From assembly GCF_024529975.1 (NCBI RefSeq), contig NZ_AP024897.1, forward strand, positions 2,046,001-2,110,000: a DNA stretch of 64,000 bases, given 5' to 3'. The first letter of the stretch is position 1, and each line of letters opens with the position of its first letter. This document shows positions 1-64,000 of this stretch, in pieces. Under the pieces are notes generated by a model that did not search any database, was not told the DNA's origin, and was given only the letters and a program-made list of their open reading frames with translations. The translations under genes were made by a program, and so were the position numbers. This DNA is from Vibrio quintilis. Lineage in GTDB: Bacteria > Pseudomonadota > Gammaproteobacteria > Enterobacterales > Vibrionaceae.

Positions 1-1
1 G

Positions 2-307
2 ACCAGTTCATTTGTCCGTGAATCGGGTGTGGAAGTTGACCGTCCTCAGGCTTCTCATGCCGTCGCGCAAAAACAGGCCGGGATTTTTATTGCTATTACA
101 GCCGCGAATGATATTTATATTGATAAGAAAATTGTTGATATTGACAGTGTCAGGGCGGCACTGGAAAAAATGTTGCTGGATAAACCGGATGCCTCTTTAG
201 TTATTCAGGCTGATCGCCATGCCTACAATGGGACTGTGATTCAGGTGATGGATGCAGCCAAAGGGGCCGGGATAAAACGGATTGCTTTAGCTGCGGAGAA
301 ATCCTGA
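2..307 (+). CDS. exbD: ExbD-type biopolymer transport protein (5' end missing)
   Basis: This is the C-terminal periplasmic part of an ExbD/TolR protein; the reading frame is open from the window edge, so the N-terminus and the single membrane helix lie upstream. ExbD works with ExbB as an inner-membrane proton-driven motor that energises TonB. The visible part has the family pattern: the T-S-S-F-V-R-E region, then V-D-R-P, the 'GIFIAITAANDIYIDKK' strand, and the closing 'VIQADRHAYNGTVIQVMDAAKGAGIKRIALA' type fold (VIQAD near 211). The stop codon overlaps the ATG of tonB, so the two are translationally coupled. The gene order exbD-tonB-TPR protein-exported ligase matches the TonB2 (TtpC-ExbB2-ExbD2-TonB2) cluster known in Vibrio, so exbD2 is the likely paralogue. 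No good alternative family. Confidence 0.93.
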   Translation, partial: TSSFVRESGVEVDRPQASHAVAQKQAGIFIAITAANDIYIDKKIVDIDSVRAALEKMLLDKPDASLVIQADRHAYNGTVIQVMDAAKGAGIKRIALAAEKS

Positions 308-942
308 TGGTACGCTGGATAGCTGCAATCCCGCTGGCTCTGTTTGTCTCATTAACTCTGTTCAGTTTTATGGCGTGGATGGTCGACAATGGCGTTCACC
401 GGGCAGCTGAACAGCAGCCCGCCTTACGCTTTAATATGTTTATGACTGAAAAACAGGAAACATTGCAGAGAAGACAGCGGGCCGTGCCTGAACAACCTGA
501 ACTACCGAAGGTGCCAAAGATGGCTCCCTCGGCGACATTGCAGACACCTCAGCCGGTCACTCAGGTGTCTGCCGCATTGGATCTGCCGGCTTCCGGTGTT
601 GATACCAGCATCCACGGTATCCGGATTAGCGGACTGACATTATCCTCTGGCATCGGGAATACCGGTTCTCAGCAGGCAATCGCTCTGTATCAGGTGAAGC
701 CGCAATATCCGGCCCGGGCTCTGAGACGAAATATTGAAGGGACAGTCACATTGCAGTTTGATATTGATGAGTCAGGAAAAGCCAAAAATATCCGGGTGAT
801 CAATAGTCAGCCGGGGCGAATTTTTGATCGCTCAGCCCGCAGAGCAATCAGCCGGTGGAAATTTAAGCCAAGAGTGGTCAATGGTAAAACCGTGAGGCAG
901 CAGGGAATGACGCAAACCATCAAGTTTGAGATAGAAAAATGA
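307..942 (+). CDS. tonB: TonB family energy transducer (TonB2-like)
   Basis: A 211-residue TonB protein that transmits proton-motive force from ExbB/ExbD to outer-membrane receptors for siderophores, heme or other ligands. One N-terminal membrane helix (about residues 4-27, starting just after M-V-R-W) is followed by a short proline-containing periplasmic linker (about 50-90, with P-E-L-P-K-V-P-K) and the C-terminal TonB fold (about 125-211): Y-P-A-R-A-L-R-R, G-T-V-T-L-Q-F-D-I, then R-W-K-F-K-P-R. The linker is much shorter than in E. coli TonB, as is usual for Vibrio TonB2. The ATG overlaps the exbD stop, and the end overlaps the start of the next gene by 4 bases, giving a tight operon. TonB2 in Vibrio also requires TtpC, which would lie upstream of this window. 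Identification is firm; the '2' suffix is inferred from synteny. Confidence 0.93.
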   Translation: MVRWIAAIPLALFVSLTLFSFMAWMVDNGVHRAAEQQPALRFNMFMTEKQETLQRRQRAVPEQPELPKVPKMAPSATLQTPQPVTQVSAALDLPASGVDTSIHGIRISGLTLSSGIGNTGSQQAIALYQVKPQYPARALRRNIEGTVTLQFDIDESGKAKNIRVINSQPGRIFDRSARRAISRWKFKPRVVNGKTVRQQGMTQTIKFEIEK

Positions 943-2150
943 AGTTAAAACTGATTATCTGCATTTTACTGAGTTGCTGGTTGATGCCCGGGCTGGCTGC
1001 GGAAGTCAGCCAGTTTGCTGCCGGAAAAATCATGCTTGCGCAAAAGCAGGCTGAACATGATCAGCTGAAAAAAGCGATACAAACATTGCGGTCGCTGAAA
1101 GTATCTAAATCTTATGATAAAGCGTATGTTGCCCGCTTACTTGGGGTCTATTACTGGCAGAATCATCAACCGGATCCTGCAATACGGCATTTGAGTGACG
1201 CCGTCACTTATGACTTATTCAAACCACATGAAATGTGGTCATTGAAACGAATGCTTGCCGATCTGTTAACCACTCAAAAACGTTACAAACAAGCTTTGCA
1301 GTATTATCAGGAGCTTGTGAAGTCCGTCCCGCCGGAAACGAAATCGTCAGAACTAAAGCTGTCTGAATTATGGCTGACCATTGCCCAGCTTCATTATCAG
1401 TCAGAAAACTGGCGCAATGTTTTGCAAGCGTTGAAACATTACCATACTTTTGGTCTGCCTGATGCTGTATCTCCTTTATCTGTTCAGCTTGGCGCTCAGG
1501 TACAGCTCAAGCAATATACTTCAGCGATAAAAACGGTAAAACGTTTACTGGCGCTGGAACCAGAGAAAAAAAACTGGTGGTTACAGCTGACCGGTCTGGA
1601 ATTGAAACTCAAGCATTTTAAATCTGCATTATCAACACTTGAACTGGCTCAGTTACAGGGGATTCACTTATCAGCAGCAAATCAGAGATTATTAGCTCAG
1701 CTTTATGGCCAGTGCGGTATTCCGGAGCGGGCAGCAAGAATTCTGGAGCGTTTATATCAAGACTCTCATGCACCAAAGTATCAGGTCCGGATTGCTTACT
1801 ACTGGCAACAGGCGAAAGAGTGGGATAAAGCCATGCTGAAGTGGCAGCAGGCTGCGAAATCACAGACTAAATATTACTGGCAGCTTGCTCAGCTTCAGAT
1901 GCAGCAGGGGTTGTATCAGCAAGCGCTTCAATCACTTGATGCTTATTCGCAGGAGAAAAGAGCGCAGGAGAAAAGAACAGCCCGGGTTGCTTTATTAAGG
2001 GCTCAGGTTTTATATAAGTTAGATCGTCTTGAGCCGGCACTGATACAGGCGAAAAAAGCTGATCGGATTCAGCCTTCCGGTGAAGCAAAAAGCTGGATTA
2101 AATACTTAAGTCAGCTTCATGATTATCATCAGCAAAATCAGAGTATCTGA
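939..2150 (+). CDS. Periplasmic TPR-repeat protein of the TonB2 cluster
   Basis: A 403-residue protein with a signal peptide (charged M-K-L-K, hydrophobic core about 5-15, likely cleavage after G-L-A-A near residue 21) followed by tandem tetratricopeptide-like helical hairpins, e.g. around residues 65-85 (A-R-L-L-G-V-Y-Y-W-Q), 100-125, 145-165 and 310-400. Repeats are rich in Leu, Ala, Gln and Tyr with the A-x-x-x-Y-x-x-x-L spacing of TPRs. It overlaps tonB by four bases (ATGA), so it belongs to the same transcript. A TPR protein is found at this position in Vibrio TonB2 operons; a scaffold or accessory role in TonB-dependent uptake is inferred, and no enzymatic motif is visible. Confidence 0.8.
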   Translation: MKLKLIICILLSCWLMPGLAAEVSQFAAGKIMLAQKQAEHDQLKKAIQTLRSLKVSKSYDKAYVARLLGVYYWQNHQPDPAIRHLSDAVTYDLFKPHEMWSLKRMLADLLTTQKRYKQALQYYQELVKSVPPETKSSELKLSELWLTIAQLHYQSENWRNVLQALKHYHTFGLPDAVSPLSVQLGAQVQLKQYTSAIKTVKRLLALEPEKKNWWLQLTGLELKLKHFKSALSTLELAQLQGIHLSAANQRLLAQLYGQCGIPERAARILERLYQDSHAPKYQVRIAYYWQQAKEWDKAMLKWQQAAKSQTKYYWQLAQLQMQQGLYQQALQSLDAYSQEKRAQEKRTARVALLRAQVLYKLDRLEPALIQAKKADRIQPSGEAKSWIKYLSQLHDYHQQNQSI

Positions 2151-2347
2151 TCTTCTGAGAGTTGGTTCACATTTATTTGTCGTTTTCATGTTGGGTTTTG
2201 ATGGGTGAGTGATGAATTATTCGTATACACCCGCTTTGCCATTCAACATGAGACAATTTTATCTTCATTCTGTTTGTAAAGACGATTTCTGCGGGTGGAA
2301 AGATTCCCGGAAATATCACACGCAAAACAAACAGAAAGGCTTTAATC

Positions 2348-3196
2348 ATGAAGATGAAAATATTATATCTGGCTGTACTGACACTGAGCCATCCGGCCTA
2401 TGCCATACTGCTTCAGGCGCCAGAGCCGGTCATGCTGGCAGAATCCTATCAGGAGAACACATCGTTCCCTTTCGCGGCTTACCGGATGAGCGAAAAACTC
2501 GATGGTATCAGGGGCATCTGGGATGGCAGTGTGCTGAAATCAAGGACCGGACAAATCATTCATGCTCCGGACTGGTTTTATCCCTTATTACCGCCTTTTC
2601 CGGTCGAAGGAGAACTATGGGCTGGCCGGGGGAATTTTCATCTGGTTCAGCAAACTGTTTTAGATCAAACTCCCAATCCGGAGGCATGGAAGAAAATATC
2701 ATTTGTCCTGTTTGATATTCCTTTTGGTAAAGGCGGGTATCAAAGTCGTTATGAAACCATCCAAAAGTGGTTATCAGGCCGGGAGCCGGACGCTCACCTG
2801 AGATTGATTGAGCAATATCCGGTGTTGTCCCGAAAGCACTTACAGGCTTTTATGGCGCAAGTTGTCAGACAATCCGGCGAAGGTGTCATGTTAAAGAACT
2901 GGCAGTCTGCCTATCAATCTGGAAGGAGCCACGATCTGCTCAAGTATAAACCTTATATTGATGATGAAGCGCAGGTGTTAGGATATAAAAAAGGGCAGGG
3001 TAAATACCTGCATCAGGTGGGAGCTTTATATGTCCGGAATCATCAGGGGATCCGGTTCTATATCGGCAGTGGATTGAGTGATGAGCAAAGGGCAGCGCCG
3101 CCGCCGGTTGGTTCATGGATTACTTACCGGTATGACCGGCTGACAGATAAAGGTAAGCCCAGATTTCCCCGTTTATTGCGCGAGCGGGTGAATTAA
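2348..3196 (+). CDS. Exported ATP-dependent DNA ligase
   Basis: A small 282-residue ATP-dependent DNA ligase of the Lig E type. The nucleotidyltransferase motif I is E-K-L-D-G-I-R-G (about residues 50-57), with the Lys forming the AMP adduct; motif III-like E-G-E-L-W-A-G-R-G (about 85-93), motif IV E-G-V-M-L-K-N (about 178-184) and motif V L-L-K-Y-K-P (about 198-203) follow, then a compact OB domain to the C-terminus. The first 19 residues form a signal peptide (M-K-M-K then a hydrophobic stretch ending H-P-A-Y-A), so the enzyme should act in the periplasm, as proposed for Lig E proteins of Vibrio, Haemophilus and Neisseria, possibly on incoming DNA. The ATG follows an AAAGGC ribosome site. 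It lies 197 bases after the TPR gene and ends just before the convergent lipoprotein gene. Confidence 0.9.
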   Translation: MKMKILYLAVLTLSHPAYAILLQAPEPVMLAESYQENTSFPFAAYRMSEKLDGIRGIWDGSVLKSRTGQIIHAPDWFYPLLPPFPVEGELWAGRGNFHLVQQTVLDQTPNPEAWKKISFVLFDIPFGKGGYQSRYETIQKWLSGREPDAHLRLIEQYPVLSRKHLQAFMAQVVRQSGEGVMLKNWQSAYQSGRSHDLLKYKPYIDDEAQVLGYKKGQGKYLHQVGALYVRNHQGIRFYIGSGLSDEQRAAPPPVGSWITYRYDRLTDKGKPRFPRLLRERVN

Positions 3197-3205
3197 ATCA
3201 TGGGC

Positions 3206-4261
3206 TCACTGAAGCGACATGTTGCAACGTTCTGAAAATGATTGCCAGTAGTGGATATGTTTTAAGATTGAGTCCCGAAACGCTTTATGTGCTGTTTGGA
3301 TGGGATAAATATAAGACTGTTCAGACATGACCGGCTGAAAAAAAACCAACAGATGCTGAAGTGACAGATAAGCCGCATCTGTGTCTGCCAGGTAAGGTTG
3401 TATTTCTCCAATATAATATTTATGAAATACATTTTTTAAATAGCGGGCTTTGCTATTATCCCGGTTTTTTCCGCAGCGTATCCGGTTTGAGTGTTGTGTT
3501 AAAAAAGTAGTGATCTGATTGAGTTGTAAGGTGACGTTATTCATCGTGAACAGGAGGCGTCCTAAAATTCTTTGTTTTTCCAGCGGTTCCTGAATCCGGG
3601 TCAATAACATCTGACCAGGTTGTGGAGCAACTTCATTTTTATCCGGTCCGGCAGAATTATCCGCCCTGACACTGACACTGACACTGATATAGTCATAAAC
3701 GCGCTTAAGCACGGTCAGTGCGGGTTTGACGCCAGGCACTGATACCTCTGGCTGATACCAGCCAGCTTCACCCAGCTGGCCACGCATTGCATTGCTTGTA
3801 TACAGTAAGCTGAGCCAGTAATAAGGAAGTCTGGCTTGTTTTTGCTGCCGGATCTGTTTCAGCTTTTGTTTGAGCGGCTCCGGTAAAGATGACTCTTTCA
3901 GGCAAATACTGATTTGGTGAAGCAGTTTGAGTTCATATTCGAGGCGGTGAAACTGATCCTGGACCTTGCCCAGAATGGAGTTTCTTTCAGAAATCAGCCG
4001 GAACAACCCGCAGTCACGAAGTTGATAGCTTTCAAGTAAACCAATATTAATGGGTGGAAATTGAGTCAGAAACTGTCGTCTTTCAGGTAAAATAACCGGC
4101 TGAATATCCGGTGGTGGTGGCTCAGGCAAATCGAAGACATGACTGATACGTTGGGTATAAGTCCTGAACATCTGTTCTGATTCTGGCGGGGAATTCCAGC
4201 ATCCTGTCAGAATTCCCGGGATAAGTAACCAAAGTAAAAGTAAAAACCTGCCAGATCTCAT
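3206..4261 (-). CDS. DUF3080 family lipoprotein
   Basis: A 351-residue predicted lipoprotein of unknown function. The N-terminus M-R-S-G-R is followed by a Leu-rich signal core and the lipobox L-T-G-C (Cys 21), so it should be lipidated. The body is largely helical and charged; a conserved-looking Y-Q-L-R-D-C-G-L-F element sits near residues 79-87. Its length, lipobox and position between the exported ligase and NorM match the DUF3080 proteins of Vibrio. It converges on the ligase gene with a gap of 9 bases and lies 22 bases downstream of norM, so it is probably the second gene of a norM transcript. Function cannot be read from sequence. Confidence 0.7.
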   Translation of the reverse strand: MRSGRFLLLLWLLIPGILTGCWNSPPESEQMFRTYTQRISHVFDLPEPPPPDIQPVILPERRQFLTQFPPINIGLLESYQLRDCGLFRLISERNSILGKVQDQFHRLEYELKLLHQISICLKESSLPEPLKQKLKQIRQQKQARLPYYWLSLLYTSNAMRGQLGEAGWYQPEVSVPGVKPALTVLKRVYDYISVSVSVRADNSAGPDKNEVAPQPGQMLLTRIQEPLEKQRILGRLLFTMNNVTLQLNQITTFLTQHSNRIRCGKNRDNSKARYLKNVFHKYYIGEIQPYLADTDAAYLSLQHLLVFFQPVMSEQSYIYPIQTAHKAFRDSILKHIHYWQSFSERCNMSLQ

Positions 4262-4283
4262 TTTCCCTCCGGTTATATACCCA

Positions 4284-5660
4284 TCAGGAGCAGGCTTCAG
4301 TCAGATTGGGAGACACGGCCTGTTTGTGCCCGAAAATCCATCTTAACCGCAATCCAAGCATTAGTGCAGCTGCGGATAAACCAATGATAAACCCAATCCA
4401 GAACCCTTCAACACCAAGAGGTGCAATCACCCAGTTCGTCTTGGCTAAGATGTAGCCGGAAGGCAGGCCCAGCATCCAGTAAGCCACAAAAGTACAATAG
4501 AACATGACTTTCATATCTTTATAACCTCTGAGCGCGCCGGCGGAAACCACTTGTATCGTATCCGCAAACTGATAGATTGCAGAAAGAAGCAACAACTGGA
4601 CAGAAATGGCGATTACTTCCTGATTTTCTGTATACATGTGAGTAATTTGTTCACGGAGCAGTACTGTCAGAACTGCGGTGACTACAGCACAAGCAAGTCC
4701 AATGTATAAACCTACTTTAGAGGCAATTACTGACTGCTCATGATTGTCTTCCCCCAAAGAGTGTCCGACCCGGATGGAAACCGCTGCACCGATACTCATT
4801 GGCAGCATAAACAGCATTGATGAGAAGTTCATGGTGATCTGGTGTGCGGCAACGATAATGGTTCCCAAAGGTGCAACCAAAAGTGCAACAACGGCAAAAA
4901 GGGTCACTTCAAAAAACATCGCCGCGGAAACAGGGAAACCCAGCTTGAAAATATTGAGCATTTCAGCTTTATCTGGTCTGTAAAACGTATGAAATACCGC
5001 ATAGTTATCCAGGCGGCGTGATGTTTTAATATAAGTAAACATCAGTATCAGCATGAACCAGTAAACAACCGCCGTTGCCACACCACATCCGACGCCTCCC
5101 AGTGCAGGAGCACCAAATTTACCATACACAAAAATCCAGTTGAGCGGGATGTTCAGCAACAAACCGAGAAAACCAATGTACATAGCTGGTTTAGTCATGG
5201 AGATGCCGTCCGTCAGGCTTTTTAAAGCCTGAAACAGCAGAAAGGCAGGCGCACCAATTAACATCATGTACATGTAATGCGTCGTTTTTTCTGCCAGAGC
5301 TGCGTCGACATCCATCAGGGAAAGAATAAACTTCGTCTGAGACAAAATCGCAGCAACAGGAATCAGCAGTGCAAAAGCAATGTAAATCCCCTGTTGAACC
5401 TCATTTGCTATTTTGTCCTGTTTGCCTGCGCCATTGAACTGTGCAATGACAGGAACCAGCACCATCAGAATACCAATGCCAAATAAAATAGTCGGAAACC
5501 AGATGCTTGATGCAACAGCAACGGCAGCCATATCGGTTGCACTATAGCCACCGGCCATGACTGTATCCACAAATCCCATGCTGGTTTGAGCAACAGAAGC
5601 GATTAAGACCGGAAGAGCAAGCTTAATCAGCTTTTGTGATTCAGTTTTATACTTATACAC
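4284..5660 (-). CDS. norM: NorM-type MATE multidrug efflux pump
   Basis: A 458-residue inner-membrane antiporter of the MATE family with about 12 membrane helices; Vibrio NorM exports cationic drugs and fluoroquinolones using Na+ (and H+) gradients. Diagnostic segments include P-V-L-I-A-S-V-A-Q-T-S-M-G-F-V-D-T-V-M-A-G-G near the N-terminus, the loop K-P-A-M-Y-I-G-F-L-G-L-L-L-N-I-P-L-N-W-I-F-V-Y-G-K in the middle, and L-R-G-Y-K-D in the C-terminal half. I place the start at a GTG (base 5660) because the preceding TAGGT has ribosome-site spacing and this gives the usual NorM length; an in-frame ATG at 5699 and a longer frame to 5768 add residues foreign to the family. The DUF3080 lipoprotein follows in the same direction. 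Confidence 0.93.
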   Translation of the reverse strand: MYKYKTESQKLIKLALPVLIASVAQTSMGFVDTVMAGGYSATDMAAVAVASSIWFPTILFGIGILMVLVPVIAQFNGAGKQDKIANEVQQGIYIAFALLIPVAAILSQTKFILSLMDVDAALAEKTTHYMYMMLIGAPAFLLFQALKSLTDGISMTKPAMYIGFLGLLLNIPLNWIFVYGKFGAPALGGVGCGVATAVVYWFMLILMFTYIKTSRRLDNYAVFHTFYRPDKAEMLNIFKLGFPVSAAMFFEVTLFAVVALLVAPLGTIIVAAHQITMNFSSMLFMLPMSIGAAVSIRVGHSLGEDNHEQSVIASKVGLYIGLACAVVTAVLTVLLREQITHMYTENQEVIAISVQLLLLSAIYQFADTIQVVSAGALRGYKDMKVMFYCTFVAYWMLGLPSGYILAKTNWVIAPLGVEGFWIGFIIGLSAAALMLGLRLRWIFGHKQAVSPNLTEACS

Positions 5661-5800
5661 GAATTTACCTAACGAAAAACAGCTTACGTAAAACTTCATC
5701 CCGTCCACTGTAGGACCGATAAGATGAAAACTATGATTGCGGTGAAAGGAGATAAAAAGAAGCCTCATCTTAGCATTTATTCGATGAACGGCAATGGTTT

Positions 5801-5844
5801 TATACCCTGATAATCTGAAGAAGAAGGTTTCAGATTATCTTTAT
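5801..5844. repeat. TATACCC-type palindromic repeat, divergent copy
   Basis: An 11-bp perfect inverted repeat (GATAATCTGAA at 5809-5819 and its complement at 5829-5839) flanked by TATACCC on the left and a TTTATA on the right. The left half resembles the start of the 43892 copy (TACCCAAATAATCTGAA). It lies between the divergent starts of norM and the kinase-like gene's 3' end, and could also act as a hairpin stopping transcription from 5901-6779. Confidence 0.55.
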
Positions 5845-5900
5845 ACGGATGAGTCTCATCACAAGTTATTCAGGCCTGAACTGACAGGCCACAAACAACT

Positions 5901-6779
5901 TTACTCTGCTTCGGATGAAATGCGATCTACCAGTTTTTGCGCATCCGTCAGATAGTGTCCGCCAAAACAATTACAATGATTCAGAATATGGTACAGATTA
6001 TACAGATGTTTGCGTTCTTCATAAGCAAAGTCTAAAGGTAAAATACTTTCATATCCCTGATAGAATTCAGGCTCAAAGCCTCCAAATAATTCTGTCATCG
6101 CAATATCGCATTCCCGGTCTCCCCAGTAACATGCAGGGTCGTAGCAATAGGGTGAGTTTCCGTTATCCGCGGCATTGCCATGCCAGAGATCACCATGAAG
6201 CAGGGAGGGTTTCGGGTGATGATGAGAAAGGGCCGAAGAGACCTGCGCGACAAATTTATCAATATCGACAAATACGATGCCTTTCTCATGTAATAATTGC
6301 AGTTGCCAGCCAATACGCTGTTCTGCAAAAAAAGTATGCCAGTGTTTATGCCATGGATTAGGCTGGATCTGCATACCGATAAAATTATCCTGATCAAATC
6401 CGAACTCTTTTTGTTCACCCCAGGAGTGTAATTTAGCCAACTGCTCACCAAACTGAAAGCTGTGGCGACTGTCTTCCAAAGGCTTGATATGCAGGTATTC
6501 AAGGATTAGAAACGAGTGGGACTTCGTTTTTCCAACCAGAACGGGCTTGGGGATATTTAAATGATTACAATGGGATAATGCGATTAAGTTGTCTGTTTCG
6601 CAGACAAAACGGGGGAGTGCCTCATGAACGTCCTCGCTGATTTTAACAAAGAATTTTTCAGCCTGGCTACCAATCATATAGTAACTGCTACTACCTTCCT
6701 GTCTGATTTTCTGTTTATCAATCAGGTTAAACTCCCGCTTTAATGTCTCAGATAATTGCTGAAGAATCCCTTGCCACAT
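5901..6779 (-). CDS. Fructosamine kinase family protein
   Basis: A 292-residue protein of the fructosamine/ketosamine-3-kinase family (aminoglycoside phosphotransferase fold), thought to repair glycated proteins by phosphorylating Amadori products. Seen: an N-terminal nucleotide-binding lobe with Y-Y-M-I-G and F-F-V-K-I (residues about 30-50, Lys contacting ATP), the L-I-L-E-Y-L hinge, the catalytic loop L-L-H-G-D-L-W-H-G-N (about 195-204), and the metal-binding Y-C-Y-D-P-A-C-Y-W-G-D-R-E-C-D-I-A-M segment (about 213-230). I chose the ATG at 6779 over a GTG three codons upstream because M-W-Q is the family start. It stands alone between norM and the DUF3802 gene. The biological substrate in bacteria is uncertain. 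Confidence 0.85.
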   Translation of the reverse strand: MWQGILQQLSETLKREFNLIDKQKIRQEGSSSYYMIGSQAEKFFVKISEDVHEALPRFVCETDNLIALSHCNHLNIPKPVLVGKTKSHSFLILEYLHIKPLEDSRHSFQFGEQLAKLHSWGEQKEFGFDQDNFIGMQIQPNPWHKHWHTFFAEQRIGWQLQLLHEKGIVFVDIDKFVAQVSSALSHHHPKPSLLHGDLWHGNAADNGNSPYCYDPACYWGDRECDIAMTELFGGFEPEFYQGYESILPLDFAYEERKHLYNLYHILNHCNCFGGHYLTDAQKLVDRISSEAE

Positions 6780-7060
6780 GATGAACACCCGCTTGATGAA
6801 GACCTTACTAGTTTAGAATAACTTTTGAACATTTTCCTATCCATTAGAATCAGTTAAAGAAAATTCTGTTGGCGAACAGGGAGGAAATGAGACTATTATG
6901 TATATGACAAGTATTTCTGTGCTTGAAATTTTTATTAAAGTACGGATAGACTTGTGTAATTATTCAAAAAATACAAATTAAGTTTTGGTATAGCTGTAAA
7001 ATTAATATTCTGTGGTTAGAATTACTATAGTGACTGGAACTTTGATTGCGGAGAACGAAA

Positions 7061-7402
7061 GTGGTTGTAGAAACCGAAGGTTACCTGGCGTTAATTGAGC
7101 ATCTGGCTTTGAACCTGGATGTATTCACACATGCTGGTGATACCGGACAAGAAAGTATTGAAGATGTTGTGACAGACTTAGTTGCCAGTAATATCATGGA
7201 TATTTTCGAGCAAAACCCGGAGTTACATTCCAGTGTCCGCTTTCAGCTGCTAAAAGAAGCCGATATGGTCGCTGAAGATTTAGAAGAAGTGCTGGCGGGT
7301 TGCTGGACAAGTAAAGCGACAAACGAACAGATTGTATTTCTCGATGAGTTTGTCTCATTGATGAAAAACCTGTTTGATACTGCTGTAGCCAAATATGATT
7401 AA
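7061..7402 (+). CDS. DUF3802 family small acidic protein
   Basis: A 113-residue acidic, helical protein of the DUF3802 family found in Vibrio and related genera. I place the start at the GTG at 7061 (V-V-V-E-T-E-G-Y-L-A-L-I-E-H-L), preceded by a GGAG ribosome site nine bases upstream; the frame is open a further five codons to a TTG without family support. Conserved-looking segments are E-D-V-V-T-D-L (about 36-42), E-Q-N-P-E-L (about 53-58) and the C-terminal F-V-S-L-M-K-N-L-F-D. No membrane segment, signal or catalytic motif is visible. A function cannot be assigned. Confidence 0.72.
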   Translation: MVVETEGYLALIEHLALNLDVFTHAGDTGQESIEDVVTDLVASNIMDIFEQNPELHSSVRFQLLKEADMVAEDLEEVLAGCWTSKATNEQIVFLDEFVSLMKNLFDTAVAKYD

Positions 7403-7519
7403 CTACGGGTTTGTTTTCTTTTGATTTACTAATAAATTTGTAACCGACATCACTTTGTAATGTTAATGCAACGCAATTGAAATATTTTATTTTTAGCATC
7501 ATCACAATAGTCACCTCAG

Positions 7520-9571
7520 ATGATTACTATTCAGATGTTAAAATTTTTTAGTTTTTTTTCTTCTTCTTCGCTGATAAGGATTATCAGTTCTTGTTTCATT
7601 ATTTTCATTTTGTTCATTGCTGTGTTGTCCTGGCAGGGATTGAGAGGACTCCATACGGTTGCTGAACAATTTGAACACCTTTCTGAACGATCACTGCCAC
7701 TGGCAATCACCAATGCAGAGTTAGTTCAGTCTATTCTTGAAAGTACCAAGTTATTGAGCACCGGTGTCAGGGTTGAAGATCTCCCTGAACTTAAGAACCT
7801 GATGTCTGATGTTGGAATAAAGACAAATCAGACTCACGTTGAACTGGAAAACCTCAGAAAATTTGCAGATCCACAAAATGGTATCCCGGCTTTGACCGGT
7901 GAGCATATCTCCAGACTTTCTGATGAACTGGATAAGCTGAAACACTTAAGCCAGTCAATTATGTCTCTTCAGCATCAGCGTTTAGCTGAAAGAGCCGCTT
8001 TAGACGAAGTGGCTGACAGTTTCCGTTATGGTGTGAGTTCTCTTGGGCCGGAAATGAGCCGGATAGCAAACATGTTTGCATTTGAAAATCCGGAAGCAAT
8101 GGATGCAGCCAACCGCTTTATTTCAAATGCTTCAAGAATGGAAAGCCTGTTTCTCATGCTGATGATGGAGAAAAAAGAGAAAAAGGCATACAAGTTATAT
8201 AAAGAACTACGGACAAGACAGGCTGGTATTTCCCTGGCCTTTGATGATTTCACCGAGTGGTATCCTGATGTGCTTGAATTTGCCAGCCTGACTGCGCCTT
8301 ATGAAATGGTGCAAAAAGGCTTTGGTAAACAGGGAATTCTGAAAAAACTTCTGGCAGAACTTGAATTAGTGAATAAGCAAAAGTCTGAGTTGAATCAGGC
8401 ACTTTCACTGGCGACCCTTGTTATCGAACAGTTGGATAGCATCTCAGAATCAGCCGGAAAACAGATTGAGCAAAAGAAAGATCTGGTATCCCGTACGATT
8501 GATCTGACGACACATTCTCAGTTGGTGTTTGCTGTGGTGATCATGGCCATCATGATGATTGTCTGGCTGACTTTGCGCCGCTGGATCTGTGCTGCACTTG
8601 AACATATTATCGAAAGGCTTCATGCCCTCGCCGCGAAAGATTTTTCCGGTAGTCTGGTGGAATCCGGGCCCTCAGAATTACGTGTTGTTGCAAAGTCGCT
8701 CAACGAAGTCGTTGATTCTATTCGGGCGTCTTTAAATCAGGTGACTGAGACTTCCTCTGCTCTGTATCAGTCATCAGAAAGCAGCCATCAGGCATCCGAG
8801 AGCAGCCACAAGCGGTTAGAGCATCAAAATCAGGCTCTGACTTCGATGAGCAGTACCATGACTGAGATTGAAGCTTCGATCAGGGAAATTGCGGCGATTA
8901 CTCAGGAAACGCATAAAGAAAGTCAGACTTCCGTCACTCATGCACTGGCTGGTGTTGATGTTCTGAATCAGAGCCAGGAGACACTGAAGCTGCTTAATTC
9001 GACTCTGGATACTAACGACAGTGCGATGAATGAACTGGTTGAACGGGTAGAGCAGATTCACAGTATGGTTGATTTAATCAGCGGTATTGCCGAGAGTACA
9101 AATCTTCTGGCTTTAAATGCAGCAATTGAAGCTGCGCGGGCAGGAGAAGCAGGTCGGGGATTTGCGGTTGTGGCTGACGAAGTACGAAACCTGGCAAGCG
9201 GTACATCGCAGCAGACAGAAAATATTCGCGGACAGATGAATGAGCTGGTTGACTCTGTCACACGTTCACGCACGGCAGTACAAAACTCCAGAACCCAAAT
9301 GACTTCCGTCTTAAAATCGGGTGAGGAAGTTAAACATACATTCACTGATATCGAGAAGATCGTCAAAGGCATCAGTGACAGAGTTGAACAAATTTCTGTC
9401 GCCGCAGAGCAACAGGAAGAAGCCACAACAGATGTAAATCGCTCAATTAACCTGATTTCCGAACAAAGTTCTGAAACTGCACAGAGTTTACATGAAGTGG
9501 TTGATAGTGCAGGACAAGTTTCAGATATTGCAAACCGGCAGCAGGAGATGCTGACACTTTATAAGCTATGA
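7520..9571 (+). CDS. Methyl-accepting chemotaxis protein
   Basis: A 683-residue transmembrane chemoreceptor. Membrane helix 1 spans about residues 18-40; a helical periplasmic sensor domain of roughly 290 residues follows, then membrane helix 2 (about 334-352), a HAMP linker (about 353-405) and the cytoplasmic coiled-coil signalling domain. The kinase-contacting hairpin tip is unmistakable (about residues 520-555: S-T-N-L-L-A-L-N-A-A-I-E-A-A-R-A-G-E-A-G-R-G-F-A-V-V). The sensor region is helical with long heptad-like stretches, so it is probably a helical-bundle sensor rather than Cache; the ligand is unknown. There is no C-terminal CheR/CheB-tethering pentapeptide; the protein ends M-L-T-L-Y-K-L. 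No clear ribosome site precedes the ATG; an in-frame ATG lies five codons later. Single-gene unit. Confidence 0.92.
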   Translation: MITIQMLKFFSFFSSSSLIRIISSCFIIFILFIAVLSWQGLRGLHTVAEQFEHLSERSLPLAITNAELVQSILESTKLLSTGVRVEDLPELKNLMSDVGIKTNQTHVELENLRKFADPQNGIPALTGEHISRLSDELDKLKHLSQSIMSLQHQRLAERAALDEVADSFRYGVSSLGPEMSRIANMFAFENPEAMDAANRFISNASRMESLFLMLMMEKKEKKAYKLYKELRTRQAGISLAFDDFTEWYPDVLEFASLTAPYEMVQKGFGKQGILKKLLAELELVNKQKSELNQALSLATLVIEQLDSISESAGKQIEQKKDLVSRTIDLTTHSQLVFAVVIMAIMMIVWLTLRRWICAALEHIIERLHALAAKDFSGSLVESGPSELRVVAKSLNEVVDSIRASLNQVTETSSALYQSSESSHQASESSHKRLEHQNQALTSMSSTMTEIEASIREIAAITQETHKESQTSVTHALAGVDVLNQSQETLKLLNSTLDTNDSAMNELVERVEQIHSMVDLISGIAESTNLLALNAAIEAARAGEAGRGFAVVADEVRNLASGTSQQTENIRGQMNELVDSVTRSRTAVQNSRTQMTSVLKSGEEVKHTFTDIEKIVKGISDRVEQISVAAEQQEEATTDVNRSINLISEQSSETAQSLHEVVDSAGQVSDIANRQQEMLTLYKL

Positions 9572-9694
9572 TATGAAAATAAATTCTGACTATGGTCACG
9601 AATAATGAGTGAACTCATATGGATAGGTCTCCGGGGCTTGTATGATAACCCCACTTATTTTTCATCGTGGAATTAGTTTCAGGAGGCTTTTCCA

Positions 9695-10612
9695 ATGTAC
9701 TATGGGTTTGATATCGGTGGGACTAAAATAGAGTTCGGTGCCTTTACCCCTTCACTTGACCGGGTTGCGACAGAGCGTGTTCCCACTCCTGGAAACGATT
9801 ATGATTTATTAGTTGATGCGATTGTTGAACTGGTCAATAAATATGATCAGAAATTTGACTGTCAGGGCATGGTAGGCTTAGGTCTGCCTGGTATGGAAAA
9901 TGCCGATGATAATTCAGTACTGACAGTCAATATCCCCTGTGCTAATGGACGCTTTCTGCGTCAGGATGTCGAGGCGAAGTTAAATCGTCCGGTGAAATTA
10001 GACAATGATGCAAACTGTTTTGCTTTATCTGAGGCCTGGGATGAAAGCCTTCAGGATCAACCATCAGTGATGGGACTGATTCTCGGCACCGGATTCGGTG
10101 GCGGACTGATTTATAACGGCAAAGTCTTTTCCGGAAGAAATCATGTGGCCGGAGAAGTCGGTCATATGCGGGTACCCATTGATGCATGGCTGTTACTTGG
10201 TGATAATCCGCCACTGTTTCAATGTGGGTGCGGAAAACAGGGCTGTCTTGATAACTATCTGTCAGGGCGGGGGTTTGAACTGCTTTATGAACACCGTTAT
10301 GGCAATCGTAAAAAAGCGGTTGATATTATACAGTCATATCAGGCTGGCGATTCAGATGCATCTGAATTTGTCGATTTATTTATGGAATTCCTTGCCGTCT
10401 GTTTCGGCAATTTATTCACGGCGCATGATCCTCATGTTGTTGTATTAGGCGGCGGACTTTCCAATTTCGATCTGATATATGATGAAGTCCCCAAACGTAT
10501 TTCCAGATACCTGCTTCCGGTGGCGAAATGTCCGGAGATTATCAAAGCCAAATACGGAGATGCCGGCGGTGTGCGGGGGGCTGCGTTCCTGAACCTGCCG
10601 GCAAAAAACTGA
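9695..10612 (+). CDS. nagK: N-acetyl-D-glucosamine kinase NagK
   Basis: A 305-residue ROK-family sugar kinase that phosphorylates N-acetylglucosamine released during chitin or murein recycling to GlcNAc-6-phosphate. Seen: the ATP-phosphate loop D-I-G-G-T-K-I (residues 6-12), the catalytic L-D-N-D-A-N-C-F (about 102-109), the G-T-G-F-G-G-G loop, E-V-G-H-M-R, and the zinc-binding [17 protein letters not shown] of ROK kinases. Length and the M-Y-Y-G-F-D start match E. coli NagK closely. A strong AGGAGG site precedes the ATG. It faces mobB convergently across a hairpin. Confidence 0.95.
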
Positions 10613-10643
10613 CCATGACCCTTCTGATGAATTAACAAGTGAC

Positions 10644-10680
10644 ATCTGCATTTTTCTTTTGTTAACCGGAAAATGCAGAT
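10644..10680. terminator. Hairpin between convergent nagK and mobB
   Basis: A 10-bp perfect inverted repeat (ATCTGCATTT at 10644-10653; AAATGCAGAT at 10671-10680) with a T-rich loop sits between the 3' ends of nagK and mobB. The short T run downstream is modest, so terminator strength is uncertain. Confidence 0.5.
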
Positions 10681-10714
10681 TTCCTGATGCCCTTTCCCGG
10701 ACAATATCACACAG

Positions 10715-11272
10715 TTATGACGCATTACCTGAAATGGTATCTGGTGTAAAGCTGTTGATGTAGTTTTCAACAAACTCAGCGATTTCATTAAGATTATTCA
10801 GGTTAAGTACCGGTATGTTTGCATCGATATGAGGCGAATCACAGGCGACTGCAATAATTTCCGGATCCTGAGGATACAACCAGGGTTTCTTTGTCTGTTC
10901 CCGGTGCAGCTCAATTTTTGGCAAGTGCTGTTCTTTGCATCCTTCAACCAGAATGGCATCCAGTGCATCGCTGTCAAACTGATGTAACCGCCGGTAAAAA
11001 TCAGTATCCCCCTCTGATATTTCAGTGGTCAGAATGCATCTTTCCGGTGTCGATAATAATGTTTGTATCGCGCCGGCAGCCCTTAATCTGAAACTGTCTT
11101 TTCCTGGTTTATCCAGTTCAACGACATGGTGAGAATGTTTATATATACCAATCCGGTAGCCTTGATGAGTTAACCGGGGAATTAACTGCTCCAGCAGCGT
11201 TGTTTTTCCTGTACCGGAAAATGCGGCAAAGCCAAGAACCGGAATATCAGGAAGGCGGGAATGTATCGACAT
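10715..11272 (-). CDS. mobB: Molybdopterin-guanine dinucleotide biosynthesis adaptor MobB
   Basis: A 185-residue P-loop GTP-binding protein that assists MobA in attaching GMP to molybdopterin. The Walker A motif is F-S-G-T-G-K-T-T-L (about residues 18-26), followed by the MobB signature Y-K-H-S-H-H (about 44-49), G-K-D-S-F-R-L-R-A-A-G-A and L-V-E-G-C-K (about 108-113). It lies two bases downstream of mobA on the same strand, forming a mobAB unit. The C-terminal tail (F-V-E-N-Y-I...) is slightly longer than in E. coli MobB. Confidence 0.92.
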   Translation of the reverse strand: MSIHSRLPDIPVLGFAAFSGTGKTTLLEQLIPRLTHQGYRIGIYKHSHHVVELDKPGKDSFRLRAAGAIQTLLSTPERCILTTEISEGDTDFYRRLHQFDSDALDAILVEGCKEQHLPKIELHREQTKKPWLYPQDPEIIAVACDSPHIDANIPVLNLNNLNEIAEFVENYINSFTPDTISGNAS

Positions 11273-11274
11273 GA

Positions 11275-11856
11275 TTAACCTTCTTTGCTCTGAGTCAGTT
11301 GTTCAGGGGTATTCATATTGGTAAACATGGTACGTATGTCTGAACAGTCAACGTTGGATGCGCCACATTTTTTGTAGAATAAAGCAACTTTACGTTCACC
11401 TTGTCTCAGATATTGCTCCAGTTCCGGTAACACTGAGCGGTGGACTAATGCGTAGACAGGCTGAATTTTCTCACCGTCATGTGCCACAAATACTTTGCCG
11501 GAAGCGTCTGCTGCCTGATTAAACCGTTCTATGATTGTATGGTTCACGAATGGGCCATCACAGGGCAGAATGCCCGTCCACTCTGTTGTCGAACTTAACA
11601 GTGCGGCATGTAATCCGGCTAAAGGACCGGCATACCCGGTAATTTGATCCTGAATGACAGGTGCAAACTGTGCATATTCATCTGTATTTCTGTTGGCGCA
11701 GATTAAAATACGTGATGCTGTGGGAGAAATCGCATCAAGGACGTGGCGGATTAAAGCTTTTCCCTGGTACCGGATTAATCCTTTATCCTGTCCCCCCATA
11801 CGGGACGCCCGGCCACCGGCAAGAATAACCCAGGTTACCTGATTGTTTGTGATCAT
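11275..11856 (-). CDS. mobA: Molybdenum cofactor guanylyltransferase MobA
   Basis: A 193-residue enzyme transferring GMP from GTP to Mo-molybdopterin to make the MGD cofactor of enzymes such as nitrate, DMSO and TMAO reductases. The nucleotide-binding N-terminus has L-A-G-G-R-A-S-R-M-G-G-Q-D-K-G-L (about residues 12-27), followed by G-P-L-A-G-L-H-A-A-L and the metal-binding L-P-C-D-G-P-F. All fit the family and length. It is the first gene of a mobA-mobB pair. A GAAACTCACTTG stretch precedes the start; no riboswitch-like fold was convincing. Confidence 0.93.
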   Translation of the reverse strand: MITNNQVTWVILAGGRASRMGGQDKGLIRYQGKALIRHVLDAISPTASRILICANRNTDEYAQFAPVIQDQITGYAGPLAGLHAALLSSTTEWTGILPCDGPFVNHTIIERFNQAADASGKVFVAHDGEKIQPVYALVHRSVLPELEQYLRQGERKVALFYKKCGASNVDCSDIRTMFTNMNTPEQLTQSKEG

Positions 11857-11882
11857 GAGAAACTCACTTGAATATACTGAAG

Positions 11883-11925
11883 GGATACACCTAAAGCGCT
11901 GAAAATATGCGCCTTCGGGTATACC
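11883..11925. repeat. Possible degenerate TATACCC-type palindrome upstream of mobA
   Basis: Read on the minus strand the segment begins GGTATACCC-GAAG and ends GTGTATCC with GCGC/GCGC complementarity in the middle, similar in plan to the dispersed TATACCCAA hairpins of this window but with an imperfect outer stem. It lies in the 257-base mobA/response-regulator divergent gap, 27 bases from mobA. Confidence 0.3.
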
Positions 11926-12113
11926 GGCTTAGTTGAGATTCATCAAGTTTATATGAAAATCAGGTGAAACAGAAAGGGGAGAGTTTATCATCCGGAGAAA
12001 TCTTCTTATCACTTGGGTACGGGCATAATTACGGGTAAGATAATCAGCTACCACTTCATCATAATGGCTTATATACGATTGGATCATCCGAAGCTGAATT
12101 TTGATGATTTTTT

Positions 12114-13547
12114 ATGCCAAAATCAACAGAACCGAATATGCTTAACAGATTCAGACATTCCTTTGAACAATGCCAGGTTCTTTCTGTTTTGATAATAGAA
12201 AGTGATATTGAAACCAGAATTGCATTACAGCAGATTTTTTCTTCCTGGTTCAGTAAGGTCAGCTATGCCCGTAATATTGATGAGGCAGGGCAGCTTTGCC
12301 TGAAAACTCACTATGATTTGGTGATTTTTGATCTTTTCACCCATCACGACCTGAAGTTTCAAGCCATGATGAATACTGAATTTGCCGGGTCAGAACTAAT
12401 CATATGCGGTACTCAACCGGGTATCAGTACACTAGCATTAGAGTTCGACGCCATTATTTACCAGCCGCTTGACACTGAGCAAATCAGGAAAGTGGTTGGA
12501 AGGTGCCTTGAACGTAAAATCGAAAGCAGAAACAATCTCGTACTTCAGCAGGATGCCCAAAAACATATTCTGGCATCAACATTAATCGGTAATTCAGAGA
12601 AAACCAGATATTTAAGACAGTTGATCAGGCAATACGCCTCGTCAAAAGCGGCTGTACTTATTGAAGGTGAATTAAGAGCCGGTAAAGAATTAACTGCCCG
12701 TGCGATTCATGCAGCCGGCGGAAGAATCGGACCATTTGTCCCGGTGAATTGCACCGAACTGAAAGATGATGCTTCTGCGCTGGAGAAATTATTTGGCAGC
12801 CAGAATGACAAAACGGGAGGGCGGTTATGGCTGGCGAATAACGGCACTCTGTTTCTCAACTCAGTAGAATGTTTACCGGCCTGCGCTCAATCTGCATTGA
12901 TTCAGTTATTTGAACACCGGACATTCACTATCACCCATACCAGCACCGATGTCCTTGTTGATATCCGCGTCATTGTTGCAACAACCTGTAATCTGCATCA
13001 CGCCGTCATTGAAGGAAAGTTTTCCGCCGAGTTATACGAGCGGTTATCCGTGCTGAAAATTCATGTACCGCCCCTGAGAGAACGCAGTGCAGATTTAAGA
13101 GAGTTATTCCCTTATCTGACCAAAAGGTTATGCAGCGAATTGTCTTTGCCGATACCTGAATGGATTGATGACCACGGTCATTTTGAACTCTGGGATTACA
13201 GCTGGCCGGGTAATGCCAAAGAGCTTAAAAATCTGATTGAACGATGTCTGTTGCTTAATCAGTCACCAGCCGATTATTGGGAAGAAAAAACACAAACAGT
13301 GCCTGGTAAATCAAATGTTGTGGTTTCGGTTTCCCACTCAAATTACATTCCGGAATTATCAGCACCTCCGGTGCATGGATTCAGCGGATATCCCGGCAGC
13401 TGGAGCCTGAAAGAAGTTGAGCAGGCACATATTCAGCAAGTGATCAATTTCCATGATGGCAATAAATCAGCCGCAGCCCGGGAGCTTGGCATATCCAGAA
13501 AGACACTGGACCGGAAACTAAAAGAGTGGCAGTCCGAAGAACATTGA
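12114..13547 (+). CDS. Sigma-54-activator-like response regulator lacking GAFTGA
   Basis: A 477-residue protein with NtrC-family layout: receiver-like domain (about 22-130; I-I-E-S-D acidic pocket and candidate phospho-Asp in V-I-F-D-L), AAA+ domain (about 155-385) and a Fis-type helix-turn-helix (about 440-475; N-K-S-A-A-A-R-E-L-G-I-S-R-K-T-L). The AAA+ core is degenerate: Walker A reads G-E-L-R-A-G-K-E instead of G-E-S-G-T-G-K-E, and the loop that should carry GAFTGA reads G-S-Q-N-D-K-T-G-G. It therefore probably cannot remodel sigma-54 holoenzyme and may act at sigma-70 promoters, as VpsR of V. cholerae does. It is a separate lineage from VpsR by its N-terminus. Neither the ATG at 12114 nor the one at 12138 has a strong ribosome site. 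Divergent from mobA and upstream of the ammonium transporter. Confidence 0.8.
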   Translation: MPKSTEPNMLNRFRHSFEQCQVLSVLIIESDIETRIALQQIFSSWFSKVSYARNIDEAGQLCLKTHYDLVIFDLFTHHDLKFQAMMNTEFAGSELIICGTQPGISTLALEFDAIIYQPLDTEQIRKVVGRCLERKIESRNNLVLQQDAQKHILASTLIGNSEKTRYLRQLIRQYASSKAAVLIEGELRAGKELTARAIHAAGGRIGPFVPVNCTELKDDASALEKLFGSQNDKTGGRLWLANNGTLFLNSVECLPACAQSALIQLFEHRTFTITHTSTDVLVDIRVIVATTCNLHHAVIEGKFSAELYERLSVLKIHVPPLRERSADLRELFPYLTKRLCSELSLPIPEWIDDHGHFELWDYSWPGNAKELKNLIERCLLLNQSPADYWEEKTQTVPGKSNVVVSVSHSNYIPELSAPPVHGFSGYPGSWSLKEVEQAHIQQVINFHDGNKSAAARELGISRKTLDRKLKEWQSEEH

Positions 13548-13573
13548 TGTTCCAATTTGGTGATCAATGTTTG

Positions 13574-13609
13574 TGCGTCATTTTGATGCAATTAGATCAT
13601 TATGGTGCA
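13574..13609 (+). promoter_or_regulatory. Tandem NtrC-like binding sites upstream of amtB
   Basis: Site 1 (13574-13590) reads TGCGTCA-TTT-TGATGCA, a near-perfect version of the NtrC dyad TGCACYA-N3-TGGTGCA. Site 2 (13593-13609) ends in a perfect half-site TGGTGCA. Their centres are 19 bases apart, about two helical turns, and lie roughly 150-170 bases upstream of the predicted sigma-54 start, a normal enhancer distance. Confidence 0.5.
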
Positions 13610-13726
13610 TTCATATCAATAACAAACCTGTCTCATCACGATTAATGATAGAATACTTGTATATAATATTTATATTTATCAGTTGGTTATAATTTATTCT
13701 CTTATTTTCTCTGTTTGTCAATAAAA

Positions 13727-13742
13727 TGGCATATTAGATGCC
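13727..13742 (+). promoter_or_regulatory. Sigma-54 promoter of the ammonium transporter
   Basis: TGGCATATTAGATGCC matches the sigma-54 consensus TGGCAYR-N4-TTGCW at all but two weak positions, with the essential GG and GC exactly 12 bases apart. Transcription would begin near 13753, giving an 80-base leader. A sigma-54/NtrC-controlled promoter is what is expected for an amt gene. Confidence 0.6.
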
Positions 13743-13832
13743 TGCTTTGCCCATATAAAAACAAATCCCCATTTTGGGGAGTTTATATTTATTGAGCACA
13801 GAATTAGTGCGCACATCAGGGAGAGAACGAGA

Positions 13833-15053
13833 ATGACTGAAAATTTGACTCAGGTACAAGGTGTTGTACAGGCCTTAACTCAGAGTTCAGATACTTTGTT
13901 TCTATTATTGGGTGCTATCATGGTTTTTCTGATGCACGCTGGTTTTGCATTTCTGGAGGTCGGAACTGTCCGGAAAAAAAATCAGGTGAATGCACTGGTA
14001 AAAATTCTGGTTGATTTTGGTGTATCAACGATTGCGTACTTCTTTATTGGTTACTGGCTGGCTTACGGCGCAACTTTTTTTGCAGATGCGGAAACTTTGG
14101 CTGCCGGCAACGGTTATGAGCTGGTTAAGTTTTTCTTCCTGCTTACCTTTGCTGCTGCGATTCCGGCCATTGTTTCTGGCGGTATTGCAGAAAGAGCCCG
14201 GTTCTATCCGGTGTTAATCGCAACTTTCTTTATTGTTGGTCTGATTTATCCTTTCTTTGAAGGGATTATCTGGAACGGTAACTTTCAGGTGCAGCAATGG
14301 TTTGAACACAATCTGGGACATCCATTCCATGACTTCGCCGGTTCTGTTGTGGTTCACGGTGTTGGCGGATGGATAGCGCTGGTCGCGGTCATATTTTTAG
14401 GTATGCGTCACGGCCGGATCCGGGCCGGGAAGCATACTAACTTTGCGCCATCCAATATTCCGTTTCTTGCACTGGGAGCATGGATACTCAGCGTTGGCTG
14501 GTTTGGATTTAATGTCATGTCGGCACAATCGATCAATGGTATCAGCGGCCTTGTTGCAATGAACTCATTGATGGCAATGGTTGGCGGGATTCTTGCGGCA
14601 TTGGTTGCCGGAAAGAACGATCCGGGCTTTATTCATAACGGGCCTTTAGCGGGATTGGTTGCTGTTTGTGCTGGTTCTGATTTAATGCATCCGCTTGGCG
14701 CATTAATGACAGGAATTGTTGCCGGGGTTCTGTTTGTCTGGGCATTTACCTATTTACAAAATAAAACCCGGATTGATGATGTGCTGGGCGTCTGGCCGTT
14801 ACATGGTCTATGCGGAGCCTGGGGCGGCATTGCCGCAGGTATATTTGGCCAGCAAAACCTTGGTGGTCTGGGCGGAGTCAGCCTGCTGACTCAGATACTG
14901 GGAACTTGTCTGGGAATTATCATTGCACTGGTGGGCGCATTTATCGTGTATGGCCTGTTAAATAAACTCACCGGATTACGTCTTTCTCAGGAAGATGAAT
15001 TTAATGGTGCAGACTTAGCCATCCATAAAATCTCATCAACGAACGAAGAATAA
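13833..15053 (+). CDS. amtB: Ammonium transporter (Amt family)
   Basis: A 406-residue inner-membrane ammonium channel/transporter with about 11 membrane helices. Conserved pore features: D-F-A-G-S-V-V-V-H-G-V-G-G-W (first pore His and the structural Asp, about 163-176), F-N-V-M-S-A, G-P-L-A-G-L-V-A-V-C-A-G, and W-P-L-H-G-L-C-G-A-W-G-G with the second pore His (about 327). No N-terminal signal helix is present, so it follows the shorter Amt pattern. No glnK lies next to it. Upstream are a sigma-54 promoter and NtrC-like sites, implying induction under nitrogen limitation. A GAGAGAACGAGA ribosome region precedes the ATG, and a strong terminator follows. Confidence 0.92.
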   Translation: MTENLTQVQGVVQALTQSSDTLFLLLGAIMVFLMHAGFAFLEVGTVRKKNQVNALVKILVDFGVSTIAYFFIGYWLAYGATFFADAETLAAGNGYELVKFFFLLTFAAAIPAIVSGGIAERARFYPVLIATFFIVGLIYPFFEGIIWNGNFQVQQWFEHNLGHPFHDFAGSVVVHGVGGWIALVAVIFLGMRHGRIRAGKHTNFAPSNIPFLALGAWILSVGWFGFNVMSAQSINGISGLVAMNSLMAMVGGILAALVAGKNDPGFIHNGPLAGLVAVCAGSDLMHPLGALMTGIVAGVLFVWAFTYLQNKTRIDDVLGVWPLHGLCGAWGGIAAGIFGQQNLGGLGGVSLLTQILGTCLGIIIALVGAFIVYGLLNKLTGLRLSQEDEFNGADLAIHKISSTNEE

Positions 15054-15080
15054 TTTCACTGTCTTCAGCATTGCCTGAAC

Positions 15081-15120
15081 CAGAGCACTCACCTGAACGG
15101 GTTAGTGCTCTGCTGTTTTT
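15081..15120 (+). terminator. Intrinsic terminator after amtB
   Basis: Perfect 9-bp stem CAGAGCACT/AGTGCTCTG (15081-15089, 15104-15112) with a 14-base loop, followed by CTGTTTTT. Confidence 0.85.
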
Positions 15121-15203
15121 GAGGCCAGATGCATTTCTGTCATCTACCGGATCAAAACAGAATGATGTTAAGATATAAGGAAATGAAACTGTGAGGATAT
15201 GCC

Positions 15204-15926
15204 ATGCTTTATCCATATCGTAATATTGTTGTTTTAACCGGTGCTGGTATCTCTGCAGAGTCTGGTATTCAAACCTTTCGCTCAGAAGACGGACTTTGGG
15301 AAGAGCACCGGATAGAAGATGTCGCGACCCCGGAAGGATTTTACCGGGATCCAGATCTGGTTCAGAATTTTTATAACAAGCGTCGTCAGTCATTGCTTTC
15401 CGATTCAATCCAGCCGAATGCTGCACATATTTCGCTTGGCAGGCTGGAATCTGAGCTGGATGGCAGCGTCACTATCATCACCCAAAATATTGATAACCTG
15501 CATGAAAAAGGCGGAAGTCAAAATATTATTCACATGCATGGTGAGTTATTAAAAGCCCGTTGCAGTGTTTCAGATCAGGTTGTTGAGCAAATGACAGATT
15601 TAAATGTCGGCGACTTGTGTCACTGTTGTCAAATTCCATCGCAGATGCGGCCGCATATTGTTTGGTTCGGGGAAATGCCGCTTCGGATGGGGGAAATATA
15701 TACCGCGATAGAAAAAGCGGATCTGTTTGTTTCGATCGGTACATCTGGTGTGGTTTATCCGGCAGCAGGCTTTGTCCATGATGCAAAATTACATGGTGCA
15801 CATACTATTGAAATCAATCTTGAGCCCAGTGCTGTAGAAAGTGAATTTGCAGAAAAACGTTACGGGAAAGCGAGTATAGAAGTTCCCCGGCTTGTTGATG
15901 AAATTCTCGGGCAATCAGGAAAATAA
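15204..15926 (+). CDS. cobB: NAD-dependent protein deacylase CobB (sirtuin)
   Basis: A 240-residue sirtuin removing acetyl, succinyl and related groups from protein lysines with NAD+ as co-substrate. Motifs in order: [14 protein letters not shown] (about residues 13-26, NAD binding), T-Q-N-I-D-N-L-H (about 93-100), catalytic His in H-M-H-G-E-L (about 111-116), the zinc ligands around A-R-C-S and C-H-C-C, and [10 protein letters not shown] for NAD ribose binding. The Y/R desuccinylase-type residues of class III sirtuins lie in the [14 protein letters not shown] region with nearby R-Y-type context. It has a GAGGA ribosome site. The first zinc Cys pair is degenerate (R-C-S-V-S-D), as in E. coli CobB. 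Confidence 0.93.
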
Positions 15927-16021
15927 CAGGCCATAATTTGAGTAAGATGTGGGCCTGGACTTTAGATGAGAAGATTTCAGTGGCAGAAGTACTGACGATT
16001 TTTACTTGAGATGAATTCCAG

Positions 16022-16027
16022 TATAAT
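16022..16027 (+). promoter_or_regulatory. Possible -10 element before the membrane-protein/Bax operon
   Basis: TATAAT occurs 53 bases before the ATG at 16080. No good -35 hexamer is visible at 17 bases, so this rests on the -10 alone. Confidence 0.3.
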
Positions 16028-16079
16028 GGCCGCTTTGTTGTATGAGCGGTGACTCGATAAAAAGCCGTCAAGAGGAAGT

Positions 16080-16871
16080 ATGAGTCAGAAATTTGAAAAA
16101 GAATTTAACTTAGGTGGAAATATTGAGCGGGCACTGAAAGGTGATTATTCACTGAAAATCGGTGAAATTTTCAGAGAGGCTTTGACTTGTACCGTCAAAC
16201 ATTTTTGGTCTTTTACCCCGTCAATCTTTATTTTACTTTCTGTACAATTAATCGTTTTTTACATCGTTTTAAAGTTACAGATTCCTGATTTATCGTCAAT
16301 ATTAACTGGTGTTGAAACCCCGGAAAAGCTGGATCCCCGGTTATTTCAGGCTATTTTTGTGGCGACATTTACTTTTGAAGTGGTTAGTGCGCCTGTTTAT
16401 GCCGGTACCTGTTTAATGGCGATGAGTCATGCTGCAGGATTGAGAACACATACAGGACACATCGCGAAAGGGTTGCAGTATACGGTTTCAGTCATTCTGA
16501 CTACTTTGATCAGTTTAATACTTCAGGGAATTGCCGGTAGTTTGTTCTGGATTTTGTCGGCCTATCTGTCGGTTGCATTCAGTCATGCGATTCTGTTGAT
16601 TTGTGAAAAAAGGCTGAGTATATTTCAGGCGTTGAGTGTTTCTGTCAGAGCTACTAATAAGAAAATCCTGCCACTTTGTGCCATTTATTTTGTGTTGACC
16701 CTCTTTATGACGGCTTCATTCTTATTTTACGGAATCAGTCTGATTTTTGTGATGCCTTTCTTTTTACATGTTAAGGGAATCCTCTACCGGAATATGTTCG
16801 GTATCAAACTGACTATTGTTACTAATTCACAAGATAACAACGACAATAACCATAAGGTGTTTGATGCATAG
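16080..16871 (+). CDS. Polytopic membrane protein of unknown function
   Basis: A 263-residue integral membrane protein with a 45-residue cytoplasmic N-terminus and about six hydrophobic segments (roughly 46-66, 95-118, 133-155, 158-178, 197-222 and 222-240). No transporter or enzyme signature is evident. AGAGGA lies very close to the ATG. It overlaps the downstream glucosaminidase gene by eight bases, so the two are co-translated; a role in the cell envelope is only suggested by that pairing. Confidence 0.7.
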   Translation: MSQKFEKEFNLGGNIERALKGDYSLKIGEIFREALTCTVKHFWSFTPSIFILLSVQLIVFYIVLKLQIPDLSSILTGVETPEKLDPRLFQAIFVATFTFEVVSAPVYAGTCLMAMSHAAGLRTHTGHIAKGLQYTVSVILTTLISLILQGIAGSLFWILSAYLSVAFSHAILLICEKRLSIFQALSVSVRATNKKILPLCAIYFVLTLFMTASFLFYGISLIFVMPFFLHVKGILYRNMFGIKLTIVTNSQDNNDNNHKVFDA

Positions 16872-17697
16872 GTTTGTTTATTTAGTTTTTTTTCTTTTTG
16901 TTGTGCTGGGTATAGGTAGTTGTAGTTATTATTATCAACATCAGGATAATTCTGATCTTCAAAAGGTTAAACAAGAGCCACCCCAAAAGCCGGATACTTC
17001 TTTATCTCAGAATACGCCGGATTTTCTGGCCATTCATAATATCAAAAAGAGAAAGCTGGCTTTTCTTAACTATCTTCGTCCGGGGATTCATTATGAGAAT
17101 CAGCGAATTGCAGAAGAGCGGCAGTTTCTCCTGTCTGTTGAGCAAATGATCACACATCAGCATACGCTGAGTAAGCCTGAAATGAAGCGGCTGGATGCGA
17201 TTTCCCATGAATATAAACTAAAGTTGCCGGAAAACGGGCCTGATTCAGTATGGTTTCAAAAAGCGCTTCACCGGGTAGATATTTTGCCGGAAGCTTTAGT
17301 GTTTATTCAGGCTGCGAATGAGTCCGCCTGGGGAACATCCCGGTTTGCCCGGCAGGGAAATAACTATTTTGGTCAGTGGTGTTACCGGCAGGGATGTGGT
17401 TTGGTGCCCCTGGCGAGATCAGAAGGCGCAACACATGAAGTTGCTAAGTTTGGTTCTGTACAAGAGTCAATTCACCGTTACTTCATGAATGTGAACAGAA
17501 ATAAGGCATATCATGATCTGCGTGAAATCCGTTTTAGCCTGCGTCAGCAGGGGATGAATATTTCGACTGCTCAGAGTGCCTTAGAGTTAACAGACGGTCT
17601 GTTGAAATACTCAGAGCGGGGCATTGATTATGTTGACAGCTTAAAGGCCATGATTCGTCATAACCAAAAAATCTTACCGGGCAATGAAGCCGGATGA
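16864..17697 (+). CDS. Bax-like glucosaminidase-domain lipoprotein
   Basis: A 277-residue exported protein with an N-terminal hydrophobic signal ending in a lipobox-like I-G-S-C (Cys about 20), a disordered linker, and a C-terminal endo-beta-N-acetylglucosaminidase domain of the Bax type (about 120-270). Active-site region: F-I-Q-A-A-N-E-S-A-W-G-T-S-R-F-A (about 142-157) with the catalytic Glu, then N-N-Y-F-G-Q-W-C and the V-A-K-F-G-S-V-Q-E-S-I-H-R-Y motif. It should cleave peptidoglycan glycan strands in the periplasm. I start at the ATG at 16864, which follows AAGG and yields a normal export signal; the frame is open further upstream without a signal sequence. Overlaps the preceding membrane-protein gene. 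Confidence 0.85.
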   Translation: MHRFVYLVFFLFVVLGIGSCSYYYQHQDNSDLQKVKQEPPQKPDTSLSQNTPDFLAIHNIKKRKLAFLNYLRPGIHYENQRIAEERQFLLSVEQMITHQHTLSKPEMKRLDAISHEYKLKLPENGPDSVWFQKALHRVDILPEALVFIQAANESAWGTSRFARQGNNYFGQWCYRQGCGLVPLARSEGATHEVAKFGSVQESIHRYFMNVNRNKAYHDLREIRFSLRQQGMNISTAQSALELTDGLLKYSERGIDYVDSLKAMIRHNQKILPGNEAG

Positions 17698-17752
17698 GCA
17701 ATGAGAGGCTGATTGACGACTGTGGAGTATTCCAACCGTTGTTAAAAGTCCG

Positions 17753-17758
17753 TATAAT
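17753..17758 (+). promoter_or_regulatory. Possible -10 element of ttcA
   Basis: Perfect TATAAT 66 bases before the ttcA ATG; the sequence 17 bases upstream (TTCCAA) is a weak -35. Confidence 0.35.
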
Positions 17759-17823
17759 CCACGCCCTGTTTACCGGTCAGGAAATAAATCCGGGCTGCCT
17801 GGATAGCGTATTGAGAAGTTGTA

Positions 17824-18717
17824 ATGAATCAGAAAGATACCAGAAAAGAGACACTAGAATTGAATAAACTACAGAAACGTCTGAGAAGGAATGTTGGCAA
17901 TGCAATTATTGATTACAACATGATTGAAGACGGTGATGTAGTCATGGCGTGTATCAGTGGCGGTAAAGATTCATTTGCAATGCTCGATATTCTTTTAAAC
18001 CTGCAAAAAGCGGCACCAATCCATTTTGAGGTGGTTGCGGTGAATCTTGACCAAAAGCAACCGGGTTTCCCGGAACATATTTTACCTGAGTATTTTCGTC
18101 AGCTGGGGATTCCTTATTATATTATTGATAAGGATACGTATTCGGTCGTCAAGGAAAAAATATCCGAAGGCAAAACCACTTGTGGACTATGTTCCCGGCT
18201 TCGCCGTGGCACGCTTTACTCTTTTGCGGAAAAAATTAAAGCGACAAAAATCGCTCTTGGCCACCATATGGATGATATTGTTGAGACGCTGTTTCTGAAT
18301 ATGTTTCATGGCTCACGGATGAAGGCGATGCCTCCAAAACTTCGTTCTGACGATGAGCGTAATATTGTGATCCGGCCACTGAGTTACTGCCGGGAAAAAG
18401 ATTTGATCCGTTATGCCAATGCGAAACAGTTTCCGATTATTCCGTGCAATTTATGTGGTTCTCAGGAAAATCTGCAGCGACAAAATATCAAGTCAATGTT
18501 GATCGAATGGGATAAAAAAACGCCGGGCAGGGTAGAAAGTATTTTCAAATCTATCCAGAGTGTCAGCCCGAGCCAGCTGGCAGACCGGGACTTGTTTGAT
18601 TTTGTTAATTTGCCGCTTGCGCGTGAAGGAGAAAGAGAAGGCTACGCTTTCAATGAAGCGATTGTGTCTTCAACAAACATTGATGAATCCATGTTTATCG
18701 ATGTGACCAATCTTTAA
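17824..18717 (+). CDS. ttcA: tRNA 2-thiocytidine(32) synthetase TtcA
   Basis: A 297-residue [4Fe-4S] enzyme that thiolates cytidine 32 in several tRNAs using ATP. The PP-loop is S-G-G-K-D-S (about residues 44-49), the cluster-binding [10 protein letters not shown] motif is near 119-128 with the third Cys in N-L-C-G (about 217-220), and [12 protein letters not shown] contains the conserved ATP-site histidines. Length and all motifs match the family. A bidirectional terminator separates it from the convergent uspE. Confidence 0.96.
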
Positions 18718-18737
18718 AATTATCCCTTTAAAAAAAC

Positions 18738-18764
18738 AAAAAGGGCCGGAAAGCGGCCCTTTTT
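18738..18764. terminator. Bidirectional terminator between ttcA and uspE
   Basis: An 11-bp perfect stem (AAAAAGGGCCG / CGGCCCTTTTT) with a GAAAG loop; the flanking A and T runs make it a good intrinsic terminator in both directions, fitting the convergent genes. Confidence 0.93.
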
Positions 18765-18792
18765 CGTGTCTGAATCACCAGAGAGAAACTGA

Positions 18793-19737
18793 TTAATGAT
18801 GTTCAGGATCTAAGGGGCTGACATATCCTTCAGGCTTTAACGCCAGTACATCACAATCAATTTTATCGATGACATGCTCTGCAGTATTACCAATAAACAC
18901 AGAAGACAAGCCTGTTCTTCCGGTCGTGCCCAGAATGACCATCGATGAATCAAGCTGCTTCGCCAGTTTAGGGATAATTTCTTCGGGCAGACCTTCTTCG
19001 ACCAGTGTATGCTCATCATGAATATGAAATTCCTGTCTCAGCGCTTTCATGGCCGTGAGGTAATGAGCCCGGAGTGCATCGTTGTATGCAATTGCATCGA
19101 ATTCAGGCAGCTCGATGGCAACATTTGACGGCGTCGTTGGATAAGCGCTGACTAAAAATGGTTTCGCAGAAAATCTTTCAGCAATATTTAATAATTGCTC
19201 CGTCATTTTTACATTCAGTTTCTGGTGTGTTTCACTCTCTGAACCAATATTAACCGAAGCCATAATATTGGCATTCTCATGCCATTCGGCATGTTTGACG
19301 AGCAAAACCGGGCAGGGACATTTGCGGATCAGATGCCAGTCAGTTGGTGTAAAAATGACAGATTCAAGAAAATCATGCTTGTGAGTTGATTTGATTAAAA
19401 TATCATAATGGCCCGCAAAAACTTCAGCGATAATCGCCTCATACGGACGATGATACCAGACGACTTTGACATCAAAATTTATATCATCACTGATATAGGG
19501 CTCAGCAATATTTTGTAACCACAATTTTCGCTGATGAACCACACCTCTGCGCATCGCTTCCCGTTCATCGGAAGAGAGCATAGAAGTCATCTCATAAGAG
19601 AAATCATAAATAGAAAGGAACAAGGTGACACGGCTTTTGCTGACACTCTTATTAGCTAGTTGCATTGCCCGGGCAAGCGCTGCCTGCTCATCGTTATTAA
19701 TGTCAGCAACAACCAGTATATTATTGTAAATACTCAT
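18793..19737 (-). CDS. uspE: Universal stress protein E (tandem Usp domains)
   Basis: A 314-residue cytoplasmic protein made of two universal stress protein domains (about 1-150 and 155-305). The second domain ends in G-T-T-G-R-T-G-L-S-S-V-F-I-G-N-T-A-E-H-V-I, the Usp G-2x-G-9x-G(S/T/N)-type nucleotide/phosphate motif; the first domain has a diverged equivalent. UspE is involved in stress resistance, motility and aggregation in enterobacteria. It sits directly downstream of fnr (118-base gap), the reverse order but same neighbourhood seen in E. coli, and converges on ttcA. Confidence 0.92.
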   Translation of the reverse strand: MSIYNNILVVADINNDEQAALARAMQLANKSVSKSRVTLFLSIYDFSYEMTSMLSSDEREAMRRGVVHQRKLWLQNIAEPYISDDINFDVKVVWYHRPYEAIIAEVFAGHYDILIKSTHKHDFLESVIFTPTDWHLIRKCPCPVLLVKHAEWHENANIMASVNIGSESETHQKLNVKMTEQLLNIAERFSAKPFLVSAYPTTPSNVAIELPEFDAIAYNDALRAHYLTAMKALRQEFHIHDEHTLVEEGLPEEIIPKLAKQLDSSMVILGTTGRTGLSSVFIGNTAEHVIDKIDCDVLALKPEGYVSPLDPEHH

Positions 19738-19819
19738 TTTATGCTCCCTCTTTTTGCAGAGATCCTAATACAACTTTAGCGTAATTTAAGGAAAAAAAGA
19801 GAAGGAGAATGAAGAATTT

Positions 19820-19848
19820 TGATACAGCTCATCAAGCAAGCTGTATCA
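19820..19848 (-). terminator. Hairpin after fnr
   Basis: Perfect 10-bp inverted repeat TGATACAGCT / AGCTGTATCA eight bases beyond the fnr stop. On the transcribed strand it is followed by AAAATTCTTC rather than a U tract, so it may be a 3'-end stabiliser or a weak terminator. Confidence 0.45.
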
Positions 19849-19855
19849 GAGGTGA

Positions 19856-20605
19856 TTAACTTTCAGTTGAAACCCCGGCTAATTCCATCAGCGCATCATG
19901 ATCCAGAATGGTAATATATTTACCTTTCACACTGAGAATTTCAGATTTCTGGAAACGGCCCAGTAAGCGGCTGATTGTCTCGACAGTTAAGCCCAGATAG
20001 TTACCAATATCGCTACGTGTCATCGTCAGACGAAACTCTCTCGGACTAAATCCACGCTGGGCAAAACGGCTGGATAGGTTGAATAAAAAAGCGGCTAATC
20101 TTTCTTCTGCATTCTTCTTGGATAAGAGAAGGATCATCTCTTGATCGCCTTTGATTTCATTACTCATCAAGCGCATGATTTGTTGACGAAGTTTTGGCAT
20201 TTTCCCCGATAAATCATCCAGAATTTCATAAGGAATTTCACACACCATGGAGGTTTCGAGTGCTTGGGCGAAACTTGGGTGAGAATCTCCGGTTATAGCG
20301 TCAAATCCGACTAAATCACCAGCCAGATGGAATGCTGTAATTTGTTCGTCGCCTTGTTCTGTGATGGTATAGCTTTTAATTGTACCTGAACGAATTGCAT
20401 ATAAAGATTTCAATTCATCCCCGGCTTTAAACAGCTCCTGACCTTTTTGAATCGGCTTTTTTCTTTCAATAATTTGATCGAGTTGGTCAAGTTCAGACTC
20501 GTTCAAAGTAAAGGGAATGCATAACTGGCTGATACTGCAATCCTGACAGTGAATCGCACATCCCCCTGATTGAATCCTTTTGGCACCTGGCTTATCGGAG
20601 ATCAT
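19856..20605 (-). CDS. fnr: Fumarate and nitrate reduction regulator FNR
   Basis: A 249-residue oxygen-sensing transcription factor of the CRP/FNR family. The four [4Fe-4S] ligands fall exactly where they do in E. coli: Cys 20, 23, 29 and Cys 122 (with an extra Cys at 16). A cyclic-nucleotide-binding-like beta-roll (about 45-150), dimer helix (about 135-165) and winged helix follow, with recognition helix [10 protein letters not shown] (about 208-217) carrying the E-x-x-S-R triad for TTGAT half-sites. The cluster assembles without oxygen and drives dimerisation and DNA binding. AAAGG precedes the ATG, and a perfect FNR box lies 18 bases upstream of the start, indicating autoregulation. uspE is next downstream. 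Confidence 0.97.
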
Positions 20606-20622
20606 AATAACCTTTCGCTACA

Positions 20623-20636
20623 TTGATATATATCAA
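20623..20636. promoter_or_regulatory. FNR box in front of fnr
   Basis: TTGATATATATCAA is a perfect palindromic FNR site (TTGAT-N4-ATCAA). It lies 18-31 bases upstream of the fnr ATG, so it would overlap or follow the promoter and most likely mediates anaerobic autorepression, as in E. coli. Confidence 0.85.
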
Positions 20637-20974
20637 TATTTTACCATTCCTTGTAACTAAAGGATAGCTAAAAAACTTCTTTAATATGAGTAGGATAGAT
20701 ATTTTTCATTGATTTTCGTTAAATAGTAAACCGTCAACTGTGATACATAAATTGTGTATGACAGAATGGCTTTTGCACGCAGGAAAATCAGCTTCCTGAC
20801 AAACGCTTACCGACTCCTGTTTGATAGAAAAATATGTCGATAGTTTGGTATTGATGTGACCAACACCATAAACTTTGAAGTTTTTTTTTACTGATAAATA
20901 AAATAGTATGTGCATAATTCTGTGATCTATATAAAATTGTTAGTGAATGGTCCTGAAAATTATTCATATACGAA
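20637..20974. other. 338-base intergenic region between fnr and nosP
   Basis: AT-rich and without a convincing gene. A 69-codon minus-strand frame (20706-20915) has no ribosome site or recognisable protein features. The segment should hold the promoters of the divergent fnr and FIST-domain genes; apart from the FNR box next to it I see no clear operator. A TATAAAA near 20928 could be a -10 for the FIST gene. Confidence 0.5.
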
Positions 20975-22174
20975 ATGCATTTTTTTACCCGAGTTTCTCA
21001 AAAAATAAAATCTGTTGAAGCTGTGAAAGAGCTGGCATCCAATCTTCACACTCAAGATCTTGCATGTCTGTATTTTTATTACACAGAAGAGTATTCCGCT
21101 GAGGTTCTCTGGCGGGAATTAACCCGGTTATTTCCTGATACGTCGATTATTGGCTGTTCTTCATTTAAAGGCATCATGACCGAGACCGGGTACTTCGAAG
21201 GGCCAGTGCTTGCGATGATGGGCGTCAGGGCTTCATCTTCCTGTGTCTTTACCACCGGATTTACTCAATTTTCTGAACATGGAAGCATTCAGGTCAAAGT
21301 CAGGCAGTCAATTAAAGATGCTTTGCAAACCGTAAACCGTGTTGGCGAAGTACCGGGATTGATTGTCTTACATGCGACGCCGGGATACGAAGAAGAGATC
21401 ATGCAAGCCATTGATCAATTCTTCTCGACACGAATTCCGATCATTGGCGGGAGTGCTGCGGATCATTTCATCAAAGGCAAGTGGTCAATAATGACGGAAA
21501 AAGGTCATTCAGATGCCGGTATGGCAATTCAACTGGCTTTTCCTGATAAGCCGCTGGCGACTGGCTTTAGTGGCGGTTATTCTCCGACAGAATTCATCGG
21601 CACCATTACGGCCTCAAAAGGACGGCTGCTTGAAGAAATCGATGGCGTTCCGGCCAAAGAAATGTACAAAGCCTGGATTAGCGATCACTCCGGTATTCAG
21701 ATTTCAGACGAATTTATTTTTAACCACGTCACCCGTTTTCCTTTAGGTCGTCAGGTCGGGGATATTGACGGACAGCCTTACTATAAACTGGTTCATCCGC
21801 TTCGTATCACAGAACAGGGGGCTTTAGAACTGTTTGCTAATGTTCAGTCCGGAGAAGAAATCACATTAATGACCGGTTCGCGTTCGAAATTGATCAACCG
21901 CGCAGCCCGGGTATTAAAAGAGGCGAACTCAAAAAACTATACGGATGCTGAGCAGCTGGGTAGTGTTTCTATCTATTGTGCCGGAGCGATGGAACGGTTA
22001 GGCGACGATATTCGTCAGGTGCAGGGACAAATCAGCCAGCTACTGAATCATCGTCCTTTCATCTGTCCTTTCACATTCGGGGAACAGGGCCGTTTCGCTG
22101 ACGGAGAAAATGCCCACGGCAACCTGATGATTTCATCTGTGGTTTTTTACGAATCGGAGTTTATGAAATTATGA
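20975..22174 (+). CDS. nosP: FIST-domain nitric-oxide sensor (NosP/VpsV-like)
   Basis: A 399-residue soluble protein with FIST N (about 30-220) and FIST C (about 235-375) domains. Seen: I-I-G-C-S-S-F-K-G-I-M, I-I-G-G-S-A-A-D and the C-terminal segment F-T-F-G-E-Q-G-R-F-A-D-G-E-N-A-H-G-N-L typical of FIST proteins. Proteins of this type bound to an adjacent kinase are known as NosP hemoproteins; in V. cholerae the pair VpsV/VpsS links NO to LuxU phosphorelay and biofilm control. The coding sequence overlaps the downstream histidine kinase by four bases (ATGA), matching that arrangement. No clear ribosome site precedes the ATG. Heme binding is inferred from family, not visible directly. Confidence 0.85.
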   Translation: MHFFTRVSQKIKSVEAVKELASNLHTQDLACLYFYYTEEYSAEVLWRELTRLFPDTSIIGCSSFKGIMTETGYFEGPVLAMMGVRASSSCVFTTGFTQFSEHGSIQVKVRQSIKDALQTVNRVGEVPGLIVLHATPGYEEEIMQAIDQFFSTRIPIIGGSAADHFIKGKWSIMTEKGHSDAGMAIQLAFPDKPLATGFSGGYSPTEFIGTITASKGRLLEEIDGVPAKEMYKAWISDHSGIQISDEFIFNHVTRFPLGRQVGDIDGQPYYKLVHPLRITEQGALELFANVQSGEEITLMTGSRSKLINRAARVLKEANSKNYTDAEQLGSVSIYCAGAMERLGDDIRQVQGQISQLLNHRPFICPFTFGEQGRFADGENAHGNLMISSVVFYESEFMKL

Positions 22175-23904
22175 TGAGTGAGCAACTGAATGAAACATTG
22201 CTTGAGTTAAGGCAGACCAAAGAGCGGGAAGCCCGCCTGGCCGAAGAAAATCAGGTCATTTTTGCAACGCTGTCAGCATTGAGCCAGTCGCAAAATAAAT
22301 ACCAGATATTTGATGAATTAAAGAAAGCATTGTCCCGTTACATCAGATTTGATGATTTTGTCGTCCTGTCCAAGGAAAAAACTGAGGTCAATTTTTCTAC
22401 TTTTCTTTCTTCCAGTGCCGAGTTTGAGCATTGTTTCTGGGGTTATCGCAATAAGTTTCACCGGGCATTAAACGGGGAGTGCATTCTGGTTTTTGAACCG
22501 GAACAGGTTGAAGAATTCCAGTCTCTGCCTGAGCTGCTGAGGCAGAATATCCACTCGGTGCTGATGATTGGTATCCGGGCTCAGGCGAGTGACTCAGTAT
22601 TGCTGTTACTCGGTCAGGTGAAAGGACAGTTCGGGATAGAAACCAAATCAACACTATCCAGATTCCGTCCGCTCATTGAAAGAGCGATTGGCGATATTGA
22701 ACATAAAGAAGAGTTGCAAACTCTGGTGAATTTGCGGACCCGGGAGCTTCAGGAAGCCAGGCAGGCTGCGGAAAAGGCCAATGAAACGAAATCTCAGTTC
22801 CTTGCCATGATGAGCCATGAACTGAGAACACCATTGAATGCCGTTATTGGTATTATTGAACTGTTGCGCCGGAATTCTGATGATCACCAGAAAAAGTTAT
22901 TGACCAGAATGGAAAACTCAGCGGAACTGCTTCACGCGATCATTGGTGATATTCTCGATATCAGTGTGATTGAATCCGGACACAGCAGATTAAACAGACA
23001 ATGGGTTAATTTACATGAACGACTCGCTCATGCTTTCGAATATCATGAAAAAAGTGCCAGCCAGAAAGGGCTGACATTTGATCTGATGATTCAGGTATGC
23101 CGTGACTATGAATATCTGATTGATCCGGCCCGGGTGATTCAGATTGTTTTTAATTTAGCCGGCAATGCGATTAAGTTTACCGATAAAGACGGCAGGGTTG
23201 CCGTTCATATCCGCTCAGATAATCAACAACTGGAAATCACAGTGGCAGATACCGGCATCGGCATGGATCCGGAGACGTTAAAGCAGTTGTTTGTACCATT
23301 TATGCAGGCAGATAATACCCGGACCCGAAATTATGGCGGCACCGGATTAGGACTGGCAATCACGAAACACCTGGTCGGGTTGATGGATGGTGAGGTTCAG
23401 GTCAGCAGCCAGTTAAATCAGGGGACAACCTTTACGGTGACTCTGCCATTGCAGATGCAGCGGGCCATCAAACCAACGCAAACTACCGGACAGGAAGTCA
23501 AGCCGTCATCACCGGTGAGGATGTCCAGAAAAAACATTCTGGTGGTTGAAGATACCCGAACCAATCAGGTCGTAATTCAGTTGCTGTTAACTCAGATGGG
23601 TTACAACGTCACTATTGTTGACAATGGTCAGGAATCTCTGGAAATTGTTGATACAGAAGAACAATTCGATTTAATTCTGATGGATATTTCGATGCCGGTC
23701 ATGGACGGCATCGAAGCGACACAGAAACTGAGAGCGAAGGGAATCGGCACGCCGATTATTGCTTTAACCGCTCATTCGATGCCTGAGGATAAAAACCGCT
23801 GCCTTGACGCAGGAATGAATGACTGGATTGTGAAACCATTCAGAAGCCATCATATTAATGAAGTTGTGATGAGCTATCTGAATAAGAAAAAATCAGACGT
23901 ATGA
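22171..23904 (+). CDS. vpsS: Hybrid sensor histidine kinase (VpsS-like)
   Basis: A 577-residue soluble hybrid kinase without membrane segments. A short coiled-coil N-terminus and a GAF-like region (about 30-175) precede a second coiled coil (185-205), the HisKA phospho-acceptor (M-M-S-H-E-L-R-T-P-L-N, His 216), the HATPase domain (N-L-A-G-N-A-I-K-F box, D-T-G-I-G-M, G-G-T-G-L-G-L-A) and a receiver domain (about 452-572; phospho-Asp 505 in L-M-D-I-S-M-P-V-M-D-G). The receiver suggests a phosphorelay to a histidine phosphotransferase; for the V. cholerae homologue this is LuxU. Coupled to the FIST protein by a 4-base overlap, so NO sensed by the partner should regulate kinase activity. Confidence 0.87.
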   Translation: MMSEQLNETLLELRQTKEREARLAEENQVIFATLSALSQSQNKYQIFDELKKALSRYIRFDDFVVLSKEKTEVNFSTFLSSSAEFEHCFWGYRNKFHRALNGECILVFEPEQVEEFQSLPELLRQNIHSVLMIGIRAQASDSVLLLLGQVKGQFGIETKSTLSRFRPLIERAIGDIEHKEELQTLVNLRTRELQEARQAAEKANETKSQFLAMMSHELRTPLNAVIGIIELLRRNSDDHQKKLLTRMENSAELLHAIIGDILDISVIESGHSRLNRQWVNLHERLAHAFEYHEKSASQKGLTFDLMIQVCRDYEYLIDPARVIQIVFNLAGNAIKFTDKDGRVAVHIRSDNQQLEITVADTGIGMDPETLKQLFVPFMQADNTRTRNYGGTGLGLAITKHLVGLMDGEVQVSSQLNQGTTFTVTLPLQMQRAIKPTQTTGQEVKPSSPVRMSRKNILVVEDTRTNQVVIQLLLTQMGYNVTIVDNGQESLEIVDTEEQFDLILMDISMPVMDGIEATQKLRAKGIGTPIIALTAHSMPEDKNRCLDAGMNDWIVKPFRSHHINEVVMSYLNKKKSDV

Positions 23905-23910
23905 TCTCTG

Positions 23911-24813
23911 TCAGTACTGATCCCAGTACGGTACTTCACCATAATACTGAACGACGAAATCAACAAAACTACGGACTTTGCTGGCGAGAAATTTTCTGTG
24001 GGCATAAACAGCATACATGTTCAGGGATGAAGGCTCATATCCGGGCAGAATTCTTTTCAGTTTTCCCCGGGCGATGGCTTCACCGGTAATAAATGTCGGC
24101 TGAATAATGATCCCGCCGCCATGTACTGCGGCATTCATCAGAAGATCGCCGTTATTTGCTGTTATCGTATGTTTGAGCCTGAGCCCTGCGGACTGCCTGT
24201 TAAACTGGCTGAAAACAAAATTATCTTCTGAGTAGGTATATTTCAGATAATAGTGGTTTGCCAGTTCATCCGGGGTGGACGGTTCACCGTATTGCTTCAG
24301 GTATTCCGGGGAAGCGCAGATTGCCAGCCGGATTGGGGTGATTTTTTTCGCAATCAAAGTCGAGTTTTTCAAATAGCCAATCCGCAGCGCTACATCGATG
24401 CCCTGATCCACAATATCAACTTTTGTATCGGTCAGCTGTAAGTCAATGTTCACGTCAGGATATAGTCTTTGAAAATCAACCAGCAACCTGGCTAAATGCC
24501 GGGTACCAAAGGACATCGGAGCACTGATGGTTAGTGTGCCGGAAACGTGCTGTTCAAGGTTAGTCAGTGAATTTTCAGTTTCTTCCAGATCAATTAAAAT
24601 CTGCTGGCAGCGTTCAAAATAGGCCCGGCCGGCTTCTGTCACACTGACTTTCCGGGTTGTTCTGTTTAACAGGCGGGTTTTTAGCTTGTCTTCCAGCCAG
24701 GAAACATACTTACTGACCAGCTGAGGCGATAAATTCAGTTTCTCTGAGGCTTTTGAAAAAGATCCTTCCTGTACGACCGCTAAAAAAGCTTTCATCGTTT
24801 CAAGTTTGTCCAT
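23911..24813 (-). CDS. LysR-type regulator (YhaJ-like)
   Basis: A 300-residue LysR regulator: N-terminal winged helix (M-D-K-L-E-T-M-K-A-F-L-A-V-V-Q-E-G-S-F-S-K-A, then L-N-L-S-P-Q-L-V-S-K-Y-V as recognition helix) and a C-terminal effector-binding domain (about 90-295). I chose the ATG at 24813, which is the family start and follows AGAGGA, rather than a TTG six codons upstream. It is transcribed away from a doxX-yqjG-type pair; in E. coli YhaJ controls the equivalent yqjFG genes in response to quinones and nitroaromatics, so the same role is likely. A 266-base palindromic element begins only 26 bases upstream of its start codon. It converges on vpsS. Confidence 0.87.
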   Translation of the reverse strand: MDKLETMKAFLAVVQEGSFSKASEKLNLSPQLVSKYVSWLEDKLKTRLLNRTTRKVSVTEAGRAYFERCQQILIDLEETENSLTNLEQHVSGTLTISAPMSFGTRHLARLLVDFQRLYPDVNIDLQLTDTKVDIVDQGIDVALRIGYLKNSTLIAKKITPIRLAICASPEYLKQYGEPSTPDELANHYYLKYTYSEDNFVFSQFNRQSAGLRLKHTITANNGDLLMNAAVHGGGIIIQPTFITGEAIARGKLKRILPGYEPSSLNMYAVYAHRKFLASKVRSFVDFVVQYYGEVPYWDQY

Positions 24814-24838
24814 CGTGATACATCCTCTCAATAATGAC

Positions 24839-25104
24839 TATACCCAAACAACCTGAAGATGCAGGGTTCAGTGAGATTTGTCAGGCTCTGAGACAAGGCA
24901 CTGATTTGAAGACATAGTCATTCTACGTTGAAAATCAGTAACGCCGTATCAGAGCCTGACAAACTCACCCGTAGGGCGTGAGCTGAAAGGCACATTTCTG
25001 TGTCAAGAGAATTTGAAAGGTGGTTACATTCCTGCATTCTCTTTCCTTGAACTGTACCTTTCGGCTGCACGCTGAATCATGCATCTTCAGGTTGCTTGGG
25101 TATA
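24839..25104. repeat. 266-bp MITE-like element with TATACCCAA terminal inverted repeats
   Basis: The ends are long, nearly perfect inverted repeats: left TATACCCAAACAACCTGAAG, right its complement with one change (TATACCCAAGCAACCTGAAG), continuing for about 33 bases. Inside is a second, perfect 15-bp inverted repeat (TTTGTCAGGCTCTGA at 24877-24891 and its complement at 24949-24963). There is no coding capacity. Part of the right half (near 25005-25075, the AATTTGAAAGGTGG...GGCTGC segment) recurs inverted at 29270-29345. TA at each end could be a target duplication. The element occupies most of the lysR/doxX divergent promoter region. Confidence 0.85.
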
Positions 25105-25247
25105 ACATGTCTGCCAGATATTTCCCATTTTATCATTATACATATTTTGTTGATAATTATTAAACAAACAAAGTATTTATCAATAAAAGTATAGGATGTA
25201 AATTTAATCTCACAGCACAGATAACAACCTGACACGAGGATATACAA

Positions 25248-25700
25248 ATGAATACACAACAATTAACCCGGCTTTTGACATCAGCACCTGCTTTTTCACC
25301 ACTGATTCTCCGGGTTCCTGCCGGGATTATTTTCATGGCGCATGGCTCGCAAAAACTGTTTGGCCTGTTTGGCGGTTACGGCCTTGAAGGCACCGGGCAG
25401 TGGATGGCAAGTATCGGACTTGAACCGGGATATCTGATGGCTCTGCTGGCCGGATGTGGCGAGTTTTTTGGCGGACTGGCATTACTGATTGGTTTATTGA
25501 CACGTCCGGCCGCAGCGGTCACAGCATTTACGATGATCATGGCGATTTTCTCAGTTCATATTCACAACGGTCTGTTTCTGCAAAACAACGGTTACGAATA
25601 TGCATTATCTCTGCTGGTTATCTGTCTTTTTCTGCTTGTTCAGGGGGCCGGACGTGTTTCCGTCGATCAATGGATTGTTTCACGTTTAACACGCAGATAA
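25248..25700 (+). CDS. DoxX family membrane protein
   Basis: A 150-residue protein with four predicted membrane helices (about 17-37, 58-80, 84-104, 113-138). The DoxX signature is visible as L-R-V-P-A-G-I-I-F-M-A-H-G-S-Q-K-L-F-G (about residues 22-40) and G-C-G-E-F-F-G-G-L-A-L-L-I-G-L. Preceded by ACGAGGA. It is followed by the hydroquinone reductase gene and corresponds to E. coli YqjF in the yqjF-yqjG pair, linked to quinone or thiol redox defence. Confidence 0.85.
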   Translation: MNTQQLTRLLTSAPAFSPLILRVPAGIIFMAHGSQKLFGLFGGYGLEGTGQWMASIGLEPGYLMALLAGCGEFFGGLALLIGLLTRPAAAVTAFTMIMAIFSVHIHNGLFLQNNGYEYALSLLVICLFLLVQGAGRVSVDQWIVSRLTRR

Positions 25701-25772
25701 GACCTGAGGCACAGGAAAACAAATTCAGACGCAGATAAGAGTTTAAAATCAACTGAACCGGAGGACAAAGCG

Positions 25773-26741
25773 ATGTTAGTTAACGGAACATGGACAAAAG
25801 ACTGGACACCCGTACAGGCAAAAGATGACAAAGGGCGCTTTGTCAGACAGATTTCAGAATTCCGCCACTGGATCACGAAAGATGGTGAGCCCGGCCCGAC
25901 AGGAGACGGTGGCTTTAAAGCAGAAAAAGGCCGTTATCATCTTTATGTCGCATACATTTGTCCCTGGGCTTCCAGAACTTTAATGGTCAGAGCATTAAAA
26001 CAGCTTGAGGAGTATATCACTGTTACGGTAGTGAACCCGGTGATGACCGATCAGGGCTGGCAGTTTGATGGTTTTCCTGGTTCCCATGCAGACGAATTAA
26101 ACGGACACCAATATATTCATCAGCTATATACACAGGTCGCTCCGGAGTTTACCGGGCGGGCAACAGTGCCGGTGTTATGGGATAAGAAAACGGCTACGAT
26201 TGTCAATAATGAATCTGCCGATATTATCCGCATGTTAAACACAGCCTTTGATCATCTGACAGGCTCTGTTTTGGATTTGTATCCGGAACCTCAGCAACAG
26301 GAGATTGATCAATTAAATGCCAGCATTTATGAACAGCTGAATAACGGCGTATACAAAGCCGGATTTGCCAGCTCCCAGTTTGCTTATGAAGAAGCTTATC
26401 AGGGGGTGTTCAATATGCTGGATATACTGGAACATCAATTATCAGATGGCAGATCTTATCTGTTGGGAGAGCAGATAACCGAGTCAGATATCCGTACGTT
26501 TGTTACTTTAATCCGGTTTGATGCGGCTTATTACGGACTGTTTAAATGTAACCGTAACCTGATTATGCAGATGCCTTTCTTATCAAAGTATGTCCAGCGG
26601 ATCCTTGAGGTTGATGGTATCCGGGACACAGTAAGCATTGATCATATCAAGCAGGGTTACTATTCAATCAAAGCGCTGAATCCAAATGGTATTGTGCCTG
26701 TTGGTCCTGCGTTACACATTCAGAACATTGATGCACTATAA
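25773..26741 (+). CDS. yqjG: Glutathionyl-hydroquinone reductase (YqjG/Xi-class GST)
   Basis: A 322-residue Xi-class glutathione transferase that reduces glutathionyl-hydroquinones. The active-site Cys 63 is in Y-I-C-P-W-A-S-R-T; the family tryptophan and tyrosine-rich segments (N-G-H-Q-Y-I-H-Q-L-Y, V-P-V-L-W-D-K, N-N-E-S-A-D-I-I-R-M) follow in the thioredoxin-like domain, and S-D-I-R-T-F-V-T-L-I-R-F-D-A-A-Y-Y lies in the helical domain. GGAGG precedes the start. Same transcript as doxX (72-base gap), opposite the LysR regulator. Confidence 0.93.
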   Translation: MLVNGTWTKDWTPVQAKDDKGRFVRQISEFRHWITKDGEPGPTGDGGFKAEKGRYHLYVAYICPWASRTLMVRALKQLEEYITVTVVNPVMTDQGWQFDGFPGSHADELNGHQYIHQLYTQVAPEFTGRATVPVLWDKKTATIVNNESADIIRMLNTAFDHLTGSVLDLYPEPQQQEIDQLNASIYEQLNNGVYKAGFASSQFAYEEAYQGVFNMLDILEHQLSDGRSYLLGEQITESDIRTFVTLIRFDAAYYGLFKCNRNLIMQMPFLSKYVQRILEVDGIRDTVSIDHIKQGYYSIKALNPNGIVPVGPALHIQNIDAL

Positions 26742-26854
26742 CTGCATTTTTCCTGGCTAATTTGCAGTTTAACTGCACAGCCTGACTCCATTTTTCCGCC
26801 GGCCAGAAAATTTTTATGATAACTTTATCATTTCAATGCTTTGGAGGCGGTCAA

Positions 26855-28045
26855 ATGAAACGTATCCCTGAAAATGGTACTTCATCGGTATGGGGTGGAG
26901 AACAAGAGCCAGCGCCTTATGGGGCTATTACAACTCCGGTTTTTCATTCGGTTGGATTCGGATTTAATGATGTCGAATCATGGCTTGATGTCGTCGATGG
27001 TACCGAATCCGGGTATACTTATTCCAGGAACGGAAATCCAACCGTGAATGTGCTGGAAGAAAAAATCTGTCAGCTGGATGAAGGGGAAGCTGCAACCAGT
27101 TTTTCAACCGGCATGGCAGCCATCAGCAATACACTTTTCGCTTTATTAAAGCCCGGCGATCGGATTGTCACCATCAAAGATATATATGGCGGAACCAACA
27201 AACTTTTCCTCGACTATCTGCCGAACCTTAACATTGATATCAACTGGTGTGATACGACCGACTATGCTGCGATTGAATCAGCAATCAAAGCCGGATGTCA
27301 GCTTGTCTATCTGGAAACGCCCACAAATCCGACACTCAAAGTGATTGATCTGGCCCGTATCACGCAATGTGCCCATCAATATGGCGCGCTTGTGATTGTC
27401 GATAATACGTTTGCTTCTCCGATCAACCAGAAACCTCTGCAGCTTGGGGTCGATCTGGTGGTTTACAGTGCCACCAAATATCTCAATGGTCATTCTGATG
27501 CCATGGGCGGGCTGGCTGTTGGCCGCCGGTCACTCATCAACACTATTCTCAGTTATAAAGAAATTACCGGTGCGGCATTAGACGCGCAATCTGCTTATAT
27601 GATATTGCGGGGGATGAAAACACTGGAACTCCGCATTCAGCGCCACAATGAGAATGCAGGGAAAATTGCAGATTATCTGAGCAATCATTTTCTCATAGAG
27701 CAGGTATTTTATCCGGGGCTGAAAACCCATCCGGATTATGAAATTGCCAAAAAACAAATGAGCGGATTCGGTGGTATTCTGAGCTTTACCGTTAAAGGAG
27801 AACCCGACCGGGCTATCCAGGTGCTGAATCATCTGAAAATTGCTCACAGAGCAGGGAGCCTGGGTTCTGTTGAAACGCTGGCAGGACTACCCAAAACAAC
27901 CAGCCATGCAGAACTGAATGCTGAAGAAAGAGAAAGAACCGGGATTCCGGAAAGCTTAATCCGCTACTCAGCCGGTATAGAAAATATTGATGATCTGATT
28001 CATGATCTGGAAACCGCACTCAGCAACATTGATGAATTGACCTGA
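26855..28045 (+). CDS. PLP-dependent trans-sulfuration enzyme (cystathionine gamma-synthase/lyase family)
   Basis: A 396-residue Cys/Met-metabolism PLP enzyme. Hallmarks: Y-S-R-N-G-N-P-T near the N-terminus, S-F-S-T-G-M-A-A-I for phosphate binding, Y-L-E-T-P-T-N-P, V-D-N-T-F-A-S-P, the Schiff-base Lys 208 in Y-S-A-T-K-Y-L-N-G-H-S-D, and S-L-G-S-V-E-T-L near the C-terminus. The start is the ATG at 26855 after GGAGGCGG; a longer frame to 26816 has no ribosome site. The family covers cystathionine gamma-synthase, gamma-lyase, beta-lyase and methionine gamma-lyase; without neighbouring sulfur genes the exact reaction cannot be fixed. Single gene, ending in a hairpin. Confidence 0.85.
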   Translation: MKRIPENGTSSVWGGEQEPAPYGAITTPVFHSVGFGFNDVESWLDVVDGTESGYTYSRNGNPTVNVLEEKICQLDEGEAATSFSTGMAAISNTLFALLKPGDRIVTIKDIYGGTNKLFLDYLPNLNIDINWCDTTDYAAIESAIKAGCQLVYLETPTNPTLKVIDLARITQCAHQYGALVIVDNTFASPINQKPLQLGVDLVVYSATKYLNGHSDAMGGLAVGRRSLINTILSYKEITGAALDAQSAYMILRGMKTLELRIQRHNENAGKIADYLSNHFLIEQVFYPGLKTHPDYEIAKKQMSGFGGILSFTVKGEPDRAIQVLNHLKIAHRAGSLGSVETLAGLPKTTSHAELNAEERERTGIPESLIRYSAGIENIDDLIHDLETALSNIDELT

Positions 28046-28050
28046 TGATG

Positions 28051-28075
28051 GCTGGATGACTGACCGTCATCCAGC
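28051..28075. terminator. Hairpin between convergent PLP-enzyme and DUF3187 genes
   Basis: Perfect 10-bp stem GCTGGATGAC / GTCATCCAGC with a 5-base loop, immediately after the PLP-enzyme stop. No strong T run on either side, so termination efficiency is uncertain. Confidence 0.55.
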
Positions 28076-28098
28076 AAAATAGTTGTCTGATAAAATGG

Positions 28099-29046
28099 TT
28101 ACAAAAACAGACGAATCCCGGCACTAAAGGCAATATCAGCCGAGTTGTCCATATTCACGATATTTTCCGTGGCAGATAGTTCAAACATCGACTGGTAATA
28201 ATAATAGCGATAGCCAAGCACAACCTCATGTGAAGGTTTGGAGAATTCACTGGTATCTTTCAGCACCCCTTCAAATCCATGATACTGAAGCATCAACTCC
28301 TGATTTCGGGTAAAACGCTGTCCGTAGCCCAGCGCCCAGGCTGTAGTGAAACTTTTAACCGGCAGCGTATTTAAAACATCATCGCTGCGATAGGTCACGC
28401 CAAATGTAGAGAAAAAGGAATGCGGGCCGTAGAGCAGGGAATAGTTAATCTGTGCTCCCTGTTCAAAGCTGGCCGTTTCGAAAGGGGAACCATTGACTTC
28501 ATTAAAATAAAGACTTCCACCAACAGATAAAGCCTGATTTCCCAGGGTAAACACCTGATACTGAAGATAACCATGAATGGCACTTGCCATCACTTCACCT
28601 TCAAAATCATGAACAGAATAACCATAAGCCGGGCTATCGATATTAAACTGATGCTTTTTAACCTTTGAACGTCCGTTCTGGCTGATACCGAGCAAGTCAT
28701 GAAAACTGAATGTCAGTGAGTCCAGCCCGTTATTTCCGGCCCATGCATACTGATATTTCAGTTCAGCACTCATTCGCGGACTAAACCGCCATTCCAAACC
28801 ACCCATTGTCTGATTTTGATAATAATCCAGTTTGAAGCCATCACTTTGGGCCCAGACACTTGACATACTCCCCGTCACAAATATTTCGGCATGCTCAACC
28901 GGAAAAGCAGAACGTAGCTGAGTGGCTAAAGAAGTTGACTGGTAAGGCGAGGTCGGATAGGTCCGGAAAGGGCGGCTCTGAATCGCTGAAAAACTTACCC
29001 GGCTAATTAACAACAGAGCAATAAAAAATAATATCCGTTTATTCAT
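28099..29046 (-). CDS. DUF3187 family outer-membrane protein
   Basis: A 315-residue protein with a clear signal peptide (M-N-K-R-I-L-F-F-I-A-L-L-L-I... with cleavage after S-F-S-A near residue 20) and alternating hydrophobic/polar beta strands rich in Tyr, Phe and Gly through to the terminal aromatic strand ending A-G-I-R-L-F-L, the usual C-terminal signature of an outer-membrane beta-barrel. The DUF3187 family matches in length and the M-G-G-L-E-W-R-F-S-P-R-M and G-Y-R-Y-Y-Y-Y-Q segments. I start at 29046 because the signal peptide begins there. No known substrate. Monocistronic in appearance. Confidence 0.72.
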   Translation of the reverse strand: MNKRILFFIALLLISRVSFSAIQSRPFRTYPTSPYQSTSLATQLRSAFPVEHAEIFVTGSMSSVWAQSDGFKLDYYQNQTMGGLEWRFSPRMSAELKYQYAWAGNNGLDSLTFSFHDLLGISQNGRSKVKKHQFNIDSPAYGYSVHDFEGEVMASAIHGYLQYQVFTLGNQALSVGGSLYFNEVNGSPFETASFEQGAQINYSLLYGPHSFFSTFGVTYRSDDVLNTLPVKSFTTAWALGYGQRFTRNQELMLQYHGFEGVLKDTSEFSKPSHEVVLGYRYYYYQSMFELSATENIVNMDNSADIAFSAGIRLFL

Positions 29047-29226
29047 AGATGTAATGAATTCCGTACAACAATTGATTTGGTTAATAATTAAACATGCGCT
29101 GTAAATAAAATTGCCTGAAAAATAAACAATCTTTATTTCCGTACAACCTGAATGAATTCTCAAACGACCGGAAAAAACTGTTTTCCGGCTGTCTGAGTAT
29201 CCTGAAACATCTTAACGTAAATTTCT

Positions 29227-29374
29227 GATACCCATATGACATATATCCAGGCAACCTGAAGACGCATGATTCAGCCTGCAGCCGAAAGGTACAGTTCAAG
29301 GAAAGAGAATACAGGAATGCACCCACCTTTCAAATTCTCCTGACACTGAAACCTGCATCTTCAGGTTGTTTGGG
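29227..29374. repeat. 148-bp MITE-like element, shorter inverted relative of the 24839 element
   Basis: Bounded by GATACCC...CAACCTGAAG on the left and CTTCAGGTTGTTTGGG on the right. The interior GCAGCCGAAAGGTACAGTTC and following bases to about 29345 are the complement of the right half of the 24839-25104 element, so this is the same family in the opposite orientation, with the palindromic left half deleted. It fills most of the 341-base gap between the DUF3187 start and the end of the sulfatase-like gene; the rest of that gap is AT-rich with no visible gene. Confidence 0.8.
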
Positions 29375-29387
29375 AAGAATGCAAAAA

Positions 29388-31229
29388 TTACCGGTAATAA
29401 CGGCTGATTTGTTCAAGCGCCTGCTGCACATGTTGATAGTTTATTTTCTGCTCTTTTAAAGGACGGTTGGTTTTATCCATTAATGAATAATCACCGCTGC
29501 CTAAAACTTCCAGAATCGTATCTTTGGTAATAATTGCATATCCACTGTATTTGGCTGAAATAATCCAGTCTCTGTCTATTTCTTTGCCAAGTAAATCAAT
29601 GCCGGTTGAATAATCAGAGACCGGATTTTTCACGCCCAGATAATGCTTCATTAATGTCGGCACCATATCTGAATGACTGGTAACCGCACTCATATTCCAG
29701 GGTGTTTTATGCTTATCAAATCCGGGACCAAAAATAACAAACGGCACTCTGATCTGAGCGTCGGTAAAGTTGCCGTTGTGTCCCCAGAAATTCAGCTTGT
29801 TATCATTCATTTCTTCTCCGTGATCGCTGGTCAGAATGATCAGGGTATTTTCCAGTTCACCGGATGCCTGTAGCTCATCAAATACTTTTTTCACTAAGCT
29901 ATCGACGAAATTAACGCTGTTTTTATACAGGTTGAAATATAAATTCGGATCCGTGTCGTTATTTAATTCAAGATGATTTACTTTTGACCACATTGGCTTA
30001 AATTTATGCGGATAATTGGGCGGAAAATCAAATCCGTGAACTGCATCGTAAAATAAAAATGAAAATGTTGGCCTGGTTTTATCTCTGTTTTTATACCACT
30101 TCAGCCAGTCTTTCGTCATTTTCTGATCTCTGCGGTAGTTTCTTCCGCCAATAGTACCAATCCGGACATTCGGGATACTGGCAAAAACCGTCTTATCAAA
30201 CTCAGGATGATTGAGCCGCGCCGAAGTAAAAATTCCCATCTCATAATTCAGTGCCTGCAGGCGCTGAATCAGCAGGGAAGGCTGGGTATTGGCCAGAAAA
30301 GATTGCCAGTAAGTGCTGGGGATACCGTTAAACAGACCAAAAATACCTGCCCGGGTTGCATTACCGGTTGATAAATGATTGTTGAAGATTGCCGCATCAT
30401 GCTGATGAGCCATCTGCCACATATTTGGTGTTACTTCCTGAGAAAAAGCATCAGCCCGCCAGGTATCAATTGCGAGCAGCATAATATTTACCGGTTTTTT
30501 TACTTCAGTTGTCTCAAGCGGATTAAGCGGATACTGCAGGCTGGTTTTGGTCTTCATCCGCATTGCCTTTTGCCGGTCAATGGCTTCTCTGTCAACCCAG
30601 CCCATTTTCCTCATGAGAGAGTTAGCAGTCGCCGGATAAAACAGCGGCAGATAACGAGTCAGTGTTGTCACTGGCCGGTAGACATTGGCTGAAGCCCAGA
30701 TATGAATCAGATTAGTCGATAACAGACAGCAAAAAACGATAAATGCGAATTTTCGCCCGAGTTTAAAACGAAGTAACGCCGGACGACTGTCCAGCCAGCG
30801 AATCAGCCATAATTCAGCAGCAAATAATACCACGACACCACTGATAACAGTCAGCCAGACCACCCACGGAAATGTCACAATCTGCCCGGATAAAACCAGG
30901 TTTAACACCACGAAATTGATATGGAAGCGGTATAGTGAGAATACACTGGTATCAATAAACAGCGCCGCAATCCCTAACGTTGCCACAGCCGCCTGAAGCA
31001 TCGTTCTGGGCCAGTTCGTCAGGAGCAGAAAAATAATTGATATTGCGCCAATAATAGCAGCCAGTAACGTCATCTGGCCGATCACAGATACAACAAGAAA
31101 TGCATTCCCCAGGAAATCAACCGGCCACTCCGGTAAAAAAGAAAAATATCGTAGTGAAACGGCAATTAATACCAGTGAATTGAACAGGATAAACCAACCA
31201 TGAGAATGGAGTTTCTGCTTAAATATCAT
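29388..31229 (-). CDS. YejM/PbgA-like inner-membrane protein (DUF3413 plus sulfatase fold)
   Basis: A 613-residue protein with five N-terminal membrane helices (about 12-30, 40-72, 78-98, 122-142, 165-182; DUF3413 region) and a periplasmic alkaline-phosphatase/sulfatase-fold domain (about 245-590). The layout and G-N-A-T-R-A-G-I-F-G-L-F, I-W-A-S-A-N-V-Y-R-P-V-T segments match YejM/PbgA, which controls LPS synthesis via LapB/FtsH. Unlike E. coli YejM, metal-site residues look intact: Asp in A-I-D-T-W-R-A-D, Thr in G-N-A-T-R, D-H in T-S-D-H-G-E-E and His in G-H-N-G. It may therefore be an active hydrolase or phosphotransferase on lipids. It diverges from the sugar symporter across a 351-base gap. 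Confidence 0.85.
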   Translation of the reverse strand: MIFKQKLHSHGWFILFNSLVLIAVSLRYFSFLPEWPVDFLGNAFLVVSVIGQMTLLAAIIGAISIIFLLLTNWPRTMLQAAVATLGIAALFIDTSVFSLYRFHINFVVLNLVLSGQIVTFPWVVWLTVISGVVVLFAAELWLIRWLDSRPALLRFKLGRKFAFIVFCCLLSTNLIHIWASANVYRPVTTLTRYLPLFYPATANSLMRKMGWVDREAIDRQKAMRMKTKTSLQYPLNPLETTEVKKPVNIMLLAIDTWRADAFSQEVTPNMWQMAHQHDAAIFNNHLSTGNATRAGIFGLFNGIPSTYWQSFLANTQPSLLIQRLQALNYEMGIFTSARLNHPEFDKTVFASIPNVRIGTIGGRNYRRDQKMTKDWLKWYKNRDKTRPTFSFLFYDAVHGFDFPPNYPHKFKPMWSKVNHLELNNDTDPNLYFNLYKNSVNFVDSLVKKVFDELQASGELENTLIILTSDHGEEMNDNKLNFWGHNGNFTDAQIRVPFVIFGPGFDKHKTPWNMSAVTSHSDMVPTLMKHYLGVKNPVSDYSTGIDLLGKEIDRDWIISAKYSGYAIITKDTILEVLGSGDYSLMDKTNRPLKEQKINYQHVQQALEQISRYYR

Positions 31230-31462
31230 ATTTGAACTCTAATCTATAAATAGCGACTGAGGCAGGAATGTAAAGAGTTGTAAATAATACAGCGTTCACA
31301 ACAGAGGACGCAAGGAAGTTATTTACACATATATGACAGTATGATTAAAAAGTGGCGTGTTTATGTGATTTATATCCCATAAAATAACATATTGTGTTTC
31401 ATCTATGATCGATGTCTTTTGGCCTGGTTATTTTTCGTCTGTGAATGATTATTGAACATTAT
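31230..31462. other. Divergent intergenic region, left part
   Basis: AT-rich stretch between the sulfatase-like gene and the symporter operators; no gene seen. It should contain the promoter of the minus-strand gene. A CRP-like half site (TATGTGATTTATATCCCA near 31363) is present but lacks a good second half. Confidence 0.4.
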
Positions 31463-31495
31463 ATATTTCGTAATCCTTGTTTCATATTTCGTAAT
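31463..31495 (+). promoter_or_regulatory. Tandem XylR/AraC-type operator upstream of the symporter
   Basis: The 12-mer ATATTTCGTAAT occurs twice, at 31463-31474 and 31484-31495, exactly 21 bases (two helical turns) apart. Such direct repeats are typical binding sites of AraC-family regulators acting as activators. A related imperfect pair with the same 21-base spacing lies before the GH3 gene. The XylR-like regulator encoded at 33149 is the obvious candidate. Confidence 0.7.
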
Positions 31496-31501
31496 AGCGG
31501 A

Positions 31502-31522
31502 ACAGGAATCAGATATTCCTGT
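31502..31522. promoter_or_regulatory. Palindrome downstream of the tandem operator
   Basis: ACAGGAAT-CAGAT-ATTCCTGT, a perfect 8-bp inverted repeat with a five-base centre, lies seven bases after the direct repeats and 59 bases before the symporter ATG. It could be a repressor site or part of the core promoter. Confidence 0.45.
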
Positions 31523-31580
31523 CCGGATTCGTCATAGTATCCGGGTCCAATAACGTGATGACTCCTCCGGAGGATAAACA

Positions 31581-32990
31581 ATGAATACAATAAAGCTATC
31601 TGTAAAAGAAAAAATAGCGTATGGCGCAGGAGACACCGGTTGTAATTTCGTCTGGCAAACGGTGATGTTGTTTCTGGCTTACTTCTACACAGACATTTAT
31701 GGTTTGTCCCCGGCACATATGGGAACCATGTTCCTGCTGGTCCGGTGTATTGATGCCATCACTGACCCGTTAATGGGCGCAATTGTCGACAGAACTCACT
31801 CGAAACACGGCCGTTACCGACCGTATTTACTCTGGATGGCGATTCCGTTTGGTCTGGCCTGTATGGTGACTTTCTATACACCGGACGCCGGCAGCACGGG
31901 AAAAATTATTTATGCGTATGCGTCCTATATTTTTCTGACCCTGATGTACACCGCGATCAATGTTCCATATTGTGCCATGGCAAATACCCTGACCAATGAC
32001 TCGCGGGAAAGAACTTCACTTCAGTCATATCGCTTTGCACTCAGTACTTCAGGCGGACTTGTGGTTGCAATGGTGGCTCTGCCACTGGTTGATATTATCG
32101 GGCAGGGCAATGAGCAAAAAGGATATATGGGTGCCATGGCCGTGATGGGGCTTGGTGCAATTATTCTGTTTTTCTTTAGCTTTGCCTGTACAAAGGAACG
32201 GTATCTGATCAAAGAAGAACAAGTCCGGTCAGTCTGGCAGGATTTAAAGCTGCTGTTGAAAAATGATCAGTGGCGGGTGCTGTTTATTCTCAATGTTGTC
32301 CTGCTTACCGGAGTTGTCCTGAAAGGGGCTTCAACAATGTACTATGTGAAAAGTGTCATGGGCCGCCCTGAACTTTCGACTGCACTGATGGTGACCGGTA
32401 TGGTTGCCAACATTATCGGTGCCATTCTGTCTGAACCACTGCTGGGACGCTACAACAAACCGCAGGTTTACCGCGTTCTGATCATGATTTCCGGTATACT
32501 TTCCTCGGTCTTATTCCTTGTCGATCCTCACCGTATCGGGATGGTTTTTCTGCTGGTTGCTTTGCTGGGATTTGTGCAGATGGCAACAACACCCATTCTG
32601 TGGAGTATGATGTCGGATATTGTCGATTATGAAAAGTACCGCAGTAACCGTTCTTTAAGCGGCATGGTTTTTTCCACTAACTTATTTGCAATTAAGCTGG
32701 GGATCGCTATTGGTGGTGCGGCTGTGGGCTGGATTCTGGCCGGAGCCGGGTATATCGGCGGCGCCAGCGAACAGACAAACGCTGCCATTGAGGCCATCAA
32801 TTTGTTATTTACCGTGATTCCGGGGATTATTTTCCTGTCTCTGGCTATTATTATGTTGTTCTACCATCTGGATAATGAAAAAGTAGAACGGATAAAAACT
32901 TATCTGAGTCATCATGAAACAGCGACTCAGGAAGAGCAGGAACAAGGAGAAGAAGGCAGCGCTCAGCCACACCATGCAAAAGTCAGTTAA
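31581..32990 (+). CDS. GPH-family sugar:cation symporter (MFS)
   Basis: A 469-residue transporter with 12 predicted membrane helices of the glycoside-pentoside-hexuronide (MelB/XylP-like) family. Diagnostic N-terminal pattern: K-I-A-Y-G-A-G-D-T-G-C-N-F-V-W, then the conserved D-A-I-T-D-P-L-M-G-A-I-V-D-R-T (about 51-65, cation-site acidic residues) and R-Y-R-P-Y-L-L-W. It probably imports a xyloside or other beta-glycoside with Na+ or H+, given the downstream XylR-like regulator and GH3 enzyme. The CCGGAGGA ribosome site is strong. Tandem AraC-type operators precede it and a strong terminator follows. Confidence 0.88.
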   Translation: MNTIKLSVKEKIAYGAGDTGCNFVWQTVMLFLAYFYTDIYGLSPAHMGTMFLLVRCIDAITDPLMGAIVDRTHSKHGRYRPYLLWMAIPFGLACMVTFYTPDAGSTGKIIYAYASYIFLTLMYTAINVPYCAMANTLTNDSRERTSLQSYRFALSTSGGLVVAMVALPLVDIIGQGNEQKGYMGAMAVMGLGAIILFFFSFACTKERYLIKEEQVRSVWQDLKLLLKNDQWRVLFILNVVLLTGVVLKGASTMYYVKSVMGRPELSTALMVTGMVANIIGAILSEPLLGRYNKPQVYRVLIMISGILSSVLFLVDPHRIGMVFLLVALLGFVQMATTPILWSMMSDIVDYEKYRSNRSLSGMVFSTNLFAIKLGIAIGGAAVGWILAGAGYIGGASEQTNAAIEAINLLFTVIPGIIFLSLAIIMLFYHLDNEKVERIKTYLSHHETATQEEQEQGEEGSAQPHHAKVS

Positions 32991-33035
32991 GCGCCCCGTG
33001 GAACATAAAATCACAGGTTCCGGATCAGATGCTGC

Positions 33036-33067
33036 AAAAATACCTCATGATTTGATGAGGTATTTTT
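33036..33067 (+). terminator. Intrinsic terminator after the symporter gene
   Basis: Perfect 13-bp stem AAAAATACCTCAT / ATGAGGTATTTTT with a 6-base loop. The T run makes it an effective terminator; it separates the transporter from the regulator gene. Confidence 0.9.
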
Positions 33068-33148
33068 ATGTACAAACTCTTGTGAATAAACAACACAAAG
33101 CGGGGATAGAACCGAAGAATATGATGATTAAAGAGTACACAAACATAT

Positions 33149-34255
33149 ATGAAACGGCTTTTATTATTACTTGATAGTATGATGTATTTTGATCGTCAGG
33201 TGTTACAGGGAATCAAGGCAAAACTGGATGAAACCAAGCTTAAAGTGAGTTTACATCTGGAATCAGGCACAGCGCTTGATGAATTAACTCAGGAATCATG
33301 GGATTACATTATTGCTGATTATGACAAGCGGCAATTTCGCCGGATTGTCCGGACATGCGAAGCTAAAACATTGGTCTATTCAAACCATTATCGTCATGAC
33401 TTTGCCGGAGAAATGTCCTCCGTTGTTGTGGATAATACTGCGCTTGCTAACGCCGCACTCAGGCGTTTCATTGAGGCCAGACCCACCTGTGTCAGCTTCT
33501 TTGCCAATGAACAGGACGCGCAACAACCGTGGGGACAAGAGAGAAAAGCTGCCTTTGAAAAGCTCATCTCCGGTACGGAGCTGGCATATGCTGAAGATAT
33601 TTTTGCTGCCATCAAAGCAAGACAGTTTCCTGTCGGGGTTTACTGTTCTTCAGACCGTGCGGCACGAAAACTGGCCCAATATTGCGCGCATCACTGCATT
33701 GAAGTACCCGGTGAGGTTTCAATTATCGGCACAGACTGTGATGACACCGAACGGCTTATCTCCCCGTTACCACTCAGCTCTGTTGACCTGAATCCCTACG
33801 AGCTTGGCCGGTTCTGCGTCGACACGCTGATAAAAATGATCCGGTTCAAACGGCGTTTGCGACTGACATACAGCCCGACCCGGTTTTTTGAAGCGGCGAC
33901 AACGATTCATCATGAAAAAACAGATGATCTGGTTAGTCAAGCCGAGTTGTTTATTCAGAACAACTTTCATTCCAATATCAAAATCAAGCAGGTTACCGAT
34001 CACTGCCGTATATCCAGAAAAACACTGGACTCAAGATTCTTAATCATTCACGGGATCACCGCCCATCAATACCTGACGAAAATCCGCCTGAAACGGGCAA
34101 AATATTTACTCCGGCACACCAAAGATACCTTAGACAGTGTCGCACACCAATGTGGTTATCCGGGGCAGTCTTACCTGACTCAGGTATTCAGTAAAGAAGT
34201 CGGGCTCTCACCCAGTAAGTTTCGCCAGCAGTTTTTAAGTGACGCCGTCACGTAG
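33149..34255 (+). CDS. XylR-like AraC-family transcription regulator
   Basis: A 368-residue regulator with an N-terminal periplasmic-binding-protein-like (LacI-type) sensor domain (about 1-255; opening L-L-L-D-S-M-M-Y-F-D-R-Q-V-L-Q-G-I, ending with V-S-I-I-G-T-D-C-D-D) and a C-terminal AraC double helix-turn-helix (about 262-365; I-K-I-K-Q-V-T-D-H-C-R-I-S-R-K-T-L and Y-P-G-Q-S-Y-L-T-Q-V-F). This fusion is characteristic of XylR, the D-xylose-responsive activator. The neighbouring symporter and GH3 gene support control of xyloside use. A ligand other than xylose is possible. No strong ribosome site is seen. Confidence 0.88.
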   Translation: MKRLLLLLDSMMYFDRQVLQGIKAKLDETKLKVSLHLESGTALDELTQESWDYIIADYDKRQFRRIVRTCEAKTLVYSNHYRHDFAGEMSSVVVDNTALANAALRRFIEARPTCVSFFANEQDAQQPWGQERKAAFEKLISGTELAYAEDIFAAIKARQFPVGVYCSSDRAARKLAQYCAHHCIEVPGEVSIIGTDCDDTERLISPLPLSSVDLNPYELGRFCVDTLIKMIRFKRRLRLTYSPTRFFEAATTIHHEKTDDLVSQAELFIQNNFHSNIKIKQVTDHCRISRKTLDSRFLIIHGITAHQYLTKIRLKRAKYLLRHTKDTLDSVAHQCGYPGQSYLTQVFSKEVGLSPSKFRQQFLSDAVT

Positions 34256-34306
34256 TTCACGCAAAGCAGCTATATCAAACAGAGTCTGTGGCAGATGACA
34301 TTATGA

Positions 34307-34338
34307 ATCTGGTAAACCACTGTCTGTATTTGGTAATC
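34307..34338 (+). promoter_or_regulatory. Imperfect tandem operator upstream of the GH3 gene
   Basis: AATCTGGTAAAC and TATTTGGTAATC have their GGTAA cores at 34311 and 34332, 21 bases apart, the same spacing and a similar core (TTSGTAAT) as the pair before the symporter. Likely bound by the same XylR-like protein. Confidence 0.5.
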
Positions 34339-34414
34339 ATATGTCACTGGTCAGATCTCAGCATGGCTTTCTGACATAGTGGTTTCAAGCGTTTATCGAT
34401 GATGTGGTGAAACA

Positions 34415-36793
34415 ATGGAAAAATATAAAAACCCTGACTTGCCAGTCTCCGAACGAGTCACAGATTTATTATCCAAAATGACTCTGGATGAGAAAATTGC
34501 CCAGATGGGCGCACAATGGCTGATTCTCAAACAAGACGGCAATCATGAAGACCGCGAGCTGGAAATGGGTGACAATGGCACACAAAAGTCAGTGCAGGAA
34601 CGTCTGTGTCATGGCATCGGGCAGATCACCCGGCCGCTGGGCACACATTCAGTCCCGGCGGCTGAGGGTGTTGCGGCATTAAATCAGCTGCAAAAATTTC
34701 TGGTTGAAGAAACCCGGCTGGGGATTCCTGCCATCCCCCATGAAGAATGTTTAGTCGGACTGATGGCTGAAGGTGCGACTTTATTTCCCTCATCGCTCAA
34801 TTACGGCCATACCTGGAACCCGGCACTGATTCAGGCGGCCGGAAAAGCCATTTCAGCCCAGGTCAGGCGGGTAGGTGCCCGGCAGGGACTGGCTCCGGTA
34901 CTGGATGTATCACGGGATGTACGCTGGGGAAGGACCGAAGAAACCATGGGTGAAGATCCTTATCTGGCCGGTGTACTCGCAACCGGTTATGTGCAGGGAA
35001 TCCAGGGCGAAGATCGTTCAGTGTGTGCCACACTCAAACATTATGTCGGCCATTCCTTTAGTGAAGGTGCCCGCAACCATGCTCCGGTCCACCTCGGATT
35101 TAAAGAGCTGAATGACACTTTTATGCTGCCGTTTGAAATGGCAGTCAAACTGGGCAAAGCCGCATCTGTGATGCCGGCTTATCACGATATCGATGGTGAA
35201 CCCTGCCACGCCTCACATTTTCTGCTTACGGAAGTTCTCCGCCAGCAATGGGGCTTTGACGGCTTAATCGTCGCCGATTATGGCGGGGTCGAATTACTTC
35301 ACTCTCACCATGCGATTGCAGGCAATAAAGCCGAAGCGGCTGCACTTGCGTTTAATGCCGGGCTGGATATCGAACTGCCGGACAGTGCCTGTTCAGAACA
35401 GATCATTCAGGCGCTGGAAGCCGGGCTGATGAAAGAAGACAAAATCGATGAAATTGTTGCCCGTATTTTGAGCTGGAAATTCAAACTCGGTTTATTTGAA
35501 CAGCCATATTGCGAGCCGGTGACCGAAGCAACCATTCAATCTTCGCAGGCCTGCTCTCTGGCGTACCAAATCGCCTGTGAGTCGGCAGTCTTACTGAAAA
35601 ATAAGAAACTGTCTGAAGGTGATCATCTGTTGCCCTTATCCACCACAACCAGACTGGCCGTGCTTGGGGCGACGGCTGACGACCCGCTGGCTTTGCTCGG
35701 CGGCTACAGTTTTCCGGTCCACCTGATTCTCAGCAAGGCCGATCAGTCTGAGCAATCCATCAAAACCTTAAAACAGGCTTTTGAAGAGCGCTTTGACGTC
35801 GTGGCATATGAAAAAGGCTGTGACATTCTGACTGAACGTCACGCCAATGCGCCGGTATTTCCCGGTGATGTCGATCTGGCTGTGGCACAAACACTGACAT
35901 CACCGATATCACAGGATCAATCCGGGATCACAAAAACCAAAGGTGCCATCGATCAGTGCGATGTAGCCATTGTTTGTGTTGGCGATCTGGCCGGATTATT
36001 CCAGACCGGCACCGTCGGTGAAGGCTCAGATACCGACAGTCTGCAATTGCCCGGCGTTCAGCAGGCGCTGATCGATTTTGCACTCGACAGCGGCAAACCT
36101 GTGGTTGTGCTGGTTACCGGCGGCAGACCCTATCAGCTGGGCAGGGCGGAAGAGGAAGCTGCTGCGATTCTGTACGGCTGGGCGCCGGGTCAGGAAGGGG
36201 CGGATGCAATCGCTGATATTGTGTGCGGAAAAGTCAATCCGGGTGGCAGACTAACGCTCTCTTTTCCCAAAAATGTCGGTGCAGTGCCGTACTATTACAA
36301 CCACAAACTGAAAAGCGGCGGCACGCCAATCGCGTATCATTTTGGTGCCCGCTATCCGTTTGGATTCGGCCTGAGCTATACCCGGTTTGAATACAGTGAA
36401 TTTGAGACAAAGCACCACACCGCACCGCAAACCGGTGAGTTTGAAGTCTCCGTTATGCTGACCAATGCGGGAAAATATGATGGCAGCGAAGTGGTGCAGT
36501 TGTACGTACGGGATAAAATCGCCTCACTGGTCAGGCCGGTGCGCGAGCTGAAAGGTTTTGCCAAAGTCAGATTGGCAGCCGGGGAAAGCCGCCGGGTCCA
36601 TTTCACGCTGCCGGTGGATATGCTGAATTTCACCAATCACCAATATCAACGTATCGTTGAACCGGGTGAGTTTGAGCTGATGATTGGCCGCTCTTCGACC
36701 GATATTGTTTTTCATGACAGGGTGACCGTCACCGGGGAAACCCGCATCCTGCCACAACAGTGGCGGATGGTGTGTGTCGTATCAACTGAATAA
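34415..36793 (+). CDS. Glycoside hydrolase family 3 (beta-xylosidase/beta-glucosidase)
   Basis: A 792-residue cytoplasmic GH3 enzyme with no signal peptide. The (beta/alpha)8 domain contains V-S-R-D-V-R-W-G-R-T-E-E-T-M-G-E-D-P, K-H-Y-V-G-H-S-F-S-E-G-A-R-N-H and the catalytic nucleophile Asp 288 in I-V-A-D-Y-G-G-V-E. The alpha/beta sandwich follows (about 390-610; G-E-G-S-D-T-D-S-L-Q-L-P supplies the likely acid/base region), and a fibronectin type III-like domain (about 665-775) closes the protein. Because of the XylR-like regulator the likely substrates are xylosides or xylo-oligosaccharides imported intact by the neighbouring symporter, but beta-glucosides cannot be excluded. No terminator other than the palindromic repeat at 36826 is visible. 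Confidence 0.92.
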   Translation: MEKYKNPDLPVSERVTDLLSKMTLDEKIAQMGAQWLILKQDGNHEDRELEMGDNGTQKSVQERLCHGIGQITRPLGTHSVPAAEGVAALNQLQKFLVEETRLGIPAIPHEECLVGLMAEGATLFPSSLNYGHTWNPALIQAAGKAISAQVRRVGARQGLAPVLDVSRDVRWGRTEETMGEDPYLAGVLATGYVQGIQGEDRSVCATLKHYVGHSFSEGARNHAPVHLGFKELNDTFMLPFEMAVKLGKAASVMPAYHDIDGEPCHASHFLLTEVLRQQWGFDGLIVADYGGVELLHSHHAIAGNKAEAAALAFNAGLDIELPDSACSEQIIQALEAGLMKEDKIDEIVARILSWKFKLGLFEQPYCEPVTEATIQSSQACSLAYQIACESAVLLKNKKLSEGDHLLPLSTTTRLAVLGATADDPLALLGGYSFPVHLILSKADQSEQSIKTLKQAFEERFDVVAYEKGCDILTERHANAPVFPGDVDLAVAQTLTSPISQDQSGITKTKGAIDQCDVAIVCVGDLAGLFQTGTVGEGSDTDSLQLPGVQQALIDFALDSGKPVVVLVTGGRPYQLGRAEEEAAAILYGWAPGQEGADAIADIVCGKVNPGGRLTLSFPKNVGAVPYYYNHKLKSGGTPIAYHFGARYPFGFGLSYTRFEYSEFETKHHTAPQTGEFEVSVMLTNAGKYDGSEVVQLYVRDKIASLVRPVRELKGFAKVRLAAGESRRVHFTLPVDMLNFTNHQYQRIVEPGEFELMIGRSSTDIVFHDRVTVTGETRILPQQWRMVCVVSTE

Positions 36794-36825
36794 TTGATAA
36801 GTAAGATCTTTCAGCGGGGTTTGTT

Positions 36826-36872
36826 TATACCCAAACAACCTGAAACCTGCATCTTCAGGTTGCTTGGGTATA
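36826..36872. repeat. 47-bp TATACCCAA palindrome
   Basis: TATACCCAAACAACCTGAA and its near-perfect complement flank a seven-base loop, forming a minimal copy consisting only of the terminal repeats of the 24839 element. It lies 32 bases after the GH3 stop and may serve as its transcript end. Confidence 0.85.
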
Positions 36873-37281
36873 TTGCAGTAATAATCGGACCCCATTCATA
36901 TAACCTGCCACGTCTGCTCAGACAATTCCGGACTCTGTATTCTTTTATCTAAACCCGGCTTCCGGTGTAACTCCCTGAAAATTACAGTATAAAAGTCTGA
37001 AAAAAATGAACAGCCTTTCACACTTTCCAAAAAAATAAACTACACTTTTCACTCTGAGCATAAAGACTCATACCAACTGATAAATTCTGCATTTCAATCA
37101 TAAAATTTACCGGGGATAACAGAATGCAAACATGTCGGTGAACCCAATTTAAATTATAAATCAATTATTTATATCATTCCTGAGTGTTATTTTTATCACA
37201 TATTAAATAATAAGATATATAATTTTATTCACTAAAGCGGCGCTTCTTCGTCTTTCATCCAGCTAGGATAAGGAGAAAAAA
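36873..37281. other. Intergenic region upstream of the eCIS locus
   Basis: About 400 AT-rich bases with no gene. It must hold the promoter for the sigma-factor gene at 37282. I see AAGGAG just before that ATG but no unambiguous -35/-10 pair; long A/T runs (37137-37235) are suggestive of a silencer-bound (H-NS-like) control region. Confidence 0.4.
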
Positions 37282-37836
37282 ATGGTCCGCTCAATTCACA
37301 GCAAAAATATAGCAGGGAACCCTGAACCTCATCACTTCTGGACAATCTGGTCCGAGTATCAATCCCGACTGCTTCATTGTTGTCTGCATTGGTTAAACGG
37401 TAATTATACCCACGCTGAGGATGCGCTTTCTCAGGCACTGGAAAAATCATATCACTGCTTTCAACATGCAAAAGAACATATCAGGAATCCGTTTTCCTGG
37501 TTATACCGCCTGACTTATACCATTTGCATCGATATGTTAAGAGAACAGAAGAAACAGCAACATCTTGTTGAGATTGTCAGTGCCAGCCCGGAACAATTTT
37601 ACTTTTCGGCAGCGACAACGGAATGTCTGGAAGAGCTGATTCAGCGGGATGATACCCTGGATAATCTGGAGCAGGCTTTTGAAAACCTGAACATTGATTT
37701 AAAAAAAATAATCCAACACAGGTTTATCGAAGAAAGGGATTACCCGGAAATTGCTGAAATCATGCAGATTACCCCGGAGAATGCACGAAAGCGGGTCCAG
37801 CTCGCCAGAAAGCAACTCCGTTTTATCAGCATATAA
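37282..37836 (+). CDS. ECF-type RNA polymerase sigma factor at the head of the eCIS locus
   Basis: A 184-residue protein with ECF sigma layout: region 2 (about 20-88; F-W-T-I-W-S-E-Y-Q-S-R-L-L, A-E-D-A-L-S-Q-A-L-E-K-S and N-P-F-S-W-L-Y-R-L-T-Y-T-I-C-I-D) and region 4 (about 122-182; L-E-Q-A-F-E-N-L, Y-P-E-I-A-E-I-M-Q-I-T-P-E-N-A-R-K-R-V-Q-L-A-R helix-turn-helix). Strong AAGGAG ribosome site. No anti-sigma factor is adjacent. Position directly before the NusG-like gene and injection-system genes suggests it drives the locus, either from its own promoter or from one further inside. It could also be a degenerate sigma with only regulatory function. Confidence 0.8.
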   Translation: MVRSIHSKNIAGNPEPHHFWTIWSEYQSRLLHCCLHWLNGNYTHAEDALSQALEKSYHCFQHAKEHIRNPFSWLYRLTYTICIDMLREQKKQQHLVEIVSASPEQFYFSAATTECLEELIQRDDTLDNLEQAFENLNIDLKKIIQHRFIEERDYPEIAEIMQITPENARKRVQLARKQLRFISI

Positions 37837-37868
37837 TATTCACTTTTTTATTCACAAATCGCCAGGTG

Positions 37869-37892
37869 GTTCGTCTTAAAGGCAGGACGAAC
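37869..37892 (+). other. Hairpin between sigma and NusG-like genes
   Basis: Seven-base perfect stem GTTCGTC / GACGAAC within the 175-base leader of the NusG-like gene. No T run. It could be a pause or loading element for the antiterminator, but this is only a suggestion. Confidence 0.3.
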
Positions 37893-38011
37893 ATAAAACC
37901 ATGATACAACCAGTCAACGAATACTCAGAATTACAGTAACCACTGATTGAGTGATATATCAGAAAAGGGCAGTCATGTAACTGACCAGGCGGAGCTTGTC
38001 TGAAAGGAAAA

Positions 38012-38526
38012 ATGATGGAACAAAAACAATGGTATGTCATCTACACCCGCGCCAATACGGAAAAAAAATGCAGCAAAGGCTTACGGAAAAACATTTTAAA
38101 ACCTTTTTACCCACTAACTCTGTCACCCGGCACTGGAGTGACCGGAAAAAAGTGATTCAGGAACCATTATTTAAGTCCTATTTATTTGTCCGGTCAGAAA
38201 TCAATACACTTCATCAAATCAAAACCATTGCAGGTTTTGCATACTTTCTGCAGTTTGGGGGCTATCCGGTCACGATATCTGAAAATCAGATCCGACAAAT
38301 ACAAAAGGTGACGGACCATTACTCAGATACAACTTCCATTGCAAGCAAACTGATACAAGGTGACAGTGTCACTATAACCAAAGGTCCACTGAAAGCAATG
38401 ACCGGTGAACTCATCGAATTCCAGGGAAAAAAGAAAGTTGCCATTGAGGTGAGTCAGCTCAATCAGTCCATGTTGGTTTCACTGCCTTTGTCCTGCATTG
38501 CCAAACAGTCAATGAGACAGGCATAA
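38012..38526 (+). CDS. NusG/RfaH-like antiterminator, interrupted by a -1 frame change at an A8 tract
   Basis: The complete NusG-type protein (171 residues) is split over two frames. From the ATG at 38012 (after AAAGGA) the first 19 residues read M-M-E-Q-K-Q-W-Y-V-I-Y-T-R-A-N-T-E-K-K, the canonical NGN beta strand and helix start. At the run of eight A (38061-38068) that frame would continue only to a stop at 38153-38155 (47 residues), while the -1 frame continues with Q-R-L-T-E-K-H-F-K-T-F-L-P-T, S-Y-L-F-V-R and a KOW domain (about 115-165; G-D-S-V-T-I-T-K-G-P-L-K-A-M-T-G). One extra A, by transcript slippage, or -1 ribosomal slippage on A-AAA-AAA, restores the protein; an indel or sequencing error is the alternative. 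NusG paralogues with eCIS or polysaccharide loci promote read-through of long operons. Confidence 0.8.
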
Positions 38527-38538
38527 AAGGAATCTGCC

Positions 38539-40683
38539 ATGTCCGAAACCGATCAACTAGTTTATTTTCCGGAAAACAGTGATAACCATCTTCAACATCA
38601 GGCTGAGCAGCAACTGGCTGAAAGCTTATATGATTTAGGCCTGACGCTGGCGAATCAGGAATCGCCGGAAGAGATTCAGGAAGCCCAGAAAAAACAGCTG
38701 ATCAACCTGAGAAACCTGCTGAAAACCCGGAAATGGACCCTGATTAGCGGACATTTTTCTCTGTCCGAAAGTGAAGTGGCGTTACTTGCTGTCGTTTACC
38801 TGTTTCAGCTCGAACCGGATCTGTTATCTGCTTATGCCGGTCTGAACTGGTATGAACGCGGGCCGGGAGTCAGTGCGGAACGTGTTTTATCATTAATCCC
38901 CGGAGCGCATGACTCAGACTTACCGGCGATGAAAACCGGATTATTGATGCCGGACAGCCCATTGATTCAGGCCGGATTGCTGATCTGTCATGATCCGGTG
39001 AATCCACTGAGCCAGTCCCTGACAGTGTCCGGACCATTTTTTGCCCGGATGGGTTATCAAGCGCCAACGGGTGATCAAAGCCGGAATATACCGGATGCAA
39101 ACAGCTGGCTCATCCGGGAATCTGATGCGGTGAACCCGGCAAGCCGGGCTATGTTTACCGAACACTTCCGGCAGCCGGTGTTAAGGCTGGGGCTGAACCA
39201 AATCAGTAGCTCTGAATCAGATGAAATATTGTCATTTGTGCACGCCATACTTGAAAATCAACTGATGTCTGACATTAATCAGACAGAAGAACCAACCGGT
39301 CAGGTTGATGAAAGGGAGAACAACCCGCCAGAGCCATACCGGCTATGGATGGTTCACTCATCTCCACAGACGAAGGATGAAGCGATAATGCTGCAACAGG
39401 CCTGCCTGGATGCTGCACTTCATTCAATCCCGGCTGACCTGGCTATCTGCTGGCCATCATTATGGCAGGATAGCCTGAATTCAGACATTCTCCGGCGTTT
39501 TGTCTGGTATCTCATTCACCATGATAAAGTGCTGTTGTTTTGTGAGCCTTACCATCGGGGGGAGGAGGAGGATCGCGATTCTGTCTGGGTTGAAGAAATC
39601 ACGCACCGCGTCGCTATTTCTGATTATGATCTTTCCTGCTCCGCGCCACAAAGGGCATCCGGGTGGCTGGCACTGTTTCAACAGGCGAACCTGATCCATC
39701 CGGATCAGCATGATGCTTGTGTACTTGCAGAGCGATATCCGCTCTCTGCGCCGGAAATGCAGTGGGTATTTGAAAAACAACATGCACAAAACAAAGACAG
39801 CCTTGACGCATTACAAAAGGCATGTCTGCAACATATTCATTCCGGCACACAGCATCATGGACTGGCAACATTCGTGATTCCCCGGCTGACCCTTTCGGAC
39901 ATGATCTTACCCGCAGGGATTCTTGAAGCTATTGAAGAACTGCTGGCCCGGATAAATCACCGCGATGCCATAAGGACATTATTACCCACAAGCAGCTTTG
40001 GGCTGCATGCCTTGCTTTGGGGCCCTCCGGGTACCGGGAAATCGATGGCGGCAGAAGCGATGGCCGGTGAATTGTGCTTACCACTGTATAAAGTCAACCT
40101 GGCAAACGTTGCCAGTAAATGGATAGGTGAGACTGAAAAACATTTAGCACAACTGTTTGAGCGGGCTGAATCTCAACATGCGGTTTTGTTATTCGATGAA
40201 GCAGATGCGATTTTCGCCAAACGCAGTGAAGTGGAATCCAGTCATGACCGGCATGCCAATCTGGGAGTCAGTTTTCTGTTGCAACGAATGGAAACTTATC
40301 AGGGGATTTTACTGCTCAGTACCAATTTTAAATCAAATATTGATGATGCATTTCTGCGCCGCTTCACTTCGGTCATTGAATTTGGCCTGCCTGACAAGGC
40401 ATTGCGGCATCAGTTATGGCATCAGGTCTGGCCGGATACATTTCGTCTGTCCCCCGATCTTGATATGGATTACTTAATCGCAGAATTCGAATTATCACCT
40501 TCCCAGATTTACAACATAGCCGAACGGGCCTGTCTGTTCGCGATGATGAACGGGGAAACCGGGATCCATCAGTCACAAATCGCGAAAGCTCTGAAATGTG
40601 AGCTGGACAAACAAAGCTCAGGGTTTATGGCGGCCCGGCATATTGCCGGATGGCAAACACCAGTGCCAACAAAGTCACAATGA
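38539..40683 (+). CDS. eCIS AAA+ ATPase (Pvc15/Afp15-like)
   Basis: A 714-residue ATPase with a long N-terminal region (about 1-450) specific to eCIS proteins and a C-terminal AAA+ module. Walker A is G-P-P-G-T-G-K-S (495-502), Walker B is L-L-F-D-E-A-D (Asp 553, Glu 554), followed by sensor-like S-T-N-F-K and the arginine-finger region F-L-R-R-F. In Afp and PVC systems this ATPase is needed for particle assembly or payload loading and is not part of the released particle. AAGGAATC provides the ribosome site, 12 bases after the NusG-like gene. The stop overlaps the leader of the next gene. Confidence 0.9.
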   Translation: MSETDQLVYFPENSDNHLQHQAEQQLAESLYDLGLTLANQESPEEIQEAQKKQLINLRNLLKTRKWTLISGHFSLSESEVALLAVVYLFQLEPDLLSAYAGLNWYERGPGVSAERVLSLIPGAHDSDLPAMKTGLLMPDSPLIQAGLLICHDPVNPLSQSLTVSGPFFARMGYQAPTGDQSRNIPDANSWLIRESDAVNPASRAMFTEHFRQPVLRLGLNQISSSESDEILSFVHAILENQLMSDINQTEEPTGQVDERENNPPEPYRLWMVHSSPQTKDEAIMLQQACLDAALHSIPADLAICWPSLWQDSLNSDILRRFVWYLIHHDKVLLFCEPYHRGEEEDRDSVWVEEITHRVAISDYDLSCSAPQRASGWLALFQQANLIHPDQHDACVLAERYPLSAPEMQWVFEKQHAQNKDSLDALQKACLQHIHSGTQHHGLATFVIPRLTLSDMILPAGILEAIEELLARINHRDAIRTLLPTSSFGLHALLWGPPGTGKSMAAEAMAGELCLPLYKVNLANVASKWIGETEKHLAQLFERAESQHAVLLFDEADAIFAKRSEVESSHDRHANLGVSFLLQRMETYQGILLLSTNFKSNIDDAFLRRFTSVIEFGLPDKALRHQLWHQVWPDTFRLSPDLDMDYLIAEFELSPSQIYNIAERACLFAMMNGETGIHQSQIAKALKCELDKQSSGFMAARHIAGWQTPVPTKSQ

Positions 40684-40704
40684 TTGACAGATAAAGGATG
40701 CAGT

Positions 40705-41370
40705 ATGGATGCGCTCATACTTCAGAAAATTCAGAAAGACCTCAAAGCATTACTTGAAGAACATGTACTCCGGATTGATGACAATGACGATGTCAAAGTG
40801 AGCTTTCTCGCACCGGACAGTGATTTTGTGTCGAACCTTGGCTCAACCCCAACGGTGAATTGCTATCTGATTGGCATCGAAGAAGATTTACTGCGGCGTC
40901 AGAGTGAACCACTGAGAACACAGCTGAAAAACGATCAAAAGGGCAGAAAGGTCAGTGCAGTCTCTTATGAACCCCGCTTTGTGGATATCAGTTATATGCT
41001 GACGGTTTGGTGTCAGGACAAAACCAGCAGTGCGGAAATCGAACATCTGTTGATGGGATACCTGATTACCGGCCTGGGTGGCTCTGATTTTTTTCCGGGC
41101 GCAGAGCTGTCATCGCCCAATGTTGAACCAATGCCTTATGGTATCCGGATGATGTTGTTTGGCAGTGAATATGCCGGAAAAATCAGCGGGCAGGTCTGGC
41201 AGGCAATGGGCGCGACGCCAAAGCCCTGTTTAATGCTGTCACTATCGGTACCAATTGATGTCAGGAATAAATCGGTCAGGCCGGTGATAGAAACAATCGA
41301 ACAGACTGCAAAAAATACCAATCCATCTCATCCGGACAAGACGGATTCAACTCTGATACAGGAACAATAA
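40705..41370 (+). CDS. eCIS tail terminator/cap protein, DUF4255 (Pvc16/Afp16-like)
   Basis: A 221-residue protein of the DUF4255 family, which caps the inner tube and sheath and determines the finished length of the particle. Seen: the N-terminal helix with L-K-A-L-L-E-E-H-V, V-N-C-Y-L-I-G-I-E-E-D-L-L-R-R, then R-F-V-D-I-S-Y-M-L-T-V-W and the C-terminal strand L-S-L-S-V-P-I-D. I chose the ATG at 40705 (after AAAGGA) rather than the longer frame from 40684. It follows the ATPase gene with 21 bases between. Confidence 0.88.
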   Translation: MDALILQKIQKDLKALLEEHVLRIDDNDDVKVSFLAPDSDFVSNLGSTPTVNCYLIGIEEDLLRRQSEPLRTQLKNDQKGRKVSAVSYEPRFVDISYMLTVWCQDKTSSAEIEHLLMGYLITGLGGSDFFPGAELSSPNVEPMPYGIRMMLFGSEYAGKISGQVWQAMGATPKPCLMLSLSVPIDVRNKSVRPVIETIEQTAKNTNPSHPDKTDSTLIQEQ

Positions 41371-41373
41371 TCA

Positions 41374-42189
41374 ATGACAAATTCAAAAGAGCAGGTACAA
41401 AGTTATTTTGAACCGGGAGACACGCCGACTTCCGCAGAATTTTACGAGTTGATTGATCTGGCGACCAATGCGGAAGCAATTGATGCAGGGACAATCGGCA
41501 ATGATTATTTGCCTGAAAACATCGAAGTTACTTCTGTCACAGCAGAACTAAATGGCGATGGCAGCGGAATTACAGGCCTTAATGCGACAGCGTTAACAGG
41601 GCAAATCACTAACGATAATTTACCCGATGACATCGAAGTTAATTCAGTCACAGCGACTTCTGTCACAGCAACACTAAGTGGTGATGGCAGCGGCATTACA
41701 GGCCTTAATGCGACAGCCTTAACAGGGCAAATCACTAACGATAATTTACCCGATGACATCGAAGTTAATTCAGTCACAGCGACTTCTGTCACAGCAACAA
41801 CACTAAGTGGCGATGGCAGCGGTATTACCAATCTGAATCCGGAAAACCTGTCAGGCAAAGTTCCTATCGACCAAATTCCTACAGGTGCGGTTGAAAATAA
41901 CTCGCCAGACGAAGTTCCAACCACTCAGTCAACCAAGAGTTATGTTGATACCCGTCTGCCTGACGGTGTCATTATGATGTGGTCAGGGGAAGTGGCCCCT
42001 GAAGGCTGGGCCTTGTGCAATGGAGACAATGGTACTCCTGATTTGCAGGGGCACTACATTATTGGTGCGAGCGATGACTTTCCGTTGAATAGTTCAGAAC
42101 AGATAGATCAATCAGACGCGATGAAAGTCGCTGGACAGCCGCTTTATTTCGCCCTGAACTACATCATGAAGGTGACGCCTCAAGCGTAA
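41374..42189 (+). CDS. eCIS fibre-like protein with tandem repeats and tail-collar domain
   Basis: A 271-residue protein. The N-terminal helix (about 1-30) is followed by a repeated module (about 60-150) of roughly 42 residues (G-D-G-S-G-I-T-G-L-N-A-T-A-L-T-G-Q-I and variants), then a short P-T-T-Q-S-T-K-S-Y-V-D chaperone/trimerisation-like motif (about 182-192) and a phage tail-collar-type C-terminus (V-I-M-M-W-S-G-E-V-A-P-E-G-W-A-L-C-N-G, about 197-215). Such proteins form trimeric fibres or tips for receptor binding in phages and CIS. The large fibre at 56240 has the same P-T-Q-K-A-V-K-T-Y-V-D motif. Placement between the cap and payload genes is unusual for a fibre. Confidence 0.78.
   Translation: MTNSKEQVQSYFEPGDTPTSAEFYELIDLATNAEAIDAGTIGNDYLPENIEVTSVTAELNGDGSGITGLNATALTGQITNDNLPDDIEVNSVTATSVTATLSGDGSGITGLNATALTGQITNDNLPDDIEVNSVTATSVTATTLSGDGSGITNLNPENLSGKVPIDQIPTGAVENNSPDEVPTTQSTKSYVDTRLPDGVIMMWSGEVAPEGWALCNGDNGTPDLQGHYIIGASDDFPLNSSEQIDQSDAMKVAGQPLYFALNYIMKVTPQA
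41554..41830 (+). repeat. Tandem coding repeats of 126 and 129 bp
   Basis: The element starting GGYGATGGCAGCGG begins at 41554, 41680 and 41809 (spacings 126 and 129), with the intervening units almost identical. The 3-base difference is a single extra codon. These encode the fibre's repeated module and would allow slippage or recombination to vary fibre length. Confidence 0.9.
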
Positions 42190-42199
42190 GGAGTGTTCC

Positions 42200-43306
42200 A
42201 TGTACCGCTTCAAAACAGAAACAGACCAGCCCGTCAAACAGCAGAAAAAAAACACCACCGGCCTGCCTGATCACGTCAAAAGCGGGGTGGAACAACTTTC
42301 GGGCATGAATCTGGACCAGGTTCAGGTCCATTACAATTCATCTCATCCGGCTCAACTCAATGCACATGCTTATGCGCAGGGCAATCAAATTCACGTGGCG
42401 CCCGGTCAGGAGCATCATATTGCCCACGAGACATGGCATATGGTCCAACAGGCACAGGGACGGGTACCGCCAACAACTCAGGTGGGTGGTCAGGCCGTGA
42501 ATGATAACCCGGCACTGGAAGCAGAAGCCGATCAAATGGGGCGGCAGGCGGAAAGATTAGGTAAATCAGACAATGGCAAGACTGAATCACCAACAAACCA
42601 TGCGCCAAAGCAGCTCTGTCCGATCATTCAATTGTCAAAAGACTGGAAAACAAGTGCATTACAACAGGAAATCAAGAAAGAACAACAACAAGTGACCGAC
42701 TTTGACCTTGTGCATACAGCGCATCATATTTTACCGAAGAGTGAGCTGTGGAAAACCTATCAACAGTTGTCCGGTCATGAGCAGAAAAACATTGCACAAC
42801 AGATGGCCGGAAAAGACACTCTGACAGAAAAGAAGGTCAAATCCCTGCAATTTAACCTGACGCTGGGACCAAAGCCTGAACTGAGAACGGATGATCCTAA
42901 AAATGGGTTTGATCCGAACTATGCCAGCGGCGTTATGACTCCCCGCTCTAAGGCCCTCAGCAAAGCCTGGAATGCTTCATCAAATCAGATTGATCCGAAA
43001 GCATTGGCGGATGCATTACAAAAAGCGAAACAGATGCACCAACATCACCCGATCATGAACAGAAGCAAATGGAACAAAAAGCCAAACGGTAAATTCAGCC
43101 GGGATAAAAATCAGCATGCGCCGGTTGCTCTGACAAATCAGGTCGCCGCAGCCAGTGCGCCGGCCCCACAAAACCCACAGCCTCCACAACCAGTCGCGAC
43201 GGTAGCACAACCCTGGCTGACACCACTGATAAAAAAAGCGGCAATAACCACACTGGGTCTGGGAACCATGATATGGGCTGCATCTCTGACATGGGCATCC
43301 GAATAA
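42200..43306 (+). CDS. eCIS-associated DUF4157 protein with AHH nuclease-like segment (candidate payload)
   Basis: A 368-residue protein. The N-terminal half is a DUF4157 (eCIS core) domain (about 20-115) with a zincin-like H-E-T-W-H (76-80) and the downstream acidic N-P-A-L-E-A-E-A-D; these domains are common in eCIS cargo and may process or direct it. A segment with A-H-H-I-L-P-K-S (174-181) resembles HNH/AHH-type nuclease toxins, followed by L-G-P-K-P-E-L-R-T-D-D-P and a helix-rich region. The C-terminus is Pro/Ala-rich and ends in a hydrophobic stretch (about 345-366). GGAGT precedes the ATG. Nuclease activity is inferred from one motif only. Confidence 0.7.
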   Translation: MYRFKTETDQPVKQQKKNTTGLPDHVKSGVEQLSGMNLDQVQVHYNSSHPAQLNAHAYAQGNQIHVAPGQEHHIAHETWHMVQQAQGRVPPTTQVGGQAVNDNPALEAEADQMGRQAERLGKSDNGKTESPTNHAPKQLCPIIQLSKDWKTSALQQEIKKEQQQVTDFDLVHTAHHILPKSELWKTYQQLSGHEQKNIAQQMAGKDTLTEKKVKSLQFNLTLGPKPELRTDDPKNGFDPNYASGVMTPRSKALSKAWNASSNQIDPKALADALQKAKQMHQHHPIMNRSKWNKKPNGKFSRDKNQHAPVALTNQVAAASAPAPQNPQPPQPVATVAQPWLTPLIKKAAITTLGLGTMIWAASLTWASE

Positions 43307-43333
43307 TCCGGTCACAAAAAGAAGGAAGACTGA

Positions 43334-43882
43334 ATGTACCGGCATAACAAAAAAATCAAGCGTCTGGCCACGAAAGCCCCTTTACACAGTCCGGCACGGG
43401 CTGCTGAGATGAGTGGTTTACGCCGTTATCCGGTCCGGCAACTTTCTCCGGAAAAGATGGAGATTGATCAACCGGATGAGGCCATGGAGGTGGACCAGAA
43501 AATCAACCCATATCAGCTGACTCATAACTGTTATTACTGTACGGCTGCTTATTTAGCCGGTTATGACGATGTCAATGACATGGTCGGAGAGACAGGAATC
43601 ATGCAGCAACACACAGCCCCTCTGGATGAAATAATGTCTTTGTTTCAATACGTTGGATTGACATATAACTATCATCACTCCACCAATCCCGCTGATATTG
43701 AACTGGCGAAAAAGAGTGGCAAGCGGTTTGGTCTGGCTTATGTCAGAAATGATCCGGGCAGAACCGGGCATATGGTCGTCATCGAACATGGCCGGATTAT
43801 TGACACCCAGCAAGACCATAAGGAAGTGGATCCCATCGCTGAGCAGGCTGTCGAATTTCACTTTTTTGAGCTCAATCATTAA
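43334..43882 (+). CDS. Tox-PL-like papain-fold protein (candidate eCIS payload)
   Basis: A 182-residue protein. Residues 1-60 are basic then acidic and low in complexity (K-M-E-I-D-Q-P-D-E-A-M-E-V-D-Q), typical of a cargo-packaging tail. The compact domain (about 62-182) has N-C-Y-Y-C-T-A-A-Y (Cys 66 or 69), then G-H-M-V-V-I-E-H-G (His 146) and I-I-D-T-Q-Q-D (Asp 157), the order and spacing of the cysteine-protease/deamidase toxin family Tox-PL. It begins M-Y-R like the preceding payload. GAAGGA ribosome site. The enzyme activity (protease, deamidase or other thiol hydrolase) is not determined. Confidence 0.65.
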   Translation: MYRHNKKIKRLATKAPLHSPARAAEMSGLRRYPVRQLSPEKMEIDQPDEAMEVDQKINPYQLTHNCYYCTAAYLAGYDDVNDMVGETGIMQQHTAPLDEIMSLFQYVGLTYNYHHSTNPADIELAKKSGKRFGLAYVRNDPGRTGHMVVIEHGRIIDTQQDHKEVDPIAEQAVEFHFFELNH

Positions 43883-43891
43883 ACCCGGTAT

Positions 43892-43933
43892 TGATACCCA
43901 AATAATCTGAAAATACAGGCTATTTGGGTATCA
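43892..43933. repeat. TATACCCAA-type palindrome inside the eCIS locus
   Basis: Perfect 13-bp stem TGATACCCAAATA / TATTTGGGTATCA with a 16-base loop, nine bases after the Tox-PL-like gene. It is a short copy of the dispersed repeat and separates the payload gene from the PAAR-like gene. Confidence 0.85.
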
Positions 43934-43954
43934 GGGCAGAGAAGGAGATAAATC

Positions 43955-44350
43955 ATGGCAACAAAACCCGTTGCAGTTCCTGGTATGACATTTCAGTTCT
44001 CACCCGCCAGTGTCTCTGGTGTGGTCCAGGTTTTAACACCACCTTCAATGAAACTGACTGCCGGAGGAAAGGGCGTTTACCTTGGACCGGTCTCGGTGCT
44101 GATCACCAATATCAGACAAGCCGACAAAGGCAGTGTTGTGCCCGGTATCTATCAGGGCACATTCCGGCCCACGGCAAAAAAATTACTGGCGCCCGGTAAA
44201 GCAGCCCTGCGGGAAGGCGATGAAATTGCCGGGTGTTCAGATATGGGGATGGCGATGAAACCCGGCCCGAATGGTGTGCCGGTTCCCAGCCCGATTTCAT
44301 TCCGGATCAAAATCAAAAATCCGGGCCAGAAAAAATTAGTGTGTGAATAA
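43955..44350 (+). CDS. PAAR-like spike-tip protein
   Basis: A 131-residue protein with beta-rich, Gly/Pro-rich character and the segment G-K-A-A-L-R-E-G-D-E-I-A-G-C (about 85-98), very close to the PAAR domain consensus G-K-P-A-A-R-x-G-D-x-V-x-C; L-I-T-N-I and P-G-I-Y-Q-G resemble the preceding PAAR strands. PAAR proteins cap the spike of contractile systems. No pvc10 equivalent lies in the usual place between the spike (48165) and gp25-like (49793) genes, so this likely fills that role from a displaced position next to payloads. GGAGAT precedes the ATG. Confidence 0.65.
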   Translation: MATKPVAVPGMTFQFSPASVSGVVQVLTPPSMKLTAGGKGVYLGPVSVLITNIRQADKGSVVPGIYQGTFRPTAKKLLAPGKAALREGDEIAGCSDMGMAMKPGPNGVPVPSPISFRIKIKNPGQKKLVCE

Positions 44351-44366
44351 GCAGTTTGTATTACCG

Positions 44367-44388
44367 GGCAACCTGAAAAAAGGTTGCC
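44367..44388 (+). other. Hairpin between PAAR-like and sheath genes
   Basis: Perfect 8-bp stem GGCAACCT / AGGTTGCC with GAAAAA loop, no T run. Core resembles the CAACCT/AGGTTG of the dispersed repeats; possible mRNA stabiliser in front of the sheath gene. Confidence 0.45.
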
Positions 44389-44507
44389 TGAATGAATAAT
44401 CAGGCAGATGAGATAGCGCCACCGGGATAAAACCGGTGCGGCAACATGTCATCAAATGTGGTACGCAATCGCGTTTTCACCCTCTCGTAAAGATAAAGGT
44501 AAAGAGA

Positions 44508-45899
44508 ATGGCGCAATATAAAACCCCAAATGTATACGTGAAAGAATTATCGACATTGCCGGCATCTGTCGCAGAAGTCGCAACAGCAATTCCGGCGTTT
44601 ATCGGTTATACCGAACTCGTCACCGATAAGGATGATGAAAACAAATCACTTATCGGTAAACCCATACGCATTACCAGCTTATCTGAATACGAAGAAAGCT
44701 TTGGTGGCCCGTATGCAGAAGCAATCACTGTAAAACAAAACCCGGTATCAGAAGAATTTTATATTCCTGAAACAGAAGAGACGGCACTGGCGCAATTTTT
44801 CTTATATCAGGCTGTTCAGCACTTTTTCGCCAATGGTGGTGGTGCCTGTTATATCGTCAGTACCGGTGATTATTCAGGTGAGGTAGTCGATACAGATTTT
44901 GATTTAGCGGTGTTGGAAAAAGTGGACGAAGTCACATTGTTTGTGATGCCGGAAACGGTACACCTGAGTGAAGAGCTGCATTATGGTCTGCATAAAACCG
45001 CATTAACGCAGGCCAGCAAATTAATGGATCGGTTCGCAGTGACTGATGTGAAACAATTATCAGTGCTGGATGGCAATATTGCAGACGATTCAGCCAGTAT
45101 GCGAGATAATCTGGCCGGAGAACTGAACGAGCTGAAATACGGCGCAACCTATTATCCCTATGTGCGCACGACAATTGCCCGCCACTATACGGATGATACC
45201 GTGACGATTGAATATGCCGATGAAAGAGTTGGTGGCGACCCTCAAACTCTGGCCGATCTGTATGAAGAATCCACCGCACAATACAACGAGATTGTGGCAT
45301 TACTCCGTCAGAATTATCTGATTTTACCCCCCAGTGCCGCAGTTGCCGGTTGTATGGCCAAAACTGATACCAGCCGCGGTGTCTGGAAAGCACCGGCCAA
45401 TGTCGCGTTAAGTCAGGTGCTGGAGCCGATGGTTTCGATAGATAACAGTCAGCAGGAAAACCTGAACGTTGATGTAACGGCCGGGAAATCGGTGAACGCC
45501 ATCCGGACATTTGTCGGTAAAGGTACGTTGATATGGGGCGCCCGGACACTGGCAGGGAATGACCTTGAATGGCGTTATGTTTCAGTCCGGCGCTTCTTCA
45601 ACATGGTGGAAGAGTCTTTGCAAAAATCGACCGCTTTTGCTGTTTTTGAACCCAATACCGCAATTACCTGGCTGAAGCTCAAAACCATGACCGAAAATTA
45701 CCTGCGGACACTCTGGCAGCAGGGCGCTCTGATGGGAAGCAGCGAAGATCAGGCTTTCTTTGTTCAGGTTGGCCTTGGTGAGAGTATGACCGAACAGGAT
45801 ATTCTCGAAGGGATTATGAGAATCAATATCGGCCTGGCCGCAACACGGCCGGCAGAATTTATCGAACTGACATTCCAGCACAAGTCTCTGGAAAGCTGA
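44508..45899 (+). CDS. eCIS contractile sheath protein (Pvc2-like)
   Basis: A 463-residue phage tail sheath family protein that polymerises around the inner tube and contracts on firing. N-terminal T-P-N-V-Y-V-K-E-L and A-T-A-I-P-A-F-I-G-Y-T-E are characteristic of sheath proteins of Afp/PVC; the C-terminal handshake domain includes R-Y-V-S-V-R-R-F-F-N-M-V-E-E-S-L and N-I-G-L-A-A-T-R-P-A-E-F-I. Start at 44508 after AAAGAGA; an earlier frame start (44436) adds unrelated residues. Afp and PVC have three sheath paralogues, whereas only one is present here. Confidence 0.93.
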   Translation: MAQYKTPNVYVKELSTLPASVAEVATAIPAFIGYTELVTDKDDENKSLIGKPIRITSLSEYEESFGGPYAEAITVKQNPVSEEFYIPETEETALAQFFLYQAVQHFFANGGGACYIVSTGDYSGEVVDTDFDLAVLEKVDEVTLFVMPETVHLSEELHYGLHKTALTQASKLMDRFAVTDVKQLSVLDGNIADDSASMRDNLAGELNELKYGATYYPYVRTTIARHYTDDTVTIEYADERVGGDPQTLADLYEESTAQYNEIVALLRQNYLILPPSAAVAGCMAKTDTSRGVWKAPANVALSQVLEPMVSIDNSQQENLNVDVTAGKSVNAIRTFVGKGTLIWGARTLAGNDLEWRYVSVRRFFNMVEESLQKSTAFAVFEPNTAITWLKLKTMTENYLRTLWQQGALMGSSEDQAFFVQVGLGESMTEQDILEGIMRINIGLAATRPAEFIELTFQHKSLES

Positions 45900-46008
45900 T
45901 CTTTGAAGCCACCCGGATTTGTGGTGTCTTGATCTGTTTGCGGGATCATGTCGCACCAACAAACATGGGAACATTCTATTCCATTCATTTCACTCTGGAG
46001 TTTTACAC

Positions 46009-46455
46009 ATGGCAGATACTGCACAAAATATTGCGGACACTTATCCGATCCCGGCTTACCGGTTTGTGGTTGATTTTGGTGATGAAAGTATTCCCTTCAC
46101 GGAAGTATCCGGTCTGGATATTGGTTACGATACCATCACTTATAAAGATGGCCGGGGCATCAAACATATGCCGGGTCAGCCAACTGATGTCAATATTACG
46201 ATGAAACGCGGCCTGATCCGTCAGGGGAGTCAGTTCTACAACTGGATTGCTTCAATCAGCCTCAACATGATTGAAAAACGTGACTTAAGTGTATCGCTAA
46301 CCGATGAGACCGGTGAAACCTTACTGGTAACATGGAACATCATTAATGCATTTCCAACCAAACTGACTGCACCCTCGGTCAGCGGCAGCTCAAATGAGGC
46401 GAGCATCGAGTCTCTGGAGCTCAGAGCCGATGATGTGAAAATTATTTTCCATTAA
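46009..46455 (+). CDS. eCIS inner tube protein (Pvc1-like)
   Basis: A 148-residue tail tube protein (T4 gp19/Hcp-like fold) forming the inner tube. Seen: Y-P-I-P-A-Y-R-F-V-V-D-F, F-T-E-V-S-G-L-D-I, I-T-M-K-R-G-L-I, and W-N-I-I-N-A-F-P-T-K-L. The start follows TGGAG, 109 bases after the sheath gene. It is followed by a strong terminator, so sheath and tube may be the most abundant products of the locus. Here the major tube gene follows the sheath gene, unlike Afp/PVC, where tube 1 precedes the sheaths. Confidence 0.92.
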   Translation: MADTAQNIADTYPIPAYRFVVDFGDESIPFTEVSGLDIGYDTITYKDGRGIKHMPGQPTDVNITMKRGLIRQGSQFYNWIASISLNMIEKRDLSVSLTDETGETLLVTWNIINAFPTKLTAPSVSGSSNEASIESLELRADDVKIIFH

Positions 46456-46538
46456 ACAGAACCAGCATTGAAACAGAGTCAGCACTCCGGATAAAGCGCC
46501 GGAAAGCAACCTGACTGAACCATTTCAGCCCCCGTGTT

Positions 46539-46565
46539 CCGGGGAGTCATATCCCCGGTTTTTTT
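46539..46565 (+). terminator. Intrinsic terminator inside the eCIS locus, between tube genes
   Basis: CCGGGGA/TCCCCGG stem (46539-46545, 46552-46558) followed by T7. By sequence this is a textbook terminator, placed 14 bases before the start of the second tube gene. It should cut off much transcription after the sheath-tube pair unless an antiterminator acts. Confidence 0.88.
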
Positions 46566-46578
46566 AAAAGGCCTGCCT

Positions 46579-47034
46579 ATGAGTAGCAGCAATGATTATC
46601 CCATTGTGGGATACCGTTTTTTAGTGGTTATTTTTTCTGCCGGAGTACCAAACCCGGTTGATATCCGGTTTCAGGAAGTCAGTGGTCTGAGGCTGGAACG
46701 CAATATCACCCGGCAAGGCAATATGACCACACTACAAGCTGAACTTCCGCAGCAAACCCTGACATTGAAGAGAGGTGTGATGAACCAGATCAGCCCGCTG
46801 GCGATGAACCAAATCCTTGAGGGAGAGATGTGGGGCACCCGAATGCTGCGCAAAGATTTACTGATTTGTGTTTTAGACGGTAACGATACACCCGTCAACA
46901 GCTGGCTGGTTATGAATGCTTACCTGAGCAGCTGGAGTTGGGAAGGCATTGATGCCAACGCCAGTGATGTGCTGATTGAGAGCATGGAATTTAAATACAC
47001 GACCGTCAAATATATGCCTGTCCCACTCGGGTAA
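46579..47034 (+). CDS. eCIS tube/baseplate tube-initiator protein (Pvc5-like)
   Basis: A 151-residue second member of the gp19-like tube family (Y-P-I-V-G-Y-R-F-L-V-V, F-Q-E-V-S-G-L-R-L, T-L-K-R-G-V). Its N-terminal Y-R-F and V-S-G motifs match the preceding tube protein but the rest is diverged. In Afp/PVC a second tube protein sits at the baseplate and starts tube assembly. AAAAGG ribosome site; the start codon lies just after the internal terminator. Confidence 0.88.
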   Translation: MSSSNDYPIVGYRFLVVIFSAGVPNPVDIRFQEVSGLRLERNITRQGNMTTLQAELPQQTLTLKRGVMNQISPLAMNQILEGEMWGTRMLRKDLLICVLDGNDTPVNSWLVMNAYLSSWSWEGIDANASDVLIESMEFKYTTVKYMPVPLG

Positions 47035-47100
47035 CCCTCACTGAGATACCAATTCTCACCGAAGAAAAACAACGTCAGCGACCTGATAGCGGGGGAAAGA

Positions 47101-47412
47101 ATGACAGATACCTCATCAATTATTGCCAAACATGTGGTTGTGCAGGGAAAGATACAAGAATCTTCCCGGCCTGAACCGCAGCAACCCAATACCGGTCAGG
47201 CCCATATCAACACTGAGACGGTCCGGACACAAACAACCGGAGTGGATGATGAACAGCTTTATCAAACACTCAAATCGGAATTTCGTCGTCTTGAAGCTGA
47301 AGTCAAAGCGTTAAAGCAGCAGCTTCATGCGATAGCGATGGGGGAATCCCGTGAATTCAAACGTTCAATGGCCCGGGCCATTGAGTATGACCATTTGATC
47401 AAGAGACCTTAA
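47101..47412 (+). CDS. Small eCIS protein (Pvc6-like)
   Basis: A 103-residue protein with a short beta-like start (S-I-I-A-K-H-V-V-V-Q-G-K-I) reminiscent of the DUF5908 proteins at the Pvc6 position, a disordered linker (about 20-50) and a C-terminal coiled coil (E-F-R-R-L-E-A-E-V-K-A-L-K-Q-Q-L). Sandwiched between the second tube gene and the LysM-type tube protein, with the stop immediately preceding the next ATG. Function in assembly is unknown; identification is mainly by position. Confidence 0.65.
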   Translation: MTDTSSIIAKHVVVQGKIQESSRPEPQQPNTGQAHINTETVRTQTTGVDDEQLYQTLKSEFRRLEAEVKALKQQLHAIAMGESREFKRSMARAIEYDHLIKRP

Positions 47413-47414
47413 TC

Positions 47415-48155
47415 ATGTCTGTATTTACTGATCCAACCCGGGCATTTATCCCGTCAGTCAATATTGCTGCGTACAAAAAAATAGGGGGTGGAACGGCAGA
47501 TCTTGTCAGTTCAGTTTTAGTCCCCTATGACATGCCATCATTGACCACACACTATACTAACGATATTCGTTCAGCAAAAACAGCCGGCGGTGATGGCGCC
47601 GTTAATCAGTTTAATTTTTCAGAACCATCAGAAATGAAACTCCGGCTGTTACTGGATGACACCACCTATGCCAACGCTGTGGCCTATCTGATGCCGTCAA
47701 ATACCATTCCCGATGGTGTTGATGCTATCGTTGAAAAGCTGCTGACCATGTGTCATGCGATTGATGGCAAAACCCATCAGCCATATTTCATCCGGGTCAC
47801 TCCGATGCAAATGCCGCTGGTCAAAGGGCCGCACAGCGGATTCGGTGGTTTCCTCTCAAGTATGGAGATCAGAAATGAAATTGTGGATTCCCTTGGGTGC
47901 CGGGTAAAAGCCACGGTGGATCTCAGTTTTACCGAGTGTAAAACCGCCAAAGAGTCCGAAAAAGAGATCGGACGAAGCTCTCCGGATTTGACCCATGAGC
48001 TGCAAACTTTTGGTGGCGACAAACTGGTGAACCATGTCAATCAGATCTATGGCAGCCCTGAGTATGTTCATTCAGTCGCCGAGTTTAACCAGTTAAACAG
48101 TATCCGGGCGCTAAAACCGGGTAAAACGGTGAAATATCCGCCACTGGAAAGTTAG
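47415..48155 (+). CDS. eCIS LysM-type tube/baseplate adaptor (Pvc7-like)
   Basis: A 246-residue protein. The N-terminus has I-P-Y-D-x-P-type 'V-L-V-P-Y-D-M-P-S-L' and L-R-L-L-L-D-D-T-T, as in CIS tube proteins bridging tube and spike; the C-terminus (about 190-243) is LysM-like (V-N-H-V-N-Q-I-Y, Q-L-N-S-I-R-A-L-K-P-G-K). Immediately precedes the spike gene. Stop to ATG gap of only 9 bases. Confidence 0.88.
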   Translation: MSVFTDPTRAFIPSVNIAAYKKIGGGTADLVSSVLVPYDMPSLTTHYTNDIRSAKTAGGDGAVNQFNFSEPSEMKLRLLLDDTTYANAVAYLMPSNTIPDGVDAIVEKLLTMCHAIDGKTHQPYFIRVTPMQMPLVKGPHSGFGGFLSSMEIRNEIVDSLGCRVKATVDLSFTECKTAKESEKEIGRSSPDLTHELQTFGGDKLVNHVNQIYGSPEYVHSVAEFNQLNSIRALKPGKTVKYPPLES

Positions 48156-48164
48156 GGAGGTTTC

Positions 48165-49793
48165 ATGGCAACCCGACTCAAAGTAAAAATCGGCAATACA
48201 TCACTGACAGAAGCCGATGTTTATGAGTTTCAGGCGGGATATCAACTGAATAGCATTCCTGAACTGACACTGGTCCTCAGGGACGGTAATCTTGCGGCAG
48301 GTTCATTTGACCGGACTGATGATCAACAATTTGCACCGGGACAGAATGTCAGCCTCTACGGCGGAATCGATGACACGAATCACCAAATCTTCGAAGGCAT
48401 AATTACCGGCAGCCGGGTTTCTATCGATGATCAGAAGCAGCCGCGCCTGATACTGACCGTTAAAGGTGAATCGGTCAAATTACTTGAACACCCGGTCAAC
48501 TATATCAGTAACAAAGAGATTGAAGATAAAACACTCATTGAGAAAGTCGCGGCACTAAGTGCGGGTTATAAGTTTAAACAGGGTGTTTCAGATATTTCCG
48601 GCAACCGGATTAAACATGCCCAGTTTGCAGTGTGGCAACAAACGCCCTGGCGGATTATTTTTTCCCGGATGACTGAAAACGGCGCTGTCTTTTGTCCTTC
48701 CGTCAAAGGTGACCGCATAGTGACCCTCTCATCAGTGAAAAGTCAGGCTGCGAAAGAAACATTTCAGCTCCATGAAATACATCACTGTGACCTGTTTTCT
48801 GACACGCAGTCATGCTTTAAAGAAATCTCCGTGACCGCCTGGGACAGTGAGACACAAAAAGCATTTTCACCGGTTAAAGGGAAAAGCGGCAATTTCAAAT
48901 CAATTAAAGAGTCAGATTCAGTACTCAGCCGCAAACCACTGGAAATCCGGTGTTCAGCGCCCAAAACCAAAGCACAAATCACAGCGATTGCCAACGGAGA
49001 GATGAATTTCAGAATGCTGGATATGTATCAGGGACGCCTGAGCATCTCTGAACAGGCAATCACCAAAGTCATGAAACTGGCTTTGCTGGACCGGCTCACG
49101 GTAAAAGGCGTCGGGAAAGATTTTTCTGATAACCATATCATCACCGGAATTCGTCACCATTTCACCGCCAGTGAGTGGCAATTCGTGATTGAACTGGGAC
49201 TATCACTTAACCGTTCACTTTACGCGCCAGAGGCATATTTACCTGAGATGCCGGTGACAACCGGGGTCATTGCGGCCTATAAAACTTATAGCAAGCTGCC
49301 GCAAACGATGCCGGTACTGATTCCGGCACTGGATAGCAAAGTACCGCTTTACGCCCGGCAGACTTCACCCTTTGCCAGTAAAGGAGAAGGGCTATTTCTT
49401 CCTCCTAAAAAAGGAGATGAGGTGATGGTCGGCTTTATCGGCGGTGATGCCAGCTACCCGGTGATTCTCGGCGCCTGTTATAACAAGGCCAATCAGCCGC
49501 CCAGAAAATATGATGATAAAAATAACCAGGTTGGTCTTTTCTTTGCCGGAGAAAAGCTGGATCTGTTCATTGATCGTGACAGGCAAACAGTCAATGTTAC
49601 TGCATCAAATCAAGTCAAACTCACTCTGAATGAGAAAGATGGCATCACGGCAGGAGACAGTAAAAACAGCCTGACGCTCAGCAAAAAAACCAGCCTCAAA
49701 TGTGAAGATGAAGTCGCTATCGATGCCAAAAGCCTGTCAGTGAAAACATCAGGCAAAGTCGGCATTAAAGCAAGTAAGACGGAGATCAAATAA
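48165..49793 (+). CDS. eCIS central spike protein (VgrG-like, Pvc8-like)
   Basis: A 542-residue fused gp27/gp5-type spike. The N-terminal adaptor region (about 1-340) is followed by an OB-fold domain (about 370-445; L-F-L-P-P-K-K-G-D-E-V-M-V-G-F-I-G-G-D-A-S-Y-P-V) and a C-terminal repetitive beta-prism (about 465-542) that should cap with the PAAR protein. GGGAGG ribosome site. Its stop overlaps the ATG of the gp25-like gene by one base. Confidence 0.92.
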   Translation: MATRLKVKIGNTSLTEADVYEFQAGYQLNSIPELTLVLRDGNLAAGSFDRTDDQQFAPGQNVSLYGGIDDTNHQIFEGIITGSRVSIDDQKQPRLILTVKGESVKLLEHPVNYISNKEIEDKTLIEKVAALSAGYKFKQGVSDISGNRIKHAQFAVWQQTPWRIIFSRMTENGAVFCPSVKGDRIVTLSSVKSQAAKETFQLHEIHHCDLFSDTQSCFKEISVTAWDSETQKAFSPVKGKSGNFKSIKESDSVLSRKPLEIRCSAPKTKAQITAIANGEMNFRMLDMYQGRLSISEQAITKVMKLALLDRLTVKGVGKDFSDNHIITGIRHHFTASEWQFVIELGLSLNRSLYAPEAYLPEMPVTTGVIAAYKTYSKLPQTMPVLIPALDSKVPLYARQTSPFASKGEGLFLPPKKGDEVMVGFIGGDASYPVILGACYNKANQPPRKYDDKNNQVGLFFAGEKLDLFIDRDRQTVNVTASNQVKLTLNEKDGITAGDSKNSLTLSKKTSLKCEDEVAIDAKSLSVKTSGKVGIKASKTEIK

Positions 49794-50194
49794 TGGACGA
49801 ATCAGTCATTGGTACCGGGTGGAAGTTTCCGCCCCGTTTTGCAAACCCTCAAACCGGGCCCGATATGTCAGATGAAATGACGCTGCTGGAAGAAGCGATC
49901 AGAATTCTGCTCAACACCCAGGTCGGGGAGCGGCCTCTGGAACCTGAGCTTGGTTGCGGACTGGATCACTTCATGTTTTCAGAAGCGACACCTTTAACCC
50001 TGATGGAATTGAAAGAAGAGATCGCCGCTGCGATTGTCGCCTGGGAACCCCGGATCGATTTGCTCAATATTCAGTTCGATCTGGCTGAAATTTATGACGG
50101 GAAACTGAATATTTTACTTGAATATGAAGTCCGGCAGACCAATGCCAGAAACAACATGGTATTCCCGTTCTATCTGGCAGAAAAATCCATTTAA
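49793..50194 (+). CDS. eCIS baseplate wedge protein, gp25-like (Pvc9-like)
   Basis: A 133-residue gp25/lysozyme-like baseplate protein with the family pattern E-A-I-R-I-L-L-N-T-Q-V-G-E-R, L-E-P-E-L-G-C-G-L, and L-L-E-Y-E-V-R-Q-T-N-A-R-N-N. It anchors the first sheath ring to the baseplate. Translationally coupled to the spike gene (TAATG). No PAAR gene between them. Confidence 0.92.
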   Translation: MDESVIGTGWKFPPRFANPQTGPDMSDEMTLLEEAIRILLNTQVGERPLEPELGCGLDHFMFSEATPLTLMELKEEIAAAIVAWEPRIDLLNIQFDLAEIYDGKLNILLEYEVRQTNARNNMVFPFYLAEKSI

Positions 50195-50213
50195 CCGCTT
50201 TCAGGAACCGACT

Positions 50214-53200
50214 ATGTCAGATTTGATCACCAAAGATTACAGGTCATCGTTTAAAGACTTAAAAAGAAAAAATCAGGCACTCAATGGACTGACTCAGACA
50301 GCACGTGTGCTTGAGGCACTTCAGGGCGATTATTTTTCGATTGAAGAGCGAACTTTCAGTGAATGGATGGCTTACCTGCGCAAGGCCGCCCATAATATTC
50401 GTTTCTACAATGATCAGACCTTCCAGCCAGACGGCCACTGGGGAGATGCACTGCCGGGAATCATTCAATCTCAGTCGCTGGAAAATCTGTTAAACGGTTT
50501 ACCCGTTCCGGAAGAGACCAAAACGTTAGCATCCCGCCCGGATATTGCCGCTTTGCTGGCTTTTTTCACCCTGATGACACATCCCAAAGGGCAGTTTGAC
50601 GCCCTGACCGAACGTCATAAGCAGCATTATTATCAGGATGTTCTGGGCTTTGCGCCACTGGCCGCTCAGCCGGATCAGGTTCATCTGGTTATCGGGCTGG
50701 ATGAAGATACACCAGGCATGACACTACCCGCCGGTACCTGTTTCACCGGGCCAACAGACAGCAATGACCTGCCTCTGGTTTATGAGACAGAAACGCAGGC
50801 GGCCCTCAACCATACTCAGGTTGTACAGATGAAAACGCTGTCAGGCGTGGTGGATCTGAGGGAAGAAAAAGGGCTAGGGATCCGGAAAAATGAACAACGG
50901 ATTCTGACTCAGGTGATTGATACTGAAAACGGGCTGGAACTCGATAGTGGTGGCGTGCTGACATTTGGTGATGATTTGGCAGAAACACAAACACCGGGAG
51001 AAAACCAGCAGTTTTCCCGGATCGGGCTGACGATTGCCTCTCCGGCATTATATCTGGCCGGAGGAACACGAACTGTCACTCTGATTTGTAACCGGGCATC
51101 AGGCACAGAGTCGTCACCACTGTCACTCAAACAATGGTTCGATATTGCGGTTTCAACCGCTGACGGGATGATCACATACGAGCATGATTTGCTGACTCAG
51201 GATGGAAATCACAACCGGGATGAAAATGAAAGCAACTGGACCATTGATGAAAACAGCGATGGTCTGTGCATGGAATTTTCATCACTCTTTCCGGCGATTA
51301 CCGGGCTGGAAGGGGAACAGGCACCCGGTGTCACCTCGCTACCACATTTTGTTTTCAGTCTGAGGCCAAATCAGGAAAAAGCTGCAGCCATTCTGAAAAA
51401 AAGTATTTTCACTGCCATTGAACTCAACATGGATGTCTGTGGATTACCGGGCCTTATCGCCGGTAGCGATGATGGCAGCCTGGATACTGCCAGCCCGTTT
51501 GAACCTCTGACCGGCGCACCTAAAATAGGCAGCCGCCTGACGTTCACTCATCCTGAATTACTGGTTAAACCCATCACAGATGCGGACATCACTTTTCACT
51601 GGATCGGACGCCCCGTTGATCTGAATGAACATTACCGGATTTATGCTGAATACCGTGATTTTACCGGTCAGTCGTCAGATCAGTTTTCCGAACCGTTGCG
51701 GAGCAATACCTGGCCGAAACCCAAATTCACCTTCACACGATCGGATGATTTATCAGATCCCGGTGATCCCATCGACATGTTCAGTAATCATACACCGGTA
51801 GATAATATTGATATTCATACCATTGCGTTTATTTCTGCATCAGACAACGGGCCGGTTTATTCATGGGATACATTGCCACTGGATGAACCGGCCGGTAACT
51901 GGCCACGAAGATATAATGCAACCCTGGTCAATAATGACTTTGGCCACGGTGAATTTGCTCAGGTCAGCCAGTATGCAGCCTATCTCAACAGCCAGCAATC
52001 GGGTACAAAAGAGGAGGGGGAGCTCCGGATTGTTCCGGATCCTTACACGCCGGAACTGGAACAACTGACGCTCAACTACTCGTGCTCAGTCACACTCGAA
52101 GCGTCCGCACTCGCAAGTATGGACTCACCGGCATTGCAGTTTCTTCATCCTTTAGGACGGCCCAGGATCGTTGCTTCCGGAGCAACAATGACTTTGCTGC
52201 CTTATATGCCTGAAAACGCTTATCTGTATATCGGACTGAATCAGACCTCATTACCCGGCAGTTTCCGCTTCTATTTTCAGGTCGACCCGGTCGACAGCAG
52301 CAATATCAGTGACAATAGTTATGTCAAATGGGAATACATGACCCCGCAAGGCTGGCAACTGCTGCTCAGCAGTGCTGATGGTGCCCAGATGGGACAGCCC
52401 CGGATCATCGAGGATTCCACACAGTTGCTGCTGAATTCAGGGATTGTTGTGCTTGAGTTACCCGCAATGGATGAATCGTTATCCGGGCTGGGGGATGGGT
52501 TGCTCTGGCTTCAGGTCAGCATTTTTAATCAAAACTCTGATTCAATGGCCGGAGATTTGCCGGGGGCAGTCCGCTATTCAGCCTTAAGAGGCATTTATCC
52601 GCAGGGTGTTGTTGCCACACTGATTACAGAAGAAGTTGATCCATCTCACTATCAACAGCCACTACCGGCTGAATCTGTCACTGAACTGGATGTACCGGAT
52701 GAAAGAATCAGCAGTGTGACCCAGCCGTGGCCTGGTTTTGGGGCAAGAGTTGAAGAAACAGAATCAGAGCTGTCTGTCAGAGCCAGCGAAAGGCTCCGGC
52801 ATAAACAGCGCGCGCTGACAAGATGGGACTATGAACATTTGGTATTAAACAGTTTCCCTGAAGTCTATATGGCCCGGTGCTATGCACCACAAGAGAATGA
52901 GTTAAATAGTGAAAGTGATATCTCAGTCGTGGTCATACCTGTCAATTATGACACCAGTATTCTTCAGCCCAAGTTGCCATTGTATCTGCGCCAGCAGATT
53001 GAAACCATGCTGGAGGAGGTGAGCCCGTCCGGTGTCTCTGTCACCGTCAAAGACCCGGTTTATGAAGAGGTTCATTTTGATGTGCTGGTGAAGATTTTTT
53101 CCGGATATGACATCGATTCAGTGGTGCGGGAAATCAACCAAATCCTGATTAATTATCTGACACCCTGGCAAAGTGATTCAGATGAGGATCCCAACTTCCG

Positions 53201-53477
53201 GCAGGCGATATACTTTACCGAGCTGGCACTGGCACTGGAACAACATCCGGCGGTGGATGTGGTACACCATATCCGGGCTACCGTTGACCGGCCTGCACAG
53301 ATTTTGCCAGGTGTACCAAACAGCTTTGATGAAACGGATAACATTATTCAGCCCGGTCAGGAAGACGCTATTCTGGTTCCTTCCCACTACCATAAAATCG
53401 TCCTGGTGGATCAGGATCTGCCGATTGTGGAAGGTATTGGTAAATGGCGGGTTGAGATTGATCTGACTGTTTCTTAA
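50214..53477 (+). CDS. eCIS baseplate J-like protein (Pvc11-like)
   Basis: A 1087-residue baseplate component. The N-terminus (R-S-S-F-K-D-L-K-R-K-N) is followed by a large insert and the C-terminal gpJ-like region (about 860-1080; S-V-R-A-S-E-R-L-R-H-K-Q-R-A-L-T-R-W-D-Y-E, V-T-V-K-D-P-V-Y-E-E-V-H-F-D). In PVC/Afp this is the largest wedge protein. The ATG at 50214 follows AGGAACC; the frame extends upstream to 50118 but overlaps the preceding gene without need. The mid-region contains beta-rich segments of unknown role. Confidence 0.9.
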   Translation: MSDLITKDYRSSFKDLKRKNQALNGLTQTARVLEALQGDYFSIEERTFSEWMAYLRKAAHNIRFYNDQTFQPDGHWGDALPGIIQSQSLENLLNGLPVPEETKTLASRPDIAALLAFFTLMTHPKGQFDALTERHKQHYYQDVLGFAPLAAQPDQVHLVIGLDEDTPGMTLPAGTCFTGPTDSNDLPLVYETETQAALNHTQVVQMKTLSGVVDLREEKGLGIRKNEQRILTQVIDTENGLELDSGGVLTFGDDLAETQTPGENQQFSRIGLTIASPALYLAGGTRTVTLICNRASGTESSPLSLKQWFDIAVSTADGMITYEHDLLTQDGNHNRDENESNWTIDENSDGLCMEFSSLFPAITGLEGEQAPGVTSLPHFVFSLRPNQEKAAAILKKSIFTAIELNMDVCGLPGLIAGSDDGSLDTASPFEPLTGAPKIGSRLTFTHPELLVKPITDADITFHWIGRPVDLNEHYRIYAEYRDFTGQSSDQFSEPLRSNTWPKPKFTFTRSDDLSDPGDPIDMFSNHTPVDNIDIHTIAFISASDNGPVYSWDTLPLDEPAGNWPRRYNATLVNNDFGHGEFAQVSQYAAYLNSQQSGTKEEGELRIVPDPYTPELEQLTLNYSCSVTLEASALASMDSPALQFLHPLGRPRIVASGATMTLLPYMPENAYLYIGLNQTSLPGSFRFYFQVDPVDSSNISDNSYVKWEYMTPQGWQLLLSSADGAQMGQPRIIEDSTQLLLNSGIVVLELPAMDESLSGLGDGLLWLQVSIFNQNSDSMAGDLPGAVRYSALRGIYPQGVVATLITEEVDPSHYQQPLPAESVTELDVPDERISSVTQPWPGFGARVEETESELSVRASERLRHKQRALTRWDYEHLVLNSFPEVYMARCYAPQENELNSESDISVVVIPVNYDTSILQPKLPLYLRQQIETMLEEVSPSGVSVTVKDPVYEEVHFDVLVKIFSGYDIDSVVREINQILINYLTPWQSDSDEDPNFRQAIYFTELALALEQHPAVDVVHHIRATVDRPAQILPGVPNSFDETDNIIQPGQEDAILVPSHYHKIVLVDQDLPIVEGIGKWRVEIDLTVS

Positions 53478-53494
53478 ATACTGACGCTGTCAGA

Positions 53495-53528
53495 TGTATT
53501 CACGCCGGAATAGTCCTGTCTGAATACA
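53495..53528 (+). other. Inverted repeat between Pvc11- and Pvc12-like genes
   Basis: Eight-base perfect inverted repeat TGTATTCA/TGAATACA with an 18-base loop in the 117-base gap. No T run; function unclear. Confidence 0.3.
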
Positions 53529-53594
53529 GTCTTTCTTGCTGTGATTCTTCCATCACTGATGTCCTATAACAGATGCTTTCAGGTGATATTTTTC

Positions 53595-56219
53595 ATGACG
53601 ACAACTTCAACAACGGCGTATATTTCCCGTTCGCCACGGGAACAAAGTGGTCAGAACCTGCCGCTATTGCAACAGCAGGCACTCTCTGCGATTCAGCAGT
53701 ATGCCGATCAAACCTGGACCAATCACAATCCGACTGATCCGGGAATCACCTTATTAGATGTTCTGGCATTTATCATTTCAGATTTAAGCTATCAGCTTGA
53801 ATTTCCGGTGCGGGATTTAATGGCATGGCCAGAGGAGCAATCAGAATCAGCCGCTCCATTCTGGCTGGCCCCGGATGTGCTTCCGTCCAACACAGTCACC
53901 ATGACGGACTACCGCCGCATGATCATGGATATTCCCGGCATACGAGCCGTTTTTCTGAGCCGCTCTCCCGTGACTGACAGATGGTATGTAGTCATTGATA
54001 CCAAATCCGCATTGCTGACAAAACAACAGCGTTTAGCACTGGCTGATCAGGTCAGACAACGTTTTGTGACTGAGCGGAATGTTGATGATGATATCGCCGG
54101 ACTCTGCTTTATCCAAAAACATCCGGTTGCACTAAAAATGAAGTTGTTATTTGGTCCGTTACGTGACCCCGTCACAACTCTGGTCGATGTGTTTACCCGG
54201 CTCAATGAGGTGATTTCTCCTGAAATACCACAACAAAGTCTCGAAGGTATGCTCGATGCCGGTGAGACTGCCGACCTTATCTTTGAAGGCCCTTATACTG
54301 AAAATGGCATTATTCAGCCTGAATCACTGGAGACAGAAGCCTTTCCTCAGTCTCTGTTCGCTTCTGATTTAATTCATGTGATGCATCAGGTCACATCGCT
54401 GAAAACGGTAAGCCAGCTGATTTTTCAGCCTCTGTCTGATGAAGGCAGCAGCAGGCTTACATTGAAAGAAGATGAAATACAGTGGCAATATCAGATAACA
54501 ACAGAAGATAAAGAGAGAGAAGGACAAGCCGGAAATAATCAGGGCCTGACAGAATTATTCCCCCGGTCATTCAGCTTTGACCTGAAAGAAACACTGGATC
54601 TTTTATCGATTGAGATTGATGGTCAGGCTTATCCACTCACAGATGCGCAAAAAAAAGCCATCCTGTTTAAATATCACTGGCCGGAGAATACCGAAGAAGA
54701 GGATGTTGCTTCTTCGGTATTTCCTGATCTTGAAGCTTATCAGCAAGGGCAGTACCGGGAACTGAAAAAGTATCAGTCTCTGCAATACGAATTTCCGGTG
54801 ATTTATCGGCTGATTGATGCCCGGCTGGATGCACAAATTGACAGTCAGTCACTGGCCCGAATCATGCAGTTGAAAGGCTTTCTGACGTTGTTTGATCAGG
54901 TGTTAGCAGACCAGTTTTTCCAGTTAGAAACCTTGAAAGTACTGCTGGCATTGCCGGACAAACAGAGCTTTACGGTTCTGGCCCGGCTGTTTGATAAAAT
55001 GCTGGGCAGCGAGACACTGTCACAAAAAGAGGTAAAATATTTCTGGGAAGCGGTTGATAACTTGCCCAAAACCATCGTCAGCCAGCCGGTGACTGATATC
55101 AGCGGGATGAAAAACCTGATGGGTTCGTATTTCAATGACTACCAGACTGACGGCTTTCAGCCTGATGCAGAAACGCCATTTGATGCAACACAGCTTGACC
55201 GGTTGAACAGAGGGCTTTCCCATTTGTTAGCCCGGTATGCAGAAACCACAATCGATGCCAATCTGCTTCAATATGATCCTGTCTTGTCTTTCTATCTTGA
55301 TGTGTTAGAAGCAGGGATGCCTGAAAATGTGGCACTGAAGTTACCTGCGTTGGAAGCATGGATGGGCGGAAAGAATGAGCCACTTTTACAGCGATTGGTT
55401 TTGTTGAAGCAGGTCACTGAGAAAGCAACCATTTTAAATGATTACCCGAGGCTTAGCCGCCTGAGAGCGGGAGGATACAACTATGCTGGCAATCCACCCC
55501 GGCGGAATTTTTCTGACTCGCTCAAACACCGGATCTTAAGTTTTCTGGGGGTATATCAAACTGAAGCGATGCCATTGGCAACAAATAATAAAGAAGGATT
55601 CTATCTGACAGAAAGTATTCTGCTCTGGGCTGGAATGCCTGTCCCGGGATCCCCGCCGGAAACTTCGGACATCATCCCAAAAGATAAAGACAGTGAACCT
55701 GTGGCGGTAGAAAAGAGGACACTCTATTTTGTGATTCCGGACTGGCCGACACGCTTTGCAAACGCGGAATTCAGAAATCTGCTTGAAGAGCAGATCCTCA
55801 GGGAAACGCCGGCTCACCTGACCTGTAAAGTCCTTTATCTGCCACGGGAACAAATGAGCCGGTTTGAACAGCTTTATTATGACTGGCGTAACGCAATGAC
55901 CCAGTGTCCGTTTCCTGTATGGGATGGAGAGGCTTTACTTAACCCGCCAAATCCGGAATACCTCAGATGGTTAAGAGACACAACAAAACAGCTGAATGAA
56001 TTTTTTCATACCGCAGACAGCAGCTGCCTTTCGCCCATCCAATATGAACGAAAGCCAATCGGTCAGGGCATCATTTCTGATAATTTCATCATTGGTTACA
56101 GGCCGTTACCGGTCCTGCATCCGGTGACACCTGTCAGTCAGGCTTATATTCATCCGGACAATATTAACCCCGTATTTTACGTCAATATCAAAACGCCTAA
56201 TTCTATCAACCCCGTTTAA
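53595..56219 (+). CDS. eCIS baseplate protein (Pvc12-like)
   Basis: An 874-residue protein with the family N-terminus D-Q-T-W-T-N-H-N-P-T-D-P-G-I-T-L-L-D-V-L-A-F (about 35-56), matching baseplate wedge proteins of Afp/PVC (gp6-like second wedge). The middle contains charged helices and the C-terminus is beta-rich. The start is set at the ATG at 53595, giving the T-T-T-S-T-T start. It precedes the fibre gene. Confidence 0.85.
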   Translation: MTTTSTTAYISRSPREQSGQNLPLLQQQALSAIQQYADQTWTNHNPTDPGITLLDVLAFIISDLSYQLEFPVRDLMAWPEEQSESAAPFWLAPDVLPSNTVTMTDYRRMIMDIPGIRAVFLSRSPVTDRWYVVIDTKSALLTKQQRLALADQVRQRFVTERNVDDDIAGLCFIQKHPVALKMKLLFGPLRDPVTTLVDVFTRLNEVISPEIPQQSLEGMLDAGETADLIFEGPYTENGIIQPESLETEAFPQSLFASDLIHVMHQVTSLKTVSQLIFQPLSDEGSSRLTLKEDEIQWQYQITTEDKEREGQAGNNQGLTELFPRSFSFDLKETLDLLSIEIDGQAYPLTDAQKKAILFKYHWPENTEEEDVASSVFPDLEAYQQGQYRELKKYQSLQYEFPVIYRLIDARLDAQIDSQSLARIMQLKGFLTLFDQVLADQFFQLETLKVLLALPDKQSFTVLARLFDKMLGSETLSQKEVKYFWEAVDNLPKTIVSQPVTDISGMKNLMGSYFNDYQTDGFQPDAETPFDATQLDRLNRGLSHLLARYAETTIDANLLQYDPVLSFYLDVLEAGMPENVALKLPALEAWMGGKNEPLLQRLVLLKQVTEKATILNDYPRLSRLRAGGYNYAGNPPRRNFSDSLKHRILSFLGVYQTEAMPLATNNKEGFYLTESILLWAGMPVPGSPPETSDIIPKDKDSEPVAVEKRTLYFVIPDWPTRFANAEFRNLLEEQILRETPAHLTCKVLYLPREQMSRFEQLYYDWRNAMTQCPFPVWDGEALLNPPNPEYLRWLRDTTKQLNEFFHTADSSCLSPIQYERKPIGQGIISDNFIIGYRPLPVLHPVTPVSQAYIHPDNINPVFYVNIKTPNSINPV

Positions 56220-56239
56220 AAACCCAGTAAGGAATTCAG

Positions 56240-59200
56240 ATGAGCACTAGTGAACAACTGATCCAATCGCCTGCCGGCTCTGAATCATTGGACTCAAAGA
56301 AAGACAGTAACAAACAGAACACCAACTCACTTCTGGGCGCAGCAGAGCTAAAACCTGAATTTGCTGACAATGAATGCCCGGATGGTGATGACTTTGCCAA
56401 TCTGATTGATGCTTCATTTAATAAGAAAGATGGCCCCATCAGGGAAACCGATCAGGAAACAATCGAGGTCGATAAAAAAACCGACTTTCTTGCCGGTGTG
56501 AGTGTCACTGGTGGTCTCGAAACTGATACGTTCGTCAGCGGTGATCTGACAGCGGAAGGGAACGTCACTGTGAGTGGCAAACTCGATGTATCGGAATCTC
56601 CGCTCACGATTGGCAACGGGGAAACTCAGGCTCAGATAGGAGAGGAGCAGCTGAGCATCGGCGATACACTGGTCTTGGATCAAGGGGAGTTTACCGTCAA
56701 TGCCAATACTCATTTGAACGGCGAAACCCGGCTGAAAGGCACGGTCAGCATGACCCATTCCGGTGAATTGATCGGACCAACACTCTATGTCAGCGGAAAA
56801 ACTGAAGTCGATCAATTACAAGTCGGAGCACCGGTTCTGCTTGGTCATGATAATGCACACATTGAACTCAGAAACAGCGGTAATAAAGATGCACTTTTAG
56901 TGACCGCAAATGGATCAACCTTTTTGTCACTGGATAAAAACGGACAACTTTCTCTTGGCTTATCCGGTGACAATTCATCTGCAAAATTACATATCCGCAG
57001 TGACGAAGATGATGCGGATAGTGTGGTCCGGGTGGATACCAAAGACAATGATGATTCACCATTTGTGATCACTTCGGAAAATAACGTGGGGGTGGGTACG
57101 GAATCTCCCGATAATCCGTTAGATGTGATTGGCTCTGTCCGGGTTGGGGCATCAGAAGTCGTTGCTTCACCTCATAGTTTATCGGTTGAGAACCGGATCG
57201 GAGTCGGAACCGCCAGCCCGATGGCAAGACTCGATATCCATACACAAAATAGTGAAACGGCCATGCTGCTGCGTTCCGGAGAGTCCAGCCTGCTCGATGT
57301 CTCCTCAGCAGGGGTAATGACCGACACTTCTCTGACCGTAGCGGGTGAAACCGGCCTGAACAATACCACTGTGAATGGGACGCTGACCGTTAAAGATGAG
57401 ACTTCAATTGCCGGTAAAACTCACTTTGAACAGGATGTCTCAATTGCCGGTATGCTTTCGGTTGAAAAAGAAACCTATCTGAAAACCACCACAATCAGTG
57501 ATAAAACCACACTGGAAGATGTTCTGATCGTGGAAGGTGAGACCAAACATCAGGGAGCGGTCGGCATTGGTATCGGTGATGGCTTATTTAATCATCCGGA
57601 AGCCGGTTTACACATCCGGGAAACCGACAACCTGCCGGGGCTGAAAATAGAAAGCAAAGAAGGGAAAACCAAAGTTCTGGTCAGTGAGAACCAGATATCC
57701 CTGGGGGAAACCGGTACACCAGTGACACTGAACATCACCGGGGATACGTTACAGGACGGCGAGTTAATCACCAATACGCTGACGGTAGAAGATCATACAA
57801 CGCTGAAAACAGCAACTACAGTGGAAAGCCAGCTCACGGTCCTGCAGTCCGGGGCTGAAACCGAAACAGACAGTGCCCTCAAAATACAGTCTGCCGGCGA
57901 AAATGCCGCACTTGAAGTCAATCATACGATCGGAAAAATGCTGCAACCATTGATCTGTGCCAGAGTGGATAAAGTCGGTATTCTCAACAGTCAACCGGAA
58001 AAAGCGCTGCATGTTTCAGGAGAGGCCCGGTTTGATGCGCCGGTTGAGCTGATGCAATCGCTCTCGATTCAGGGGCCGATCAATGCCGGATCCGGACTTG
58101 AAATTCAGGGGGACGCCCATGTTTCCGGCAGCTTTGATGTAAGTGGCGATACAAGTTTAGGTGGTGCACTATCTGTTGATGGCAGTACAGCAATGTCAGG
58201 CGCGGTAGCGATAGCAGGGCCGGCAACCTTAAATGCCTCGCTGGATGTCACCGGAGCCGCTACATTGACAAGCTTAAGTGCAAATACAATTCAGTCCGCA
58301 TCGACAATTTCCGGAGCCAGTGTAAAAGCAGGAAATGACCTGCAAGTCGGCGGGGGATTGACAATTAAGGGCTTTTCCGCTGATGCAATGCTTGGCGGCA
58401 TCAGCGCCAGCGATACTCAGGTTCCGACACAAAAAGCAGTCAAGACCTATGTTGATCAAATCTCACCGTCTTTCGGCAGCGGCGGGAAAATGCATGTGAT
58501 CAGCACACAGGCTGAATTTGACAACCTGTTTAATCAGGGAACACCGACAAAGATAGAAACGAATACAACCATTCTGTTGTTTCCGGCCGGCACAGCAAGC
58601 ACCACCGAAAGTTACATGTTGAAAAACAGCGTCAGGTTAAACCCGGGGGTCTCCATTATAGGGTTCAACCGGGAATCAACCCGGATCGAGAAAGCAAATG
58701 CCGGTAACAGATTTGAGGCTTTTGGTACTTCAACTGATCCGGTTAGCGCCATCACTCTGGATGGTTTTACTTTTGATGGAAAGCAAATCCCCTCTGAACA
58801 GGATGGTGGGGCGCTTTATGTCGAATATGTTGAGAACTGTCTCTTTAATTGTCTGTTTGAAAACCATATCGTCACCGGGAACGGGGGCGCAATCTATGCA
58901 AGACCTGGAACAGTGAACAATATCGAAGCCCGGAATATTCACGCCTGCCAGGCTCAAAATAGTGCAGGCTCAAAAGGTGAAGGCGGTGCTGTTTATGGGC
59001 TGTTGAATTCAGTTATCGTGGCATGGGGTTGTAAAGCTGAGAAAGGAGGTGCAGTGGCTGGTTGTGATTCTTGTCAGGTCGAAGCTGTTGCCTGTTATGC
59101 AGAGCAAAGTGGTGGTGGTGCCAGCCAGTGTAAACAACTGAGACTTACTGCCCGTGCGTGTCAGGCAAACAGCAGTGATGGTCAGGGGGGCGGGGCATAT

Positions 59201-59347
59201 AATTGCGAAGATTTGATTTGCGAAGGGATATGGCAGGACAATCAGGCATCTCTGGGCCCTAATATTTACTCATCAGAAGATTATTTCTGGAAAGGCGACT
59301 ATGTCGGCAGCCGGACAGATCCTGGCTGGAAAAATATCGACTGCTGA
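56240..59347 (+). CDS. Large eCIS tail fibre with repetitive stalk and C-terminal beta-helix (Pvc13-like)
   Basis: A 1035-residue fibre. The N-terminal 65 residues are polar and probably dock to the baseplate. A long stalk (about 85-735) consists of repeated short motifs of the type V-S-G-x-T-x-x-x-x-x-L-x-V. Near 725-735 lies P-T-Q-K-A-V-K-T-Y-V-D, shared with the 41374 fibre. The C-terminal part (about 745-1035) is a Gly/Asn-rich right-handed beta-helix-like domain with many cysteines (G-G-A-x-Y ladder, e.g. G-G-A-L-Y-V, G-G-A-I-Y-A, G-G-A-V-Y-G, G-G-G-A-Y-N), likely binding surface carbohydrate or protein of the target cell. A terminator follows. Host range of the particle is probably set here. 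Confidence 0.85.
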   Translation: MSTSEQLIQSPAGSESLDSKKDSNKQNTNSLLGAAELKPEFADNECPDGDDFANLIDASFNKKDGPIRETDQETIEVDKKTDFLAGVSVTGGLETDTFVSGDLTAEGNVTVSGKLDVSESPLTIGNGETQAQIGEEQLSIGDTLVLDQGEFTVNANTHLNGETRLKGTVSMTHSGELIGPTLYVSGKTEVDQLQVGAPVLLGHDNAHIELRNSGNKDALLVTANGSTFLSLDKNGQLSLGLSGDNSSAKLHIRSDEDDADSVVRVDTKDNDDSPFVITSENNVGVGTESPDNPLDVIGSVRVGASEVVASPHSLSVENRIGVGTASPMARLDIHTQNSETAMLLRSGESSLLDVSSAGVMTDTSLTVAGETGLNNTTVNGTLTVKDETSIAGKTHFEQDVSIAGMLSVEKETYLKTTTISDKTTLEDVLIVEGETKHQGAVGIGIGDGLFNHPEAGLHIRETDNLPGLKIESKEGKTKVLVSENQISLGETGTPVTLNITGDTLQDGELITNTLTVEDHTTLKTATTVESQLTVLQSGAETETDSALKIQSAGENAALEVNHTIGKMLQPLICARVDKVGILNSQPEKALHVSGEARFDAPVELMQSLSIQGPINAGSGLEIQGDAHVSGSFDVSGDTSLGGALSVDGSTAMSGAVAIAGPATLNASLDVTGAATLTSLSANTIQSASTISGASVKAGNDLQVGGGLTIKGFSADAMLGGISASDTQVPTQKAVKTYVDQISPSFGSGGKMHVISTQAEFDNLFNQGTPTKIETNTTILLFPAGTASTTESYMLKNSVRLNPGVSIIGFNRESTRIEKANAGNRFEAFGTSTDPVSAITLDGFTFDGKQIPSEQDGGALYVEYVENCLFNCLFENHIVTGNGGAIYARPGTVNNIEARNIHACQAQNSAGSKGEGGAVYGLLNSVIVAWGCKAEKGGAVAGCDSCQVEAVACYAEQSGGGASQCKQLRLTARACQANSSDGQGGGAYNCEDLICEGIWQDNQASLGPNIYSSEDYFWKGDYVGSRTDPGWKNIDC

Positions 59348-59374
59348 TTTGGATAAAGCTTATTCAGTCTACAG

Positions 59375-59407
59375 AAAAAGCCCTGAGTTTTTGGCGGGGC
59401 TTTTTTT
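59375..59407 (+). terminator. Intrinsic terminator between fibre and tape-measure genes
   Basis: Stem AAAAAGCCC / GGGCTTTTT (59375-59383, 59397-59405) with T7. It lies within the eCIS locus, 40 bases before the next gene. Confidence 0.88.
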
Positions 59408-59446
59408 ATTCAAACGCTTTTTTCACGCAAACAGTAAAGTGTAAAT

Positions 59447-61234
59447 ATGACTATTTATATTGAAAAACTGACGTTGGATCTGGATATTTCTGAGCCTGAT
59501 GATGCCAGGAAAGCGGCAAAAATACAGGCCGCGCTGGCGATTTTACCAGAGCTGATCAAACATGAGCTGTCATTTTTGGATATTCCGGATATTTCATCTG
59601 TACTGTCCATCAACAAGAACGTTCCGGACAAACAGGAAATTCATCTGCCTGACATTGATGTAGAAACCCTGATTGATACACCGGTATCTGTGGCTAAAAC
59701 GGTCGCACTTTCCGTTGCAGCAGAGATATGCCCGCTGGATGTCGGTGTTCCGGGAACAGATGATGATCAACAGGAAAATGATCATTCAATCAATACATGG
59801 ATGCATGATATGAATAGCGGGCAGGTGAGTCTGATTTCTGCTTCTCAGGCCAGAGTATTCAGCCAGCAGTTAGTCACTGAGTTATCCTCTCATTCAGCAC
59901 AAATTTCATACTGTTTGAAGTTACCGGAAAAACTCAACGAGCCATCATTCTTTTACCGGTTTATTGATTTCTTACTTAAGCTGACTCTGTCAGAAAGAAG
60001 CAAGCTTGTATTCTCAATGCTCATGAACCTGTCAAAGACTGTTTCAAAAGCTTCTCAGTTACTTGATCTCCGGATCTCTCCTTTGCTCGAACAAAATCTG
60101 AGGGTGAAAACCGATATATCAGAGATGATTTCCTTTATTGCTGTTTTATTCGATCAACAGAACAGAGATTCCGGAAATTCTTTGCGTATTCAGCAACAAT
60201 TCAGAAAATTATCGCTGTTGCTTGAACTAAGGCGGCTTGAGTTCAGGAAAACGGAATTAAGTCACAACGCATTCCCGGCAGAGAGTTTAACCCGGCTCAG
60301 GCAGATATTTCTCTATTCATGTGATGAGGCAACATTAAATGCAGCTGCAACCTGGCTTCAGGTCGCTCAGATCCAACCGCCAACCACCAAAGAGGCAGAT
60401 ATATTAGCAACACTTGCGGCACGGGTTGAAGGAAACACCGGGCACCCGTCGGATCAGAAAGCCTCCCGGTTCAGCCTTCAGGCTGAAATGCAGTTCTGGA
60501 AACAGGTTCTCCCCATATTATCAGAGCGTAATATGGGTGAGATTTCCGGAAAAGAACGGGGGGAACAGATTCAAAATAAGGTGACATCTCAGCTTTTTGA
60601 TAGTCTGCCTGATTCTGCGTGGCTGACGAGTCAGTTTCAAATGTTATCAGGTCAGGAAAGTACCGCAGATTTACGAAGGGAGGTTCAGGCGAAAATCACC
60701 CGGTTATCCGGACAGTTCACGCATGAAGCGCAATACACAAATGATGGCGGCCTGACTTTACTGTGGCCATTTATCCCCGTTTTGTTCAGACAACTGGCGC
60801 TGTTAACGCCGGAAAACGAGAATGTTTGTCAATTTATCTCTCCGGAGAGTCAGGCGAAAGCTTATGCCGTACTGAGACACTTATTGGGTTCAGCGCATGA
60901 CAGTTACTCAGCTGTGGCAAATCTGTTTGTTGGTTATGAAGCGGATACCGTGGTGAGCAGACTCACTGAACTTAGTGATACAGAGTGCGAAACAGCAGGA
61001 CAAATTTTCTCTGTACTCATCGCTCACTGGCAGGCATTAAAGAATATGCCGCCATCATCAATTCAGCAGATGTTCCTGCAGCGCCAGGCAACGATTAAGA
61101 CATTTTCTCTGGGCACAGCTGTGTCCGTACAAAAGCAGGCGGTGGATGTTCTGATGCAAAAATTGCCGTGGGGGTTAAGTATGATTCGGTTCCCGTGGCT
61201 GAATGACAGGCTGATTTCAGTTGAATGGCGTTAA
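59447..61234 (+). CDS. eCIS tape-measure protein (Pvc14-like)
   Basis: A 595-residue protein. The C-terminal domain (about 440-595) has the family hallmark G-L-T-L-L-W-P-F-I-P-V-L-F, then Y-A-V-L-R-H-L-L-G, H-W-Q-A-L-K-N-M-P, F-L-Q-R-Q-A and the terminal L-P-W-G-L-S-M-I-R-F-P-W-L-N...V-E-W; this is the pattern of CIS tape-measure proteins. The helical N-terminal two-thirds would set tube length. No clear ribosome site is visible and an intrinsic terminator stands just upstream, so its expression needs read-through or a promoter in the 99-base gap. Last gene of the locus. Confidence 0.85.
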   Translation: MTIYIEKLTLDLDISEPDDARKAAKIQAALAILPELIKHELSFLDIPDISSVLSINKNVPDKQEIHLPDIDVETLIDTPVSVAKTVALSVAAEICPLDVGVPGTDDDQQENDHSINTWMHDMNSGQVSLISASQARVFSQQLVTELSSHSAQISYCLKLPEKLNEPSFFYRFIDFLLKLTLSERSKLVFSMLMNLSKTVSKASQLLDLRISPLLEQNLRVKTDISEMISFIAVLFDQQNRDSGNSLRIQQQFRKLSLLLELRRLEFRKTELSHNAFPAESLTRLRQIFLYSCDEATLNAAATWLQVAQIQPPTTKEADILATLAARVEGNTGHPSDQKASRFSLQAEMQFWKQVLPILSERNMGEISGKERGEQIQNKVTSQLFDSLPDSAWLTSQFQMLSGQESTADLRREVQAKITRLSGQFTHEAQYTNDGGLTLLWPFIPVLFRQLALLTPENENVCQFISPESQAKAYAVLRHLLGSAHDSYSAVANLFVGYEADTVVSRLTELSDTECETAGQIFSVLIAHWQALKNMPPSSIQQMFLQRQATIKTFSLGTAVSVQKQAVDVLMQKLPWGLSMIRFPWLNDRLISVEWR

Positions 61235-61335
61235 TAAAACAAATTGAACTTGGATAAGTTGGATAAGGATGAAGGAGAGAAAAATCCTCATAGCCGTAAC
61301 ACAGCAGAAAGTAATAAAGATAGGTTATGAGGATA

Positions 61336-61364
61336 CCGGTTCAGTCTTCAGGCTGAAATGCAGT
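61336..61364 (+). repeat. Partial duplicate of tape-measure gene sequence
   Basis: CCGGTTCAGTCTTCAGGCTG and the following AAATGCAGT repeat bases 60466-60494 of the tape-measure gene with one mismatch in 29; similarity continues weakly (ACAGGATGCTCT versus ACAGGTTCTCC). It sits in the otherwise gene-free 232-base gap between the tape-measure gene and the DUF3634 gene and looks like a remnant of a duplicated gene end. Confidence 0.7.
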
Positions 61365-61466
61365 CAGAGAACAGGATGCTCTGATTGTATGTCGGATAGT
61401 CAATTTAACATAATATACATAATGCGCACTTAATGTAATGATGTTTACAGAGGATGTTTCAGTCTG

Positions 61467-61778
61467 TCAGGCTCTCTTTTTTGCTGTTTTATCGTTGAAG
61501 CTATTGAATGGAAAAACGTTTCGGATTCTTTGCTGGACACTCTTGGGAACTGAAGATGAAAACACTAATTTAATTCTTTCGCTGCGCTGATAAGCCTTCA
61601 TGTTGCCGCTGAAATCTGTATTCGCGCAAATCTCAGAAAGATTATGTTTTAATGCCGGTGGCAAATGGCCTTTGACTTTGACTAACTCATGGTCTTTAAA
61701 CTGGATATAAAGAACCGGACGGTCGACAACTAAGAGCCAGAAAATAACTAAGGCAGCTGAAATAATTACATAGATCAT
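61467..61778 (-). CDS. DUF3634 family membrane-anchored protein
   Basis: A 103-residue protein with one N-terminal membrane helix (about 3-18, I-I-S-A-A-L-V-I-F-W-L-L-V-V) and a charged C-terminal domain (H-L-P-P-A-L-K-H-N-L, C-A-N-T-D-F-S-G). The start at 61778 follows AAAGGTACATTT. A DUF3634 gene occurs near matP in several Vibrio genomes. No function can be inferred. Ends the region next to the eCIS locus. Confidence 0.65.
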   Translation of the reverse strand: MIYVIISAALVIFWLLVVDRPVLYIQFKDHELVKVKGHLPPALKHNLSEICANTDFSGNMKAYQRSERIKLVFSSSVPKSVQQRIRNVFPFNSFNDKTAKKRA

Positions 61779-61803
61779 AAATGTACCTTTACTCACATTG
61801 AAA

Positions 61804-62253
61804 TTAATCTGAAAGCAAGCGATTTAAATCCTCTTTAAGTGTGCTGACTTTCTGGTTGGCTTTTTCTGTTTTCGATGCTTCAGATAACAGATATTCGATG
61901 GCATCAGATAATGTACAACCCAGCTCATTCGCTCTGTATGAAAGCTTTTCCCAAACCCGGTAATCCAGATCAATGGATTTTTTACGTGTGTGAATCTGCT
62001 CTGCATTATAATGGCGCTTTCTCTTGGCCCGGATCGCTTGCTTGAGCTTATTTTCCAGCTCCGGAGACATATGATTTTCAATCCACTCCAGTACCCGGAC
62101 AGGCTCATGTTCAATCTCTTTCAATAATGATACCGCATGATCAATTTCACTCGTGTCGACATACTTCGTGATCTGACTTCCATCTTTCCAGCGGTTCATC
62201 AGATATTGCCATTTCCATCCACATTCCAGATTTTCGAGTTGTTGGTACTTCAT
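61804..62253 (-). CDS. matP: Macrodomain Ter protein MatP
   Basis: A 149-residue DNA-binding protein that organises the replication terminus macrodomain through matS sites and links it to the divisome. The N-terminal four-helix region (W-K-W-Q-Y-L-M-N-R-W, about 13-22) precedes the ribbon-helix-helix (about 92-130; K-S-I-D-L-D-Y-R-V-W-E-K-L), and a C-terminal coiled coil. Divergent to lonH with a 158-base gap, as in enterobacteria. It indicates that the window lies toward the chromosome terminus region or near core genes usually there. Confidence 0.95.
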   Translation of the reverse strand: MKYQQLENLECGWKWQYLMNRWKDGSQITKYVDTSEIDHAVSLLKEIEHEPVRVLEWIENHMSPELENKLKQAIRAKRKRHYNAEQIHTRKKSIDLDYRVWEKLSYRANELGCTLSDAIEYLLSEASKTEKANQKVSTLKEDLNRLLSD

Positions 62254-62411
62254 GACGTTATCTACCTGTTATCTTTCATTAAAAAGCGCACAGTTACAGC
62301 GTAACTCATAAATTGCTTAACATCAAATCAGCATTTCTCCATTCTCTGATTTCAGCATGCTGTATATTCTTATATAATCGAAAACCTTTAAAATACAGAT
62401 TTTACTTGAAG

Positions 62412-64000
62412 ATGACCAAAGATATCTGGCGCCATGTCACACCACAGTTCGATACATATACTGAGCAATTTGCTCAATATGATTCCATTATTCCCGCTGA
62501 TTTACTGTCCGTTCAACCCCGGGTACAGACGGTTCTGAAACGCTTTACCGAGCTGAAAGGTTTGACGAAAATCTTGCTGATTCATGCGCCGGATAATTCC
62601 GTATACCGGCGTATGATATGTACGAAGTTACAGGAGTTCATTGCCGCGAATGTCCCGATCGTCTCCACTGAGTCTCTGGAAAAAAATACATTATTTCCAA
62701 CGATTAAAGCTGAAAATGGCCATGTGGTCAGTGAAATTCCGGGGCTACTCGATAAAGCAGATGGCGGATACATTGTTATCTCTCCAAACTGGTTAATTGC
62801 AAACCCCAAATTCTGGCCGTTACTGAAAGGTGCACTATTCGGTGAGAAAATTACCGCTTTAAACTGTGACGAGAAATCCCCGCTACAGTATGAATGGTGT
62901 AAAACTTACAATATCAAACTGATTATTGTTGGTGACAGAGAGCAGCTGGCTGAGATTGATGAGATTGATGAAGATATCCGCAGTGATTTATCCCTTTTTG
63001 GTGAAATAGAATTCGACCTGAGAGTCAACTCAACAAATATCGAAAATTATCTGAAGTATCTGAAATGGTTATGCCGGTTCTATCAACTCCCTGCGCTTTC
63101 TTCTGATGCAATCAAACTGCTTTTGACATCCGGCATTCGCTATCAGACAGAGGATCAGCTTCATATTCCTTTGTGTCCGTTCTGGCATCAGTCACTGCTT
63201 GAAGAAGCGGCTTTGGAATCCGGACACCAAACGATTCATTCAGAACATATTCAGCAAGCACTGGACAGTCGTTATTACCGGGAAAGTTACCTGCCCGAGC
63301 GCGCCTGCGATGATATCCTCAACGGTCAGGTTCTGATTGAAACCAGAGGCCGACAGGTCGGTCAGGTCAACGGACTTACTGTGATTGATATTGCTGGCCA
63401 TCCGATTTCTTATGGCGAGCCGGCAAGAATCTCCTGTGTGGTTCATTTTGGTGACGGAGACATCAGTGATGTTGAAAGAAAAGCTGATCTTGGCGGGAAT
63501 CTGCATGCAAAAGGGATGATGATTATGCAGGCGTTTGTCAGCAGTGCGCTGAAATTAAATGCACCGTTACCCTACTCGGCTTCGATCGTATTTGAGCAGT
63601 CATATAGTGAAGTCGACGGAGACAGCGCTTCTCTTGCGGAGGTTTGTTCGTTAGTAAGCGCCCTGTCTGACATTGCAATCGACCAGCAGATTGCCGTGAC
63701 TGGTGCTGTCGATCAATTTGGGCGGGTTCAGGCTGTTGGCGGACTAAATGAGAAAATTGAAGGCTTTCACCGGGTATGCAAACACCAGGGATTAACTGGC
63801 AAACAAGGCGTAATTTTACCGATAACCAATTTAAACAATCTGGCATTACACCACTCGATTATTTCCGATATTCAGTCCGGGCAATTTCACATATGGCCGG
63901 TTTCAACGGTTGATGAAGCGGTTCCGATTTTGATGGGTAAACCTTTCAGAGATAAAGACAGTGAGAGTGTTATCAGCAAGATAGCAAGCCGGATTGATGA
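62412..64000 (+). CDS. Lon-family protease LonH/YcbZ (3' end missing)
   Basis: The first 529 codons of a Lon-like protease, running off the window edge. The N-terminal part (about 1-300) is the family-specific region in which no Walker A is visible. The proteolytic domain (about 330-529) shows D-G-D-S-A-S with nucleophile Ser 405 and partner Lys 448 in L-N-E-K-I-E-G-F, plus G-A-V-D-Q-F-G-R-V-Q-A-V-G-G. It corresponds to YcbZ of E. coli, an ATP-independent-looking Lon paralogue. ATG at 62412 follows TTGAAG. Divergent partner of matP. Confidence 0.9.
   Translation, partial: MTKDIWRHVTPQFDTYTEQFAQYDSIIPADLLSVQPRVQTVLKRFTELKGLTKILLIHAPDNSVYRRMICTKLQEFIAANVPIVSTESLEKNTLFPTIKAENGHVVSEIPGLLDKADGGYIVISPNWLIANPKFWPLLKGALFGEKITALNCDEKSPLQYEWCKTYNIKLIIVGDREQLAEIDEIDEDIRSDLSLFGEIEFDLRVNSTNIENYLKYLKWLCRFYQLPALSSDAIKLLLTSGIRYQTEDQLHIPLCPFWHQSLLEEAALESGHQTIHSEHIQQALDSRYYRESYLPERACDDILNGQVLIETRGRQVGQVNGLTVIDIAGHPISYGEPARISCVVHFGDGDISDVERKADLGGNLHAKGMMIMQAFVSSALKLNAPLPYSASIVFEQSYSEVDGDSASLAEVCSLVSALSDIAIDQQIAVTGAVDQFGRVQAVGGLNEKIEGFHRVCKHQGLTGKQGVILPITNLNNLALHHSIISDIQSGQFHIWPVSTVDEAVPILMGKPFRDKDSESVISKIASRID

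What the first reader, a model, noticed from the sequence alone, without database searches (positions are those of the whole stretch)
37282..61234. A complete-looking extracellular contractile injection system (Afp/PVC family) with its own sigma and NusG-like regulators
Nineteen consecutive + strand genes include every core part expected of an eCIS: ATPase, DUF4255 cap, one sheath, two tube-type proteins, LysM adaptor, VgrG-like spike, gp25, two large wedge proteins, a long fibre and a tape-measure protein, plus a PAAR-like tip and two candidate payloads. No T6SS membrane-complex genes and no phage capsid, portal or integrase genes occur. The single sheath gene and the order (cap, fibre, payloads, tip, sheath, tube) differ from Photorhabdus PVC and Serratia Afp.
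Basis: partly seen in the sequence, partly recalled or inferred. Interest (0 to 1): 0.9.

Follow-up and report, generated by a model that had tools for sequence, protein, structure and literature searches.

The report
Injection-particle operon with its own sigma factor
A Vibrio carries genes for a phage-tail-like protein-injecting particle that seems to be switched on by its own dedicated sigma factor, whose likely promoter also sits before a distant cargo gene; the promoter evidence comes from DNA comparison and is untested in the lab.

Summary
In detail: 37282-61234 encodes a 19-gene extracellular contractile injection system (eCIS) on the + strand. Three points change. (1) Its sheath is nearer Anabaena All3325 and 7adz (AlgoCIS, recalled) than Afp/PVC. 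(2) The NusG-like gene is split over two frames at an A-run. (3) The PAAR and LysM labels found no Pfam support. The new part is regulation. A promoter-like motif, TTCAC-N16-CGTCTT, precedes the ECF sigma gene in four related clusters and nusG in three (0 of 2000 shuffle sets share any such motif). In Vibrio aerogenes it also precedes the sheath and putative lysis genes; here and in V. aerogenes it precedes an unlinked gene with an eCIS-cargo-type N-terminus. An ops-like element, CTGANNNGGCGGAGC, occurs 1, 3 and 3 times in three genomes, always in the cluster. Sheaths of the four sigma-bearing clusters group together (100/98). NusG-paralog/ops control is published for Afp/PVC; a dedicated eCIS sigma factor I did not find in print. 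Lysis-type genes present in three relatives are absent from this cluster. One cargo is predicted papain-like.

The parts
37228..37254 (+). putative sigma-dependent promoter P1 (TTCAC-N16-CGTCTT), upstream of the sigma gene
   Evidence: same motif, same 16-nt spacer, upstream of the sigma gene in four clusters
37282..37836 (+). ECF-type sigma factor, 184 aa
37851..37877 (+). putative sigma-dependent promoter P2, upstream of nusG
37981..37995 (+). ops-like element CTGACCAGGCGGAGC in the nusG leader; the only exact CTGANNNGGCGGAGC site in this genome
38012..38526 (+). UpxY/RfaH-type NusG paralog, split over two reading frames at the A-run 38061-38068
38539..40683 (+). AAA ATPase (Afp15/Pvc15 position), 714 aa
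40684..41370 (+). tail cap/terminator, Pvc16_N (likely start MDALILQ, about 40705)
41374..42189 (+). short fibre with Collar domain
42200..43306 (+). candidate cargo: eCIS_core (DUF4157) domain plus C-terminal domain with HHILPK motif
43334..43882 (+). candidate cargo: low-confidence 60-aa leader plus predicted papain-like fold (C66, H146, D157 shared with its one relative)
43955..44350 (+). 131-aa protein of unknown family, tip candidate by position only
44436..45899 (+). single contractile sheath (likely start MAQYKTP, about 44508)
45919..46455 (+). inner tube protein, gp19 family (likely start MADTAQ, about 46009)
46539..46565 (+). intrinsic-terminator-like hairpin plus T7 between the two tube genes; strong hairpins without such a T-run at this boundary in three relatives
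46534..47034 (+). second gp19-family protein (likely start MSSSND, about 46579)
47101..47412 (+). 103-aa small protein; counterpart in V. aerogenes (28% identity)
47415..48155 (+). CIS_tube protein (Afp7/Pvc7 position)
48165..49793 (+). VgrG-like spike (Phage_base_V)
49793..50194 (+). gp25 baseplate wedge
50118..53477 (+). Baseplate_J protein (Afp11 position; likely start about 50214)
53541..56219 (+). second large baseplate protein (Afp12 position); 52% identical to V. aerogenes counterpart
56240..59347 (+). long fibre with weak tail-fibre PHROG matches
59375..59407 (+). second terminator-like hairpin plus T-run, between fibre and tape measure (seen by eye; not listed by the scan)
59447..61234 (+). 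tape measure protein (CIS_TMP), 595 aa

Best explanation
This is a chromosomal eCIS operon of a Vibrio with one sheath gene, belonging to a small gammaproteobacterial group (this genome, V. aerogenes, Algicola sagamiensis, Alteromonadaceae DT_4) that carries a dedicated ECF sigma factor and a NusG paralog at its head. Proposed working: an unknown signal raises the sigma factor; it recognises TTCAC-N16-CGTCTT at its own promoter (positive feedback) and at the nusG leader. The nusG transcript passes an ops-like element, CTGANNNGGCGGAGC, where the NusG paralog would join RNA polymerase and let it read about 23 kb, past two internal terminator-like hairpins, to the tape measure gene. The same promoter also drives at least one unlinked cargo gene, so particle and cargo would be made together. 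The particle (tube with cargo, sheath, baseplate, fibres) would be assembled in the cytosol and fire on a target. Shown by sequence: gene content, shared promoter-like and ops-like DNA and their positions, the unlinked site, the sheath group. Inferred: sigma-promoter pairing, NusG loading, co-expression, release and target. In this genome the NusG step may be off or weak, as its gene is split over two frames, and release would need lysis functions from outside the cluster.
For: Gene content. TTCAC-N16-CGTCTT is the only gapped 5+6 motif (spacer 12-20) shared by four 300-nt sigma leaders; 0 of 2000 dinucleotide-shuffled sets share any. The same site is shared by three nusG leaders, 0 of 2000. 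29 loci of other ECF genes (about 1.5 kb each side) carry neither motif, and of 80 sheath-relative loci only two (Algicola, DT_4) carry either. Genome-wide exact sites: 2 of 5 here, 5 of 8 in V. aerogenes (sigma, nusG, two sheath copies, putative lysis genes), 2 of 5 in Algicola and 1 of 2 in DT_4 lie in the cluster on the coding strand. One of the three other sites here is intergenic and starts 179 nt before an unlinked eCIS_core gene; V. aerogenes has the same arrangement before a different gene with the same kind of N-terminus. The ops-like pattern lies only in the cluster in this genome, V. aerogenes and Algicola: 1 of 1, 3 of 3, 3 of 3. In 394 genomes of the order only this cluster's sigma scores high (313 bits, next 58, up to 8 candidates scored per genome, V. 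aerogenes not among the listed matches). Sheaths of the four sigma-bearing clusters group at 100/98. Control of afp by the NusG paralog AnfA1 and RfaH operators before PVC operons are published (PMC6748792 passages).
Against: Nothing here measures transcription. All promoter sites outside clusters number 3, 3, 3 and 1, against 4, 3, 1 and 2 for the reversed control, so only the site next to cargo stands out, and its V. aerogenes counterpart lies in related flanking DNA, so it is not independent. The motif was first seen by eye in the same leaders that one search tests. The sheath leader here has no such promoter or ops-like site, unlike V. aerogenes (both) and Algicola (ops-like, weak promoter). 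The other two unlinked eCIS_core genes found here show no promoter within about 1.5 kb. The DT_4 nusG leader lacks the ops-like element, and in DT_4 the element also precedes other UpxY genes, so it is not eCIS-specific. The NusG gene is split here; a 152-aa truncated form is recorded on 2 contigs, one of them this chromosome. No lysis genes are in the cluster.
Confidence: 0.75

Rival explanations
1. Plain eCIS in which the sigma gene is only a neighbour; the shared promoter-like motif belongs to another regulator, and control is by the NusG paralog alone, as in Serratia Afp.
For: Serratia Afp has a NusG-family gene and lysis genes but no sigma gene annotated in the stretch fetched (that gene table is incomplete); NusG paralogs activate afp (PMC6391919, PMC6748792 passages).
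Against: Sigma and nusG sit side by side at the head of four clusters; the two-part motif with a fixed 16-nt spacer has the shape of an ECF promoter (recalled); the only strong match to the sigma family in 394 genomes is this cluster's.
Confidence: 0.15
2. A decaying eCIS: the split nusG and missing lysis genes mean it is no longer made.
For: nusG split; no lysozyme/holin-type family hit in the cluster; the sister copy in V. aerogenes has an in-frame stop in the ATPase, an interrupted cargo region and a tandem duplication.
Against: The other 18 genes are single open frames, 13 of them over a Pfam cut-off; both promoters and the ops-like site match those of relatives at every defined base.
Confidence: 0.25
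3. A defective contractile prophage or R-type tailocin.
For: Sheath, tube and baseplate parts are shared with contractile phages (sheath matches 864 phage records).
Against: CIS_TMP, Pvc16_N, CIS_tube and eCIS_core are eCIS families; the tape measure matches none of 50,697 phage records at E<=1e-5; none of the 864 sheath matches covers 80% of the query; no capsid or integrase family among the 19.
Confidence: 0.02

Closest known systems
Anabaena thylakoid-anchored CIS (All3325) and AlgoCIS (7adz, name recalled)
   Same: Closest solved sheaths by sequence.
   Different: Whether these systems have a sigma/NusG head was not checked. The Anabaena CIS is called thylakoid-anchored (listing of PMC8894136).
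Serratia entomophila Afp with AnfA1
   Same: NusG-family gene at the head, eCIS core genes; published RfaH-type operator and control by the NusG paralog AnfA1 (passages).
   Different: Three sheath genes, lysis genes in the cluster, AAA and cap at the 3' end, no sigma gene annotated in the stretch.
Photorhabdus PVC
   Same: Core parts; RfaH operator GGCGGTAGNNT before class I and III operons (passages).
   Different: Sheath more distant. The element here reads GGCGGAGC, and the NusG paralog is in the cluster.
eCIS regulators GerE/BTAD and RfaH (Geller et al. 2021, PMC8213781)
   Same: Regulators next to eCIS operons (passages).
   Different: The word 'sigma' does not occur in that main text.

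Membership tests
extracellular contractile injection system (eCIS) | eCIS-specific families (CIS_TMP, Pvc16_N, CIS_tube) together with sheath, gp19 tube, gp25, spike, Baseplate_J and AAA | tested here: met
   all over curated cut-offs, sheath by PF17482
extracellular contractile injection system (eCIS) | no capsid/portal and no T6SS membrane-complex genes in the cluster | tested here: met
   none among 19 proteins at E<=0.01
extracellular contractile injection system (eCIS) | particles released from the cell | not testable with these tools
   no lysis genes in the cluster; needs microscopy of lysates
Afp/PVC subfamily | sheath nearest to Afp/PVC sheaths, with several sheath genes | tested here: not met
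   All3325, 7adz and 9r9h score higher; one sheath gene in the cluster
ECF sigma factor | sigma-70 regions 2 and 4, superfamily score over cut-off | tested here: met
   TIGR02937 75.3 of 42.9; r4_2 40.3 of 25.7, r2 21.0, below its 24
UpxY/RfaH-type NusG paralog | NF033644 over cut-off in one intact frame | tested here: inconclusive
   score 121.7 of 100, but the N-terminal residues lie in another frame
ops element (GGCGGTAGNNT) | published operator sequence | tested here: inconclusive
   related but not identical: GGCGGAGC (consensus quoted)
PAAR tip | PAAR family match | tested here: not met
   no Pfam match at E<=10
papain-like cysteine peptidase fold (cargo 43334-43882) | fold match | tested here: met
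papain-like cysteine peptidase fold (cargo 43334-43882) | catalytic Cys-His-Asp set | tested here: inconclusive
   C66, H146, D157 identical in the only two sequences; geometry and activity not examined

The most novel reading that the evidence does not exclude
A dedicated sigma factor is the master switch of a dispersed injection-particle regulon: it fires its own promoter, the particle operon, lysis genes where present, and mobile unlinked cargo genes that have picked up its promoter beside an integrase. The split nusG gene is then a slippage or phase switch that limits full-length particle transcripts to a few cells.
Probability: 0.15. Interest if true: 0.82.

Novelty: new variant of a known kind. 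Interest (0 to 1): 0.62.

Why it matters
The signals that turn eCIS operons on are called 'yet unknown' in the 2021 survey (PMC8213781 passage). A named sigma factor with a predicted promoter and ops-like element makes one case directly testable, and the promoter becomes a handle for finding cargo genes far from the particle genes, which surveys limited to the cluster's surroundings would miss. It also marks a small eCIS group in gammaproteobacteria and adds a cargo with a predicted papain-like fold.

Tried and rejected
Sigma and NusG as chance neighbours: rejected because both recur at the head of four clusters with shared leader DNA.

Chromosomal empty site: the MatP gene was found in 117 of 118 genus genomes and its surroundings compared in four of them and V. 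aerogenes. Window genes at 23.9-36.8 kb match only V. aerogenes; genes at 16.0-23.9 kb match three or four of the others too, but far from MatP, so no clean empty site was found.

Spread of the sigma/NusG head among 80 sheath relatives (the best 80 of 480): loci have flanks of 10 kb at most, so a negative is weak; by tblastn the sigma gene was seen in 1 and NusG in 2. A genome-wide NusG look in 15 of those genomes found 4 with matches; only the Algicola and DT_4 ones were followed. For the tree, 76 of the 80 loci were kept by sheath length and strand; L021 and the second Algicola sheath are long branches and the tool warns that their join may be false.

Viral contigs: sheath gave 2 loci, sigma alignment none. 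The third sheath of this genome was set aside as phage-tail-like by eye. RNA hairpins before the ops-like element fold differently between leaders, so no conserved structure is claimed. Structure of the 131-aa protein was never accepted by the queue. A Foldseek PDB search was not accepted either.

Literature, all by listing unless said: 'extracellular contractile injection system' + Vibrio + 'sigma factor' 1 paper, the Streptomyces CIS paper PMC10066040, not opened; NusG + 'antifeeding prophage' 2; 'contractile injection system' + Vibrio + eCIS 22, of which I saw passages of two, without a Vibrio eCIS in them; Afp + eCIS + 'ECF sigma factor' 0; 'ECF sigma factor' + 'contractile injection' 5, which look to be on T6SS, its effectors or Xanthomonas; RfaH + 'contractile injection' 5, passages seen of three; V. 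aerogenes/V. quintilis/contractile 2, not on eCIS by their titles. Subscription papers are mostly not held.
Full report
What is there. The window is G000:C1:2046001-2110000 of a 5.85-Mb, three-contig genome. The relative G174 is Vibrio aerogenes: its NusG protein is named 'RfaH [Vibrio aerogenes CECT 7868]' on a contig of the length of G174 C1. Nineteen + strand genes from 37282 to 61234 form an eCIS. Their order is sigma, nusG, AAA, cap, short fibre, eCIS_core cargo, second cargo, 131-aa protein, sheath, tube, second gp19 protein, 103-aa protein, CIS_tube, spike, gp25, Baseplate_J, second baseplate protein, long fibre, tape measure. The 131-aa 'PAAR' and 'LysM' labels are not supported by Pfam.

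Site. V. aerogenes has its cluster at the same place. The GH3 enzyme, XylR-type regulator, DUF3634, MatP and a Lon-like gene (the last named by eye) around it are 86-99% identical. Cluster genes are less alike, about 23-68%, except the sheath C-terminal half and first tube at 84-85%. The first cargo's leader matches over about 120 residues; the second cargo has no match there. The V. aerogenes cluster is about 41 kb, with an in-frame stop in the ATPase, integrase-like pieces behind the cargo gene, transposase-like genes (both by eye) and a tandem duplication that includes the start of the sheath.

Place among eCIS. The sheath matches All3325 and 7adz (AlgoCIS, recalled) better than Pvc3 or Afp3. 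In a tree of 81 sheath rows (76 of the 80 fetched loci plus five added), the window, V. aerogenes, both Algicola sheaths and Alteromonadaceae DT_4 form one group at 100/98; one of its six rows is a duplicate, and L021 and the second Algicola sheath are long branches. A different second eCIS lies elsewhere in the genome and resembles ones in other genomes of the genus.

Regulators. The sigma gene is ECF-type. In 394 genomes of the order, with up to 8 candidates scored in each, only this genome's scores high (313 bits, next 58). The NusG paralog passes the UpxY model. In Algicola the only match to it at E<=1e-5 lies at the head of the eCIS cluster. This genome has two PF02357 genes, this one and another at C1:354426.

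Promoter. Reading four leaders side by side showed TTCAC-N16-CGTCTT before sigma in all four and again before nusG in three. It is the only gapped 5+6 motif shared by the four sigma leaders, and 0 of 2000 shuffle sets share any. Exact genome-wide counts are 5, 8, 5 and 2 in this genome, V. aerogenes, Algicola and DT_4, of which 2, 5, 2 and 1 lie in the cluster; reversed controls are 4, 3, 1 and 2. The V. aerogenes sites not used to find the motif lie before both sheath copies and before the genes after the tape measure; one of those is holin-like by eye, with no Pfam match. In DT_4 a weaker site lies before a 3TM holin.

Unlinked cargo. Of three sites outside the cluster here, one (C1:2825936) is intergenic and starts 179 nt before a 583-aa eCIS_core gene; the other two lie inside or antisense to ORFs. 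Three sites and three unlinked eCIS_core genes would give such a pair within 300 nt, same strand, with a chance of about 2e-4 (my arithmetic). V. aerogenes has the same promoter sequence but for one base, before a different gene with the same kind of N-terminus (MHAQIEKPK.. against MYEQVEKPK..), downstream of an integrase-like gene; here only an integrase-like remnant precedes it. The two cases share flanking DNA and count as one. In Algicola one outside site is intergenic before a 209-aa ORF of unknown kind.

Ops-like element. CTGANNNGGCGGAGC occurs 1, 3 and 3 times in this genome, V. aerogenes and Algicola, always in the cluster on the coding strand: before nusG (all three), before sheath copies (V. 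aerogenes two, Algicola one) and before the block that follows the cap (Algicola one). Reversed controls are 0, 0 and 1. DT_4 has 10: two in its sheath leader, three directly before other UpxY-type genes, five not examined; its eCIS nusG lacks one. The published RfaH operator is GGCGGTAGNNT, reported before PVC operons and, as an RfaH operator sequence, in the afp promoter, where AnfA1 is the specific activator (PMC6748792 passages; also PMC6391919 passages). The NusG/ops half of this scheme is therefore known in kind; the sigma half I did not find in print.

Need for antitermination. Two terminator-like hairpins with T-runs lie inside the operon, 46539-46565 (listed by the scan) and 59375-59407 (seen by eye). 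The region as a whole has 31 terminator-like sites on both strands against a shuffle mean of 19.7, so single sites are weak evidence. Stable hairpins stand at the tube boundary in all four clusters, without a shuffle control; only the window's has the T-run.

Weak points. nusG is split over two frames at an A-run. The six other family members aligned with a complete start keep the N-terminal motif in frame; P0126 begins inside it. The 152-aa truncated form is on two contigs, so an assembly slip is less likely but not excluded. Slippage at the run could still give some full product; that is inference. Lysozymes follow nusG in V. aerogenes and Algicola (PF00959), and DT_4 has a Pesticin-type lysozyme and a holin; none is in this cluster, and the rest of the genome was not searched for them.

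Verdict. A real eCIS; new in carrying a dedicated ECF sigma factor with a predicted small regulon that reaches an unlinked cargo gene. The regulatory mechanism is inferred from comparison and awaits experiment.

Noticed in passing
G000:C1:1328463-1346883 (L099, L100): A second, different eCIS in the same genome, tape measure 1590 aa, with relatives in several other genomes of the genus.
   Followed up: partly
G000:C1:2814161 (L198) and G174:C1:2718149 (L200): eCIS_core genes next to a 440-aa gene, alike in both species by eye; perhaps the missing ATPase/cargo part of the second eCIS.
   Followed up: no
G000:C2:1114328 (L203): eCIS_core gene beside a 395-aa cargo-like gene starting MYVQIEKPK.., without the sigma promoter nearby.
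   Followed up: partly
cargo N-termini: L195, L196, L200, L203, L021:1354-1665(-), P0008: Shared leader of the kind MYxQxEKxKxN..NSVxQKK..FVDNR (by eye), a possible eCIS loading signal.
   Followed up: no
L103-L105 (V. aerogenes): Cluster with an in-frame stop in the ATPase gene, integrase-like pieces behind the cargo gene, transposase-like genes and a tandem duplication.
   Followed up: partly
G329:C45, C73 (L129, L126, L131): The ops-like element stands directly before three other UpxY-type genes of Alteromonadaceae DT_4, so it looks general for this NusG branch.
   Followed up: partly
G000:C1:1558585 (L101, L102): A third sheath gene in a phage-tail-like cluster followed by an NRPS-like gene (named by eye).
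   Followed up: no
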